64,000 nt of DNA from Unio delphinus. Its lineage: Eukaryota > Mollusca > Bivalvia > Unionida > Unionidae. The translations under genes and the position numbers were made by a program. Each line of letters starts with the position of its first letter. Position 1 is the first letter of the stretch. Shown piece after piece: positions 1 to 64,000 of this stretch. The stretch covers positions 6,184,001 to 6,248,000 of the forward strand of contig JAQISU010000118.1 of NCBI GenBank assembly GCA_029339505.1. The letters run 5' to 3'. The notes beneath the pieces were generated by a model. That model was not told the DNA's origin. It saw nothing but the letters and a program-made list of their open reading frames with translations, and did not search any database.

Positions 1-1699
1 AAGTGTTTCAATAATATTTTCAACATTTGTTTTTGGAATTATTTATCAGATTTTTTCCTTGTGAACAACCTACTGCAGAGGACTTAATTTTGGTATCATG
101 ATGCAAAAAAGATGTTGTATTCAGTATTTTAAGCAGAGCACAATAAAATCACTATAGCAACAACAACCGATTCTTGATATTTATGCATTTGTCCATGCAG
201 AACAGGTGCTATGTAATTGTCTGAAAACATAACATTTTCGAAACTTATGTGATATGTTGTTCACCTTCCAGGCATTGTTCAGATCTCCAATTTAAAGCAA
301 AAGTAACGTCGTTAAAGGTGAGTGGCATTTCAGATGTAATATTATCAAACATTCCTGTTTTGATTAATATCGGAGGAAAAATCCGTGATCCTGTGTCTGT
401 ATTGCTGGTCCATCGTTGTACCTGTATTAAATCGCACATCATTCTTCTCCGTACCGTCTTCGTAAGGGTGTGTTCCGAAAACAAAAGGCTATTGAATGAG
501 TAATAGTATAATAAACTATTTGAAGATTAGAACTTTGAAAATGACTTGAAAGTTACGGCCTCATCAATGAAGAAACTGTCAAGAAAGAATGTTTGCACAT
601 CAGCATTGAGATCAATTTAGAACCTGTGTTTGCGCGCATGCCCAGCATCGTCTTAGTTTGCGTGCCCTTGGGACACTTTCTGACCTTTGACGTATAATAT
701 GTCCTACCAGTAATAACGGAAACAGCTTGTGTATTCTAAACAGCTTGTGTATTCTAAACAGCTTGTGTATTCTAAACAGCTTGTGTATTCTACTTTGGCA
801 ACATGCAGTCATTTAATTAGATATAACAGCGCAAGTACACTTCTAAAATCGACATGAGTTTCGGCTTGGGCGGGTGAAGTGTAATTCAGGGGAAGAGTAT
901 GGATTAGTATTCAGCTAGGACTGAAATCTCACAAATCTTACACTTAATTATTTCTATGTTCCACTTCTATCTAACAATCCAGTACTTTACCTTGGCTTTC
1001 TTTTGTTCCACGTCTGATTCATCTGTTTCTGTTGGTGAAGTCATTTGGTTAAATATTGTCGTGCTGCAATATAAATGTCTGAAACCTAATCAAAGTAAGG
1101 TGACTGTTCAGGCTCATCTGCTGCTTGCGTTCCAAAGATTTTCATTATGATTTCCTTAGACTCATCGAACAGGTTTTCTCGAAGACTTGTCAGGCAAAGT
1201 GATATGCATCTATCACGACATTACTAGTGTCAATATCTTGATAATGGACATGGGCGCATTCTGTCCTCATTTATAAGCATTTGCGGTCTGAATACCTCTA
1301 TCTTGTATATCCCTGTCCATGATGGGCAACAAGATGATCTGATCAACAATAATTGATGTACAATAGGTCCAGACTATTATTGGAATAGTCTAGAGTGTTC
1401 ATGTGATTATGACATTTTGGTGTACATAAGCTGTTTGCAAAATGGCGAACTTATTACGCTATACTCAAAACCGATTAGTTTATTAAATTTGTAAGGTGAT
1501 ATACGTTATACCTTCCACGGTTTTACTATGTCACATATGTCAGTTGGAATAATGACACTAACAAAGTTCTCCCTCGTAGTAAGAGGAGTTTTTTTTTAAT
1601 TTAGCTACGCTTTCCGGAAAGATGACCGCTATCGCTTAACCGGCTTGACGCATCTCATTCCTTTTTGTGCTAATTTTCAAGATATATCTGATTACTCTA
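1..1699. other. Host flank left of the Polinton, no gene seen
   Basis: The open frames here are short and carry no recognisable motif or splice-compatible exon. The only structure I see is a perfect 18-bp tandem repeat at 723-793 (four copies). The last bases before the element, CTCTA at 1695-1699, are repeated just outside the other end of the element and form the candidate target site duplication. Confidence 0.5.
723..793. repeat. 18-bp tandem repeat, 4 copies
   Basis: Four head-to-tail copies of the unit CAGCTTGTGTATTCTAAA lie in host DNA. It is a simple minisatellite with no coding signal. Confidence 0.85.
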
Positions 1700-1905
1700 A
1701 GCAGCAGAGAGGGTGAATCCTACAACATTTTTTGTTTTTATTTTTGATTATACCCCCTCCAAATAACACTAGACCCTTCTCGCGAATAACTAGAAAAAAA
1801 AATGAGTCTGGAAACATGAGATTCGCATTCGCGAATCATAAAATGTCGTCGTTGTCACTCACCCTCTCTGCTGCTATGGGTTAACCTGAATATTTTATCA
1901 AGTCC
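1700..1905. repeat. Left terminal inverted repeat of the Polinton
   Basis: About 206 bp matches the complement of 18117-18327 with very few differences: one substitution in the middle, a 5-bp insertion in the right copy and one single-base indel near the inner edge. It starts with AG, as Polinton termini do. The motif AGCAGCAGAGAGGGTGA at the tip recurs inverted at 1859-1875, so one TIR can fold on itself. AATAAA on the minus strand (1737-1742) could polyadenylate the leftmost gene. Confidence 0.92.
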
Positions 1906-1921
1906 TTAGGACGAAAATCAT

Positions 1922-3274
1922 TTATGATTTCACAAACAAGCTAATCGCTAACACCTCTTCTTGTAAATCAATTAGATTATTTGACTGGTCGGTGAGTTTG
2001 AAATTAATTCTCGTTAACGAATTATTATGGCATCGCATGTAGACAGGATTAATTGGGTTTTCAATAATTAAAAACCCTGGAGGAACTATTGGTGCAAATG
2101 AATACAAAATATATCCCTGCTGAGCTTGATTTGATCGTTCTAAATTTATTTGATAGCTTCCTTCGATCACATCACACACTAAATTAAGCGCAATCACCGT
2201 TGAAATATTCACGTTGAACGGAGCGATATGCCTACCACCACCATCTGGATCATTATTATGTTTGAGGAGGACAGTTGAATCTGATTTTTGTAGCGCTTTG
2301 ATGATATCGGTTTTAACAATTCTTACTAATTCATCAGCGTTGTATTTCGGAAACCTGAAATTACGCAGATTGTCTTTTGTGATATTGTAATCGGTTAGGA
2401 ATTGTTGTTTATTGTCGCTGTTGTCATTAATTATTGTTTGAATAATTAGTTCATAGATATATTTCATGTCGGATATAAGCTGATTTATTATTTCAACGTG
2501 TTTTTGCGATCTTGTTTTCCGTAGTTGTTCTAGTTGTGTGTCATATAATTGTTTAATCTCATTAAAATAACCACGGACGTCAGCTAGCGTAAATGAAATA
2601 GTAACAGATGACTCGGCTGTTCTTTTAATGATAAAATCCCATTGCAATGTGTCTTTGTTGGTGAATATAAATCTATCGCCGATTTTTCCTTTTCTTATAT
2701 CAGATAAATTATCTCGATAACTGGGATTGATTTCATGATATGATTGTACATCCGTGGTTAAGTCGGTGGTGGATTTTTCCGGTGGTAATTCAGGCCATCC
2801 CAGTACGGTTCTAATAGAACTTTGATAGATATCTACGACATAACCCTCTGTGCTTATTTCAATGGCAGATGATAGTGTTGGCTCATGAACCGTTATAGCT
2901 ATCTTTGATTCTTTTCCAGTAATCGATTTTATTCTACGCGCGAATTCGTTATTGATTTGTTCGATTTGGTATGATCCGGTTGGTATGGAAACAACGTTCC
3001 AGTCTGGGGTACCGTGGGGTTTATTCTTATTTGCAAATACCAGGGAATTATTCGGTTGTTGACCACCAAATGATTTTGACCTAATATTTGGCCAACTGTG
3101 GTATACTCGTAATTTTGCTAGCGCTATCTCCTTCACTGGGACCGGAGAGGGGAAATTCACACTGAATTCTGGATTCGTTGAGGTTAATGAGATCATGCTT
3201 GTTTGTACTGGTTTTGTGTTCTCCACTATTTGTTGAAGTAATTCCATCTGTGTTGTCATTGTTATTATACTCAT
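1922..3274 (-). CDS. Conserved Polinton structural-type protein (450 aa), candidate minor capsid/penton or vertex protein
   Basis: This 450-residue protein has no signal peptide or membrane span. Its N-terminal third (about residues 25-110) carries the pattern I associate with a widespread Polinton/adintovirus protein: a Leu-Thr-Ser-rich strand, then YHSWPNI, then IPTGSYQIEQIN. The middle (about 230-330) is helical and charged. The C-terminal quarter is conserved in the second element at the right end of the window, including HNNSLTRINF and the ending SLFVKS. It is the first gene inside the left TIR and the last of the minus-strand structural cluster. A role as minor capsid (penton) protein is inference. 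The first 194 bp overlap the upstream gene in another frame, so Met10 or Met27 could be the true start. Confidence 0.7.
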   Translation of the reverse strand: MSIITMTTQMELLQQIVENTKPVQTSMISLTSTNPEFSVNFPSPVPVKEIALAKLRVYHSWPNIRSKSFGGQQPNNSLVFANKNKPHGTPDWNVVSIPTGSYQIEQINNEFARRIKSITGKESKIAITVHEPTLSSAIEISTEGYVVDIYQSSIRTVLGWPELPPEKSTTDLTTDVQSYHEINPSYRDNLSDIRKGKIGDRFIFTNKDTLQWDFIIKRTAESSVTISFTLADVRGYFNEIKQLYDTQLEQLRKTRSQKHVEIINQLISDMKYIYELIIQTIINDNSDNKQQFLTDYNITKDNLRNFRFPKYNADELVRIVKTDIIKALQKSDSTVLLKHNNDPDGGGRHIAPFNVNISTVIALNLVCDVIEGSYQINLERSNQAQQGYILYSFAPIVPPGFLIIENPINPVYMRCHNNSLTRINFKLTDQSNNLIDLQEEVLAISLFVKS

Positions 3275-3734
3275 GTTGTATTTCTAATTTTGACATCGCA
3301 GAATTATATATATCTACCATCGCTGAAAACTCACTCTCTGATATAATTGTATCATCGAGCGATGACGATATCAATGAGGATAATTGCGAGTATGCAGTGG
3401 ACACAACATGAAATTGAATTATGTAGTCTTGTAGTTTCCGTTGGCTGCATGAGGATATTTTATTTGTGATTATTGAAATTATTCCAGCGATTGTTGTTGC
3501 CGCAGAAATGCAAATTGGAACAGCTATCGGGGCCATCATTGTCACTGAAGACAGTATAATACCAGCTCCAGTGATTACACCACTCACAGCGTACACAGTA
3601 ACATCAATTGCGGTAATTCTCCTGCGATATTTTTTAATTTTCAATTCATACTCCTCAGACTCCTCAGACAAGGTTTTGAGTCTAGTTTGATATTCTCTGA
3701 CCTGATCATAGCGATATTGCGATGATGAAATCAT
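3081..3734 (-). CDS. Coiled-coil protein with a hydrophobic hairpin, conserved Polinton type, function unknown
   Basis: The protein has 217 residues. A charged coiled-coil N-terminus (residues 5-42) is followed by a long apolar stretch (about 43-92) that looks like two membrane helices, then a second helical region with ISESEFSAMVDIYNSAM (about 132-148). This layout (coiled coil, Gly/Ala/Val-rich hairpin, then an SxxEF helix) recurs in Polinton gene sets, but I know no assigned function. A membrane-active virion component is possible. The last 65 codons overlap the start of the next gene out of frame and read as low-complexity Asn/Ser/Thr, so the C-terminus is doubtful. The start lies 31 bp from the end of the fibre-like gene. 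Confidence 0.65.
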   Translation of the reverse strand: MISSSQYRYDQVREYQTRLKTLSEESEEYELKIKKYRRRITAIDVTVYAVSGVITGAGIILSSVTMMAPIAVPICISAATTIAGIISIITNKISSCSQRKLQDYIIQFHVVSTAYSQLSSLISSSLDDTIISESEFSAMVDIYNSAMSKLEIQHEYNNNDNTDGITSTNSGEHKTSTNKHDLINLNESRIQCEFPLSGPSEGDSASKITSIPQLAKY

Positions 3735-3764
3735 TTTTTATTTTAACAACGCTAGCGTTTTCAA

Positions 3765-4887
3765 TTACGATTTACTTAAATCCGCTACGAATTCCACATA
3801 CCACGTTTTTGAGACCCTAACCAAATCTTTATCAGTAGATGTAATTGTAAACTTTTCAGTTGTATTCTTGTCGATGATCGTTGAAATCGTATTATTGACC
3901 CCGGATGAACTGGACGATGAAATATTAAATTGAGACAATGGTGTTACTAGTGTTAATCGATAAATACCCTTAACGGTTGCAGTGATATCTAATTTGTTGT
4001 TTGTAGGTGACCACTCAAATGATCCGTGTTGGATCGTGTATACTAAGTTGTTGGTTTTCTCATGAGGAATTTTTGTTTTTTCAATGGTTGTTATCATCCT
4101 CGAAAGATCACCTTTGACGGCTTCGATGACGTTTTTCGTCTCATCGATGGATTTTTTAATATCAGGGAGTTTCAGTTCAATTTTATCGAATGTAGTTCCA
4201 ATAAATTTATCAATGATATTTCTACGAAATGCGGTAAACTGTTTTATGTGTTCTTCGGTTTTAGATTGAAGTGTTGCTAGTTCTAACGCAGAATCGATGA
4301 GAGTTTTAAATCGATCTGTAATCGTCGAAAAAAGTACACCCGTTTGAGTTTACCCTGATCGGAAAATAACGCGATAGTATCCTCGATTGCATTTTGTTGT
4401 TTAACTAAAATATCATCCAGAGAAATATTACTGGTTTTCAATTTACCCTGATCGGAAAATAACGCAACGGTGTTCTCGATTGCGTTTTGTTGTTTAACCA
4501 AAATATCATCCAGAGAAATATTACTGGTTTTCAATTTACCCTGATCGGAAAATAACGCGATAGTATCCTCGATTGCGTTTTGTTGTTTAACCAAAATATC
4601 ATCCAGAGAAATATTACTGGTTTTCAATTTACCCTGATCGGAAAATAACGCGATAGTATCCTGGATTGCGTTTTGTTGTTTAACCAAAATATCATCCAGA
4701 GAAATATTACTGGATTTCAATTTACCCTGTTTGTCTTGAAATACAACTATTTCATTCGGGTCAACACTTGTTAAGTTCAACGTCTCAGCGATTTCATCTT
4801 TAATTTTTTTTTTATATCCTTGATAGAATCAGGAGTTGCAGTGTCATCGGGTTTGGGTTTCAGAGGTCTTCCCCAAATATCAATCAT
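3765..4887 (-). CDS. Fibre-like repeat protein, broken by two frameshifts
   Basis: The likely start is ATG at 4887, six bases after the protease stop, opening with MIDIWGRPLK. The frame is lost at a 10-base A run (4804-4813). It resumes in the frame holding four full 31-residue repeats (core NISLDDILVKQQNA, 93 bp each, about 4380-4740), is lost again at a short A run (4343-4345), and resumes in the frame that reads through to the stop at 3765. Both breaks are one base short. The last part has a helical stretch and then a beta-rich C-terminal domain (about 4097-3765) with an SSSSSS linker. A regular repeat shaft plus a C-terminal beta domain, next to protease and capsid genes, suggests a trimeric fibre or spike. 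That role is inferred from architecture only. Confidence 0.68.
4350..4745 (-). repeat. 93-bp tandem coding repeat (31 aa)
   Basis: Four near-identical 93-bp units plus a partial fifth lie within the fibre-like gene. Differences between units are few (for example Ile/Val and Asp/Asn swaps), which indicates recent amplification or homogenisation. The unit encodes DQGKLKTSNISLDDILV followed by an amphipathic helix ending in IALFS. Confidence 0.9.
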
Positions 4888-4893
4888 GATATT

Positions 4894-5307
4894 TTATATA
4901 TCTCTCTCTAAAAAGCGATTACTAGTGTAGTCATTTACGACAATGTGTGGTGATTTTCTAGATGCTGAAATAGCGTCAAGGACATTTAATACTTCACTGC
5001 CACATATTGGTGGGTCATTGATTTGTTGTGTTGGTAGCGTAGAATACCAAGTCTTCATTGGAAGGGTTTTTATATAACGCATAAACTCTTTTGGTGGGGC
5101 TAATCCATATGAATCAAAATAGACAATCCCACGTGGATCAATAGCGTATGCAACCCAGTGAGTTCCAGGTCCGGAGCTGTTATCGAGATTAATGATACCT
5201 GTTTCAGTTTTGTTTGGTTGATGTGGTAATTGATCTTTCATAAAAACACCTCTGAAATTTTTAATCACTAGTTTTTTAGCAGCATCCATTAAATCAAAAT
5301 TGGACAT
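4894..5307 (-). CDS. Adenain-like cysteine protease (maturation protease)
   Basis: This is a Ulp1/adenovirus-protease fold enzyme that matures capsid proteins in Polintons and adenoviruses. Starting at MSNFDLMD (5307; an alternative Met is at 5316) it has 137 residues. It contains FRGVFMKDQLP, then GPGTHWVAY with the catalytic His (50), YFDSYG with the acidic residue (Asp65), a Gln (94 or 95) before the active site, and PPICGSE with the nucleophile Cys102. All expected catalytic residues are present. The frame stays open upstream to 5433, but that part overlaps the pX-like gene repeats and is probably untranslated. The protease start sits just after the pX-like stop at 5328, as in a compact polycistronic layout. 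This gene looks intact. Confidence 0.9.
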   Translation of the reverse strand: MSNFDLMDAAKKLVIKNFRGVFMKDQLPHQPNKTETGIINLDNSSGPGTHWVAYAIDPRGIVYFDSYGLAPPKEFMRYIKTLPMKTWYSTLPTQQINDPPICGSEVLNVLDAISASRKSPHIVVNDYTSNRFLERDI

Positions 5308-5327
5308 TGGAACCATAGATTCCTCAA

Positions 5328-5879
5328 TTAATAAACCGTTCCTGGTAGTCTCAGGCCTGATCCGTGAACGGATCTCCCGCTGTACCATGAATACGGGGTT
5401 CCTGGTAGTCTTAGACCCTTTCCGCTGTACCATGAATACGGGGTTCCTGGTAGTCTTAGACCCTTTCCCTTTTTTATACCTTGACCTTTCTTCGGTTCAT
5501 AAGATTCAGCAATGCTCTGTACCGCTTTTGTTCCCAAGCCTCCAACTACCCCCAATGCGGCCGCTTTTGCTACTGCTGGGGCTGCTGCCGCAACCAATGC
5601 TGGTATTGCAGCAAACAACGGAAATATACCACCTGTTTTTATCATATTTTTGATAGCAGCCGCAGAGAGTGTGATCTGAACTCCTTTTTTATCCTTGAAA
5701 GCATCATTGAAATGTTTCACTTGACGAGTTGTCAGCGATAATTTATTTGCACCACCAGTCATTTGATTAGGTTTCAACGTGATTGTGGTTCCACATTTTT
5801 TAGCCGATTCTGATTGCAATTTTTTGATTTGACCAGGAGTTAACGCAACACTAATAACACTATATGACATGTTATACAT
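5328..5879 (-). CDS. pX-like minor virion/core protein with hydrophobic core segment
   Basis: The protein has 183 residues. The N-terminal half has LTPGQIKKLQ and ITLSAAAIKNMIKTGG, two related helix-turn units. Then follows a Gly-Gly-led apolar stretch (about 96-130, Ala/Val/Leu-rich), a basic GKG-rich linker, and repeated RLPGTPYSWYSG units. The GG + apolar + basic arrangement resembles the adenovirus pX (late L2 mu) family and is standard in Polintons between protease and capsid genes. The role is inferred: DNA condensation or a membrane-active virion component. The C-terminal repeats come from a 48-bp tandem duplication (about 5355-5465). The gene looks intact. Confidence 0.75.
   Translation of the reverse strand: MYNMSYSVISVALTPGQIKKLQSESAKKCGTTITLKPNQMTGGANKLSLTTRQVKHFNDAFKDKKGVQITLSAAAIKNMIKTGGIFPLFAAIPALVAAAAPAVAKAAALGVVGGLGTKAVQSIAESYEPKKGQGIKKGKGLRLPGTPYSWYSGKGLRLPGTPYSWYSGRSVHGSGLRLPGTVY
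5355..5465 (-). repeat. 48-bp tandem duplication at the 3' end of the pX-like gene
   Basis: A near-perfect 48-bp unit is present twice, with a third diverged partial copy. In the pX-like frame it adds GKGLRLPGTPYSWYS units, and the same DNA extends the open frame upstream of the protease. Confidence 0.85.
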
Positions 5880-5936
5880 AATTGATTGATTCTAAATCGT
5901 AAAACGATTCAATGGAAATATCCTTCGGATTTTCAA

Positions 5937-7357
5937 TTACATATTTTCCACTGGTGCATCTACCACTCTCATTCTTCCTCCAACACCTTCAAGTAGCATT
6001 GATTTATCACTGAGAATGACAGCAACCGCTCTATAATTAGCAGCACCACCAGGACGGGTTACACGGGCTCTAAAGTGTATATCAACGACAGATTGTCTCA
6101 CCAAGTCGAGATGTTCCAGCGAAAAGTAATAAATCGGATACAGATTTTTAAAATCATATTGTGATATTTGCAAACCGGTATCCACATTTTGATCACGTGC
6201 CATAAATGACAACAGGTTATGATAGACACGTGCAATATGATTTTGACCGTAATCAAGTTGCACATCTTCAGATGGTTCCTGTTGTCCGTTTATTCTCAGC
6301 GAGACTTCATTAACACCTAACTGATCAAATATCATATGACTTCGTTGTTGATTACCAACTCGATCATTATTCTGTAATGCAATAAATATATGACGTGGAG
6401 CTGAAACCCCTTGTTTTGATGCCAGGTGCCATGTGAATGTACCATTAACATTGTCTTGTTTAGTATCCGTAGTCACTGATAACCAACTCAATAACGACTT
6501 TCCTCCTTGGTCCATAAATGATAACAATTTTCCTTCTGCGGTAATTGATGGAGTTAACACTGGCATCCACAATGATAGTTTTGTTAAAACGACTTTACCA
6601 TCAGAACACCAGCATCACGCCATATTGCATCATTATCAGTACCCTTTCGTACAAGCGCTACTGTGTGTTTAGCTCCATAAATAACTTTTTGGACGTTTCT
6701 ACAGAATCCGAATATATGATGCAGTGGAATTGCACATGAAAATTGTCGACGCTGTCCTTGTAATGTTGATACACGTGTTGCGAATCCTAGATTGTAAGTA
6801 GTAATAGTATTTATGACATCAAAATCACCAGCTGGTCTTTTATATCCGGCTGGTGCTGGATTAACTGCAGTGGCTTGTGTTGCCTTGACTCTAGAATACG
6901 GGTTGTGTTCAGGGTGATCAGTAATATCCTTAGAAAACATCATAGATGGACCTGCTGATCTTGTATAATCATCAGAATATCTTGCTAACCCTATGATTGT
7001 TGTAGCCACATCAACTTCACGGTCAATGGATTCAATTTCTTTTCCATCAATGAGATATCTAGCGCTTTCAAATAACGCCATGATACCGTTATTAACAAAA
7101 CCAACTCGGGTAGTTTGGCTAATGTCATATGGAGGATCATTATGTGCAGCATCATTTGTTACAAGTTCTCCTTCTACTTCAATAAACGCTTCACAAGGTA
7201 AAAAGTATTTACTTGTATCATGAACTTGAAGTTCAATTCGTGATCGGAGATCGGGTTGTACTGCGTGATAAGAATAAAATTGAAAATCGCGTACAGAATC
7301 ATCTTTACGCACTGGGGCATCCATATCAAATGCTGGATCAGGTGACCTTTTGAACAT
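5937..7357 (-). CDS. Major capsid protein (double jelly-roll), one frameshift
   Basis: Translation starts at 7357 (MFKRSPDPAF). The first frame gives 257 residues and ends at 6584. The second frame gives about 215 residues and ends at 5937. The break is at a three-base A run (6594-6596) that is one base short. The first part contains the Polinton major-capsid signature: SRIELQVHDTSKYFLP, GFVNNGIMALFESARYLIDG, GKEIESIDRE and ARYSDDY. The second part contains LRINGQ, YDFKNLYPIYYFSL and a final strand-rich RVTRPGGAANYRAVAV. Total length (about 470) is on the small side for the family. It would form the icosahedral capsomers. Upstream lies the pVI-like gene, downstream the pX-like gene. Confidence 0.88.
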
Positions 7358-7411
7358 TTTATTCTATTTATCAGAGTCTAAATCGGATTTTCCATTTCAT
7401 CGTGAAAAACG

Positions 7412-7858
7412 CTAGCGTTTTCCTCGTGGTTTTTTAAAGCCACTTCCTGCTATCATGTTTGCTGTCATGTTATTTTGGTCCTCTTGATTTACCATCGACG
7501 CTAGTTTTTCATCTACTGCGTTATTTATTATTTTACTAACACTCGCAGGCATCTCTACTGTAGATGGCAATGGTACCTGTTTCTCTTTTCGTCTCACTAA
7601 TGATGTTATTTTATCCTTCGCAGTTGAAAACGCTTTCCCGGCAAGATCTCCAACAGTACTAATACCCTTATCACGAATAACATCAATGGCTTTCATTCCT
7701 AGTTGTTTAGCTAACGGCATCACTTTTGGGGCCGTTCTTGAAAAAAATCCTAAAATGGTATTACCTAAACCATCTCCGTAGTATGCTCTATAAACTGGAA
7801 ACCGCGAATTAACTACATAGACGGGGGTTGGTTTATCATGATTGTAGTGTATAATCAT
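7412..7858 (-). CDS. pVI/pX-type minor capsid protein candidate
   Basis: The protein has 148 residues. The N-terminal YRAYYGDGLGNTILGFFSR is a Tyr-rich segment followed by a Gly-x-Gly turn and an amphipathic helix. It continues with APKVMPLAKQLGMKAIDVIR and a long basic helical region, and ends in a basic tail GSGFKKPRGKR. This Gly-rich motif plus amphipathic helix, next to the major capsid gene, is the usual position and look of the Polinton minor capsid protein thought to correspond to adenovirus pVI or a related membrane-active protein. Homology is inferred from layout, not proven. The gene is intact. The stop is 54 bp from the capsid gene start. Confidence 0.68.
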   Translation of the reverse strand: MIIHYNHDKPTPVYVVNSRFPVYRAYYGDGLGNTILGFFSRTAPKVMPLAKQLGMKAIDVIRDKGISTVGDLAGKAFSTAKDKITSLVRRKEKQVPLPSTVEMPASVSKIINNAVDEKLASMVNQEDQNNMTANMIAGSGFKKPRGKR

Positions 7859-7892
7859 CTTGTTATAAAACTAGTAGTTTTTTAATTAGTAA

Positions 7893-8282
7893 TCAATCGC
7901 TGTAATAACCATGGGCATCTTTGTGATTTTCAACTAACTCAGCAATGAGTTCTCGATATACATTAATGTCCATGATACCACCGGCAAATAATCGTCTACA
8001 GATATCAGCTGCTTCATTAATTATTTCCGGTGAGTTATTTCCGGCTCGTTTCCCTCCGATGAGAACTTCTAACCGTGATATATCACTGAGAATGTTACCA
8101 GGACAAGTAACGCTAGTGTTTTCGACTATTCCGCTACCTAAATACTTATCTTCAGTTGACTCCTCTTCATCCTCTTTAACTACTATATTCATTTGATTTT
8201 TTTTACTCAATACTTTGTTTTTAAAACTCTCAAAATCATTGCGGTTACCTTCTGTGATTCTAAATCTACCACGGTTTGCCAA
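7893..8282 (-). CDS. Conserved small Polinton protein with C-terminal AGNNSPE helical motif
   Basis: The protein has 129 residues. It has a basic N-terminus (MANRGRFRITEG) and an acidic middle (KEDEEESTEDKYLGSG). The conserved C-terminal helical domain contains ISRLEVLIGGKRAGN, then NSPEIINEAADICRR and a second helix ending LIAELVENH. The pattern (RLE-x-LIGS/G-x-AGNNSPE-x-x-NEA) recurs in Polinton genomes, always as a short protein near the capsid genes. I know no function for it. The start overlaps the end of the upstream gene by 17 bp, which suggests co-transcription. Confidence 0.62.
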   Translation of the reverse strand: MANRGRFRITEGNRNDFESFKNKVLSKKNQMNIVVKEDEEESTEDKYLGSGIVENTSVTCPGNILSDISRLEVLIGGKRAGNNSPEIINEAADICRRLFAGGIMDINVYRELIAELVENHKDAHGYYSD

Positions 8283-8868
8283 GTATACTTTTTTTTATCC
8301 AATTCTCGTCGTTTTTTATATACTCTTTATACTCTTTGTTTACAGCTATTTCTCTTTTATCGAGTGAAAAATTCCGCGCGGTAAAGTTAATTAAATCATT
8401 GTCATCTTTATAACTTTTAATTATGTTGTATGCATAGTTGGTAATTATAGTTTGCGGTGAATACATTTTTGCTATAGTAACGTCTTCTTCCTCTTCTTGT
8501 TTTCTTGCAATAGCACCTAGTTCTTCTAGTACTTGCTTTTTTTTTTGTTGTTGCCGTGAAGTAGCTACTATATCCACTGGAAGCGTTTCTAAAGACTTTT
8601 TTGTTTGTTTAGTTCTTTTTGCTATTTTTTCTAACACAGGGAAAAAAGTCTCTTCTTGTTTTTTTCCTTGCTCAGAGAGTGTTGACACTATCTGTTTCGT
8701 TGTTGTAGTTATTGGTTTAAACAACTCTTCAGATCCCGCAGCAAAATCAGTCTGAAGACTCTGTCGTTCTTGCAGTTTATTCCTGACAGAGTCACGAATT
8801 GGTATAAATTTCTTAATTGCATCTAGTCGCTCACGAGCCAATCGGGTCGTTAATGCTTCATTGACCAT
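8266..8868 (-). CDS. Coiled-coil protein, Polinton-type, function unknown
   Basis: The 200-residue protein is highly charged and mostly helical. It begins with RERLDAIKKFIPIRD and has long coiled-coil stretches to about residue 130 (KKQEETFFPVLEKIAKR, QQQKKKQVLEELG). A Tyr/Asn/Lys-rich C-terminal third ends KKSILGKPW. Length and the opening IRDSVRNKLQERQ-like segment fit a conserved Polinton protein that precedes the AGNNSPE protein. It is the first gene of the left minus-strand cluster, preceded by a repeat-rich non-coding stretch that probably holds its promoter. Confidence 0.6.
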   Translation of the reverse strand: MVNEALTTRLARERLDAIKKFIPIRDSVRNKLQERQSLQTDFAAGSEELFKPITTTTKQIVSTLSEQGKKQEETFFPVLEKIAKRTKQTKKSLETLPVDIVATSRQQQKKKQVLEELGAIARKQEEEEDVTIAKMYSPQTIITNYAYNIIKSYKDDNDLINFTARNFSLDKREIAVNKEYKEYIKNDENWIKKSILGKPW

Positions 8869-8874
8869 TATTTG

Positions 8875-9362
8875 AAATCAGAAACCATTTTTCAATTGCA
8901 AAACAATTTTCCCCATCGATGATTTCATCCTTAACGGTCCAATTTTTTATTGCTGTGAAATATTTTTATTTTTTATCCATTGATTTTGCCTGTTTTGGTG
9001 CCATTTAGGTGGTTTTCAGTTGAAAATCTCAAAGAGATTTTACAGTCAAGTAGTCGATTTTACATGGGATTTTCCATAAGGAAAAGCTGTTAAAACTCAT
9101 TTTTGATGATTTTTAGCCATTTTTCATCAATTTTTGCCTGTTTTCAGTGATGTTTGGTCATTTTTCATCGATTTTCATCAAAAAACCTCGTAGGGTCAAG
9201 TAGTCGATTTTGCATTGGATTTTCCATAGAGAAAAGCTGTTAGGATTCTATTTTATTTTCGCAGTGTGAAATATTTTCACTGATTCAATCAAAAAATGAC
9301 AAAAAAAAAATGAAAATCTCAAGGAGATTTTACTGTCTGACAAAATCTTTTGAGGGTCGGTC
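8875..9362. repeat. Non-coding, imperfectly repeated region upstream of the structural cluster
   Basis: No gene is seen. Blocks recur two or three times: TCAAGTAGTCGATTTT followed by GGATTTTCCATA and AAAAGCTGTTA (about 9046-9098 and 9196-9250), CTCAAAGAGATTTTAC-like segments (about 9027 and 9315), and TTTTGCCTGTTTT. This is a candidate promoter or origin-proximal region for the minus-strand structural genes. Confidence 0.55.
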
Positions 9363-9364
9363 AA

Positions 9365-9721
9365 TCAAAATAGTTCATTTTCTTGAATTAACGCTCGTAA
9401 GTTTCTAATTTTAGAATTAACTTCCTTTTTCAATTCATATTCGTTACCCAATTCTTTTCGTATTCCTTCCACGATAGTATATAACGGAACAAACACATCT
9501 ACTTCACTGGAAAATGCAAGAGAGTCTCGAATAGAATTTTGAATTTTTTTGATGAGTGCATATTTCTTTGGTAACATATACTTGTTAGTGCTAACTCCGT
9601 ATTCTATATCCTGAAAATCCGACTTGATTTGATCAGGATTTAACCCATCTGACAATTTAATATTCTGATTTTTCAATTTTGCAATTTCAATTATGATGCT
9701 ATTCATATTATCAGAATTCAT
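9365..9721 (-). CDS. Hypothetical helical protein
   Basis: The 118-residue protein is Lys/Glu/Asn-rich and predicted to be helical, with no Cys and no recognised motif (segments such as LKKEVNSKIRNLRALIQ). Its AT-rich codon use resembles neighbouring Polinton genes and the frame is clean, so it is probably real. Right of it, upstream on its own strand, lies a 34-bp tandem repeat that could contain its promoter. Function unknown. Confidence 0.5.
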   Translation of the reverse strand: MNSDNMNSIIIEIAKLKNQNIKLSDGLNPDQIKSDFQDIEYGVSTNKYMLPKKYALIKKIQNSIRDSLAFSSEVDVFVPLYTIVEGIRKELGNEYELKKEVNSKIRNLRALIQENELF

Positions 9722-9775
9722 ATATGATAATACATATTTCTAATTCATTTTTCAAAAATAAAAGAGCCGTTAATA

Positions 9776-9942
9776 TTTTAAAAATTCAGTCTGTATATAT
9801 AAATATCTTTTTTAAAAATTCAGTCTGTATATATAAATATCTTTTTTAAAAATTCAGTCTGTATATATAAATATCTTTTTTAAAAATTCAGTCTGTATAT
9901 ATAAATATCTTTTTTAAAAATTCAGTCTGTATATATAAATAT
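9776..9942. repeat. 34-bp tandem repeat, about 5 copies
   Basis: Near-perfect head-to-tail units contain AAAAATTCAGTCTGTATATA and end in TAAATATCTTTTTT. Each unit carries a TATATA stretch. It lies inside the Polinton, just upstream of the gene at 9365-9721. Confidence 0.88.
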
Positions 9943-10180
9943 AAATGCAGACAAAAATAAATAACAACCATGATGAGCGGTTATCAGTCATTTGGCCCCC
10001 TTGATATAGGCCACTGTGTCTTTCATAGGGTTCTTTCTATGAGTATTTCCATTTTTTTTCTGAGATATCTTCGATCTCGATTTGACACTATTTGGCCGGT
10101 AATTCATTTTTGAACACCATACGGGGCTACCCAAATGTGACGGAGAGCTAATTACATCCATGGATGTTATTTATTTTAGG

Positions 10181-10408
10181 TCATTTATATTTACATTCAC
10201 CGGAAACATATTCCCCTAAGAGTGAATCTAACTCGTCAAATAACGGGTTAGAATCACAAGAGGGTATGTTTACGTGAAATGACCTAGAGGTTACATATAT
10301 ACGACAACACATCTTTGGAACTCCTTGGTTGCCTTCACATCCAAGTAAGCCCAAAGGAAACCCGAAACATACATCTCCGGAAGGGAGGCCTAACGTGGCA
10401 AACGCCAT
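10181..10408 (-). CDS. Small Cys-containing hypothetical protein
   Basis: The protein has 75 residues and five Cys (VCFGFPLGLLGCEG, KMCCRIY, PSCDSN, SGECKYK). The start lies in a good animal initiation context (AAGATGG) and 30 bp downstream of a TGACGTCA palindrome. Repeated TATA-containing blocks lie further upstream (10450-10620). I do not recognise the protein. It may be an accessory gene of the element, or chance. Confidence 0.35.
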   Translation of the reverse strand: MAFATLGLPSGDVCFGFPLGLLGCEGNQGVPKMCCRIYVTSRSFHVNIPSCDSNPLFDELDSLLGEYVSGECKYK

Positions 10409-10437
10409 CTTAGACCGCCCAGAAGATATGCTTGGGG

Positions 10438-10445
10438 TGACGTCA
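10438..10445. promoter_or_regulatory. CRE-type palindrome TGACGTCA
   Basis: A perfect TGACGTCA (ATF/CREB consensus) lies 30 bp upstream of the ATG at 10408 on the minus strand. An 8-bp match can occur by chance. Its position before an open frame with a good start context makes it worth listing. Confidence 0.35.
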
Positions 10446-10446
10446 C

Positions 10447-10615
10447 AACATATACTTAATTAAGGACAGCACAAATACCGTATATATTTCCACTCGAGTG
10501 TTGTGGCAAACTGTAGGTATACATATACTTAATTAACTTAATTAAGGACAGCACAAATACCGTATATATCTCCATTCAGATTGTAGGTATACATATACTT
10601 TATTAACTTAATTAA
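10447..10615. repeat. Direct repeat of about 80 bp (two copies) with TATA-like core
   Basis: Two copies share ACATATACTTAATTAA, then GGACAGCACAAATACCGTAT followed by ATAT, and TGTAGGTATACATATACTT. It lies between the small Cys protein and the foldback element and is probably regulatory. Confidence 0.65.
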
Positions 10616-10684
10616 GGGTGGATTATAATTCAATGATGATGTAATGATGATGGGACGGCACAGACATCACAAATATGAAACGAC

Positions 10685-10828
10685 GGGGCTGATTTTCAAA
10701 GGCCAATCCGACCAATCAAAGCAACCCATGAAATTAAACCCGGTTGCATGATTGAGAAAAGTCAACCACGCACACGTGTCAATAGCGTGGGTTATTTTTT
10801 GACTGGTCGGATTGGCCTTGAAAGCCCC
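10685..10828. repeat. Foldback (inverted) repeat, about 144 bp
   Basis: The left arm GGGGCTGATTTTCAAAGGCC continues AATCCGACCAATCAAA. The right arm contains TTGACTGGTCGGATTGGCCT then TGAAAGCCCC. The arms are about 35-43 bp with a few mismatches and would form a long hairpin. The middle also has CACGTG-like palindromic sequence. It could be a small MITE nested in the Polinton or a structural or regulatory element of it. No clear target duplication is seen. Confidence 0.7.
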
Positions 10829-10847
10829 AGCTTTAAACCTTTCATTT

Positions 10848-11775
10848 AGTATATAAGGTGACTAATACAGCAGCGTCAATCCACAGAGTGTGTTATTTTA
10901 TTTTCTTGAATTACTTGTTAATGGTGCTTCACAGTATTTAAATGAGACAGAATATTTGCATAAAGCACTAAAAAAAGAATATAATCGTTTGAAAACCTTT
11001 TATATTTGATTTCTTTTCTAATTAATTATAGCCCAAGCCGCTGAATCACAATTTAGGGGGAAATAACCCACGCCATACTGTAATGTAATTTTTATAGATG
11101 TAGCCGCTCTCTAGGGGCATTTGTACATCTTTTATAGGTGCCATGTCGGCATCCTCTTTTTTTTAAAAATCTTTATTCAATATTTACATATTAAATTATA
11201 CAAATGATAGTCAACCCCCCCCCCCCAGCACCCGTCATTCATACACACATTTTCACCACACTCACTACATACAGACATTTAAAAACACTTATATTTACAC
11301 ATAATAGTAGAAACATATATAAGTAGGTGGGAGGGGTTGTTATTCCCTCCCTTATCAACCCGACACCATCTAAGGGAGAGAGTATATAAAGGGAATTAAT
11401 ACAGCAATCCGCAAGGTATGCTATTTTATTTTCTTGAATTACTTATTAATGGTGTTTCACAGTATTTAAATGAGACAGCATATTTGACTTAAACACTAAA
11501 ACAAAGAATATAATTGTTTGAAAACATTTCTTTTCTTACAAAACAATGCCCAGCCGCTGAATCGCAATAACCCATAAAACAAGTTAACACAATCTAAGGG
11601 AGAAAGTATACACGTGTGTTATCCTGTAACGCCTGCATCTCCGGATCACATCCTATGTTTATGAAATACGCATTAATCGCACGTGAGACAGAATATTTGA
11701 CTTAAACACTAAAAAAAAAGAAAATATTTCTTTTCCTATAAAACAATACCCAGCCGCTAAATCACAATGATAACT
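10848..11775. repeat. Duplicated TATA-bearing cassette in the Polinton non-coding island
   Basis: About 190 bp at 10850-11045 recurs at 11380-11585, with a third shorter copy at about 11680-11775. Each full copy starts with GTATATAA, then AATACAGCA, a conserved TTTTATTTTCTTGAATTACT, CACAGTATTTAAATGAGACA, and an A-rich part ending in CAGCCGCTGAATC. No open frame spans the copies. TATATAA at the same relative place suggests duplicated promoters or a small non-coding transcript. Between the copies is a poly-C run (about 11217) and a minus-strand AATAAA (11172-11177). Confidence 0.6.
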
Positions 11776-12121
11776 CCCTTGGTTATATCCATTGGTTATA
11801 TTTAAGAGTTGTCTCCGTTGGTGTTATAGACATACGAAAATCGAATTTTTTGTCCTGTCTCTTTTGAAATGGTAAAGAATTATTCTGAGAATCGGAATCA
11901 ATATAACCATCCTTGATTCTATTATTCAAGAATTAAGTTATCATTCAACACCTACAGAGAACATTAAATGTTCACATATTAATCTATCTATCTGACTGAT
12001 CAAATACCACAAATCCAACTGGATTCTTCAATCTGCGGTTTCTGATAATACCATTACGGAATGCTTCATAATTAACAAGCACGGGTGAGGTCTGAATTCT
12101 TGGTTCATTTGTATAATAACA

Positions 12122-12463
12122 CTATTTTTCTAATTCATTGTTTGGTTTAATTATAAGTCTCTGTATATAATCTTGAGGAGTCTTTATGATTTTGTCATCG
12201 TTGGGGTCAATGACAGTATTTTTTATTCTTTTATCATAATAGCGTTTTAGTTCCCTGTATCGTTTGCCGCCACACCTAACACATAATTGCGACCTTCCCC
12301 TAACCCCAACCCCACATCGAATACAGGGTAACGGACCAAGGCTTCCACGACGAAAGCTTTGCATATGATACCAACAGAATTCATTTCTGCATGATTTGTT
12401 ACACGGTGTCACTGATCCAATCATAAGCCATTTGCAATGATTCATTATACTTAAATCTTTCAT
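12122..12463 (-). CDS. Cys-rich, putative zinc-binding protein adjacent to the polymerase
   Basis: The protein has 113 residues. The Cys/His spacing is CKW...CNKSCRNEFCWYH, then PCIRCGVG and LCVRCGGKRY, enough ligands for two zinc sites. The rest is basic (RYRELKRYYDKRIKN). The gene is divergent from the polymerase with only 24 bp between the two starts, so they must share a bidirectional promoter. From memory, a similar Cys-rich small protein accompanies the same polymerase/helicase family in some fungal genomes (unverified). The role may be nucleic-acid binding in replication, which is inferred. Confidence 0.6.
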   Translation of the reverse strand: MKDLSIMNHCKWLMIGSVTPCNKSCRNEFCWYHMQSFRRGSLGPLPCIRCGVGVRGRSQLCVRCGGKRYRELKRYYDKRIKNTVIDPNDDKIIKTPQDYIQRLIIKPNNELEK

Positions 12464-12487
12464 TTAAATACTTGTTTTAATTATAGT

Positions 12488-15400
12488 ATGGAGGAGTTCG
12501 AGAGATTATCGAAAATTAAGCCCTGGAAAAGTGTTCAATTCAATCTTGATAGAGTTTCTGATACACCAAAGAATAAAATTCTTGATAGAACCTTGATTAG
12601 TAAAATCAGAGACTGTTTTAATGAATTCAAGCGTGATGGGGCAGCTCATTGTTGGTCAACATTTCAAATTGATGGTGTTGTTGACGCTACCATGAATGAT
12701 GAAAAAGCAGCAGTGATAATCTCACGTCTTGGGGAAGAAAGAAATTTTTTTCGAATAAAATTCCTTATCCGTGATAATGGAAAATGGATCATTAGGGACA
12801 AATACGAGCCTATTCTTAAAGACAAAAAAACTGTCACTGTGACTCAGGATTCAAAACCAGGAATTTTGACTGGAATTGATAAACCCTACTACGAAAGATC
12901 TTATCCTGTCACAGCAGTTGTTTACGGGATCTATCCGCTCAATGAAAAACCTGATATTTCAAAACTAGCACCCATGAAATATTCGACAGGGCTCAATTGT
13001 GTAGCAGCACGAATAATAGAACACTTCACAAATGCGTCCCGGGGAAATAAACTAACTGATCTAAGACGAAAAAAAATAACCGAATGGGAACTGACAGTGA
13101 AACAGCATGGGGCAACAATTCAAGATATAGCCAAATTAGAAACATCATTGAGATTTCCAATATCGGTAAGGACAATCACCGGAGAAGTATTATACGAATC
13201 GAAATATAATAAAAATGGAACCCCAATACAGATTATTGATCATAACGAACACGCGTGGTCATCTGCAGTAACAATATTCCCACGGGATAGAACCGTAAAA
13301 TATCTATCCCAAACTCTGTTTGGAACCGAAGAGTTTTTTTCAGAGCAGAAATTATTTGATGCTATTTACCATTTGAGTAAAAAAGATCCTGTGTCAGTGT
13401 GGCTATTTCATAGTACTTCAGACGAAGAATGTAGATTTGATCAGTTTGTAAGGCCCAACGGAGAATTGTACCGTACTGAAGAACTGCATAATCAAATGAA
13501 ACAACTAGCTAGTGAGTTTTCTCCCCAGAGTTCTCTGGGGGAAGACAACGATCAATTATTAGCAAACTGTTTTACACTTCCATCAGTTGTAGCACATTTT
13601 GCTAGGAAGAAAAACGCGTGGAAACCAACACGAAGTGAGTTCTTATCAGAGGTCAAATTGTCTTGTCTTGAATACGGCCATGGAGGATTATGGAATACAA
13701 AATACACCGCTGATACCGTTATTTCCGTTGATATGATTGCGTGTTATCCAGGAAGTTTTCTTGGGTATGGAGAATGCGAGAAATATTTCAAACGATTTGG
13801 ACACCCTACACACGAAATGACCCGTGTTGCTAATAATGGACCACTGCCACATTTCGATTTAACCGGATTCGCTTGTGTAGTATCATTTGAAATGGCTACA
13901 GGACTTCATCCGTGTAGTTATCTTTGGATTGGTAAACACATGTCTGAAAAACACTGGATGCCAATAGTGTTATTACGGTATATGCTTGATTGTAAGATGT
14001 TAAAATCATTAATTGTCAGTGAAGCAATTATATCCTATCGAGCACAGAAATCAGTCTGGTTACCACAACCTGATCTAGAAAAAATAATTAGCGAAGAGCG
14101 AAAACTGTTTCCAAATTTCAGTGAACAACAAATCATGGATTGGTCCCAACAGTTATTTGAAATCAGAAACAATGAAGCAAAAGACCTTGGACGAAGAATA
14201 ATCGGTAAATTTACCCAAGGTGGTAAAGATGATAATACGAGATATTCTTCACGATTGATTATAGACAATGTTGAATACGATTTTGTAATCAAAGATTTAA
14301 CGAATAGGGGCTTATATGTCAATCGTAAGGACGCATTTATGTCCGATGGAACCAAATTGGGTACAATTGTTACTTACACTGATGGATACAATCCGCAGTA
14401 CACACATTTGAGAGCTTCTATGCTTGGTTATGCTTCTATCAATCTGTTTTCAATGATCAATAGATTTCCTACCACCGCAGTTAGAGTTGCTACTGACTCA
14501 TTTTACATAAATAGCAAAATGGCTGATTTTAAGGCTACTGGCAACGAGAATTGGGGGTCATGGAGAATTAAGAAGGAAATGCCTCATGATTATATTCCAT
14601 CAGCAGATGTTACCATTGAAAATAATTACTTAGAAAGCAATCAGTGTTCAGAATTTTCTAGTGCACCACCGATTTCTGATCCAATCTGTAGATATAAAAC
14701 AGTTTATTTAAACGGTTGTGGCGGGTCAGGAAAAACAACCCGGGCAATTGAGTTATATCGTGGGAAATCAAACATGATTGTGCTAACACCGACTCACAGA
14801 CTTGCAAGAGAAATGATACAGAGAGGGGTAAATGCATGCACTTATCATAGTTTCTTTAGATGGAAGGGAGATAAATGGACTACTGAGCGCATGGGAGAGA
14901 AATTTATTCCTGAAATTATCATGTGGGATGAAATAGACACAGTGTCAGAAGATGTCTTAAAAATATTTCTTGAGTGGTTGTTATTGAAGAATACAAAAGT
15001 CGTCATGTGCGGTGATTACGGCCAACCACCACCATTTGTCGGTGCATCTCCCCATGAATGGCTAAAGGGTTTTGTAGACTATTATGAAGAAATTGATACT
15101 GATCATAGATCACTTGATAATGAATTAAAAGAGTTTAAGAAATTAATTAGATTACAACCGGATAGAATCCAGTGTAAAATAGCCCGTGAAATAATTTCGG
15201 AAACTCCCATGAATGAGTTCTGGGAAATGTGGAGACCAAACGATTTGATCATTGCAAGTAGAAAAATAGTCAGGGATACACTTCAGATGAAGTTATTTGA
15301 ATTGCATAAACAAAAATTTGCAACACTTCCAGTGCCCCTCTGTTATAGGCCATCGGATACACGAAAACAGAACATCGAAGTTGATATTCCAGGCCTGACA

Positions 15401-15796
15401 GAGTCAGGGCGTGAAAAGCAGATTCTCGTATTAAATGATATTGTGCTGGTTGATATCAATGTCGTTGAAGATGCATTGCGTGCTAATAAATCCCCGTGGA
15501 CGCTAGGTTATGCAGCAACAATACACTCTTCACAGGGATTGACTATATCGGATACAATTGTTTGGATGGTAGATAATCGCATAGAATGGTCGAATTTAGT
15601 CTATCTCGCAGTGTCTAGAGTACGAAAAATAAATCAGCTTCGAAGAATTGTCGTTGGCGAAGCCAGTGGCGATGATGAAATCATTGGCGATGATAATGAC
15701 ACCACAATAGATGATATTATTGATAAAAAACTCTCCGGTTACAAACAACAAGACAAAAAAAAAAACAACGAGAATTTGATATTGATGCTGAATTAA
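12488..15796 (+). CDS. Family B DNA polymerase fused to an SF1 helicase; C-terminal HNH domain out of frame
   Basis: The protein has 1102 residues. The N-terminal half has a conserved LNCVAARIIEHF region (about 169-180). Next comes the polymerase: motif A VISVDMIACYPGSF (Asp415), a KFTQGG motif-B-like segment (574-579), and motif C VATDSFYI (Asp670; the usual first Asp of DTD is Ala). The helicase follows: Walker A GCGGSGKT (743-750), LTPTHRLA, Walker B IIMWDEID (811-818), motif III GDYGQPPP (842-849), motif V TIHSSQGLT (1011-1019), motif VI VYLAVSRVR (1038-1046). It copies the element and probably unwinds the template. The frame ends shortly after an A11 run at 15755-15765. An HNH domain continues in the neighbouring frame to 15981, so the true product is probably longer. 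A Pol-helicase fusion is unusual among classical Polintons. Confidence 0.92.
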   Translation: MEEFERLSKIKPWKSVQFNLDRVSDTPKNKILDRTLISKIRDCFNEFKRDGAAHCWSTFQIDGVVDATMNDEKAAVIISRLGEERNFFRIKFLIRDNGKWIIRDKYEPILKDKKTVTVTQDSKPGILTGIDKPYYERSYPVTAVVYGIYPLNEKPDISKLAPMKYSTGLNCVAARIIEHFTNASRGNKLTDLRRKKITEWELTVKQHGATIQDIAKLETSLRFPISVRTITGEVLYESKYNKNGTPIQIIDHNEHAWSSAVTIFPRDRTVKYLSQTLFGTEEFFSEQKLFDAIYHLSKKDPVSVWLFHSTSDEECRFDQFVRPNGELYRTEELHNQMKQLASEFSPQSSLGEDNDQLLANCFTLPSVVAHFARKKNAWKPTRSEFLSEVKLSCLEYGHGGLWNTKYTADTVISVDMIACYPGSFLGYGECEKYFKRFGHPTHEMTRVANNGPLPHFDLTGFACVVSFEMATGLHPCSYLWIGKHMSEKHWMPIVLLRYMLDCKMLKSLIVSEAIISYRAQKSVWLPQPDLEKIISEERKLFPNFSEQQIMDWSQQLFEIRNNEAKDLGRRIIGKFTQGGKDDNTRYSSRLIIDNVEYDFVIKDLTNRGLYVNRKDAFMSDGTKLGTIVTYTDGYNPQYTHLRASMLGYASINLFSMINRFPTTAVRVATDSFYINSKMADFKATGNENWGSWRIKKEMPHDYIPSADVTIENNYLESNQCSEFSSAPPISDPICRYKTVYLNGCGGSGKTTRAIELYRGKSNMIVLTPTHRLAREMIQRGVNACTYHSFFRWKGDKWTTERMGEKFIPEIIMWDEIDTVSEDVLKIFLEWLLLKNTKVVMCGDYGQPPPFVGASPHEWLKGFVDYYEEIDTDHRSLDNELKEFKKLIRLQPDRIQCKIAREIISETPMNEFWEMWRPNDLIIASRKIVRDTLQMKLFELHKQKFATLPVPLCYRPSDTRKQNIEVDIPGLTESGREKQILVLNDIVLVDINVVEDALRANKSPWTLGYAATIHSSQGLTISDTIVWMVDNRIEWSNLVYLAVSRVRKINQLRRIVVGEASGDDEIIGDDNDTTIDDIIDKKLSGYKQQDKKKNNENLILMLN

Positions 15797-15981
15797 TAAT
15801 TACTCTGAAGCAGCAACAGAATAATCACTGCGCAAGTTGCAATTGTATAATGCGTTGGCAGTATTCGGATAAGGATCCTCGCCAATTCACCGTTGACAGA
15901 AAAAATAACAATCTCGGTCATGTCAGAAATAATGTGATGTTGACTTGTCTTGAGTGCAATAGACGCAAGGGTGCTAGTTAA
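15766..15981 (+). CDS. HNH endonuclease-like C-terminal domain of the polymerase gene (frameshifted off)
   Basis: In the frame one base behind the polymerase, 15766-15981 encodes CASCNCIMRW, FTVDRKNNNLGH and NVMLTCLECNRRKG, with stop TAA at 15979. The two CxxC pairs, the DR and the GH plus N are the hallmarks of an HNH nuclease. There is no start codon suited to independent translation, and the upstream join is an A11 run (15755-15765) one base short. I read it as the third domain of the polymerase-helicase protein. The last 8 bp overlap the convergent integrase gene. The nuclease might nick DNA during replication or integration, which is inference. Confidence 0.8.
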   Translation, partial: QREFDIDAELIITLKQQQNNHCASCNCIMRWQYSDKDPRQFTVDRKNNNLGHVRNNVMLTCLECNRRKGAS

Positions 15982-16927
15982 GCCCATGCGGTGGTAATTG
16001 AGTATCCTCAGGTATCACTTGTAATTGTTGTCTAGTAAAACCCCGTTGAGGGGCAGTTGAATCCAGTTTATAGATTGGAAGTCTACCCGTAGATCGTGTT
16101 ATACTAGATATCTTATGTGCAGTAATACTCCAATTAGGATCAGTAGCCCTTTTTGTGCCACCCTCAAGCTCTCCTGGTTCGTATAAGTACCTCACAATGA
16201 CATTACTACCAAGAATTGGTTGGGAAACGCTAAAATCTTTTTGAATTTCCATTTCAGGTATTGACTTCTTTTTAATCGCATTGATAGGTTTCATGTTGAT
16301 GGTTCTAGTAATCTCGTTATTCAGTGCAGTAATCACAGCTGGTAACCTTTTAACCCATTCACGGGATCTTTTTTCTTGGATGAATTCTTTTGCGTATTGA
16401 TATCCAAATAACCGCTCAGCAAGGGTTTTATTAAACCGTTCTACAATGGCCTGATCACGATGTAGCGCAGTATGTCCTCGTCTGATAGTGACTTTATGAT
16501 TTTTCATTATTGATAACACTACACCCTGAAATTCTTTGCCGCGATCAATTTGTAATAGATTTGGCCAGTGCAGAGGACTCCTTCGATAAATCCTTTCAAA
16601 TGCAGAAGCCACTTCAGTGGCTGATTTTGTTTTTAACGGTTCTGCTTCTTTGTATCGACTTGCAATATCAACTACGGTTAATGCGTATTTGTAACCACGA
16701 TCATGTGGCAGAAATAATAGATCAGCCTGATGAACTTCATTAGGAACTGTCACATCAAAATGCGAGAATTGAATTTGTTTAGGCGGTGGTAGATAAATTT
16801 GCCATAGTGCCTGTTTGGATAACCAATGAGCCGCAGTGGTTTTTTTCACTTTTGCAGCGCTAGCGAGTTTATGGATTGCTGATTTACCCCTCCAGTATCC
16901 TCTTGGGGAATAATAAATAGATTCCAT
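15974..16927 (-). CDS. Retroviral-type (rve/DDE) integrase
   Basis: The likely start is MESIYYSPRG (16927); the frame is open to 16948. The protein has 317 residues. An N-terminal segment is helical (GKSAIHKLASAAKVKK). The RNase-H-like core has catalytic Asp69 (HQADLLFL), Asp128 (LLQIDRGKEF) and Glu163 (QAIVERFN), with 34 residues between the last two, the expected DDE spacing. The C-terminal domain reads VIVRYLYEPGELEGG ... RGFTRQQLQVIP, an SH3-like or basic tail. No clear chromodomain is seen, unlike many animal Polintons. It cuts and joins the TIR ends to the target. The gene is convergent with and overlaps the polymerase/HNH end, and starts just after the PLA2-like stop at 16935. It looks intact. 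Confidence 0.92.
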   Translation of the reverse strand: MESIYYSPRGYWRGKSAIHKLASAAKVKKTTAAHWLSKQALWQIYLPPPKQIQFSHFDVTVPNEVHQADLLFLPHDRGYKYALTVVDIASRYKEAEPLKTKSATEVASAFERIYRRSPLHWPNLLQIDRGKEFQGVVLSIMKNHKVTIRRGHTALHRDQAIVERFNKTLAERLFGYQYAKEFIQEKRSREWVKRLPAVITALNNEITRTINMKPINAIKKKSIPEMEIQKDFSVSQPILGSNVIVRYLYEPGELEGGTKRATDPNWSITAHKISSITRSTGRLPIYKLDSTAPQRGFTRQQLQVIPEDTQLPPHGLN

Positions 16928-16934
16928 GTTGTTA

Positions 16935-17464
16935 TTAATTACCAGCACCTAACATCAATTTACTTTTCATAGCCGATTTTATCAAAAAGGAAGCCAATTT
17001 TTCTTTGAAAGATTTATCAGAAATAGCATTTAACGCATGAATTAATTTCACATCTGCTAGATGCCTGTGCTGCAGATTACTGCTTTTATAAGATACATCA
17101 TGAAGGTGACAGGCCTTATCAATAGCGTTTATTGGTTCCTCACCGGGTCGGGGCTGATTTTGATCATTGAGTCTGATATCAAGTCTTGTTCCCGGTCCAC
17201 AGTAGCTATATCCTGGAAGGTGCTTTTCTCCAGGGTATTTTGCCCATGGGGTTCCAGGGAGTTTAGTTAGCTTGGCTGCGATATCACCTCCTCGTTTTTT
17301 TTTAAAGGTTCCTTGAGTTCCTTGGGTTTAGAAACAAATCTAAATTTCTTTGTACTACATTGTACGCATTTACCAGAAAGCGCTGATCGGTTATTTTTAG
17401 TTGTAATCGTCGTCAAGTCATCTGTGCCAGTACGTTTTTTACACCTCACATAATATAGATCCAT
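16935..17464 (-). CDS. Zinc-ribbon + phospholipase A2-like protein, one frameshift
   Basis: The first part (17464 to the A9 run at 17295-17303) starts MDLYYVRCKKRTGT and has GKCVQCSTKKFRF, a short zinc ribbon of the DUF5679 look. The expected first Cys is Tyr5, so only three of four ligands remain. The neighbouring frame, one base off, continues with GYSYCGPGTRLDIRL (calcium-loop type), INAIDKACHLHDVSY (catalytic His-Asp pair) and HRHLADVKLIHAL to the stop at 16935. This matches the parvovirus VP1/PLA2-like domain found in Polintons, where the ribbon and PLA2 parts are usually one protein. PLA2 activity would act on membranes during virion traffic (family knowledge). The start is 5 bp from the divergent ATPase gene. 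Confidence 0.8.
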
Positions 17465-17469
17465 AATTT

Positions 17470-18141
17470 ATGTATAGAGATATGAATATAATTGATTTTT
17501 CAGCGACTAAAACAAGAGAACCAGTGAAGCATCATGCAGCGCTACCAAACTCTATCCGCGCAATTATAATCGGGCCATCTGGATCCGGTAAAATGCAATT
17601 GTTGCTCAATTTAATAATGAGATGGATGAAGTGGGATAAGTTGTATTTAATTGCCCCTAGCGTAGATGATCAACGATGCTATCAAGTGCTAAAAGATTTT
17701 AATGAAAACGCTTCAGAGATTGCCGGCGAGGATGTTATTGAATTTATAACCGATATTGACGAGGCGCCATCCGTGAATGACCTCGATGGAAGTATCAACA
17801 ATTTAGTGGTATACGACGATGTCATGTTAGATAATCAAAAAAATCCTGCTAGAATATTTTCCCGAGGCAGGCATAAAAACACTGATGTGATCTATGTCAC
17901 TCAACGCTACACTCAGATTCCAAAAGTGATTAGAGATAACTGTAATATGCTTGCTGTATTCAACGGCGTTGATACACATACGCTACGAAATATTTGGCAG
18001 ACATGGTGTTCTGATATGGACTTCAATCAATTTAGAAATTTCTTTAGTCATGCTCAGTCTGCCCCACACGGATTTGTAACAATAAATTTACATGACCCTC
18101 GAACACGATATCGTATCGGACTTGATAAAATATTCGGTTAA
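17470..18141 (+). CDS. FtsK/HerA-type genome-packaging ATPase (A32-like), Walker A Thr replaced by Met
   Basis: The protein has 223 residues. Walker A is IIGPSGSGKM (32-42); the position after Lys41 is Met42 where Thr or Ser normally binds Mg-nucleotide. Walker B is NLVVYDDVML (Asp116-Asp117). It continues with FSRGRHKNTDVIYVTQR, the sensor/arginine region of A32-family packaging ATPases. It would pump the element's DNA into capsids. The gene is divergent from the zinc-ribbon gene with a 5-bp gap. Its last codons (ending DKIFG) and stop lie inside the right TIR. The ATG to ACG difference would be a single C-to-T transition, so the loss may be recent. Otherwise it is full length. Confidence 0.9.
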   Translation: MYRDMNIIDFSATKTREPVKHHAALPNSIRAIIIGPSGSGKMQLLLNLIMRWMKWDKLYLIAPSVDDQRCYQVLKDFNENASEIAGEDVIEFITDIDEAPSVNDLDGSINNLVVYDDVMLDNQKNPARIFSRGRHKNTDVIYVTQRYTQIPKVIRDNCNMLAVFNGVDTHTLRNIWQTWCSDMDFNQFRNFFSHAQSAPHGFVTINLHDPRTRYRIGLDKIFG

Positions 18142-18327
18142 CCCATAGCAGCAGAGAGGGTGAGTGACAACGACGTTGCGACATTTTATGATTCGCGAAT
18201 GCGAATCTCATGTTTTCAGACTCATTTTTTTTTCTAGTTATTCGCGAGAAGGGTCTAGTGTTATTTGGAGGGGGTATAATCAAAAATAAAAACAAAAAAT
18301 GTTGTAGGATTCACCCTCTCTGCTGCT
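18117..18327. repeat. Right terminal inverted repeat of the Polinton
   Basis: This is the inverse of 1700-1905. The internal inverted copy of the terminal motif begins at 18147. The inner edge runs into the 3' end of the packaging ATPase gene, so its last codons and stop (TAA at 18139-18141) are TIR sequence. AATAAA at 18285-18290 on the plus strand lies about 145 bp after that stop and is a plausible poly(A) signal, mirrored by the one in the left TIR. Confidence 0.92.
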
Positions 18328-18741
18328 CTCTATCTTTGTCTACATAATTGTGTTTCTTCATGCACTGACGGTTCAGTTCGTATGTGTTTCTTCATCTCTT
18401 TGTTTTGGAAACGAGAATAATTATATTTTTTCTCAGCTTTCTTGTTCCACTATTACGACGTCCTTTGCTTTAGAAAAAACCGCCACCACGAGATTGACAA
18501 TCAACTCGCTAACGCTCTGATCGACTCTCATTAATTGATTCAAATGACCACTCCTTGGCTCTTCATACTACACTGTGCTGAAGACTAAACGAACTGGGAC
18601 TACATTCGTCATTACTTAAATAAAAACGGAAGCGAAAAAACAACAACAACCCAACGTTGTTTCAAAGTTGGCCGGAGTAGAACAGGAATAATAATTCCAG
18701 TTATCTCTCTTTCACCCTTTCCAGATAAATAATTAAAAAAT
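18328..18741. other. Host or LINE 5' flank, no gene seen
   Basis: The region begins with CTCTA, the candidate target duplication of the Polinton. It holds a partial direct repeat of TGTTTCTTCAT (about 18350 and 18385). No open frame or RNA gene can be supported. It may be the 5' part of the LINE that follows. Confidence 0.4.
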
Positions 18742-20196
18742 TTGGCCGTTAATTTTGATAACCTGCTGAAAATTCATCTGAAATCGTCAACCGTTGTGTC
18801 AACTGTCCCAAATATTCCACTGTGTATTTGTATTATTCAACACTCAATTAGTATGACCACCAGAAAGACGCACACAAAACTAGTTAATTTTATCAACGAC
18901 CAGATTATCGACGTCTTCCTCCTTACAGAAACATGGCTAAAAACACCCACCGCTTATTCCATCAAGTCGTTTCCCCGCAACTCTCGCGGCGGTGGAATTG
19001 CTGTCATAACAAAGAATTCCATGATAAAAAGTCTTAAGTACAATACAACCTTCAGTTTCTGCCATACATCGTTTGACCTCGTCCAATCAACACTGACACT
19101 GGAACAAAGGTCAGTCCATTTTTTCTGTCTCTACAGCCTTCCTCTTAGTAAAACAAAAAACAAGCTGGCTGAATCTCTCATTTTGGAGCAGTTTCCGAAT
19201 CTTCTGGAGTATGAAAATGCCATAGGTGGCAACCTAATTATTCTTGGAGATTTCAACTTTCACTTTGACTGTCCTGGAAACTAAACAATTCATTCATGTT
19301 TTAAACCTTAATCAGTCAGTTAACCAACCACCCATAAACATGGTCACATTTTAGACTGGTTTCTTCATAGACCGGATGATACTATTCTGCAGTCGAAACT
19401 TGGATCCCACGAACTTGTATCAGATCACCTCTTTATTATATGCCATCTCGACGTATCAAGCTAACCTTCCACCTTTATTTGCTATTTAGAGAAACTTCCG
19501 TAAGAACCAAACCTATGCATGACATCCAAGAAAACCTAACAACTTGCTTACATCCTACAACAGAAAAACTCAATAACTGCCTGCGTTCATTGCTTGAAAA
19601 ACATGCTCCAGCCACCAAATGCAGAGTATCAATAAAAAAAGTGTTATCCATGGTATACCAGTGGTAGGGACTAGCTTGGCACTGCCAGAAAATATCGCCG
19701 TAAAGCAGAGAGGCTTTGGGTTTCCACCAGACTAACTATTCATAAACAAATCTATGAAGCCGCTAAGAAGAACGTCACAAACATAATCCATTTAGCCAGA
19801 TTAATTATACCACTATAGTACTAATATCACAGAGAGCTCCAGCTGCAAAGAGCTCTTTGAGATAACTAAGAAACTAATATCAAGGAACAAATGTACACCA
19901 TTTCCATCTACCTTCTCTGCAGTAGACCTTCCGGACAAATTTGCAAATTTCTTCCGTGACAAAGAAAAAACCGTTAGAGATTCGCGTGACAACACAATTT
20001 TAGTTGATTCTTCACCATACAGTTATGATACAGAATTTCAGCGACAACTTTTAGGAGCATTTGAAACCTGTCTCTATGGGTTTAGTACGGAAAATCGCGA
20101 TTAAGAGTGCACCAAAGTCATGTGAACTTGATTCAATTCCATATTCACTGCTGCTTGAGTGCTTGGACCCAATATTGCATTCACTAACTGATGTTA

Positions 20197-20200
<4 letters not shown>

Positions 20201-20280
<80 letters not shown>
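20201..20280. repeat. (TC)n microsatellite inside the LINE
   Basis: About 80 bp of TC dinucleotides, interrupted once by TTC, expanded within the degenerate LINE reading frame. Confidence 0.95.
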
Positions 20281-20282
<2 letters not shown>

Positions 20283-21776
20283 GGTTTCCCATCATCTTTC
20301 AAAACTGCCATCGTAGAGCCTCTCATGAAGAAACCAACACTTGCGCATAAAGAACTACCGCCAAGTTTATATTTTCTCGTTCATATAAATATCTTAGAAA
20401 AATTGTTCAAACCCAACTTTGTATCTCATCTGAGCTCAATCAGTCTTCGCAATGTACAGTCTACATAATACCCTTGCCACAGTACTGAACTACTCTTCTG
20501 AAAGTATTTAATTACATTATCTCTGCTTTGGATAGTGGAAAATTTACAGTTCTCACCCTCCTTGATTTGTCCGCAGCATTTGGCACAGTAGACCATGATA
20601 TATTACTTCACAGTCTCCAGAATGCATTTAGCATTCATAATACAGCCTTACATTTGTTCAAGTCTTACTTAGTCAACAGGACACAATGTTATCCGCCAGT
20701 GGAACAAACTCCAGCCCAGTTGATCTATTTTGTAGTTTTCCACAGAGGTCTGTTCTTGGACCTGTTCTCTTCATTGTATACACTTAGCCGCTCGCAAGTG
20801 TCATAGATCATCAGCTAGTGTCTCACCAATTGTGCGCTGACAACACCCAAATAACTAAGTCTAGCCACCAAACGGAAGTTGATGCTCCCATCCAAGGAGT
20901 AGTGAGGTGCAGTTCTGATGTGAAATCATGGATGACATGTAACAGGCTGCAGATGAATGATGATAAAACTGAGGCCATTCTGATCACAACACAAAAAAAC
21001 TGTCTCTTTCAATCCTTTACCTCAAAGAATAAATAGCAGCACCACCAGCACTAAATTCACACAGTCAATACGAAACCCAGGTGTTACTCTAGACAGTATT
21101 CTCACCCTGCACCAGCATATCATGAACATATACAAGGCTGCATATCTTGTGTTCATTAATACTTTCAAGACTGGACTATTGCAATTCAATTCTGTCTTGT
21201 TCATCACAATATCTACTCTAGAATCTTCAAAAAGTTCAAAACGCAACTGCTCGGATCATCTTTAGAGTACCTCGATCAGAACACACCTCACCACTGCACT
21301 GTTCCCTACACTGGCCATCCATTCGATCCAGAATCAAACACAAAATGTGTTCTCTCTGCTACGTTTCACTGACGGACTCAGTGAGTCAAGCATAACTATC
21401 CGGCCTCTCCCATGTTTAGACTCCAGCAAGATACTTACGCTCCTCTTCTAAAAGTCATATACTCCTTGTTCCCACTATGAAAACGAAGTCATATGGACAA
21501 AGTTCGTTTGCATACCATGGCTCGACGATGTGGAACAAATTGCCCATTGAAATACGACACAATGACACAGTGATCCTTTTCAAGAGTGCTCTTAAAACTA
21601 ACCTTTTTGTGACTGCAGGAACAAACTTAGTGACATAATAATGTTTTGTACATTAAATGTTTTCAGTATGTTTTATGTTTTCCAGTTTCATGGGTTTTCT
21701 GTCTTCTGTAGTCATATCATTATAGATATTTTAAGCGCTTAGAGCTTCTAAAGATTAAACGCTATAAAATGTCCTC

Positions 21777-21796
21777 ATTATTATTATTATTATTGA

Positions 21797-21830
<34 letters not shown>

Positions 21831-21848
21831 GTTATTATTATTATTATT

Positions 21849-21881
<33 letters not shown>

Positions 21882-21885
21882 ATCA
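21777..21885. repeat. (TTA)n/(TTG)n trinucleotide array at the LINE 3' end
   Basis: TTA repeats with an interruption, followed by about 12 TTG repeats. It is consistent with the microsatellite-like 3' tail of the LINE, later expanded. Confidence 0.9.
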
Positions 21886-22660
21886 AGAGATCGAACTGCC
21901 TTGATGTTATGACGCGATGAGAGTGAAATATAGAATATCATCAGAAAACTGGGAAGCATTATTGGGAAAAAATAAAGCAATAAGAGGGCCCGTAGACAAT
22001 AAAAAAAAATAATTTAATCAAACAAATTAAAGGTTGTAATTTTAATTCACCTTAAGTGATATCAACATGTTGTAATGGCAATGTGGATTTATTCCATCAT
22101 CACATTGAGTGAAAGAGCGACTGATTGAATCACCTTTCTCTCGTTTCCTACTTTCTCGTGTCTTCCCTTTCCGACTGCATCGTCCTTCCTGGACTTCCAA
22201 GGTTTTATTCTCTACCCGTCACGTTCCTCTTTCGTACCTCAATTTTCCCTATTTATTCGGACTCTGTCTCCGGACGGTTCAGTCTACTTTCACGGGGAAA
22301 AATGTTTCCTTATTGCTGTTAACTTTGGAACCATTACATCCATCATTAAACCTTGTATTTATCGCAAGACGGACACCGGGTCTTTCCCTTGTTTAACGAG
22401 GAAAGCACTAGTCTTTCTTAGACATCAGTCGGAGTCAATCTTCTCACTCCAAGGAAATTTCTGACAAAAAAAGTTCGACCAAGGTTGTCAGTTTAAATGC
22501 CGATGTTGTCCAAGATGTACGCGGTAATTTTACTCGGTCAATCATAAGCCGTGTTTTCTCAAACGTTTGCCTAAGACAAACATTTGTTTCATTAGTCAGA
22601 ATATCTAAACTATGTTATATAACTTTTCCTTTGGAATAATGATTGTTTGACAAGGTTCAG
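21886..22660. other. Host DNA, no gene seen
   Basis: Open frames at 22109-22400 are short, overlap each other, and have no motif or flanking splice sites that I can support. Confidence 0.4.
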
Positions 22661-23443
22661 GTGTCTCTTTCTGACATAAGATGTAGACTAAGTCGTCCAT
22701 TTCATGAAATCAGAAGGTGTCTCTTTCTGACATAAGATGTAGACTAAGTCGTCCATTTCATGAAATCAGAAGGTGTCTCTTTCTGACATAAGATGTAGAC
22801 TAAGTCGTCCATTTCATGAAATCAGAAAGTGTCTCTTTCTGACATAAGATGTAGACTAAGTTGTCCATTTCATGAAATCAGAAGGTGTCTCTTTCTGACA
22901 TAAGATGTAGACTAAGTCGTCCATTACATGAAATCAGAAGGTGTCTCTTTCTGACATAAGATGTAGACTAAGTCGTCCATTACATGAAATCAGAAGGTGT
23001 CTCTTTCTGACATAAGATGTAGACTAAGTCGTCCATTACATGAAATCAGAAGGTGTCTCTTTCTGACATAAGATGTAGACTAAGTCGTCCATTACATGAA
23101 ATCAGAAGGTGTCTCTTTCTGACATAAGATGTAGACTAAGTCGTCCATTTCATGAAATCAGAAGGTGTCTCTTTCTGACATAAGATGTAGACTAAGTCGT
23201 CCATTTCATGAAATCAGAAGGTGTCTCTTTCTGACATAAGATGTAGACTAAGTCTTCCATTTCATGAAATCAGAAGGTGTCTCTTTCTGACATAAGATGT
23301 AGACTAAGTCGTCCATTTCATGAAATCAGAAGGTGTCTCTTTCTGACATAAGATGTAGACTAAGTCGTCCATTTCATGAAATCAGAAGGTGTCTCTTTCT
23401 GACATAAGATGTAGACTAAGTTGTCCATTTCATGAAATCAGAA
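22661..23443. repeat. 56-bp minisatellite, 14 copies
   Basis: Units start GTGTCTCTTTCTGACATAAG and end TTTCATGAAATCAGAAG. Copies differ by one or two bases (CATTTCATG versus CATTACATG, GTCGTC versus GTTGTC or GTCTTC). The CATTACATG variant is clustered in consecutive units at about 22920-23100, a sign of local block duplication. Confidence 0.95.
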
Positions 23444-26400
23444 CACTGGCCCCTTTGAAGCTTTAACACTGATATGGAGGAAATTGAGAAAAAAGGTTTA
23501 AACGACCCTTCCCAAATTCGCCCATGGCCAGAATATGATAAATTTTTTAATCTCGGCACATTCAAATTAAGGTTCACCAACATTCAATAATTCATCAGAA
23601 TGTTATCCAAAGAGAAATAGCAGGTAATTATGTCATCAGGTATCCACATCAGGGCGTAGGTATCTGCTTCATACCTTCCGATGGACATGACAAACTTTAC
23701 TGCATTAACATGGATATTTTTTATGTATATTTAATTTAATTGCATGTTTGCAAGTTTTAATTTTGTTTACTTAATTACATGTTATTGTGATGTAACATTG
23801 TATGCTGGACTTGACCGTGTCCAACTTGGAGATTATTTCTGCTTGACCTAATTATTTTCGCTGGATGTACAAACATGCTTTTTTAAATTCTTGGATAGAG
23901 ATATTCACTAACATTTATAGGATATTCAAATATGGAATTATATTTCTTTGACTCAACAAAAAATGTTGAAACATCAACCTTTGATAACTACGTCATTGAC
24001 TTCAGTTATGCCTTATATTCTGCACTTTTACTTAATTTTATTCAAGACTTTTAATAATATCGTAAACTTTTATTTCTTATTATTACTTTTTATTCAAGGG
24101 AAATATATTTTTATTATACTGTATAAAGCTTGTTGTATGTTACTCTCGTTTATTACGTATTGTAAGAGCACACACTCGTAACAATTTATTGTTCTAAACT
24201 GCGTCAACCGATCGAATCTGTTATGGTAGGTTCGCAGTACGAAACATCGTCCAAGAAGGTAATGCCTGCAATGAAGGCATACGTTGACAATTAGTAACAT
24301 ATCCTTTCTTGTTGTATACTATCATTGTTGTAATTTCAGGATTGCATGTATAACAGACTAAAGAAAACATAGTCATGTAAAATTATCAGCCGTACCCATG
24401 TCAATAACAGGTTTGCCATCTGGTTTACGCTAAACTAAGTAGAGAACGAAACGCCATAGAATATTTTGTCTGAAAAGATATCATAAAAGGTACTTTGTGT
24501 TCTGATCCGGTGAAGTCTCGAATATGGGTTTGGTTGTAGATAATAGACCCAAGAAACGACATTTCTATTTTGTCAATCCGAGTGATCCAGTCTTTGATGG
24601 CTGCTGGTTTCAAGGTACACTCAGAGGTCCCTTTATAACTGACCAGCCTGCTCAGAACTTAAGCCTCAAATTGGAACATCTCTCCTGTTTTAGTTTCAAG
24701 GTGTACAGGTCTTACGCTTTGTTAACACTGCAAATTGTCGCTAATCCATTCTCGAAGCCACCAAGAACACATCTACATTATCTACGTAAACTAAAACGGG
24801 TGTCTTAGCAATACCTCTCAGACCCATCTGTTTTAAATATTTATTGCATTACACAGTGACTAAACTCTATGGATGCATGATCAAACATGTCATATTGTGT
24901 GCTGAATCAGTTTCAGTTCCTTCTAAACACCCAGCCTTATCAAAGTTTGTAAAGCAAAATGTTTTCTTGCTGTGTGTCCAAATAGCCTTTGAAAGTGGGA
25001 TTGGTAGCAGTCCATTGCAATCATGGAAGTTTGTCCTCAGTAGTCCGCACACAACTAATCATTCGGTTATTGTATTCAAGAAGAGCTATTACCCGTTTAT
25101 AAAAGAGATGTTTGATAATGCCAGCTTCTAACATTTAGGCAAAATATTTCTCTTCATGTTTATTAAAAGCCTAAGTAAATATTTGCTTGTTTTGTTTGAA
25201 TGTATACAAATGTTATACTTGTCTACTGCTAGGCATTCAACTCTTCAAATGAAAGTTCAGTCCGATTAGACAGGTGTTATGAAGTGGGAATGTCGGCATT
25301 TTTGGATGGGTGCTGAGGCATGTTTTTATTTATGAAGTTTCCGGTCATACGTTTATTCTTCGCAGTATTTTTCAGCACGTATGTTGAGGTCGGTTGTCAT
25401 CGTTGCCCATGCACGATCATAAGGTCACGTTCAAATGATGTTTGAATCGATTATTCATTCACTAGGTGTAGTACTATTTTGTCTTTTTCTCCATCTGCAA
25501 TAAGCTAGTATTGAGTTTAAAGTTTCCCTTTATTTCCTTACATGACTGGTATGTTACCAGCTGTGCTCTTGTTTCTTGACCTCTTACTATCTTCTAATCT
25601 AAAGACGTCTGCTAACTAACTTTGTGGTTCAATGTATCAGAGGATGAACGATATATCGAATGTCCCTTTGGATTTTAACTGTCATATAGTGGCATGTTAC
25701 GATGTATTTCTACCCAAGCAAATGTATCACCGGTTGTGCCTTGAAAATCAAGATCTTGGTTTGTTAGGTTACTTCGAGAAACGTTTGTACTTATTAGGAT
25801 TTTACTATCCGATGATCAATATGAAGTGAATTAGAATTAAAACGGCCATACAAATTTGCTTTAGAAAGGCTATTTATGAAATTTATTAGAGAGAGAAATA
25901 AATGACAATAATCGGAAGCTTCATTAATTGCGCATTAATATTTTCAACACGTGTGATCAAGATGTGTAACATAATTTATTTTCTATTACTATATTTTATT
26001 GTGATTTGATATTTACCTTTCTGTCACATTATATACTCTTCGTATTGCCCTCATTCCTGTGAATCATACAGGAAGCATTACTAAAACAAACGTACATGCT
26101 CAGGATGTGTTGTTAGAATGGATTAAGAATATTGTGCTTGGAAAGGATTTTACGATAGTAACACTGAAGTTCTGTCATGCTTGCTACAAATGTCGCTTGT
26201 TACAAACCTTCCTTCACGATTCAACATAGTGTGCTTTAATACTACCTCTGGATTAAATGCCTTTACAAGTCATTTAGTAAACATGATGCATCCATTCAAA
26301 CATCTTTTAAAAATTAAAAAAATATTAATTCGACCATGTAGTACGTGCCACATTAGGAATAATAAATAAATAACAAAACATAACTGCTTTTCATGATTGT

Positions 26401-26800
26401 AACGTAAAGGCAACTCACTAACTTCCCTTCATAAAGGTTTATATTGTAATTAAATATAAAGAAGTAGGGGGAGTTTTAAGTTACGTGCTCACGAATCAAA
26501 TATATGATCATTCTTCTAGCCATCATCATTATCTTTTTTTCCTAATATACAATTTATTGCCACTATAAATGAGTTTTGTTGTATTTCATATTGTTTCACC
26601 ATAATATCCATAAGGATTCCGGTGGTGTTATCACTGAATTAAAGTGAATGAATTCATTGTGGATAATTGCATACTAGCTTATTCATTACAGTAAACTACA
26701 TACTTTAGCGTGGTCACTTTAGTGTACTATCATGCTTGCTATTAGTATACAGATTAATCCACTATCATGTACTACATTATTCACTATAGTGTGCTACCAT
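23444..26800. other. Host intergenic or intronic DNA with short unassigned open frames
   Basis: Open frames at 24524-24808 and 24844-25131 (94-95 residues) and at 25632-25829 have moderately protein-like composition but no motif I can name and no clear joining splice sites. Some could be 5' exons of the adaptor-like gene starting at 28602. I could not phase them. Confidence 0.3.
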
Positions 26801-28585
26801 GCTCACAACGTTTGGAATAGGTAGGTAGAATTAGTGTGCTCACAACATTTGGAATAGGTAGGTAGAATTAGTGTGCAATCTTGCTACAACATTTGGAATA
26901 GGTAGGTAGAATTAGTGTGCTACCATGCTCACAACATTTGGAATAGGTAGGTAGAATTACTGTGCTCACAACATTTGAAATAGGTAGGTAGAATTAGTGT
27001 GCAATCTTGTTACAACATTTGGAATAGGTAGGTAGAATTAGTGTGTAATCTTGCTACAACATTTGGAATAGGTAGGTAGAATTAGTGTGCAACCTTGCTC
27101 ACAACGTTTGGAATAGGTAGGTAGAATTAGTGTGCGACCTTGCTCACACCATTTGGAATATGTAGGTAGAATTAGAGTGCAACCTTGGCAACAACATTTG
27201 GAATAAGTAGGTAGAATTAGTGTGCTCACAACATTTGGAATAGGTAGGTAGAATTAGTGTGCTCACAATATTTTTATAATATGTAGGTAGAATTAGTGTG
27301 CTCACAGCATTTGGAATACGTAGGTAGAATTAGTGTGCTCACAACATTTGAAATAGGTATGTAGAATTAGTATGCTCACAACCTTTGGAATAGGTATGTA
27401 GAATTAGTGTGCGACCTTGCTCACAACATTTGGAATAGGTAGGTAGAATTAGTGTGCTCACAACCTTTGGAATAGGTAGGTAGAATTAGTGTGCGACCTT
27501 GCTCACAACATTTGGAATAGGTATGTAGAATTAGTGTGCGACCTTGCGCACAATATTTGGAATAGGTAGGTAGAATTAGTGTGCTCACAACATTTGGAAT
27601 AGGTATGTACAATTAGTGTGCGACCTTGCTCACAACATTTGGAATAGGTAGAATTAGTGTGCTCACAACACTTGGAATAGGTATGTAGAATTAGTGTGCG
27701 ACCTTGCTCACAACATTTGGAATATGTAGGTAGAATTAGTGTGCTCACAAACTTTGGAATAGGTAGGTAGAATTGTGTGCTCAAAACAATTGGAATAGGT
27801 AGGTGTAATTAGTGTTCTCAAAACAATTGGAATAGGTAGGCAGAATTAGTGTGCTCAAAACAATTGAAATATGTAGGTAGAATTAGTGTGCTCACAACAT
27901 TTGGAAAAGGTAGGTAGAATTAGTGTGCAACCTTGCTCACAATGTTCGGAATATGTAGGTAGAATTAGTGTGCACAAAACAATTGGAATAGGTAGGTAGA
28001 ATTAGTGTGCTCACAACCTTTGGAATAGGTAGGCAGAATTAGTGTGCAACCTTGCTCACAATGTTTGGAATAGGTAGGTAGAATTAGTGTGCTCACAACA
28101 TTTGGAATAGGTAGGTAAAATTAGTGTGCGACTTTGCTCACAACATTTGGAATAGGTAGGTAGAATTAGTGTGCGCACCACATTTGGAATAGGTAGGTAT
28201 AATTAGTGTGCGACCTTGCTCACAACATTTGGAATAGGTATGTAGAATTAGTGTGCAGCCTTGCTCACAACATCTGGAATATGAAGGTATAATTAGTCTG
28301 CTCACAACATTTGGAATAGGTAGGTATAATTAGTGTGCTCACAACATTTGGTATAGGTAGGTAGAATTAGTGTGCGCACCACATTTGGAATAGGTAGGTA
28401 TAATTAGTGTGCGACCTTGCTCACAACATTTGCAATAGGTAAGTAGAATTAGTGTGCGACCTTGCTCACAACATTTGGAATAGGTAAGTAGAATTAGTGT
28501 TTTCACAACATTTGGAATAGGTAGGTAGAATTAGTATGCGACCTTGCTCACAACATTTGGAATAGGTAGGTAAAATTAGTGTGCT
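26801..28585. repeat. Large minisatellite (about 1.8 kb) with two interleaved unit lengths
   Basis: More than 40 imperfect units share CATTTGGAATAGGTAGGTAG then AATTAGTGTGC. A short form (about 37 bp) goes directly to TCACAA. A long form (about 45 bp) inserts GACCTTGC or AACCTTGC. The array ends 17 bp before a putative exon (28602), so if the exon is real the array occupies the preceding intron right up to its splice acceptor. Confidence 0.93.
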
Positions 28586-28601
28586 ACGAGTGCATCGCTA
28601 G

Positions 28602-31600
28602 TCTTCATGATGCCAAATGTACCTATATACAACAAAATGACTATTTCCACGCAGGACGTGAACGTATACATTGGACTTGAGAAAAAAGCAGAATCTGATG
28701 TATCCGTAAAATTTGATGGCAAGGACGAAGAAGTGAAGGCTACATACACAGACCGATATTTCTACAGCTTTTCATTAAAAGGTATGATTTCAATTTTGAC
28801 TAATCAGATATTTATCAGGAAACCATGTAAAATATATATATTTTAGATTATCACATTTTAATGCCTTGAATGCGATCGCCATCTTTTATGACCCATTTCT
28901 GTACCATATATGCATACTCATTTATCTTTGATATTGAACGTACTATTTCGTACTCATTTATCTTCGATATTGAATGTACTATTTCGCCTCAGTTCAAGCT
29001 ACTAATTCCATAAACCATTATTATTAAGAACTTTCGAGATGCTGACTGTATTACTATCAGTACAGTCCCTATAAAAGCAGACGTTTCATTCGTATGGTTT
29101 GACGATCTTCATTTATATGATCATATCTTATTTAAATTAAACTTGCTAAAATTGAACTTACTAAAATAGTCAAATGCATGCCACATATACAGTTGTTACA
29201 ATGAAATGGATAAAATCATATAAGTTTAGTCAGGAAACTACGAAAAGTATAATAATACACTAATTGAGCTAATCATACGTCATTACATCATTGTATCGTC
29301 ACAAGGAAATTCGTGAATACTTTTGTTTCATTTTTGTTCCTGTGTGTAGTATTGAACAGAAAGCACCACAGACATATGGCGATAAACATATCAGAATGTG
29401 AAAGACTAATGGTTAAAAATTGACTGAGTGGACGTTGGTTGTAAATATTCACTGAAAATTTAAACCGTTACAGCTGACCTCTTTTTTGCCTCTGGTTGAA
29501 TGCGTATTAAGATGAACTATTATATAAAGTTTACAATCGTCAATGTAGCACATAAAGACAGAGAGGCAGATTTGGCAAGTAGCTTTAATCGTTAACAAAT
29601 AACAATTATCTCAAATTGGTTTCTTATCTTTGTCTTCCTGACAAGATCATCAGTTTGTGTATCGTATCCATCGAAACATAGAAGTATATACAATATAACT
29701 GTTTCCATGATAGCAACCAAAACAACCAAATCTGACCTATTTGACCCTTATGGTACTAACACTCACAACGGTTGTATGTTCCGCATATTTATATTGGCTG
29801 GAACTTACTTGCATTTTCAAGGTACATCCAATATTCCCAATATTCCTATGCAAGCATGTTGACATTTGAATGTGCTAAAGGTTGTATAAATCCCATGTTC
29901 CTAAGAGAGTCGGAAACGTCCTTCTCGATCACTTTGGCCTTTTTTCTTCAGTTTTTATTAAACCGGTTGCAAGCTGTTAGTGGAATGAAATTATCTCCCT
30001 TACTAGCTGAGTGTAAATTCAACATTTGTTAAATAAGCTGATGGCAATGACGAGAAAATATAGAATTGCGCAAACACATAGATACATATACGATATAACT
30101 ATGTATCACGTATTATATGAAATTGCATATGAAAACAATCATCACTTGAAACTGGATATCACATTATGAACGTTATTATGTATTATTACTGCTTATTAAA
30201 TATATGTGGCAAGCATAATCAAACTATGTTATGTGTCCCAAATCTGGTACTATGTATACGTCTTCTTCTTCGCCTTCCAGACTATGAGGCACGTATGTTG
30301 TCCACGTTTAGAATTATGTGTAAGGAAGACACACTTGGTATAGGACAGATCAAGGATAATGGACCTTCACCTTATCAGGTCAGCCCTCGCAAATGCAGTC
30401 TGTGTGCAGGACCCGCTTCAAGCGTAGTTGACGGGAAACAAACAAAAATCCAGCAACTTTGGGAACTTCTGAAGGAAGAGACAGATCCCATAAATATACT
30501 ATGCCAGAGTGTAGGGCTGCGCGGTTCAGACAAGAAACATCTTGATAGGAAATTAGCAGAAAAACTTTCAGTATTGGGTTTCCCAGAGCATCCCTCTTTC
30601 ATGAACATCGACGAGAATTCACCTGAAGGTAACATCCTCTATTATTTCCAGTATAATTTGAACATCACACACCTATCTTGTTAAGATGATTACCAGGCGA
30701 CTTTGTACATTAGAATAAACCTTATTTTATGTATTACATGTCAGCGAAAACAAACGTCCTGAATACACAAACGTCCTGAATACACAAACGTCCTGAATAC
30801 ACAAACGTCCTGGAAACACAAACGTCCTGAATACACAAACGTCCTGGATACATAAACGTCCTGAATACACAAACGTCCTGAATACACAGATGTCCTGAAT
30901 ACACAAACGTCCTGGATACACAAACGTCCTGAATACACAAACGTTCTGGATACACAAACGTCCTGAATACACAAACGTCCCCACCCCAAACAAAACAATG
31001 CTATCGTTTCACATTAAGTTCCCAATACTTTTTTTTTACAGTTCGTAATACGCCTAAACAAGAGGTTTTGCTTCGTATGTACCCATGACACTCATTTGCA
31101 ATAAGGATTGCTACGGAGTTACTCAATAGAGGTGTGACTTGTTTAAATCATTATGGCTCCTTTAAAAATTACCACAAATATTACAGCACATAATATTGTA
31201 AACCTTCATATTGTAAAAGCTTCAAAATCCTGTAATTTCATTTACTTACGTATTATTTGCTCTATTTTCATATAACACGTGTTGTAAATAATAGATCATG
31301 CATTACATTCAACCTATACATTTCAACAATCCGTTTAGTTGCTGTAGAATGATATCAAGACATTAAGAAGCGATTGATTACTGTTTAGTTGCTGTAGAAT
31401 GATATCAAGACGTTAAGAAGCGATTGATTACTGTTTAGTTGCTGTAGAATGACACCAAGACGTTAAGAAGCGATTGATTACTGTTTAGTTGCTGTAGAAT
31501 GATATCAAGACGTTAAGAAGCGATTGATCACTGTTTAGTTGCTGTAGAATGATATCAAGACATTAAGAAGCGATTGATTAGTGTTTAGTTGCTGTAGAAT

Positions 31601-34600
31601 GATATCAAGACATTAAGAAGCGATTGATTACTGTTTAGTTGCTGTAAAATGATATCAAGACATTAAGAAGCGATTGATTACTGTTTATTGCTGTAGAATG
31701 ATATCAAGACATTAAGAAGCGATTGGTTACTGTTTAGATGCTGTAGAATGATATCAAGACATTAAGAAGCGATTGATTACTGTTTAGTAGAGGTAGAATG
31801 ACACCAAGACATTAAGAAGCGATTGATTACTGTTTAGTTGCTGTAGAATGATATCAAGACATTAAGAAGCGATTGATTACTGTTTAGTTGCTGTAGAATG
31901 ATATCAAGACATTAAGAAGCGATTGATTACTGTTTAGTTGCTGTAGAATGATATCAAGACATTAAGAAGCGATTGATTACTGTTTAGTTGCTGTAGAATG
32001 ATATCAAGACATTAAGAAGCGATTGATTACTGTTTAGTTGCTGTAGAATGATATCAAGACATTAAGAAGCGATTGATTACTGTTTAGTTGCTGTAGAATG
32101 ATATCAAGACATTAAGAAGCGATTGATTACTGTTTAGTTGCTGTAGAATGATATCAAGACATTAAGAAGCGATTGATTACTGCTTAGTTGCTGTAGAATG
32201 ATATCAAGACATTAAGAAGCGATTGATTACTGTTTAGTTGCTGTAGAATGACACCAAGACAATAAGAAGCGATTGATTACTGTTTAGTTGCTGTAGAATG
32301 ACACCAAGACATTAAGAAGCGATTGATTACTGTTTAGTTGTTGTAAAATGATATCAAGACATTAAGAAGCGATTGATTACTTTTTAGTTGCTGTAGAATG
32401 ACACTTAGTTCAGAAAAATACAAATACCGAAGCTTTAAAATAATGGATACATTCATAAGAATCCAAACACTAATGAAAATAAATGAAGTTAGCCATTAAT
32501 ACTGAGAGTACATTTCATCAAGGAATCGAATGTTCATTTAACATTGGACTGTTGGATGATTCAACATGACCTTTTTCGTCGACTGGTTTTTCTTTCTTTT
32601 CCCTGCGTGCGTCCGTCTTCAGCTTGCCCTTTGATTGAACGGGAATTCCACACTCTGACTTCTTACTTCTAATTTTTCTCTTTTTTTTTGACTGCTCGCT
32701 GATTCTTACTCTTGCCAAAATAACTATTTTCCTTTGACGTCTCGCTGATTCTTACTTTTGCCCAAGTAAACTATTTTCCTTGTAAAAGAAAAGGGTAAAA
32801 CGCCCTAAGTATCTCGTTACTTTCAGAGTTGCGATTGTTCGTCCGTCTTCATGTTCGAACAATCAGATCTTACTATCAGTGTTATCATTTATACGGCTAA
32901 CAAATTCTATACATGTTTTCAGATCAATAGAGCTATACTGCTAATTATCGACATCAGAATTCGGGAAAGTCATATATTCCCGTAAATCATTACGTAAAGT
33001 AACATAACACACAATCCATATTTACTAATATGATAAATTCAAATTAATGTAACACTTTCCAATCATAAATGTACACGGCGTGTTTTTCTACACCACTCAT
33101 TTACCTTCCTAAGTATATAAGGTAAAAATGCTAATTCAGAATTCAAAATACATTATTAAATCACTGTAAAACCGACTATCCATACAAAATATGAACACAT
33201 CATGCATCTGTAACAAAGAAACATATCTAAGTACGTTATTAAATCAATATAATACTGAACTATTTGTATCGTAGTATCGATACATTATGCATCTATGACA
33301 AAGATAAACAGCATATACATTACATCATAATAAAGGTGAATTTGAGTTAAATACCTTGTGTTTTTGGCGTCTTACAAGCGTTCCACATTCAGTTTTCCCG
33401 GAACCACAATTAATTTACGAACGTCTGTCTTTCAAAGACGTACGGAGTCTTCTATGTAGTTTTTATTTCCTCTCTTGCAGAGGTCTTCCTAGACTGACTA
33501 ACATCGTTTGATACGAAGTATATATTTCCCCGATTCTGGAGTCCAACACGCCCCCTTCTCCATGCATTCGCCCAATCGGAATAAATGCTATTCTTACTGA
33601 CCTTATGAAAACCGTCTATCAAGATGCCAAAAATGCCACCTAGGATCGAAATATCACCTTATCATTTGTCTCAATCATTTTTGAAAGCTCTGCGTGAGTA
33701 ATCGCATAATTTTAACGCGTCAAACACTCAGTCCGTTTTCCCTCTAATTATTGTAACAGTCTGGCCGTGTTAAACTAACATTCTTTCCGTTCCAAACTCT
33801 CCCCAAGACAGTTGATTGTCGGCTAGCCTACGAATTAATTACTGGATGTCACTGACGAAAAATTTGGCACTTGACAGACACCAAGACATTAAGAAGCGAT
33901 TGATTACTGTTTAGTTGCTGTAGAATGATATCAAGACATTAAGAAGCGATTGATTACTGTTTAGTTGCTGTAGAATGACACCAAGACATTAAGAAGCGAT
34001 TGATTACTGTTTAGTTGCTGTAGAATGATATCAAGACATTAAGAAGCGATTGATTACTGTTTAGTTGCTGTAGAATGATATCAAGACATTAAGAAGCGAT
34101 TGATTACTGTTTAGTTGCTGTAGAATGATATCAAGACATTAAGAAGCGATTGATTACTGTTTAGTTGCTGTAGAATGATATCAAGACATGAAGAAGCGAT
34201 TGATTACTGTTTAGTTGCTGTAGAATGATATCAAGACATTAAGAAGCGATTGATTACTGTTTAGTTGCTGTAAAATGATATCAAGACATTAAGAAGCGAT
34301 TGATTAGTGTTTAGTTGCTGTAGAATGATATCAAGACATTAAGAAGCGATTGATTACTGTTTAGTTGCTGCAAAATGATATCAAGACATTAAGAAGCGAT
34401 TGATTACTGTTTTGTATATTGTTCCTGTATTTGTCAGTAATTGAGAGTATGTCTTGTATTCTAAGTCCAGAGGGACGAAAAGTGGCCGACCCTTCTTCAT
34501 TTTGCCGCAGAATATAACCTTATTAGCTTTGCGGAAGCTCTGCTCAGTTATCCAGCTTTTGCTGATGCATGCAAGATAAGGAATCTTGATGGGCGCTCAC

Positions 34601-35669
34601 CATATGAAATTGCCCACTACTCTGGCCATCAGGAATTATCTGAAATGCTGAGGTTATTCCCTGATTGTGTAAGAGGTATATATTCATCTTTTTCTGCGAA
34701 TATTTAATTCCACGTACGTGACTGTTTTTTCTCCATATGATTTTATGTCTCATTCAGTTTCATCTTTCATAAATGTCCAAATTTACTACCTTTCGATCCA
34801 CGTTCATAATCAGTTATAATGAAGAGTTAACAGTGGCTACCCTTTTATATTGTTTCTGAAAAGAGAAATTAAAAGCTAACTGTCAATATACCTTGCATTA
34901 ATACAATGAACTTAAAATCCTAAATTAAAAATGAATGTCTGAACATAGGACAAAAATCAGATGCGAGGTTTGTTCAACATATCCTCTGAGACTTGAGTTT
35001 TAAAAAAAAAGCGAATACGTTAAATAGCTGTTAAAAGCTATTGTTATTTTCGTCGTCCCTACGCATTGTTTAACTTACCTGACACGATGCATAGTGATAT
35101 CTTTGCTTTCATGTTGCCGCTTACGGCATATCTCTGATACGCAACACCACTATTTTGGCACAAATCTTGTCTCTAAAGCTTCTTTGGATGCAATTATTTT
35201 AAGTTTTTGATTATTTTACTGAAATTTTGTGAGTGCAGGAACGTTATACCAGGTTTGTATTTCTTTGTCTTCAAAGTGACATTCTAATTTACTTATGAAC
35301 ATGTATCGAAAACTTTACGATCTTAACGAATTTATGATTTAACGTATATTTTAGGTATCAATCATTTACAATATGCTAAAGTATGCACTGTACATTGGTA
35401 ATGACAACTTCTGATCTGTGATACTTTTAGGCAATCCCAGATGGTCTAATGACAGCGGTTATGTGGACAAGGTGCGACTCTCTCAAATAAAGTCCAATGT
35501 TGAGAAAGTAGGATTATCCGAAGGTTCGCAAATATGTCATCCTCCGTCAGTACCACATGTAGGAAGTACCGGTCGTGCTTTAAGACACGTACAACCTCCA
35601 AAACAAAGTATGTCACCTAGTTGATATGCCACAATATCCGTCCTATTTTATGAAACCCCACAATCCAAA

Positions 35670-35748
<79 letters not shown>

Positions 35749-37333
35749 GCGTGTGTGTGTTTGTGTGTGTCGACATTTGCAAGATTCATTATATGGTCTT
35801 CATCTCGTGTCCTCAATGTCTAAGAAAAGTCTATATATAATCCTAGCTCCTTTTTTTGTCTGTGTCGTTATAATATCCCACATACCATGGCTAAAATAGT
35901 ATAGTGTATATTAACATACAATGGCTAAAATAGTATAGTGTATATTAACATACAATGGCTAAAAGAGTATAGTGTAAATTAACATACAATGGTTAAAATA
36001 GTATAGTGTATATTAACATACAATGGTTAAAATAGTATAGTGTATATTAACATACAATGGCTAAAATAGTATAGTGTATATTAACATACAATGGCTAAAA
36101 TAGTATAGTGTATATTAACATACAATGGCTAAAATAGTATAGTGTATATTAACATACAATGGCTAAAATAGTATAGTGTATATTAACATACAATGGCTAA
36201 AATAGTATAGTGTATATTAACATACAATGGCTAAAATAGTATAGTGTATATTAACATACAATGGCTAAAATAGTATAGTGTATATTAACATACAATGGCT
36301 AAAATAGTATAGTGTATATTAACATTCAATGACTAAAATAGTATAGGGTATGTTAAAAGACTTTCTAAATGCATGCTGGGATTTAGTTTCTTATACCGTT
36401 ATCCGTCTTATGGTTCATTTAATGTCGTTTAGATTGTCATTGTAAAAGATGTTTACCCTAGATGAAAGAGATAATCTCCTAGATGAAAGAGATAATCTCC
36501 TAGATGAAAGAGATAATTTCTTAGATGAAAGAGATGACAGATAATCTCCTAGATGAAAGAGATAATCTCCTAGATGAAAGAGATAATCTCCTAGATGAAA
36601 GAGATAATCTCCTAGATGAAAGATAGTATCTCCTAGATGAAAGAGATAATCTCTTAGATGAAAGAGATGAAAGATAATCTCCTAAATGAAAGAGATAATC
36701 TCCTAGATGAAAGAGATAATCTCCTAGATGAAAGATAGTATCTCCTAGATGAAAGAGATAATCTCTTAGATGAAAGAGATGAAAGATAATCTCCTAGATG
36801 AAAGAGATAATCTCCTAGATGAAAGAGATAATCTCCTAGATGAAAGATAGTATCTCCTAGATGAAAGATAGTATCTCCTAGATGAAAGAGATAATCTCTT
36901 AGATGAAAGAGATGAAAGATAATCTCCTAGATGAAAGAGATAATCTCCTAGATGAAAGAGATAATCTCCTAGATGAAAGATGTTATCTCCTAGATGAAAG
37001 AGATATATAATCTCCTAGATGAAAGAGATAATCTGGCACACTGCTAGATATCAGCTGGTGATTAATATATTGGCTTTATAACGATGTACAAGACCCGTGT
37101 ACATGATACTTGATACTAGATTGGGAGAGATGGATGGAAGATTGGATATATGTTCTGATGCTGATATAGGTTAAATTACCTGTCCTCTCTCGCCCAACGA
37201 CATCTTTACCTATATTTTACAATTCTGCAGAGGCTATATACCAATGAACCTAATGCTTTAAGACTATATATTACAGATTTTTTTACTTTTAATGTAACAT
37301 TTATACATCTCATGGTATAGCAACGATACAGCG

Positions 37334-37410
<77 letters not shown>

Positions 37411-38785
37411 TATTTCGTTTGGGATTTTGTTGAGGCTAAAAATGTCCTTTACTATTCAGAATAAACTATGTGTTTCAACAATTATGTCTAAATATTAATT
37501 ATATAACCAGGCAGGCCTGCACCTAGTCGGGACAACCATGGCACTTGTCAGGGGCCCTAGTGGCGTTTTAAAATATATGCACATATTTGAAACACGAAAG
37601 AGGCCCGAACTCTGTCAGCTGCCTGGGGCCCAGAATTTCCTAGGTGCGGGCCTGAACCAGGGACAATGATAACAATACATATCCTAAAAATCTTTAGCTC
37701 ACGATCTTTTTGGAGAAATTGTCTTCCCGTCAATCAAAGTTAAAAATAATCCTGAATAAATTAACTCTAAATATGATAGATATAAATGGTTTAATATGAA
37801 TCATTTCCTCTTTTAATAGGAATGCCATCTGCAAAATCACATTTTATAAGGCTTGAAATGGAGCTTTTGCACAAATTGAATTTTTGAGCCAATGTTTTGT
37901 ATATGCATATAGGTAGTTTGAGCAGCTCCTTCCTTTGTCATAAATGATATGAAAGTGTTAATGTTATTATACACAGATTGTTGTGTGACATATTAACCTT
38001 TGTTAACATTACGTTTTTAACCGTGACAGCTTGTTTCTTGAAAAATAAAAGGTAAAATCCCGGTTAATGTTATTTTTGGAAAAAACCATTATTTTTTTAC
38101 CAGTTCATTTCAATCCATAATAACATGATTCTGATTTATCAAAATGTAGAAGGAGGAGTAACTTTTAAAGTCATTTAGTCAGGGCACAAATGAGTTATGA
38201 ATGTTTTAAATGGAAGATAAAATATAGATGTATTAAAATAGCCATATTAGAGCAAACTCTTCCTTTTCACTCATATCCTACCTATGTCCCGATGCAGCCA
38301 CATAACAATACGATTATACGTGTGTCTGCCAATGAAATGAGTCGTATACTATACGATAAGGAAACGTACTGTCGCAGCTGCGTCAGCTCCGTGAATTCGT
38401 AACTTCTAAACACATCATGCCAATAAATTATAATGAAAGTGTTCATCTGATTATACCATTATATTATGCGATGATATTGTATATTTGAATAATTATTACA
38501 ATTGTAAGATTCATAACGTATATGCACGTATGTATTGATGTGCATATGTATATATGTATGTACTAATACACTTATTTTCATACAAAATAAATTTTCTGAA
38601 TTTTGGACAGATTTGCAGCAGTCAGCATTGCCAGAAGAACGGATGGCAAGCAAAAGCGTATACGACCAGCAATTTGATATCAGGGTAAAATATACAATTT
38701 GGTAATTTGTATTAGTACAGACTACATCGCATATTATTCAAGTACACGTGTCACAACTAAAATAATTGAAATTATTATTAATTTG

Positions 38786-38825
<40 letters not shown>

Positions 38826-40028
38826 TAATTAATTAATTGATTAATTAATTAATTAATTAATTAATTAATTAATTAAAGATCGCTGATAATTGGACTTTGG
38901 TGAATTGTTTAACATCTACAGACATATTAAAAATTAGTGTAAATGCAACACATTGAAACTTTAGTGCTAAATTTGCAAGAAATCATAATTAAATAACGCA
39001 TGCTAATTTTCATTTTATATATTAAACTGGCAATTTAATTCAAATAAAATTTTAATACTTATATTCAAGGACAGCATGACTGATCAACGCGCATTCTGAA
39101 GTTGGTGTTACAGAAAGTTATATCACAAAATGGTATTCGTTCATTTTCATTAGGAACAGTGCATACAAACTAAGAGAAATAATAGTTTTATTGGTAAAAC
39201 GTTCTTTCCATATCATGCTACTAATATATGATAAAGGCAACGTTTACGTAAAATAAATTCTTCTTCATATTTCAGTTATAGTTGTTGTCATCTGATGATG
39301 TGTTTTGATTATTGCAGTAGTTGTTTCCCTTATTTAACTGTTCTGAAATGTATTTTATTGTTGTTTTTGTATGGAAAATTTTGTACCCGAGAAATGATAT
39401 ATATATATATATTGTAAGTCCTTTCTCTAAAGATACGAACATGTTGTTACGTTTGTTTTTTTTCTCTGGATTAGTTGGTGAATCAGAGCTACTGTTAACA
39501 ATGTCCGTAGTATTTTTCTGGTTAGCTAAATAGTAAAGTCTTCTTCCAAACAACATACTCAATATTAAAAACTGTAATTTTGATCATGCTGATGTAAATA
39601 TTATTGCTGTGAAATAATCTGTATAAATTAATATCTCTGACATGCATATTTCCATATCCAAGTAAATATTTATATTATTCTTAAATTGATCATTTATTGC
39701 AGGAGAAACCCATGCCGGAAGAGAAGAGAAAAGGTTTTTTCTCGAAACTGCTGTCGAGAAGACATAAACCTAAGCCAAGGAATCGTACTGCTTCAGATGG
39801 TGTCTTAGAATCTGTGCGAAAATTTCAAAGACAGAATGCACACGTAAGCAAACGATTTTCAGGATATTAACCTCATCATACATATTTCATGAAGCGACTG
39901 AAGTCAATGTAAACGCATTGAAAATTACATTTATTTATTTTTCATACGCTCTGTTTTAATAATAAATGAAACAATAGAGCCGGACCGGAACTTCATTACT
40001 GAACGATACAAACTAAAATCAATGGATT

Positions 40029-40087
<59 letters not shown>

Positions 40088-41442
40088 CGCTTTTAGAACG
40101 AAAAGTCTATTCCTTTGGATGGCCAAAATGCCGTACACACTATCATAACACTAAAGCCTCATCCTAAATTCAATATGACAGCTACATGTGTCTACAGGCA
40201 ACCTGATAACTTACTATTATTTCTCTCGGGTGCATGTTAACGTGGCGGCTTATCTAAATTAGTGGTCAATCAGAGCTACTGTTGACTATTTTCACATTAT
40301 TTCTCTGGTCAGCATGTCAGATACTTTGTTACTATTATGTAAATGTTCCTAAGCCCTGTGCATTCCTGGATTTCTCAAAAACAGGTAAAATCGTAAGTGA
40401 ATTTTTTTTACCTACCGACTCGTCAGTACAATGTCTCGTGTCCTGGTACAAATGGCAGTAAATATATAACTTGTTCTGTTGTAAAAAGTGTCTGCATTGC
40501 CCTATCGCCGGACTTGTATTAAAATCGGTACTCCTTTATTTTAAATTGGTAATTATTGAATTGTTCCGAACTGGTTTAAATGTCTATGTCACCATAAAAT
40601 GTTCTGCTTGAGTACCAGGTATATTTAAACTAATCACTAATCCGGGCATATTATATGATCTCTCATTAGGTAAGCAGAAGACAAACGCAGCGTGAAGTTC
40701 CCGATGAAATAAAAAGTGGCATCAGTAAGCATTTGGTTCAAAATTTTTAAGTTACTTTATGTTTTAGTTTAAACTGTTCTCTTCAGTTTGACGCACCACA
40801 CATTTCTGACAGTATGATTCAATGTATTAAACGCGTGTGAATTGCATCATTTCAGTTTCGAGTTGTAGATTGTTGCTTCACCATCTATTTTGTTCTTTGT
40901 TATAAATTTCAAATTCATTTATAATAACTGTTTTTCTCTACAAAAACAAATAGCCTACAGTGATTATCCAACTCTCAAACCTGTATGTCATTTAGTGCAG
41001 AAACTAGGATGATCTAAAATTGAATGTACATTGATAACTGATTGACATCGAAAATTAACCTATTTCATTGCCATTGTGTTTATAACCAAAGCTAGACGTC
41101 TGGTAATTTCGTAAAGCCTCTATCAAAAAAATTACATTTATAGACAAAAAAAAATGATATTTCCAAACATTATTAGATATAATAAAGCAAATGGTCCAAT
41201 GACGCACATATTACGTAGCATTTCCAACATGTATATAAATGTTGGTATTTGTGGTTCGTCCAAGTTTTCCAAACAAATACTGTGGGTTATGTTTAGTTTT
41301 CAAACTGAGAGTTAGGATAGTTAGTTATATACTAAAATAATAGATACTAAAGTTATTGTCATGTTGCCTTCACTATTTATACTTTAGGTAATTTGTTTAT
41401 TACTCTACAATGGAGTATGATATCATTTTAGAAGAATGCGTA

Positions 41443-41524
<82 letters not shown>

Positions 41525-41999
41525 AAATGCACATTAAATGCTTTTACATTTAGTTTGCTTCATCTTGACTCGACTTAACACAATGCCTGACATTCATTTG
41601 GTTCTAGCATAGTCTAATCATCTGTTGAAGATTTACAACGAAAAAATAAAAGCAGGAAACCTATATATCACTTGAATGCGTTGTTGTAGAAAGTTAATAA
41701 AGTGGTAATTGTTTAATTTATTTTAGGAAAACAAATGCTAATTCTTTATTTCAGGCAGGAACAGTTCTTCTGTGTCGCACCCAATTGGAAATGAACAAGA
41801 GCAAGCAGTGAGTCTTTCCATTCCAATTCAAAATCTGATATCACTAGATAGGACTACTCCATTTCATCTAAGTTATATAAAATGGATTCATTTCTTTCTC
41901 CCTTGGTTGTTTTTCTATTTTGTTATTTTGTTTGCTTTTAAAATATCCATATCAGTAATCACCCAAGATTGAAATTCGTAGGGAGATGTTTTACCAGTG

Positions 42000-42062
<63 letters not shown>

Positions 42063-42693
42063 CTAATAAACTTAATGACTTAATGATCGGTATACAAAAT
42101 ATTAACTCCGCATCGATTAGAGTTTCGAGCTCTGTCAATGCAGGTATGTAAGAAATCTTGCCATTAGCTTTCCATGGGTCGGTAATTCTTACTGGGGATT
42201 TTCCAAGTATGTAAGAAATCTTGCCATTAGCTTTCCATGGGTAGGTAATTCTTACTGGGGATTTTCCAGGTAGAGTTATACTGACTGCCATCTACATCCT
42301 ATGTTAGGGTGAGAAATGGCGTTAAACGCAAAGCAACAACAACGAAGCAAGGTGATCAATTCAAAATTTGACTTGTTACCATTGGCCTTTCGAATTAATA
42401 CAATTACTTCCTATATTTAACAATTTGTCACTTACTTTAATAAAATGCATTTAAAAAAAAATCAAAACCATTTAACGAAATTCATACAAATCCAACTTTA
42501 AAATCAAAGCTGTTTTCTCATCAGCTGGTTTGACGTGAAATTTAAGTGTAACCTAATGTAAGTAACATACCTAGCGTGGTCATGCTTAGAACAATGCTTT
42601 TAATAGGAGCATTACTTTTTTCTCTTTTCTGTTTTCGAAACAATGTCTATCCAAATGTCATTTACGAGCCCTGTTTCATTCTATCCAAAGCAG

Positions 42694-42772
<79 letters not shown>

Positions 42773-44857
42773 TAGATAGATAGATATTATCTAAACGCAA
42801 AACTTAACATTCAGATGCAAGCAGTCCATGAAGATACAAGAGACAAATCCAAGAAGAAGTTTCATATATTCTTTAGAAAAGCTGAGGTTTGTAATCTTTT
42901 AGATAATCCTTCAATGTAATGGGATCAAATTGTATTTCAAACAATAAGATCTAATCATTATGCATCTTATACATTTAATGCTATATTAATTGCTTGGTAC
43001 CTAGTCATGTAATGTCATGTAATGTCCTGGAATGTCATGTAATGTCATGTAATGTCATGGAATGTCATGTAATGTCATGGAATGTCATGTAATGTCATGT
43101 AATGTAATGGAATGTCATGTAATGTCATGGAATGTCATGGAATGGATTCAAAACATTGTTAAATGTGCAATTGTGGCTTTGTTTTACTAGAATATTTGTT
43201 TTAATGAAACATTTTTACAAACAATTCTCTTCACAAAGGCACTTTGTGAAATTATGCATTAGAATGCAGTTATGTATGTTTACAAAGATTACAGTTACGG
43301 ATTATGTAAAGGGTGTGAACCAACAGGCATGATCCACGTTTGAAACTGTTAGTAATACACTATTAACTTTGTGTACTTTTTGCAATACTTAAATGTATCA
43401 ATTTGTAACAGAATTGTTACCGAGTGGATGGTGGATTAAATGAACAACACAAATACAATATGTGAAAGATAATGTAAATTTATGAAATAAATTATTAATG
43501 AAAAATAATGATGTATCAACACAATAACTCATGCATTCAGCCCACAATCAGACTTCACAACCATTCACAATTCAAAAATAAATTAAATATTAATACAAAA
43601 TAAACACATATGCAAGGAATCTCCTGGACTAAACACAGATCCGAGGAACTTCCTGGGTTACACAAATGTTTCAAATAAAATCGAGCCTTTACAAAAGTTG
43701 TATTATCGCACGTATGGATTGCGACAACAAGTACAAACATCTACATGTATTTTATCAAGTTGCTAACTGTTATTGAGATTCCTGTAATCCCTTGAAATAC
43801 TACTGTGATTCAAAGTAACTATGTGGAAATATAACAATGTATTCAATTGTAACTACAGTTGAAACACACATATGCGTCTCGACCCTGTACAACCGTACGA
43901 TTCACCAACTGTTGACCCAATACTTTTATCGGCCACTTGCCCTTCACGGATCCACTACAGTTATACGTACAGATAGCATACAGCACCTACTAGAACCACC
44001 GGTCCCAAACACCTAGATGCTACCCCGGACGTTTACACCTCTTGACAGCTCCGACACTCGGACATTTAGACTTCTAGATTTCCGGATATTTACACATCAC
44101 GACAGTCGTAGACAGACAGACAATCCGACAGACAGACAGTCAGATACCTCAATTTGATAGCACAACCAAAATGCATAATCACGGCACAATCAGTCACATT
44201 CAGCTACAATTCAGAGACATTCAGAGACGTTCAGCTACAATTCAGTGACATTCAGAGACGTTCAGCTACAATTCAGTGACATTCAGAGACGTTCAGCTAC
44301 AATTCAGTGACATTCAGAGACGTTCAGAGACGTTCAGCTACAATTCAGCCCTTTGGCTGGAGAAAGAATGAAGAGCTATCTCTCCTTTGATAAGATACTT
44401 TTGGACTCGCCATCTTATTAGAAACATTCTGCCTTATATATCCTCAAATAGGTGAGCAGAATTCAGGGCAAAATTTCCGTGCACCCCGTGATTCTAATGT
44501 TCCTGACTTCAAGTGATTTGTAGTCAGGCACATGCAAATCGCTACACGTCACTTACCTTGAAAAACACTTATTCACCCCAGGTAACGCATGTATGACGAA
44601 ACAAAAAAATGGTGAAATTGGTTTGTAATTCAAGAAGAAATAAATTCAATTTTCGCCTAATTCTGTGACACAATTACAATATAACAGTATTATATGCAAT
44701 GTAACTATTGGAAGCTGTAAGACTTTTATGCATAGCGTTACGTATCGCTTTCATCTTGTTTTTCTACGTTTTATAGACCAGGCAGTCAATGCGCCTAGCA
44801 CATGCGAAGAGAGACAAAAATATTTCATACCCATCCTTGCCGTCAAAGAAGCCATGA
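28602..44857 (+). CDS. Multi-exon gene resembling BCAP/BANK1/Dof adaptor (DBB + ankyrin region), partial at 5' end
   Basis: Nine exons with AG/GT borders join without a frame conflict: 28602-28781, 30281-30628, 34511-34675, 35431-35607, 38611-38684, 39703-39843, 40670-40724, 41755-41807, 42815-42886. A possible last exon is 44777-44857 (stop TGA). Exon 1 reads TISTQDVNVYIGLEKK ... RYFYSFSLK, like the TIG-type DBB domain. Exon 2 has DPINILCQSVGLR and a long helix. Exon 3 has ISFAEALLSYPAFADACK and GRSPYEIAHYSGHQELSEML, an ankyrin-like repeat. Later exons are short, basic and Ser/Pro-rich, as in adaptor tails. Such proteins link receptors to PI3-kinase and innate signalling (family knowledge). 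The N-terminal TIR-like part was not found. Family assignment is moderately confident; exon structure is stronger. Confidence 0.6.
30746..30985. repeat. 17-bp minisatellite, about 14 copies
   Basis: The unit is ACGTCCTGAATACACAA with substitutions (GGATAC, GGAAAC, GATGTC). Because 17 is not a multiple of three, all three minus-strand frames stay open and read the same peptide motif, so these are not genes. It lies in an intron of the adaptor-like gene. Confidence 0.95.
31333..32404. repeat. 50-bp satellite array A, about 21 copies
   Basis: The unit contains GTTTAGTTGCTGTAGAATGA, TATCAAGACATTAAGAAG and CGATTGATTACT. The same unit forms a second array at 33877-34412 in the same orientation. 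Confidence 0.95.
32405..33876. other. Unique intronic DNA between two arrays of the same satellite
   Basis: No gene or splice-compatible exon is seen. There is a local near-duplicate of CTCGCTGATTCTTACT at about 32696 and 32741. Confidence 0.45.
33877..34412. repeat. 50-bp satellite array B, about 10.7 copies
   Basis: The unit and orientation are the same as at 31333-32404, separated from it by about 1.47 kb of non-repetitive intron sequence. It ends about 100 bp before the ankyrin-like exon at 34511. Confidence 0.95.
35670..35746. repeat. (TA)n microsatellite
   Basis: About 75 bp of uninterrupted TA, followed by a GT-rich stretch. Confidence 0.97.
35881..36352. repeat. 34-bp minisatellite, about 14 copies
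   Basis: The unit contains GGCTAAAATAGTATAGTGTA and TATTAACATACAAT. Copies are nearly identical, with GGTTAAAAT variants in two adjacent units. Confidence 0.95.
36452..37033. repeat. 21-bp minisatellite with higher-order structure
   Basis: The unit is AGATGAAAGAGATAATCTCC plus T. Modified units (AGATAGTATCTCCT; TCTTAGATGAAAGAGATGAA) recur at regular intervals of several units, so the array has a second-level period. Each unit holds a partial palindrome (AGAGATAATCTC). Confidence 0.93.
37338..37408. repeat. (TA)n microsatellite
   Basis: About 70 bp of pure AT dinucleotide. Confidence 0.97.
37512..37654. mobile_element. 143-bp MITE with flanking 7-bp direct repeat
   Basis: Terminal inverted repeats are CAGGCCTGCACCTAG and CTAGGTGCGGGCCTG (one mismatch), with inner complementary GGGGCCC/GGGCCCC segments. 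AACCAGG occurs immediately outside both ends (37505-37511 and 37655-37661), the expected target duplication. The CAG terminus is hAT-like, but hAT duplications are normally 8 bp. It has no coding capacity. Confidence 0.82.
38787..38876. repeat. (TTA)n then (TTAA)n array
   Basis: A trinucleotide block changes into a tetranucleotide TTAA block with one TTGA interruption. Confidence 0.93.
40030..40086. repeat. (TA)n microsatellite
   Basis: About 56 bp of TA dinucleotide in an intron of the adaptor-like gene. Confidence 0.96.
41444..41522. repeat. (TA)n then (ATA)n array
   Basis: About 38 bp of TA is followed by about 42 bp of AAT/ATA repeats. Confidence 0.95.
42001..42060. repeat. (TA)n microsatellite
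   Basis: About 60 bp of pure TA. Downstream at 42144-42270 a segment of about 63 bp starting GTATGTAAGAAATCTTGCCA is tandemly duplicated. Confidence 0.95.
42697..42785. repeat. (GA)n then (GATA)n array
   Basis: About 70 bp of GA dinucleotide followed by a short GATA tract, 30 bp upstream of the exon at 42815. Confidence 0.96.
43008..43146. repeat. 10-bp tandem array (AATGTCATGT/G)
   Basis: About 14 copies of AATGTCATGT or AATGTCATGG, alternating irregularly. Confidence 0.92.
44200..44347. repeat. Short tandem array of TTCAG-based units
   Basis: Units of ACATTCAGAGACGTTCAGCT with ACAATTCAGTG recur about four times, so each roughly 30-bp unit contains several sub-repeats of TTCAG. Confidence 0.88.
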
Positions 44858-46286
44858 CATCCATCAGAACAATGTACATCAGTACAGACTTAGCCAAAGC
44901 AATATTTTCCCAACTCAAGGCTGGAAACATTGGCAGAAAACATGTTCATTACATTATACAGTGTTCAATGTGAAATCATGTTTATATATGACAAAATATT
45001 TATTATGTTATCTATCATTTTCTATCTTGTCGATATTTTATTGATACCATTCAACCGATTAGAACCATACCAACTGTATCGTATATATGCCTCGTTCATA
45101 GTTGGATAAATTCAACATGCTCATTGGTCCAATGCCCTTTAATTTAAAATCCCAAACCCATTATTTAGAAAGGTATTACGTTTTGATCAAATTAGATTAA
45201 TATACTTTCGTGTTATTTCTTTTAAGCATAATCCCCTATAACCATGGTAACACTACCATATGTGAACTTTGTTAGTTAAATCGCATTTATGGAAGAGGAA
45301 AGTACCATAGATTCAACAGAGTAAAGTAATGAGTTTTATTTCAGAATCTTTTGTGTTCCATTTATATTACTGTGTATCCTTACTTTACAATAATACCAAC
45401 ATCTTTGAATTTAGTTTTAACAAGTTCTTACACAATTTGAGTTTAATTAATATTACTGTTAAAGATTATTTCGTCGATGGCAGGTGGAAAGTGAGAGACC
45501 AATGTGTTACCGCTAGTGCTTTATAATGTAACATCAACATTTAATCATTTAGAGATTCTTCTGACGGTGCTCGCTCAAGACACTCTGTAACTTGCACGAA
45601 ACATCCATAAATATATTTTTTATCCATGTAAGTTGGATATTAATAGTGTCGTTGTTATAAGTTCATGTTTATTGACTGCACAGGTTGACTTTCAAAATCA
45701 AAAATTTATCAGGAGATTCTAAATATGTTGATTATAACAGTCAACCATTCTTAATTTCCATTATCATCTAATATTTAGAACTTTCGCAAATTTCCATTGC
45801 ATTTATCCTTTTTTAATAATGAAATACTAAAATGTGACACCTTACTTTCTTTTGATTTATAGAAAAACAAATCAAAATAATCAGTCTCATATTAAATTGT
45901 GACCCATAGTCCCAGACATTACTGACATGTTGGCCTTCTTTTTACACATCTTTAAAAGGATTCAGAAAAATTCTTCAACCAGGGTTCTTGACAACATCGA
46001 ACAAGAAACCCCATAAAAAATGACGTTTCTGGACCCGCGTCAAGTACAATGCTAAATGATATAGAAACTTGAAATCCATAAACAATGTGGACAACTATTT
46101 TTAGTAAGTAGTGTGAAGTTCTTTTAAATTTAAGTCTTCCCGAAACTGAGGAATTATCAACGCTAACTACTGACCATCAGCAGGAAATCGGTCCTTGTTT
46201 TTCAAAATTCTATTTGACCATATCTTGCTAACATGCTGATGACCTGTGAGCAACGACGTGAGGATTACACCCATTTGTATTAATTG

Positions 46287-46289
<3 letters not shown>

Positions 46290-46378
<89 letters not shown>
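46290..46378. repeat. (TA)n microsatellite
   Basis: About 90 bp of uninterrupted TA. Just downstream, a segment of about 60 bp ending TTCATTTATTGGTAACGTTT is present twice (46490-46550 and 46612-46672). Confidence 0.97.
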
Positions 46379-46382
<4 letters not shown>

Positions 46383-47013
46383 AGTGTTAAACTCTCGCTA
46401 CTTTATTTCGAATTGCCATTAATTTTTCAATATAAGCAAACATTCCTGTTTGAATTGTCAGAGAAAAACCTGATTGAACGAAAACAAATGCTGTGTCACT
46501 TTCTAGGCTTTTTTTTATCTTTTATTTTCATTTATTGGTAACGTTTCTTACCCTTGTCGCTAGATAGACCCACCATGTTACATTTCCCTTGTCGTCCCCA
46601 AACAACTACTGCTGTGTCACGTTTCTAGGTTTGTTTATCTTTTATTTTCATTTATCGGTAACGTTTCTTAGGTAAGGGCCTATTCTAGCTCCCTTTACTT
46701 AAATACTGCACTACAACATGCAGACAGTTGAAAAAGGATCTATTGTGAACTGAGTTGCTTTTTTACACAAAGAGTCAATAACCTTAATAACAGTTTATAT
46801 GTTTAAAATCGTAAGTATTTCCATTACGTCAATAACATCGGCGGCTTAAAATGTATACGATTGTGTTTACATTCAAGTTTTTGTGAAATAATGAATAACA
46901 TTCATTTTCAATGAATAATAAATATTAAAACCTCAATGGATTAGAGATTAATCTATTAATATCTAAATAAAACATCAGCTGAATTATGTTCCTTGTCATT
47001 ACCTGTCCTACTC

Positions 47014-47112
47014 TAATATATGTCACATAGGCTTTTTCAAGTGTAATATATGTCACATAGGCTTTTTCAAGTGTAATATATGTCACATAGGCTTTTTCAA
47101 GTGTAATATATG
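47014..47112. repeat. 30-bp tandem repeat, about 3 copies
   Basis: The unit contains TAATATATGTCACATAGGCT and TTTTCAAGTG. It keeps a minus-strand frame open but has no coding features. Confidence 0.9.
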
Positions 47113-47442
47113 CCCCACAGTCTTGTAAATCACCGCGACGTTTCTGTACCTTATTCACCTGTGCAATTTCTAGCAGCTTGTCATTTGCAGGAATCTTGAT
47201 ATGTCAATGTCCAGCTATTTCGTAAAGAGGCTTCAAAGTGAATTGTGGCAACTCTGGAGAAAGTCTTGTCATTTAATAATGTCTGCTATTTCATTCGCTG
47301 CAATGCATGTACATTTAAGCTACCACCAGACTAATATCAAAATAATACTGCCAAAATACCACAACAATAAAAACAGAAAAAAGATCCAAGAGAGAATTGA
47401 CATAGATTTGACGTTATCATAGAGCGACTACTCAACCCATTG

Positions 47443-50280
47443 GCATCATATATTCATCTTCTGTGTGTACTTATAGGTCCTCTTACTCAAATAATTTATA
47501 ATAAATATGAAAACACTGAATATGCTCAGCTATAACGACACATAAAGCAAGTCAACCTGTAAATATTTATGCATATGTCTCCTAAATTTTCCTATGAATT
47601 TATAAGAATGAATGAATGAGTATGCATTAAATAGGTTAGTACAGTAATTGTGACATGATGTGACATGATGGTAACCATTATACAATCAGTTTAACATCAC
47701 ACAACAAATTATTAAATGAACATTCTAATGTGTTTATATGTTAAAGTGATAGAACCTCAAGAATCACAGTTCTAAATCCAAAGTTTGTACTTTAAATTGA
47801 TCTCGTGGAAGTCGATTGTGACTTAAGTCCTTGGAAATGCCAGATAGTGCGACATGATTATTTAAATGTTCAAGTGTTTTACTTTTAATTATTTATATAT
47901 TTAATGTGTCTATGTTTATGTTTTAGGTCTTCATCTTCATGTTCTTCATTTAGTCATCATCTAGTATAATTAAAGCACAAGAACATCAGAGATGTAACGT
48001 TGTTTTTCCTCCAAAAGACCGATATATCTATTACAATAAAGTCCACAATGAGCGCATGTTATTTTCAATGATCGAGAGAAAATCTCAGATTTGACAGAGT
48101 GGCCTACACAAAGGAATATGAAGAAATTGCGCCTGTTCATTGGGTTTGCTGGTTGTTATGGTCGGTACGTTGAACACTACGCCAATATAGCGGAACCATT
48201 AAATGACGTATGAACACCGGTCATCGCTGTACTGAATATGTAATACCAATTTACTAAACTCACACAAACAACAACAAGCAGCGATTTGGTTTACGATGTA
48301 CTCTCACGAATCTTAAAAAAAACTGGCATATAAACTAAATAATCTTAATGTGATGCTTTAATTCTCGTATACAGTCTCAATCAGCAAACCATATCAGCAA
48401 AGTCTTAATTATTAAAGAGACTATCGAGCATTTAAATTATTAGATGGTAAATAATTAAAATGTTATGCTCTGACTTTCTCATCTTACTGAGCTAATCAAC
48501 ACCTACTGAGTGCATACTATTTCTACAAGACAAATGAATCCCTAGTATCATGTGATATTTTCGTGACCTCCATTCAAATTAAATCGCGAGGTACTTGACC
48601 GAAATAGTTGCTGACGTGTCCTTGGCAATCAGCTTTGATTTATAAGTGAAGTTCTACATCTGTTGTCATGAACTGTTAGTATTAACATAGCAGTCATTGA
48701 ATGTAAAGAATTAATAAAGAAAGGACTTTAAAACATGAAACTAAAAACTGATATATAATATAGATATACGTAACACCATCCAGTGTCTTTAATAGTGTTT
48801 TCTACAGGCGCATGAACCTGAAACGGTTCAGTCAGACTTAAACAGTGGCTATTGACTTCATATCAACATGCTGAAAAATCCTTTATATACGTGTTAAAGA
48901 TAATACTAATACTATACGTACATTAATTAAAATTATGGTCATTTTGACGTTTAAGCTGGGGTCAAGATCTGTATTTAACCCTTGGCGTAACATATGTGAA
49001 GTATAACAAACCTCGACAGAACGTCATTGATATTTAAGTACACTAAAGGGATTGTATGGAACATAGCCGTAATTTAATACAATAAACAACACACCCCTCA
49101 AAGGATCTATATATTGCAAAGTATTCGTCTCCTATAGATTTTATTTGCATGTTATCTGTAGAAGAAACACGCTATCTTTAATTTCCTGCGTAATAAAATT
49201 AAATGTAAATCAGCAAAAGGCATGATACTGTTTATCATATATTATCCTAAGTATAGACCAATCGAAAAGCTTCGGATCACAAATTCTATTTTCATTTCAG
49301 TTAAATCGGCTTAAGAAAGTGGAATTAAATAAGAAAAAAACCTTTACTCTTATAAACGTTGTTTGTTTTAAAAAACATAAACAAATATGTACGTATTAAT
49401 AATTACCCTGTAATTTTAAAAACATGGGGAATCATGACTGAATTGGCTTCCCTTCACGACTTTAAAACGTTTAAATGCCAACTGAAAATTACCAACTTGA
49501 TCTAATGATTTAATATATTTCACTACTATCCGTGTATTTGCAGATCATAATATGAATTATACGGCAAACCTAATCTAATTTATTATCTATTTTTATTTTA
49601 CGAGCTGTTTTGCAATACTTATTAATTAATATTTCGAATTGTTGCGTAATGCAATAGCGTTTGTAATTATCCATATAATCAATTCCTTTAAATACAATAA
49701 AATAGGGTTATGTCTTTTGTCATGAAAGGTAGACAAAAAAATCATTATTAATCTCATATAAAATAAAAATCATTATTATTCTCGTATTAAAATAAATTCA
49801 TTGTCCTACATGTTAGTAACATTTTGGTATTTCTTGTACACATCGCAAAACGCATGCATAAAAATTGCTACATCAATATTCTTAAAAACATTAGACACTA
49901 TCTCTGACTATTTTAAAGAAACGGATAACACTAAAACGTTTGTGTATTTTTCTGCCAAGTGTTTTTGGAATGAAATTCATAAACAAAGCTAATAATTATT
50001 AAAATAAATTTGGAGTAAGCGCATTTGATAGCGCCCCGTTTTTAAGCAATTCTTAGATTTGTATGATAATAGGGATTCCGCGCCATGTAAATATTCATAG
50101 CCCGAAATAATTAGCCAATTATTAGGAGCAAACGTCACGGAGTCGAGTGTTAGTGAGTTTGAACGATGTCATGGTTCGCTAGTAGTGAATTCAGGTCCAA
50201 ACTGAATGACTGTCCCTGAGTAAGATAGTCCATATTAAAATATAGTGGTGTAAAAATAGTGTTTCTAAGGTGGCGGTATT
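47443..50280. other. AT-rich host DNA, no gene seen
   Basis: No open frame with protein-like composition or paired splice sites can be supported. A 63-residue open frame at 49801-49992 has no motif. Confidence 0.4.
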
Positions 50281-50284
50281 TACG

Positions 50285-50350
50285 ATAGGAAACCGGTAAA
50301 TTACACAATGGAATCCATGGAAACCGGTAAATTACACAATGGAATCCATA
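50285..50350. repeat. 31-bp direct repeat, 2 copies
   Basis: GGAAACCGGTAAATTACACA with ATGGAATCCAT occurs twice in tandem. Confidence 0.88.
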
Positions 50351-51091
50351 AGTTGGGACTTAGTAGATACCGGTTACGTGTTCATAGTGGAAAATAGGTG
50401 TTGTAATATTAGCGTAATGAGCCGGTAAAAGCGTATATTGACTTGTCAGGGTGGCGGAGTTAAATAGTTCGCAGTGAGAAAGGGGATACTAGTGTATTTT
50501 CTATGGCATAACCGGCTGGCGGTACGGAAATCTGATGACGGTGAAGAAAAACCATGCAAATGTGCGGTTGACGGACTTTTGGCAAGTTGTTTTAAAGTGT
50601 ACCAGAAATCATTTTGTTATGCAATTGGAGAATCATCATCTGTTGGAATTCGGTCGTAATTTATTCAAATTCCAACTGACCACGTCGCACATCCAAGGTG
50701 GCGACGTGTTATCTATTGTTCAATGATGTCAGGTTTGCTCACATGTTACATGTATATGTTCCAAGTGTCAAACCCTGGCTGTTTATATTCTATGCAATAT
50801 GCGCTAAACATATCTATCTTACTGGAAGTGTCAATGGAAATCTTGTGATCTAACGAAAACAAACGTAATGCACATTTTTTGGCTTGGTTATCCAGTATTT
50901 TGACATTTGTCAATAACGCTTCATACGTACCCAAACATTACTAGCTCTTTATACATCACATGTATACTACATTATGTAGACATTTAAACAAGACAATGTA
51001 TTGAGAACAAAATAAAATGGCTTTAATAATATATTGATGGTTTAAGGTCGATAGTTCATTTCATCATGGAAACCCCAAAAGGCGGCTTAAA

Positions 51092-51208
<117 letters not shown>

Positions 51209-51937
51209 TACATTCACCCATATATGAATAAAGGTTAACAAGTGGATATTGGACGAAAAGATGATTATGTATAGACTTATCTAAAACATATCCATACCTA
51301 CTTTTTGGACAATACATTACCTTGCTGTGCTATTGTAAATGTGTTTTTTTCGTCTAGGTGATATATATCTACACGGGGATATGTTACAGGAAGCAATAGC
51401 ATCCGTTGGATTTAAGGCAGCGAATTGAAAAGTTTACACTCATGAATAGGACAATAGTTGAAGCTGCAGTGACGAGACAGAGTGTTTGTTTCTTTGGAAG
51501 ATATGTCTTCATTGCTTGCTTTTATCATCCATTTGTTCGTTCTCACCAGCAAGTGTCAGACGATCTATGTGTAATACTAAAAAGTTCCGCCCTTTCGTAG
51601 AAGAACTGTAAGTAATGTACTAATTACTGTACGATCCATTAGCTGCCTAAATTATGTGGCGATACATTATATTACACTAACATGATGCCGTTTCGCTTAT
51701 CTTTATAGGTCATAGATAACAATGGTATTTTACATTGTATAACCGTATATTCTAGTGTTAAAGGCATACAACCTAAGATTTTCGACATTTTTGTTCTTGC
51801 AAATGCATAATATTATGAAAAGTATAGTAGAAATAATGAGTAATTACAGGTAATTCAGTTACAAAAATTGTACAGCTGTAAGTTTAATCAATGAAATTAG
51901 AACGATTTTATGTACGGATTGCTAATTAATTATGCAG

Positions 51938-52669
51938 AAACGGAATTTACCGATATTCTCCGAAGTCGCAGTGTCAAGTGACGCGCGTAAACAAATAATG
52001 GAAGTCGAGGTAAGCCTGTGATTCTCTTTTGATGTAATTATTGCCTTTTCTTTCATCTGTCCTTCTCCTTAGTTCTTTATAGTCACCCACAATATATGTA
52101 TTGCTTATAGATTTCTCATTATATATGATAAATTACAAGAAGTAGGCAAAAAAGTCAATATGATGGAAAATCCTGACAATAAGGGGTTCCTAATGTTTAC
52201 TTCTCGTGTTTGTGTGATTCTGTTACGTTGTAAGATAAACCAACTAAAAATATGATAATTTGTATCATTGTAATCAGAACCGCTATTAAAAGGTCTCGCT
52301 AAAGTCGCTTCTTTGGCTCAGAATAAAGTTGATCTTCTTGGGCAGTTGCATTACCACATTACGTTCACGTATCCGATAGTCGATGTGATTTGCGGCATTT
52401 GTTTGTATATTTACACGTTTGCTTCATTGCATAACACAAAAATTAATATTTTCCCACATAATATTTAATGGATTTATTTTATTTGGAATTTTTTTGTACT
52501 GATAATTTTTTAAAAATTTCTGCAGGACTTCGACCTGGTTGTTTTAGATGAAGTCGTGCTCCTTGTTGCACAGAGGTATATTCAAGATGTCCTGGCAGCA
52601 GAAGAAGATAATGATTACAACCAGGGGAAAAGGCATACTGCTAATAGGCAGTTTATTTTATGGACTTAA
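51938..52669 (+). CDS. Two phase-compatible 3' exons of a plus-strand gene
   Basis: Exon 51938-52009 (acceptor TGCAG, donor GTAAGC, 24 codons) reads PIFSEVAVSSDARKQIMEVE. Exon 52526-52669 (acceptor TGCAG) reads DFDLVVLDEVVLLVAQRYIQ, then DVLAAEEDNDYNQGK, and ends at TAA. Both borders are phase 0. The second exon is helical and acidic. I do not recognise the protein. It could be the true 3' end of the adaptor-like gene instead of the candidate at 44777, since the strand and phase agree, or a separate gene. Confidence 0.42.
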
Positions 52670-54441
<1,772 letters not shown>

Positions 54442-54635
54442 TGAATAGTATATATAATGTACTAAGTACAATGCAAAACTGGTTCAGATATACATATCAA
54501 ATTCAGGAATGCAGGGGTCATGTTACCAGGCAAGGAGACTTTGACCTCTTGATTTTTCAGATGTAAAATGACTGGTTGTAGTTCCTCCATGTACCCATTA
54601 AGTTCTGGCAGTGTTGTAATCCAAGGCATCATGTA

Positions 54636-54950
54636 TTTATGCAATGTTGATACCAATTAGCCTACACAAACTCTTACACATTCACATGGGCGTTTTAATT
54701 GCTAACTGACCATTAACCCTGTTTGCAGCAATTTATCACTGCTCGAGTTCATGAAATTGGGCCTACTGTACAGTGATGAAAATATATTTATGCAGTGTTG
54801 ATACCAATTAGCCTACACATACAAACAAACTCTTACACATTCACAGGGGTGTTTTAATTGCTAACTGACCTTTGACCCTGTTTGCAGCAATATATCACTG
54901 CTGAGTTCATGAAATTGGGCCTACTGTACAGTGATGAAAATATACCAAAT
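54636..54950. repeat. Tandem duplication of about 155 bp
   Basis: Two adjacent copies begin at ATGTTGATACCAATTAGCCT and GTGTTGATACCAATTAGCCT and end GGCCTACTGTACAGTGATGA. The second has an 8-bp insertion of ACATACAA type and a few substitutions. Confidence 0.9.
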
Positions 54951-55039
54951 TCTGTTTCAAAATTGTAACAGTGTTTGTGATTTGGATTTTTAAGATACCT
55001 TGAACAATTTTTCAGTCATATTGCTACGATGTTTGCAAT

Positions 55040-55285
55040 GTGGCAGTTTATAATGATATCTAGCACTGAGGCATCATGCCGCAGACATGTAGCATGACAT
55101 CCCATCCATTTACATTATCCTGACAGTAGGACGACCAGTCCATACACTAACCTCTTAATGCTGAGCACCAAATGAGGCAGCTGTTAATACCATTTTTATG
55201 TCTTTGGTATGACCTTGCCAGGGATCAAGGCCTCCACAACCTCTTGCATCTGAGGTGGATGCTCCTACCACTAGGCCACTGGAAC
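55040..55285 (-). mobile_element. tRNA-derived SINE
   Basis: Read on the minus strand from about 55285, the sequence has a tRNA-like head with A box TGGCCTAGTGGTAGGAGCA, an anticodon-arm-like stretch, and a B-box-like CCTTGATCCC. A unique body of about 170 bp follows (includes ACTGGTCGTCCTACTGTCAG and GTCTGCGGCATGATGCC). There is a polymerase III internal promoter layout but no functional cloverleaf with a conserved T-loop, so it is not a tRNA gene. Such tRNA-headed SINEs are common in molluscs and other invertebrates. End points are approximate. Confidence 0.6.
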
Positions 55286-55681
55286 GGTCAACACCAGTAT
55301 GTAAATAGTAATATGTTGTTAACAAATATAATCAGTAAAGATCATTTTTAATTGATATCTTTTTTATAAAAAAAAACCCAGAAGTTAACAGCATTTTTTT
55401 TTTTATAAAATTAGTTTTAAACTGTATGTGAACCGGTAATGGCAGACATCGCTGCACCTGTGATAAACCACTTCATTACATTGTATTCTTAAAACATTGG
55501 GCAAATAAATTCAGGTAAATATATACTTTAATTAAAACAAAGTCTAAATATTTTGTGTTCGAAAATTTAGCCTAAATATTTAATAATGAAATAAGAAATA
55601 TGGGACAATACTATGTTGTGAAATTCGAAACAATGTTGTTAAGCTCAATGCTGTTTTCTGATTTAATTCATTTTCATGAAC

Positions 55682-55699
55682 ATACATACATACATACAT

Positions 55700-55742
<43 letters not shown>

Positions 55743-55775
55743 TACATACATACATACATACATACATACATACTT
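55682..55775. repeat. (CATA)n-(CAGA)n-(CATA)n array
   Basis: A CAGA block of about 11 units is flanked on both sides by CATA blocks, a symmetric interrupted microsatellite. The minus-strand open frame over it (55580-56017) is a by-product of the repeat. Confidence 0.95.
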
Positions 55776-56418
55776 GGATTGAAGTCATTTGCTCCAATGT
55801 ACATTTTTTCTTCTTCAAAGTATCCTACAAATCTTTCTGACTGCAATTTTACACAAAACATGTAGAAAAAAAAATTATTAAAAGGTACTTTATGCAATAA
55901 TACCGACTTGCAATTACACGATTTTAATCTTGTTACTCCTATAAAATTAAATGAATTACAATAAATAGTTTCTGCTGTTCTTTTTTTAATACATCTTATG
56001 GCCAAAATACACTGCATTTACTTCAATCTAAACATACATATAAGACAAGTATAAATGCAATGGGTATGAAAAGTTTAAAAAGGTCCTACATCTTGTGGTT
56101 CAAATGAATGTTTTTTCAAAAGCTTTAAGAACATAATCAACAGTGGTCTGAAGATAAACTGAATCTTGGAAATCAAACAGATGCTGGACTTTGGCTCATA
56201 GTAGACACTTCAAGAAAGTCAAAGTCTATATGGGTTCATGGTAGGGATCATTTGTTATCATACAATCACTAGAATAGTCTCTCCATAACAATTTGATATC
56301 AATAGGTGTTACCTGACTAAAAGGCTTAAATCATTTTAACTTAAAATGAGATTTCTGCTTTGTAACAATCTCTTCTGTAGGTGATGGTGGTATTGGAGCA
56401 AGTACATCAGATATTCAC

Positions 56419-58531
56419 CTATGATCATTTATGACCAAAATAACTGGCTGGTTCATTCCAACTCTATCATCTAACCTCATTTTCAATATCAGCTTTCTTT
56501 GGGTTTGCAGACCAGCTCTCACTTTTTTGTTGAATGACCTTTGGTATCTGACAAGAAAATGCAAACATTTCACTGACAATGTCATTTTATATTTTTTTAA
56601 TCCTCAAAAGTCCAAATAAAAACTGCATTCAATTACATGTAACAAATCATTTTGCTACAGATGAAAATGTTAATATAGCAAACCTGTATATAACCCATAT
56701 ATCATAAAAATGTTTAGATTATTTACAGAATTTTCTAATTACATTAGACTAATTCTAACCAAAATTGGTTTATGAAATTTATTTTAAAAAATTTCTTCTG
56801 TAAAAGATTAAATTGTACCACAAATAGATGGTTTATCAACTTTCAGGTAAAGCATTAATATTTTAACGAAAATGAATTATTATGTTAACAAACAAAGAAT
56901 AAAGTTTATTACCTTATCTTTCCATCTATGTTTACAATGACATCTCTGTCAATATGATTGTTATGATCAAGAGTTGCCAACAGATTCCTAGCTCTGAAAG
57001 CTGGTGGCTTATATGAATATTCTTTGGAGGCATATAATACAATCAAACATCTGGAAATTCTACAGTTCTGCTGTACTTCTGAAACAAAGTAAAATGACTA
57101 AATAAATAAATTGATTCCTATGCAAAGAACTATTTCAAAATTATAAATCCCAATTAATCTGCTTTGATGAAAATGCCAGTGTACAGTAGCTTTATACATG
57201 CAGAGAATAATCAACTCATTCCACCCCTACAAATTTCTTTCCTTGTCACCTGAAATGGGGGTAGAGAATGCATTTGTGGGCTAATTTTGAATACATTGAA
57301 ATACATCTGCTTCCAAGAATTTTTTGCTTAGATATATGCCTAGGTGTGCTAGAAACATCATTCGGCATCTGCATAAAGGTAAAAGTTGGAGTTTTTTCTT
57401 CTTCTGACCCATCATTTTCCTCCTGGACACTTTTTACTTCCAAGCCCCAATTTTTCCTACTTCTGCAAAAGTTTATCTGTCTGTGTATAGCTCAGACTGA
57501 TATGAATTAGACTGCAAGCAAAAAAGTAAAAATTCCGGAAACAAAATCTGATTCCAACAATGGGCATGTGCACAAAAATCGGGTAAAGCTTGACCCCTCC
57601 CTCCCTGTACACATGCATACTTTACTTTTTTACACACACCCCATCTGCGTACATGCAATTACCTTCCACATTCTGTAGAACAGCCTATATTTAATCCACA
57701 CAGAAAAGATCAAGGATTAATAATATTATGTATTTAATATAACAGATAGTCCACCAATGTTGAATGTCTGGCTGCATCAAATAAATAAGTTGTGTAACTT
57801 TAAAAAGTTTGTCGATTGTCCACTAAAACTCAAACACCAACTGAACCCAGTCAAGCAGGTTACATATTAGACAAATTACTATCGAGGTATATATATATGT
57901 ACATACATAATCAGCAGACCTCCCACCCCCATACACAAGCATATGCATTTGGGTAACCCCCCCCCCCCCCTTGCCCTCTCCAAGTGTACTAAACGGACAA
58001 ACCATAACTATGGCTTTAGTGTGGTTTGTATTTATAATACAATGTATTCATATTCTTACAATAATAACCAGTATATCTTCATTTTTTCAATTACGCATCA
58101 ATACTATATTTAAGATATATTGTAATTACACATTTTTAACTTGTATGTTCATGCACTGCAAAGAAAGCTTTTGTGGGAGCAATTTTCTGATTTATACACA
58201 AATACCATCCACAAATACCAATACATACTATACATGTATATATATAGTTGCTTTTTAGTATACTTAACACGAATATTCTCCTTTTTGTATGTATCACAAT
58301 TATTTTTGTTAGTATACTTTCTCAAATGGGTTGATAAAACTTTTAGACTTTTCCATCATAACACTTTCCTTCTCCTTAAGTTTTTCAACTTCAGACAATA
58401 CTGAATCCCTTAAAATAAAATTTTGAAATGTGTAAATACTAATGTTGAACTTGGAAATCTTTAGTTTTGTATCAAAAGAAAGCATTATCATTTATCTTGG
58501 TTATTATAATGGGAATGATAATGCCTCAAGA

Positions 58532-58585
<54 letters not shown>

Positions 58586-59820
58586 TTATTTAGAGGGGTG
58601 ACTCATTTAGTTAAAGACTATTCTCACTTGAGACTAACTAAAATACAAACAGCATGATGAGGAACATATCAATAACAAAAATGACATGTGCCAACAATTT
58701 ACAACAAAAATATTATTCTAAATAAAACAAATCATATTTTAACAAAATGTACAATCTTTTCCAACTGCAAAATATTAAACTAGTATAGAAAGATATTTCC
58801 AGGTGCATCTACCAAAATATTTGTAAACAAGTAAATATACATAAAATTTAATAAAATGTAGTAATACTTACATAGATGCCATATCTGATTCTGATGTGCT
58901 TATATCAGAGACAGCAGGAATTCGTATCCTATGAATTGTTGGCCCAGGTGTAGAAGTTGTGGCCATGTCTTCTTTGACAATCCTCTGTTTCTGATGTTTT
59001 CCTTGCACTGGCATTAAATTCATAACTAATATAGCAAGGGAAAATAAATATTTCATTAGACACAAAAATTATATATATATATTTTATAAATAATAGTGAA
59101 TGAATGAATGTTAAATTTAAGTGAACCGGCCCCGGTGGGTCATTATTCACTGTTGTATCTTTCAAAAGAAAGTTATTTAATTTTTCCCGTGGGGTAAGGA
59201 ATGATGCCACATCCCCACGAGCGTTTATGTACACATAGTGTGCTATTTAATTTGGTCATGCATAAAATATACTTAACTGTATTGCATTACTTTTATTTAC
59301 AGCCATCATTATTTACATTATAAATAATTTGTATTTTAAAAAAAAAACAGTAGTGACTGCTTGCCTCTAAATAGTCTTATGGTTGCGTGCGAAAATGAAG
59401 ATGATCATTAATACCCCTTTTGTAGCCTCAAAAAAACAGGTGCTGTATGTCATGTACATGCGGATTTCAGCGATATTGTTGCAGGGCTGTGGCATTTTAT
59501 TTCAAGCTAAATGGAATAATGCCAGTTGATATAAAATATGTTATTTTAAGAGTTTTGATAAAGAGTTAACAATACAGAAATAAAACAGCGGTATAAAAAC
59601 TTGACTGTTCATTGCAAAATTGAGACTCACCAGTATCCAGCAAGAATTTGGCGACCTCTGGATTCTTTTCCAGGCTCAAAGTGGACTTCTTTTTATTCCA
59701 TCGTTCATGCTGGTCACCAATACATATGGGTGTGCTGACATAATTTGCCCAAACAGTTTTTTTTTCCCTCCTCCTTTCAGAATCTATGTGTTGGTTTCGA
59801 TCTAGTTGTGGACACGCCAT
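56419..59820 (-). CDS. Multi-exon gene of unknown function, partial at 3' end
   Basis: The start ATG at 59820 is in a good context (ATAATGGCG). Exon 1 is 59631-59820 (VWANYVSTPICIGDQHERW, then KNPEVAKFLLDTG). Exon 2 is 58872-59025 (TTSTPGPTIHRIRIPAVSD). Exon 3 is 58318-58408 (VLSEVEKLKEKESVMMEK, coiled coil). These three join in phase. A further open segment at about 57250-57462 (EENDGSEEEKTPTFTFMQ) could not be phased. Exons 56913-57078 (CRISRCLIVLYASKEYSYK, LLATLDHNNHIDRDV) and 56419-56547 (YQRSFNKKVRAGLQTQRKL) join in phase with each other. The LDHNNHIDRD ... DGKIRYQR segment recalls a widespread uncharacterised animal protein module. I assign no function. Downstream exons were not found. 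Confidence 0.5.
58535..58587. repeat. (AAT)n microsatellite
   Basis: About 17 uninterrupted AAT/ATA units in an intron of the minus-strand gene. Confidence 0.95.
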
Positions 59821-59849
59821 TATTTTTGTAAACACGTGTTTGCGCATGG

Positions 59850-62800
59850 CTAAAATTCTTAATCTTCGGGAGAGGTCAACACAGAGGTTACATGAATATA
59901 GGCGTGGCGAATAGCGAATTTTCGTCTGCAGACAATAATTGAAATATCGCGTATTTTATCACAAAATTACCTATACTAGCCTGATTTCGGCCTCAGTAAC
60001 AGCCTGAATCGTTATTTTTCAACTAAACAAGTAATCACGAACTGAAAAAAGAACAAAATAATTTCATTCGTTTTTACTTAGGTTGTATGCCTTTAATCGC
60101 CGATTTAGAATATCTTTATCTTTCATCACATGACTGTATTCTTATATCATATAATTTAAAATGAGTTAAATTGGTCATATAATATGAATCAATTTGTATA
60201 AGCCAAAGACGCAAATACTCGAGTAAACATTTATCGACCATTTCCACTAATTTGAAGAAAAAAAACGTCAGAAACAGATCCAGAAAACTACATGAGGTCT
60301 GTAATCCTCATATGTAGCGAAAAAAAAAAGCCGATAATATTGCAAATGTCACTTTATTCCATCACCATATAGTGCCATGTTTCCACTAGAAGTTCCGAAT
60401 ATAGTTCACAATGGCAAATTATTGTATTCGAGGTTTCTATTTTGAATTTACAGACAAGGTTGAGGATTTAACAATTACTCAGGCATTCAGATGAAACCCA
60501 TGTCTTTGCCTGATATAAGCAAATCCTTGCTTTTGTTTTCATTGTATAGCTTCTTTGGGTAACAAAACTATTATATTTAGTAGAAGGGAACAAACCAGGA
60601 TATGCGATTTTCGTTCTCAATAATATCTAACGATAAGCCCAGAGAGTAACATAATAGGCTGTTTTTCCAAAGCATATACGTGTCAATGGTTTTGTCTCTT
60701 CACGGCATGCATATTGCGTACATGTATGTCTGTCTGTCTGCATGCATGCATGAATGATTGTGTGTGAATGACTGACTGACTGACCCTCGCTCGTACGCAT
60801 GGTCGGGTTTAAGTTTTGGTTTTGAAAGACATGCAAAAATACACAAATGTTATAACAGTTGTCTTTTGTTTCGTTCGAGATTTTATTTTTCCACTGAGAG
60901 TCTATCTATTGTCGCTTCGATAACCATAGGTGGTAGCGTGTTCTACAATATTCAGTGTCAGAAGTATTTACTTTGTTACAAATGTGTCTGCCACTCTAGA
61001 TTTAATCTACGTCCGAATTAGGCGATACTCTAAGGTGTTGTGGTTGTGACAATTAGGGTTTGAAATCCAAAAACCTAAATACATTCCAGTAGTGATATGA
61101 AAAGTTCTTTTACGATATTTGTATGGTATCGCTCTAACATTGTCAACGATTCTACGCGGTATTCCGGAATTGGACTTGCATATCTTTACTGAGAATAAAT
61201 TTACTTTTCTTCCCAAATCTATTTGCTTTCTTTTTCTCTCACACGCTTGGTTGTTCTGTATGTTGTCACATTTTCCCGTCAACATATCAGGAAACCAAAG
61301 GTTTGCAAATCTACTTTTAATAAAACATCTGTGAGCGACCTGAAAACATTTAAAGAGTACTTTTAAACAGGAAAGGGTAGATCCATTTGTCTTGTGAAGA
61401 AAATGATTATTAGTACAGATATTATTACTTCATTCATACATATATCATGTACAACTCTAAAACTAATCAAAGTAGTATGACATAGAGAGAGTAGTTAATG
61501 AAATTCGCAAGCTATTTGTTTCATATATCGTATGCTAGAACGTAGCTTCGAGACAATTTCGAATGCTAAAATACACGTACGCGTTCCAATTCAAGCCAAG
61601 TTCCTTTATCAGGCAGAATGCTTATAAGAGATTTTCAGATGTTTCATGAATTTGTTTTGTTCGTAGCCATGTAACGTAATACTTTGACATACATTCGTTT
61701 AGACATAATTTACGAACCTAATTACATTAATCTGTTGTAACCTAATAAGGATAGTACGTCAGATAGATAAAAACATGAAATGAATGAGCCACAAAACCGA
61801 TTGTGTATTAAGTCGATATGTTTATTAAGCATCTACAATTAATAGCGCTGTTATGGCTAAACTGATTTTTGCATTGATTCTATTTGTAACTAGCTATAAA
61901 AATAAAAGAAACAAACAATCGACCAAAATAAGAAAAAAGTGTTTTTTACTTATTTTTTGACATGTTACACGTTCTTTCTTTCCCTTTAGGAGAAATACAA
62001 AAACGATCTAACGAGAGACATAAACGAACATGTCAAACACATTTTGTTTCAAACAGCAAATACCATTAGTATAATCGAAATTCACATTATTTATAAAAGA
62101 CAGCTACTCTAGATCAATGGTGAGCAAAATGACGAGTGACGGTTAGCACAGACTCTAATTTCAAAATGGCAAATACCAAACACTGTTAAACCTCAAGTAT
62201 TTACAAAATTGACAACCCGGAGGAATAAGACTGGACATCCAATGATCTAGAAGAGTCCGAGTTTTTCAGAGGTAGACACTAAATTTCCGAGCTAATTTTT
62301 GATGATGCATGCATATTTTATTCATTTGCTACAGAGAATATGCCGGTAAAAGAAATACAAGAAATTCATTTACTAAAACATATTCCAAATGTTGTACGAA
62401 ATTTAACAGGACAGTATAGTACGTGGAATGAGTTTATGTAAATGTACTTGTTAATCCTCTGTCTTGGTAATCGTTTGTATTGCATGGTTTCATTAACTTC
62501 TCACACGCCGCCATAAAACACTGATGACAGAACTGGTGGCATCGCCGCGTGTTTGGAATTGATCGGAGCCTGACATTAGATTTCAAATCGGTCATTCTAA
62601 ACTGTATATTCACGTGAATATGTTCTTGATACGAATATTGACAACGTAAACACTGAATCGACCAAATAACTTAATCAGCCTGTTTTCCCTAGGATGAAAA
62701 TAAATGCTTACTTTCGTGGAGCTTCACACGACAAGTGACACAAGATGCTTTGTGATGTTCTCCTGTGTTGACCAATTAGGGTCTCACTAAAGATCTGGGA

Positions 62801-63377
62801 ATGGTCATTCCAAATGTTTTGGGCCGTTGTCCTTTGAACGTCTGGTTTTGACTGGTAAAATTATAGTAATCAAATAAATCCACATGAAATATGTATTTTG
62901 CTTTGATATGTGATTCCCGATTTCCCTGTGGTGCACTAAGTCTCGTCTAAGTGCACGGATAACATCCGTATATCAGCACAATGATGGAATTCCTTTCAAA
63001 CATGGGGAAAATCGCGCAAAGAACACATCACGTCGGAGAAGATATCATTTCAACTGACTTCGTTGAAAATGGAAGTGTGGTTCCAGCCCATTCTTTGTGT
63101 GTTGTACACGTCGATTTCAAGGACTTCTTTCCTTGAATGATCTATCGTGAATTGAGTTATGTTCTACTACAGGCCGGTACTCGTACAACAACATCTTGTA
63201 ATTTTGAAATAGTAATTGATTCTGGAAGAGAATCCAACAGACTGCATACAATGGTCGACTGATGATTTAGCGATTAGACATACGTAAAACCAGGAAAAAG
63301 TAGCACGTTTTGATCTTCATCTGACTTTAAAGTTTCTTTATATTACGTTATTATTGGACTCGAATAATATATTAACT
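59850..63377. other. Host DNA between the minus-strand gene and the second Polinton, no gene seen
   Basis: Open frames are short (under 95 codons) and lack motifs. I find no satellite array longer than 60 bp here, unlike the preceding 30 kb. Confidence 0.4.
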
Positions 63378-63518
63378 AGAAGCAGAGAGGGTGAACCGTA
63401 CAAACGTTTTAGGCAAATATTTTTTAAGCAAAAACCTCTTACGAAAAACGAAAAAAAAATCTTACAACGATATGCCAACGTCGTTGTCACTCACACCCTC
63501 TGCTGCTATGGGTTAACA
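63378..63518. repeat. Left TIR of the second Polinton
   Basis: The outer tip and the inverted inner copy of the terminal motif are preserved. The core between them is unrelated or highly diverged except for the shared ACGTCGTTGTCACTCAC near the inner arm. The right partner is outside the window. Confidence 0.8.
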
Positions 63519-63528
63519 ATGAAAATCA

Positions 63529-64000
63529 CTACGATTTCACAAACAGACTAATTTGTAAAACCTCACCTCGTAAATCAATTAGATTCTTGGATTCGTCAGT
63601 GAGTCTGAAATTAATTCTCGTTAACGAATTATTATGACATCGCATATAGACTGGATTAGTTTGATCCTCAATAATTAGAAATCATGGAGGAGCTGTTAGT
63701 GCAAATGAATATAGAATATATCCCTGCTGAGCTTGATTTGATCGCTCGAGATTTATTTGATAGCTTCCTTCGATAACATCACATACTAAATTCAATGCTA
63801 TCACCGAGGATATATTTACATTTAGCGGCGCGATATGCCGCCCGCCTCCGTCTGGGTCATTATTATACGTCAGGATAGTTGTTTGTGGTTGTGGTGCTGT
63901 TTTTTTCCATGCGTTATGGATTTTTTGGAAACCTTCATCGATGGTATCATTGAGAGATTTTTGTAGTTCTGAGATATTATATCCGTGTTGTTTGAGCGCG
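63529..64000 (-). pseudogene. Homologue of the 450-aa structural protein in the second Polinton, C-terminal part, premature stop
   Basis: The minus-strand frame ends at TAG 63529-63531 (SLFVKS). It aligns with the first element's protein through VYMRCHNNSLTRINF, RSNQAQQGYILYSFA and NNDPDGGGRHIAP. An in-frame TGA at 63682-63684, 51 codons before the normal end, stands where the first copy has Gly after Pro. Upstream the frame is open to the window edge, with a diverged linker. A single nonsense change in otherwise conserved sequence suggests recent inactivation, or a sequencing error. Confidence 0.8.

What the first reader, a model, noticed from the sequence alone, without database searches (positions are those of the whole stretch)
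1700..18327. Complete Polinton with a polymerase-helicase-HNH replication protein
Integrase, capsid, protease, ATPase, PLA2-like and TIRs are all recognisable, but the polymerase is fused to a full SF1 helicase and probably an HNH nuclease. Classical animal Polintons carry a stand-alone protein-primed PolB. From memory, a very similar polymerase/helicase/HNH layout and the accompanying Cys-rich protein and integrase exist in arbuscular-fungal genomes (unverified). If correct, this is a distinct Polinton lineage that spans animals and fungi.
Basis: partly seen in the sequence, partly recalled or inferred. Interest (0 to 1): 0.85.

Follow-up and report, generated by a model that had tools for sequence, protein, structure and literature searches.

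The report
Polinton-like virus with polymerase-helicase replicase
A 16.6-kb virus-like mobile element in what is probably a freshwater-mussel genome copies itself with one giant polymerase-helicase protein of a kind described so far mainly from protist viruses, and it sits there in many near-identical copies beside ordinary Polintons.

The parts
1695..1699 (.). left target-site duplication CTCTA
   Evidence: identical 5 bp at 18328-18332; 5-bp duplications also in 3 of 3 further copies with both ends resolved, of 10 tried
18328..18332 (.). right target-site duplication CTCTA
1700..1886 (.). left TIR; begins AGCAGCAGAGAGGGTGA and carries an inverted copy of that 17-mer at 1859-1875
18136..18327 (.). 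right TIR; inner copy of the 17-mer at 18147-18163
   Evidence: 20 of 20 other copies fetched end at the same terminus and have the inner copy
1922..3274 (-). 450-aa ORF; possibly minor capsid (penton), weak
   Evidence: BLASTP E 0.028 in a single comparison to a penton-like ORF (so judged by eye) of the host's canonical Polinton; no Pfam match over cut-off
3081..3734 (-). 217-aa ORF, unknown
   Evidence: no Pfam match over cut-off
3765..4349 (-). 194-aa open stretch, unknown
   Evidence: no Pfam match over cut-off
4283..4828 (-). 181-aa open stretch made largely of 93-bp repeats
4894..5433 (-). adenain-like cysteine protease (C5)
   Evidence: Pfam Peptidase_C5 E 0.0036, below cut-off; H...D...Q...C order read by eye
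5328..5879 (-). 183-aa ORF with LRLPGTPYSWYSG repeats, unknown
6584..7363 (-). major capsid protein, N-terminal part (double jelly roll)
   Evidence: PF21738 E 2.6e-7; 92 relatives, freshwater mussels closest among the named
5937..6614 (-). major capsid protein, C-terminal part, in another frame (broken in this copy)
   Evidence: PF21738 E 1.6e-7; one frame in 3 of 3 other copies whose fetched piece spans the junction, of 6 fetched
7412..7858 (-). 148-aa ORF; a Potamilus protein has a relative of it (by eye) fused to the capsid N-terminus
   Evidence: P0088 in alignment A3
7893..8294 (-). unknown ORF
8266..8868 (-). 200-aa ORF, unknown
9365..9721 (-). 118-aa ORF, unknown
12122..12463 (-). 113-aa Cys-rich (zinc-ribbon-like by eye) protein, divergent from the replicase gene
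   Evidence: no Pfam match
12488..15796 (+). pPolB-S1H replicase (1102 aa): vOTU-type Cys171/His252-255, palm motif A (D415), K574, motif C (ATDS, D670), SF1 helicase 730-1055
15769..15981 (+). HNH / endonuclease VII-like domain, in a different frame from the ORF before it
   Evidence: frame translation; the same domain of relatives P0009 and P0001 matches PHROG endonuclease VII E 4e-15 and 9.8e-9
15974..16927 (-). rve (DDE) integrase, no chromodomain match
   Evidence: PF00665 E 4.8e-8
16935..17327 (-). phospholipase A2-like protein
   Evidence: PF08398 E 2.6e-12
17470..18141 (+). A32-type packaging ATPase; allele of another subfamily (mosaic)
   Evidence: PF04665 E 1.8e-10
63378..64000 (+). 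left end of a second, diverged copy running off the window
   Evidence: 80% over 413 alignment columns to 1847-2259

Best explanation
An endogenous, recently amplified polinton-like virus of the pPolB-S1H ('Tlr1-like helicase') type with an rve integrase, living in the genome of an animal, probably a unionid bivalve. Proposed cycle: the integrated copy expresses the large replicase; the vOTU-type domain may cleave it; the protein-primed palm copies the linear element from its TIR ends while the fused Pif1/RecD2-like helicase opens the duplex; the C-terminal HNH/EndoVII-like domain, when in frame, trims or resolves branched intermediates. The integrase inserts the product with a 5-bp stagger. 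ATPase, protease, capsid and PLA2 genes suggest packaging and endosomal escape of particles. Shown: gene content, predicted domain folds, TIR/TSD integration at many sites, recent multiplication, recombination between subfamilies. Inferred: protein priming, polymerase activity, cleavage, junction resolution, virion formation.
Against: In this copy capsid and HNH frames are broken, and 30 of 42 scored host copies, this one included, lack the long frame, so the nuclease part may be dispensable. No relative was found in IMG/VR with replicase or capsid queries (pattern-based scans), so there is no evidence of extracellular virus. No Pfam PolB match in any of 21 members. The vOTU fold was not recovered by structure search; it rests on residues only. 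No terminal-protein domain was identified. No Tlr1 or transpoviron sequence was compared directly.
Confidence: 0.8

Rival explanations
1. An ordinary animal Polinton that exchanged only its replication gene (module swap) for a pPolB-S1H replicase.
For: Gene content apart from the replicase is Polinton-like; the capsid belongs to PF21738, which Hydra proteins also match, at 27-34% identity to the window's N-terminal part apart from two short matches of 50-53%. The ATPase gene is demonstrably swapped between subfamilies, so modules do move.
Against: In the same genome the pPolB Polintons looked at have integrases 27-29% and an ATPase 25% identical to this element's (4 and 3 of 4 copies gave a match). 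In the one locus tested, the ORFs at the capsid position gave no significant BLASTP hit and no PF21738 match. Their integrase has a chromodomain, this one shows none. Hence no compared module, not only the replicase, is close to them.
Confidence: 0.2
2. A capsid-less lifestyle: a transposon that no longer makes virions, multiplying only inside the genome. (Not exclusive of the best explanation's replication part.)
For: Capsid frame broken here; no relative found in viral contigs.
Against: Capsid halves are in one frame in 3 of 3 other copies that span the junction; 150 of 150 scored ATPase matches are open over 224 aa. Exchange of ATPase alleles fits co-replication or re-entry, though gene conversion inside the genome would also do it.
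Confidence: 0.35
3. The polymerase palm is dead and only the helicase works (the 2016 reading of the published family).
For: The DTD pattern of motif C is absent from 37 of 37 long relatives; the title of Krupovic 2016 speaks of an inactivated polymerase (seen only as a reference).
Against: The 2024 preprint withdraws this because active polymerases also lack that Asp. A loose motif A pattern is kept in 36 of 37 long relatives, and no other polymerase was recognised among the element's ORFs scanned.
Confidence: 0.15
4. Contamination or assembly artefact (for example fungal or symbiont DNA).
For: Some database relatives lie in bins labelled bacterial or archaeal (P0049, P0239, L001).
Against: Copies on dozens of contigs with different flanks, and target duplications; capsid relatives in named mussel genomes.
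Confidence: 0.01

Closest known systems
Tlr1-like helicase (pPolB-S1H) PLVs and the Tlr1 element of Tetrahymena (PMC11071308, section 10 and passages read)
   Same: protein-primed palm, motif C without first Asp, vOTU-type Cys/His, C-terminal SF1 helicase, HNH or GIY-YIG at the C-terminus; Tlr1 also has rve integrase, ATPase and capsid genes (PMC4028283, passages read)
   Different: animal host; PLA2-like gene; adenain-like protease (weak), which PMC4028283 says Tlr lacks; Tlr1 ends in GIY-YIG according to PMC12721341 (passages read). No Tlr1 sequence was at hand for direct comparison.
Transpovirons (PMC11071308, passages read)
   Same: pPolB-S1H replicase on linear DNA
   Different: structural (capsid) module lost; they live with giant viruses of the mimivirus group
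Canonical Polinton/Maverick, as present in this same genome (for example L022/L023)
   Same: rve integrase, A32-type ATPase, size class
   Different: 1357-aa pPolB with PF03175, chromodomain integrase, BIR-domain protein; integrase and ATPase 25-29% identical; presumed capsid ORFs without a match to this capsid or its Pfam family
OmPLV of Oxyrrhis marina (PMC12721341, passages read)
   Same: SF1 helicase fused to pPolB
   Different: helicase N-terminal, full exonuclease, tyrosine recombinase, no rve integrase; described there as an independent fusion

Membership tests
pPolB-S1H (Tlr1-like helicase) elements | protein-primed PolB palm | tested here: met
pPolB-S1H (Tlr1-like helicase) elements | C-terminal SF1 helicase in the same ORF | tested here: met
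pPolB-S1H (Tlr1-like helicase) elements | motif C lacks the first Asp | tested here: met
   VATDS in the window; DTD pattern in 0 of 37 long relatives
pPolB-S1H (Tlr1-like helicase) elements | vOTU domain upstream of the palm | tested here: inconclusive
   Cys and His motifs in 37 and 34 of 37; no OTU fold among listed matches
pPolB-S1H (Tlr1-like helicase) elements | C-terminal HNH or GIY-YIG nuclease (in some members) | tested here: met
   HNH pattern in frame in 29 of 37 long relatives and, by frame length, in 12 of 42 host copies; out of frame in the window
pPolB-S1H (Tlr1-like helicase) elements | phylogenetic placement with Tlr1/PLV/transpoviron helicases | not tested
   no named sequence of these was obtained; best viral fold match H6WBE3 is unnamed
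Canonical Polinton/Maverick | stand-alone pPolB (Pfam DNA_pol_B_2) | tested here: not met
   no PF03175 match in the window protein or 21 members, while a Polinton of the same genome matches at 9.8e-44
Canonical Polinton/Maverick | rve integrase, A32 ATPase, DJR capsid, TIRs | tested here: met
Canonical Polinton/Maverick | 6-bp target duplication (recalled, from no call) | tested here: not met
   5 bp in 4 of 4 copies with both ends resolved, one of them uninformative; the host Polintons' own duplication was not measured
Canonical Polinton/Maverick | adenain-like protease | tested here: inconclusive
   C5 E 0.0036, below cut-off

The most novel reading that the evidence does not exclude
A whole lineage of endogenous viruses, distinct in every module from Polintons and defined by a polymerase-helicase-EndoVII replicase, infects and multiplies in animals and arbuscular fungi today, exchanging capsid and packaging genes among co-resident subfamilies; the EndoVII-like tail is a working junction or flap nuclease of the replisome, not a homing endonuclease.
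Probability: 0.3. Interest if true: 0.8.

Novelty: new variant of a known kind. Interest (0 to 1): 0.58.

Why it matters
It moves the pPolB-S1H replication system from protist viruses and giant-virus plasmids into animals, and its replicase into fungi, as a complete, integrating and recently multiplied element, in a genome that also holds intact classical Polinton polymerases. The two protein-primed systems, stand-alone and helicase-fused, can thus be compared inside one host, and the question whether the palm of the fusion is active becomes directly testable.

Tried and rejected
Tried without result: Pfam PolB and Rfam (gathering threshold) on the window; viral-contig scans. Paper searches: polinton with mollusc and arbuscular, 0 papers; polinton, mussel and capsid, 4 listed; Maverick and arbuscular mycorrhizal, 9 listed; freshwater mussel genomes, 10 listed of 184. 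Of these I saw only the listings with the start of the abstracts. Absence in print is claimed only for the ten searches made. Krupovic 2016 and the adintovirus paper are not held.

The vOTU fold did not appear among the listed structure matches; this does not exclude it. A programmed frameshift before the HNH was considered and ranked low, because relatives and some host copies have one open frame.

A preference of pPolB Polintons for inserting into these elements was considered. Of 24 pPolB copies looked at, 3 adjoin pPolB-S1H element sequence at their left end (L022, L024, L042), and 2 more have such sequence within about 2.2 kb (L032, L036); a 40-bp match in L046 was not counted. In 2 of the 24 the boundary was not properly found (L030, L040). 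Since 3 of 20 pPolB-S1H copies also have own-kind sequence within about 450 bp of right flank, and no genome-wide background was measured, no preference is claimed.

Equal longest-contig lengths, spotted by eye in the tables, suggest integrase and replicase on one contig in four cases (P0172/P0003, P0195/P0025, P0204/P0056, P0237/P0026); this is inference. No such coincidence was convincing for capsid hits.
Full report
What is there. The element spans 1700-18327 (16,628 bp). Its TIRs are about 190 bp (149-nt arms 99% and 40-nt arms 100% complementary), flanked by CTCTA on both sides. The 17-mer at the tip of each TIR recurs, inverted, about 160 bp inside; 7 matches with up to 3 mismatches lie in the window against 0.07 expected. 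Pfam identifies the DJR capsid in two ORFs, rve integrase, PLA2-like protein and A32 ATPase above cut-off and the C5 protease below it.

The nuclease. The HNH-like stretch lies at 15769-15981 in a different frame. The same domain of P0001 and P0009 matches PHROG endonuclease VII with E 9.8e-9 and 4e-15, and Pfam HNH, below cut-off, with 0.021 and 0.00081. A piece of the window itself that I scanned (15736-15900, cut short of the domain's end) gave no HNH match (third protein). A preprint reads such tails as homing endonucleases from intein invasions (PMC11071308, section 10 read). Presence in 29 of 37 long relatives, Elysia included, and in one shorter fungal protein (P0061) suggests to me a retained function, possibly branch resolution; this is inference. 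Against it, 30 of 42 scored host copies, this one included, lack the long frame.

Host genome. The window lies in a held genome of 2.505 Gb. DNA search with 1501 bp of the polymerase part scored 40 of 4713 first-look candidates, the window included, all 99-100% identical. The replicase protein search scored 42 of 65,971 candidates: 22 of 42 without internal stop, 12 of 42 with a frame of 1170-1180 aa, 7 of these 12 without stop. The ATPase search scored 150 of 48,392: all 99-100% identical and open over 224 aa. Only the best candidates are scored, and candidates are not copies. In 20 copies fetched on the right side, 20 of 20 stop at the TIR terminus with different neighbours, and all 20 have the inner 17-mer. 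Of 10 left ends sought, 3 were in the fetched kilobase; with the window this gives four copies with both ends, each with a 5-bp duplication (CTCTA, TTATC, TGCTA, and the uninformative AAAAA). By motif, helicase and HNH share a frame in 5 of these 20 copies, lie in different frames in 8, and one of the two was not recognised in 7. Capsid halves share a frame in 3 of 3 copies whose piece spans the junction, of 6 fetched; 2 pieces held the C-part only and 1 none.

Mosaic structure. From 15,900 to 17,400 the window is on average 95-99.8% identical per 100 bp to 20 copies chosen by their polymerase. From 17,400 to 18,200 it falls to 66-98%, with six of eight 100-bp steps under 90%, while those copies stay 95-99.5% alike; it rises again in the TIR. 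Four copies chosen by the window's ATPase are 95-100% identical to it in just that stretch and 88-99% before it; three of the four differ strongly in the TIR stretch that follows (57-60%). All four carry replicase, integrase and PLA2 matches in the same order. So the window copy combines modules of two subfamilies. Capsid identity also varies: 96-98% in one copy, 84-88% for the C-part in four others whose polymerase DNA is 99-100% identical.

Classical Polintons in the same genome. PF03175 finds 150 stretches in 75 scored candidates, many with open frames of 1356-1362 aa. One (L022/L023) has pPolB (9.8e-44), a chromodomain integrase (Chromo 1e-7), an A32 ATPase and a BIR-domain protein (1e-23). 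Integrases are 27-29% (4 of 4 copies) and ATPases 25% (3 of 4 copies with a match) identical to this element's. In L028 the two ORFs at the capsid position, so judged by place and size, gave no significant BLASTP hit to this capsid and no PF21738 match; one touches a capsid N-terminus model below cut-off, E 0.073.

Relatives elsewhere. 70 replicase relatives: named ones are Elysia (sea slug, 4), Diversispora (2), Cetraspora and Racocetra (arbuscular fungi), one EukProt protein, and one Thiodiazotropha bin, probably bivalve contamination; the rest are unnamed. In a quick tree the window groups with P0001-P0004 (support 100) and the four fungal rows form one group (100); the program warns of long branches meeting. 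Capsid N-part: 92 relatives, the closest named being Sinanodonta woodiana (53-81%) and Potamilus (42-49%), then Hydra. The window falls with all six mussel rows in a set of 27 (100), again with a long-branch warning. The host is therefore probably a unionid bivalve, inferred from the element alone; it is not named. A paper on protists reports that cnidarian capsids were the only metazoan ones outside the main Maverick-Polinton cluster (PMC10120064, passages read), which may fit this capsid's Hydra affinity.

Verdict. The architecture is known (Tlr1-like helicase, pPolB-S1H). Its occurrence as an amplified, integrase-bearing animal element beside classical Polintons, with replicase relatives in arbuscular fungi, was not found in the ten paper searches made. 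I call it a new variant of a known kind.

Noticed in passing
63378-64000: Left end of a second, diverged copy of the same family in the same orientation, 80% over 413 columns, with a stop in its first ORF.
   Followed up: partly
17400-18150: The ATPase gene of this copy is an allele of another, very abundant subfamily; identity changes sharply on both sides.
   Followed up: yes
1700-1886 and 18136-18327: Each TIR is itself bounded by inverted copies of a 17-mer, present in 20 of 20 other right ends; meaning unknown, perhaps paired integrase sites.
   Followed up: partly
L022:2379, L024:2373, L042:2235: Classical pPolB Polintons inserted inside copies of this element family.
   Followed up: partly
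L022:8918-9466: Host's classical Polinton carries a BIR (inhibitor of apoptosis) domain protein, E 1e-23.
   Followed up: no
18733-20468: Probable remnant of a non-LTR retrotransposon (ORFs judged by eye) just right of the element.
   Followed up: no
L001; P0049; P0239: Replicase or integrase relatives sit in bins labelled Diapherotrites and Thiodiazotropha; the many-stop reading of L001 suggests a degraded eukaryote contaminant.
   Followed up: partly
4250-4807, 9742-9945, 10454-10617: Tandem repeats of 93 and 34 bp and short repeats spaced 70-82 bp inside the element.
   Followed up: no
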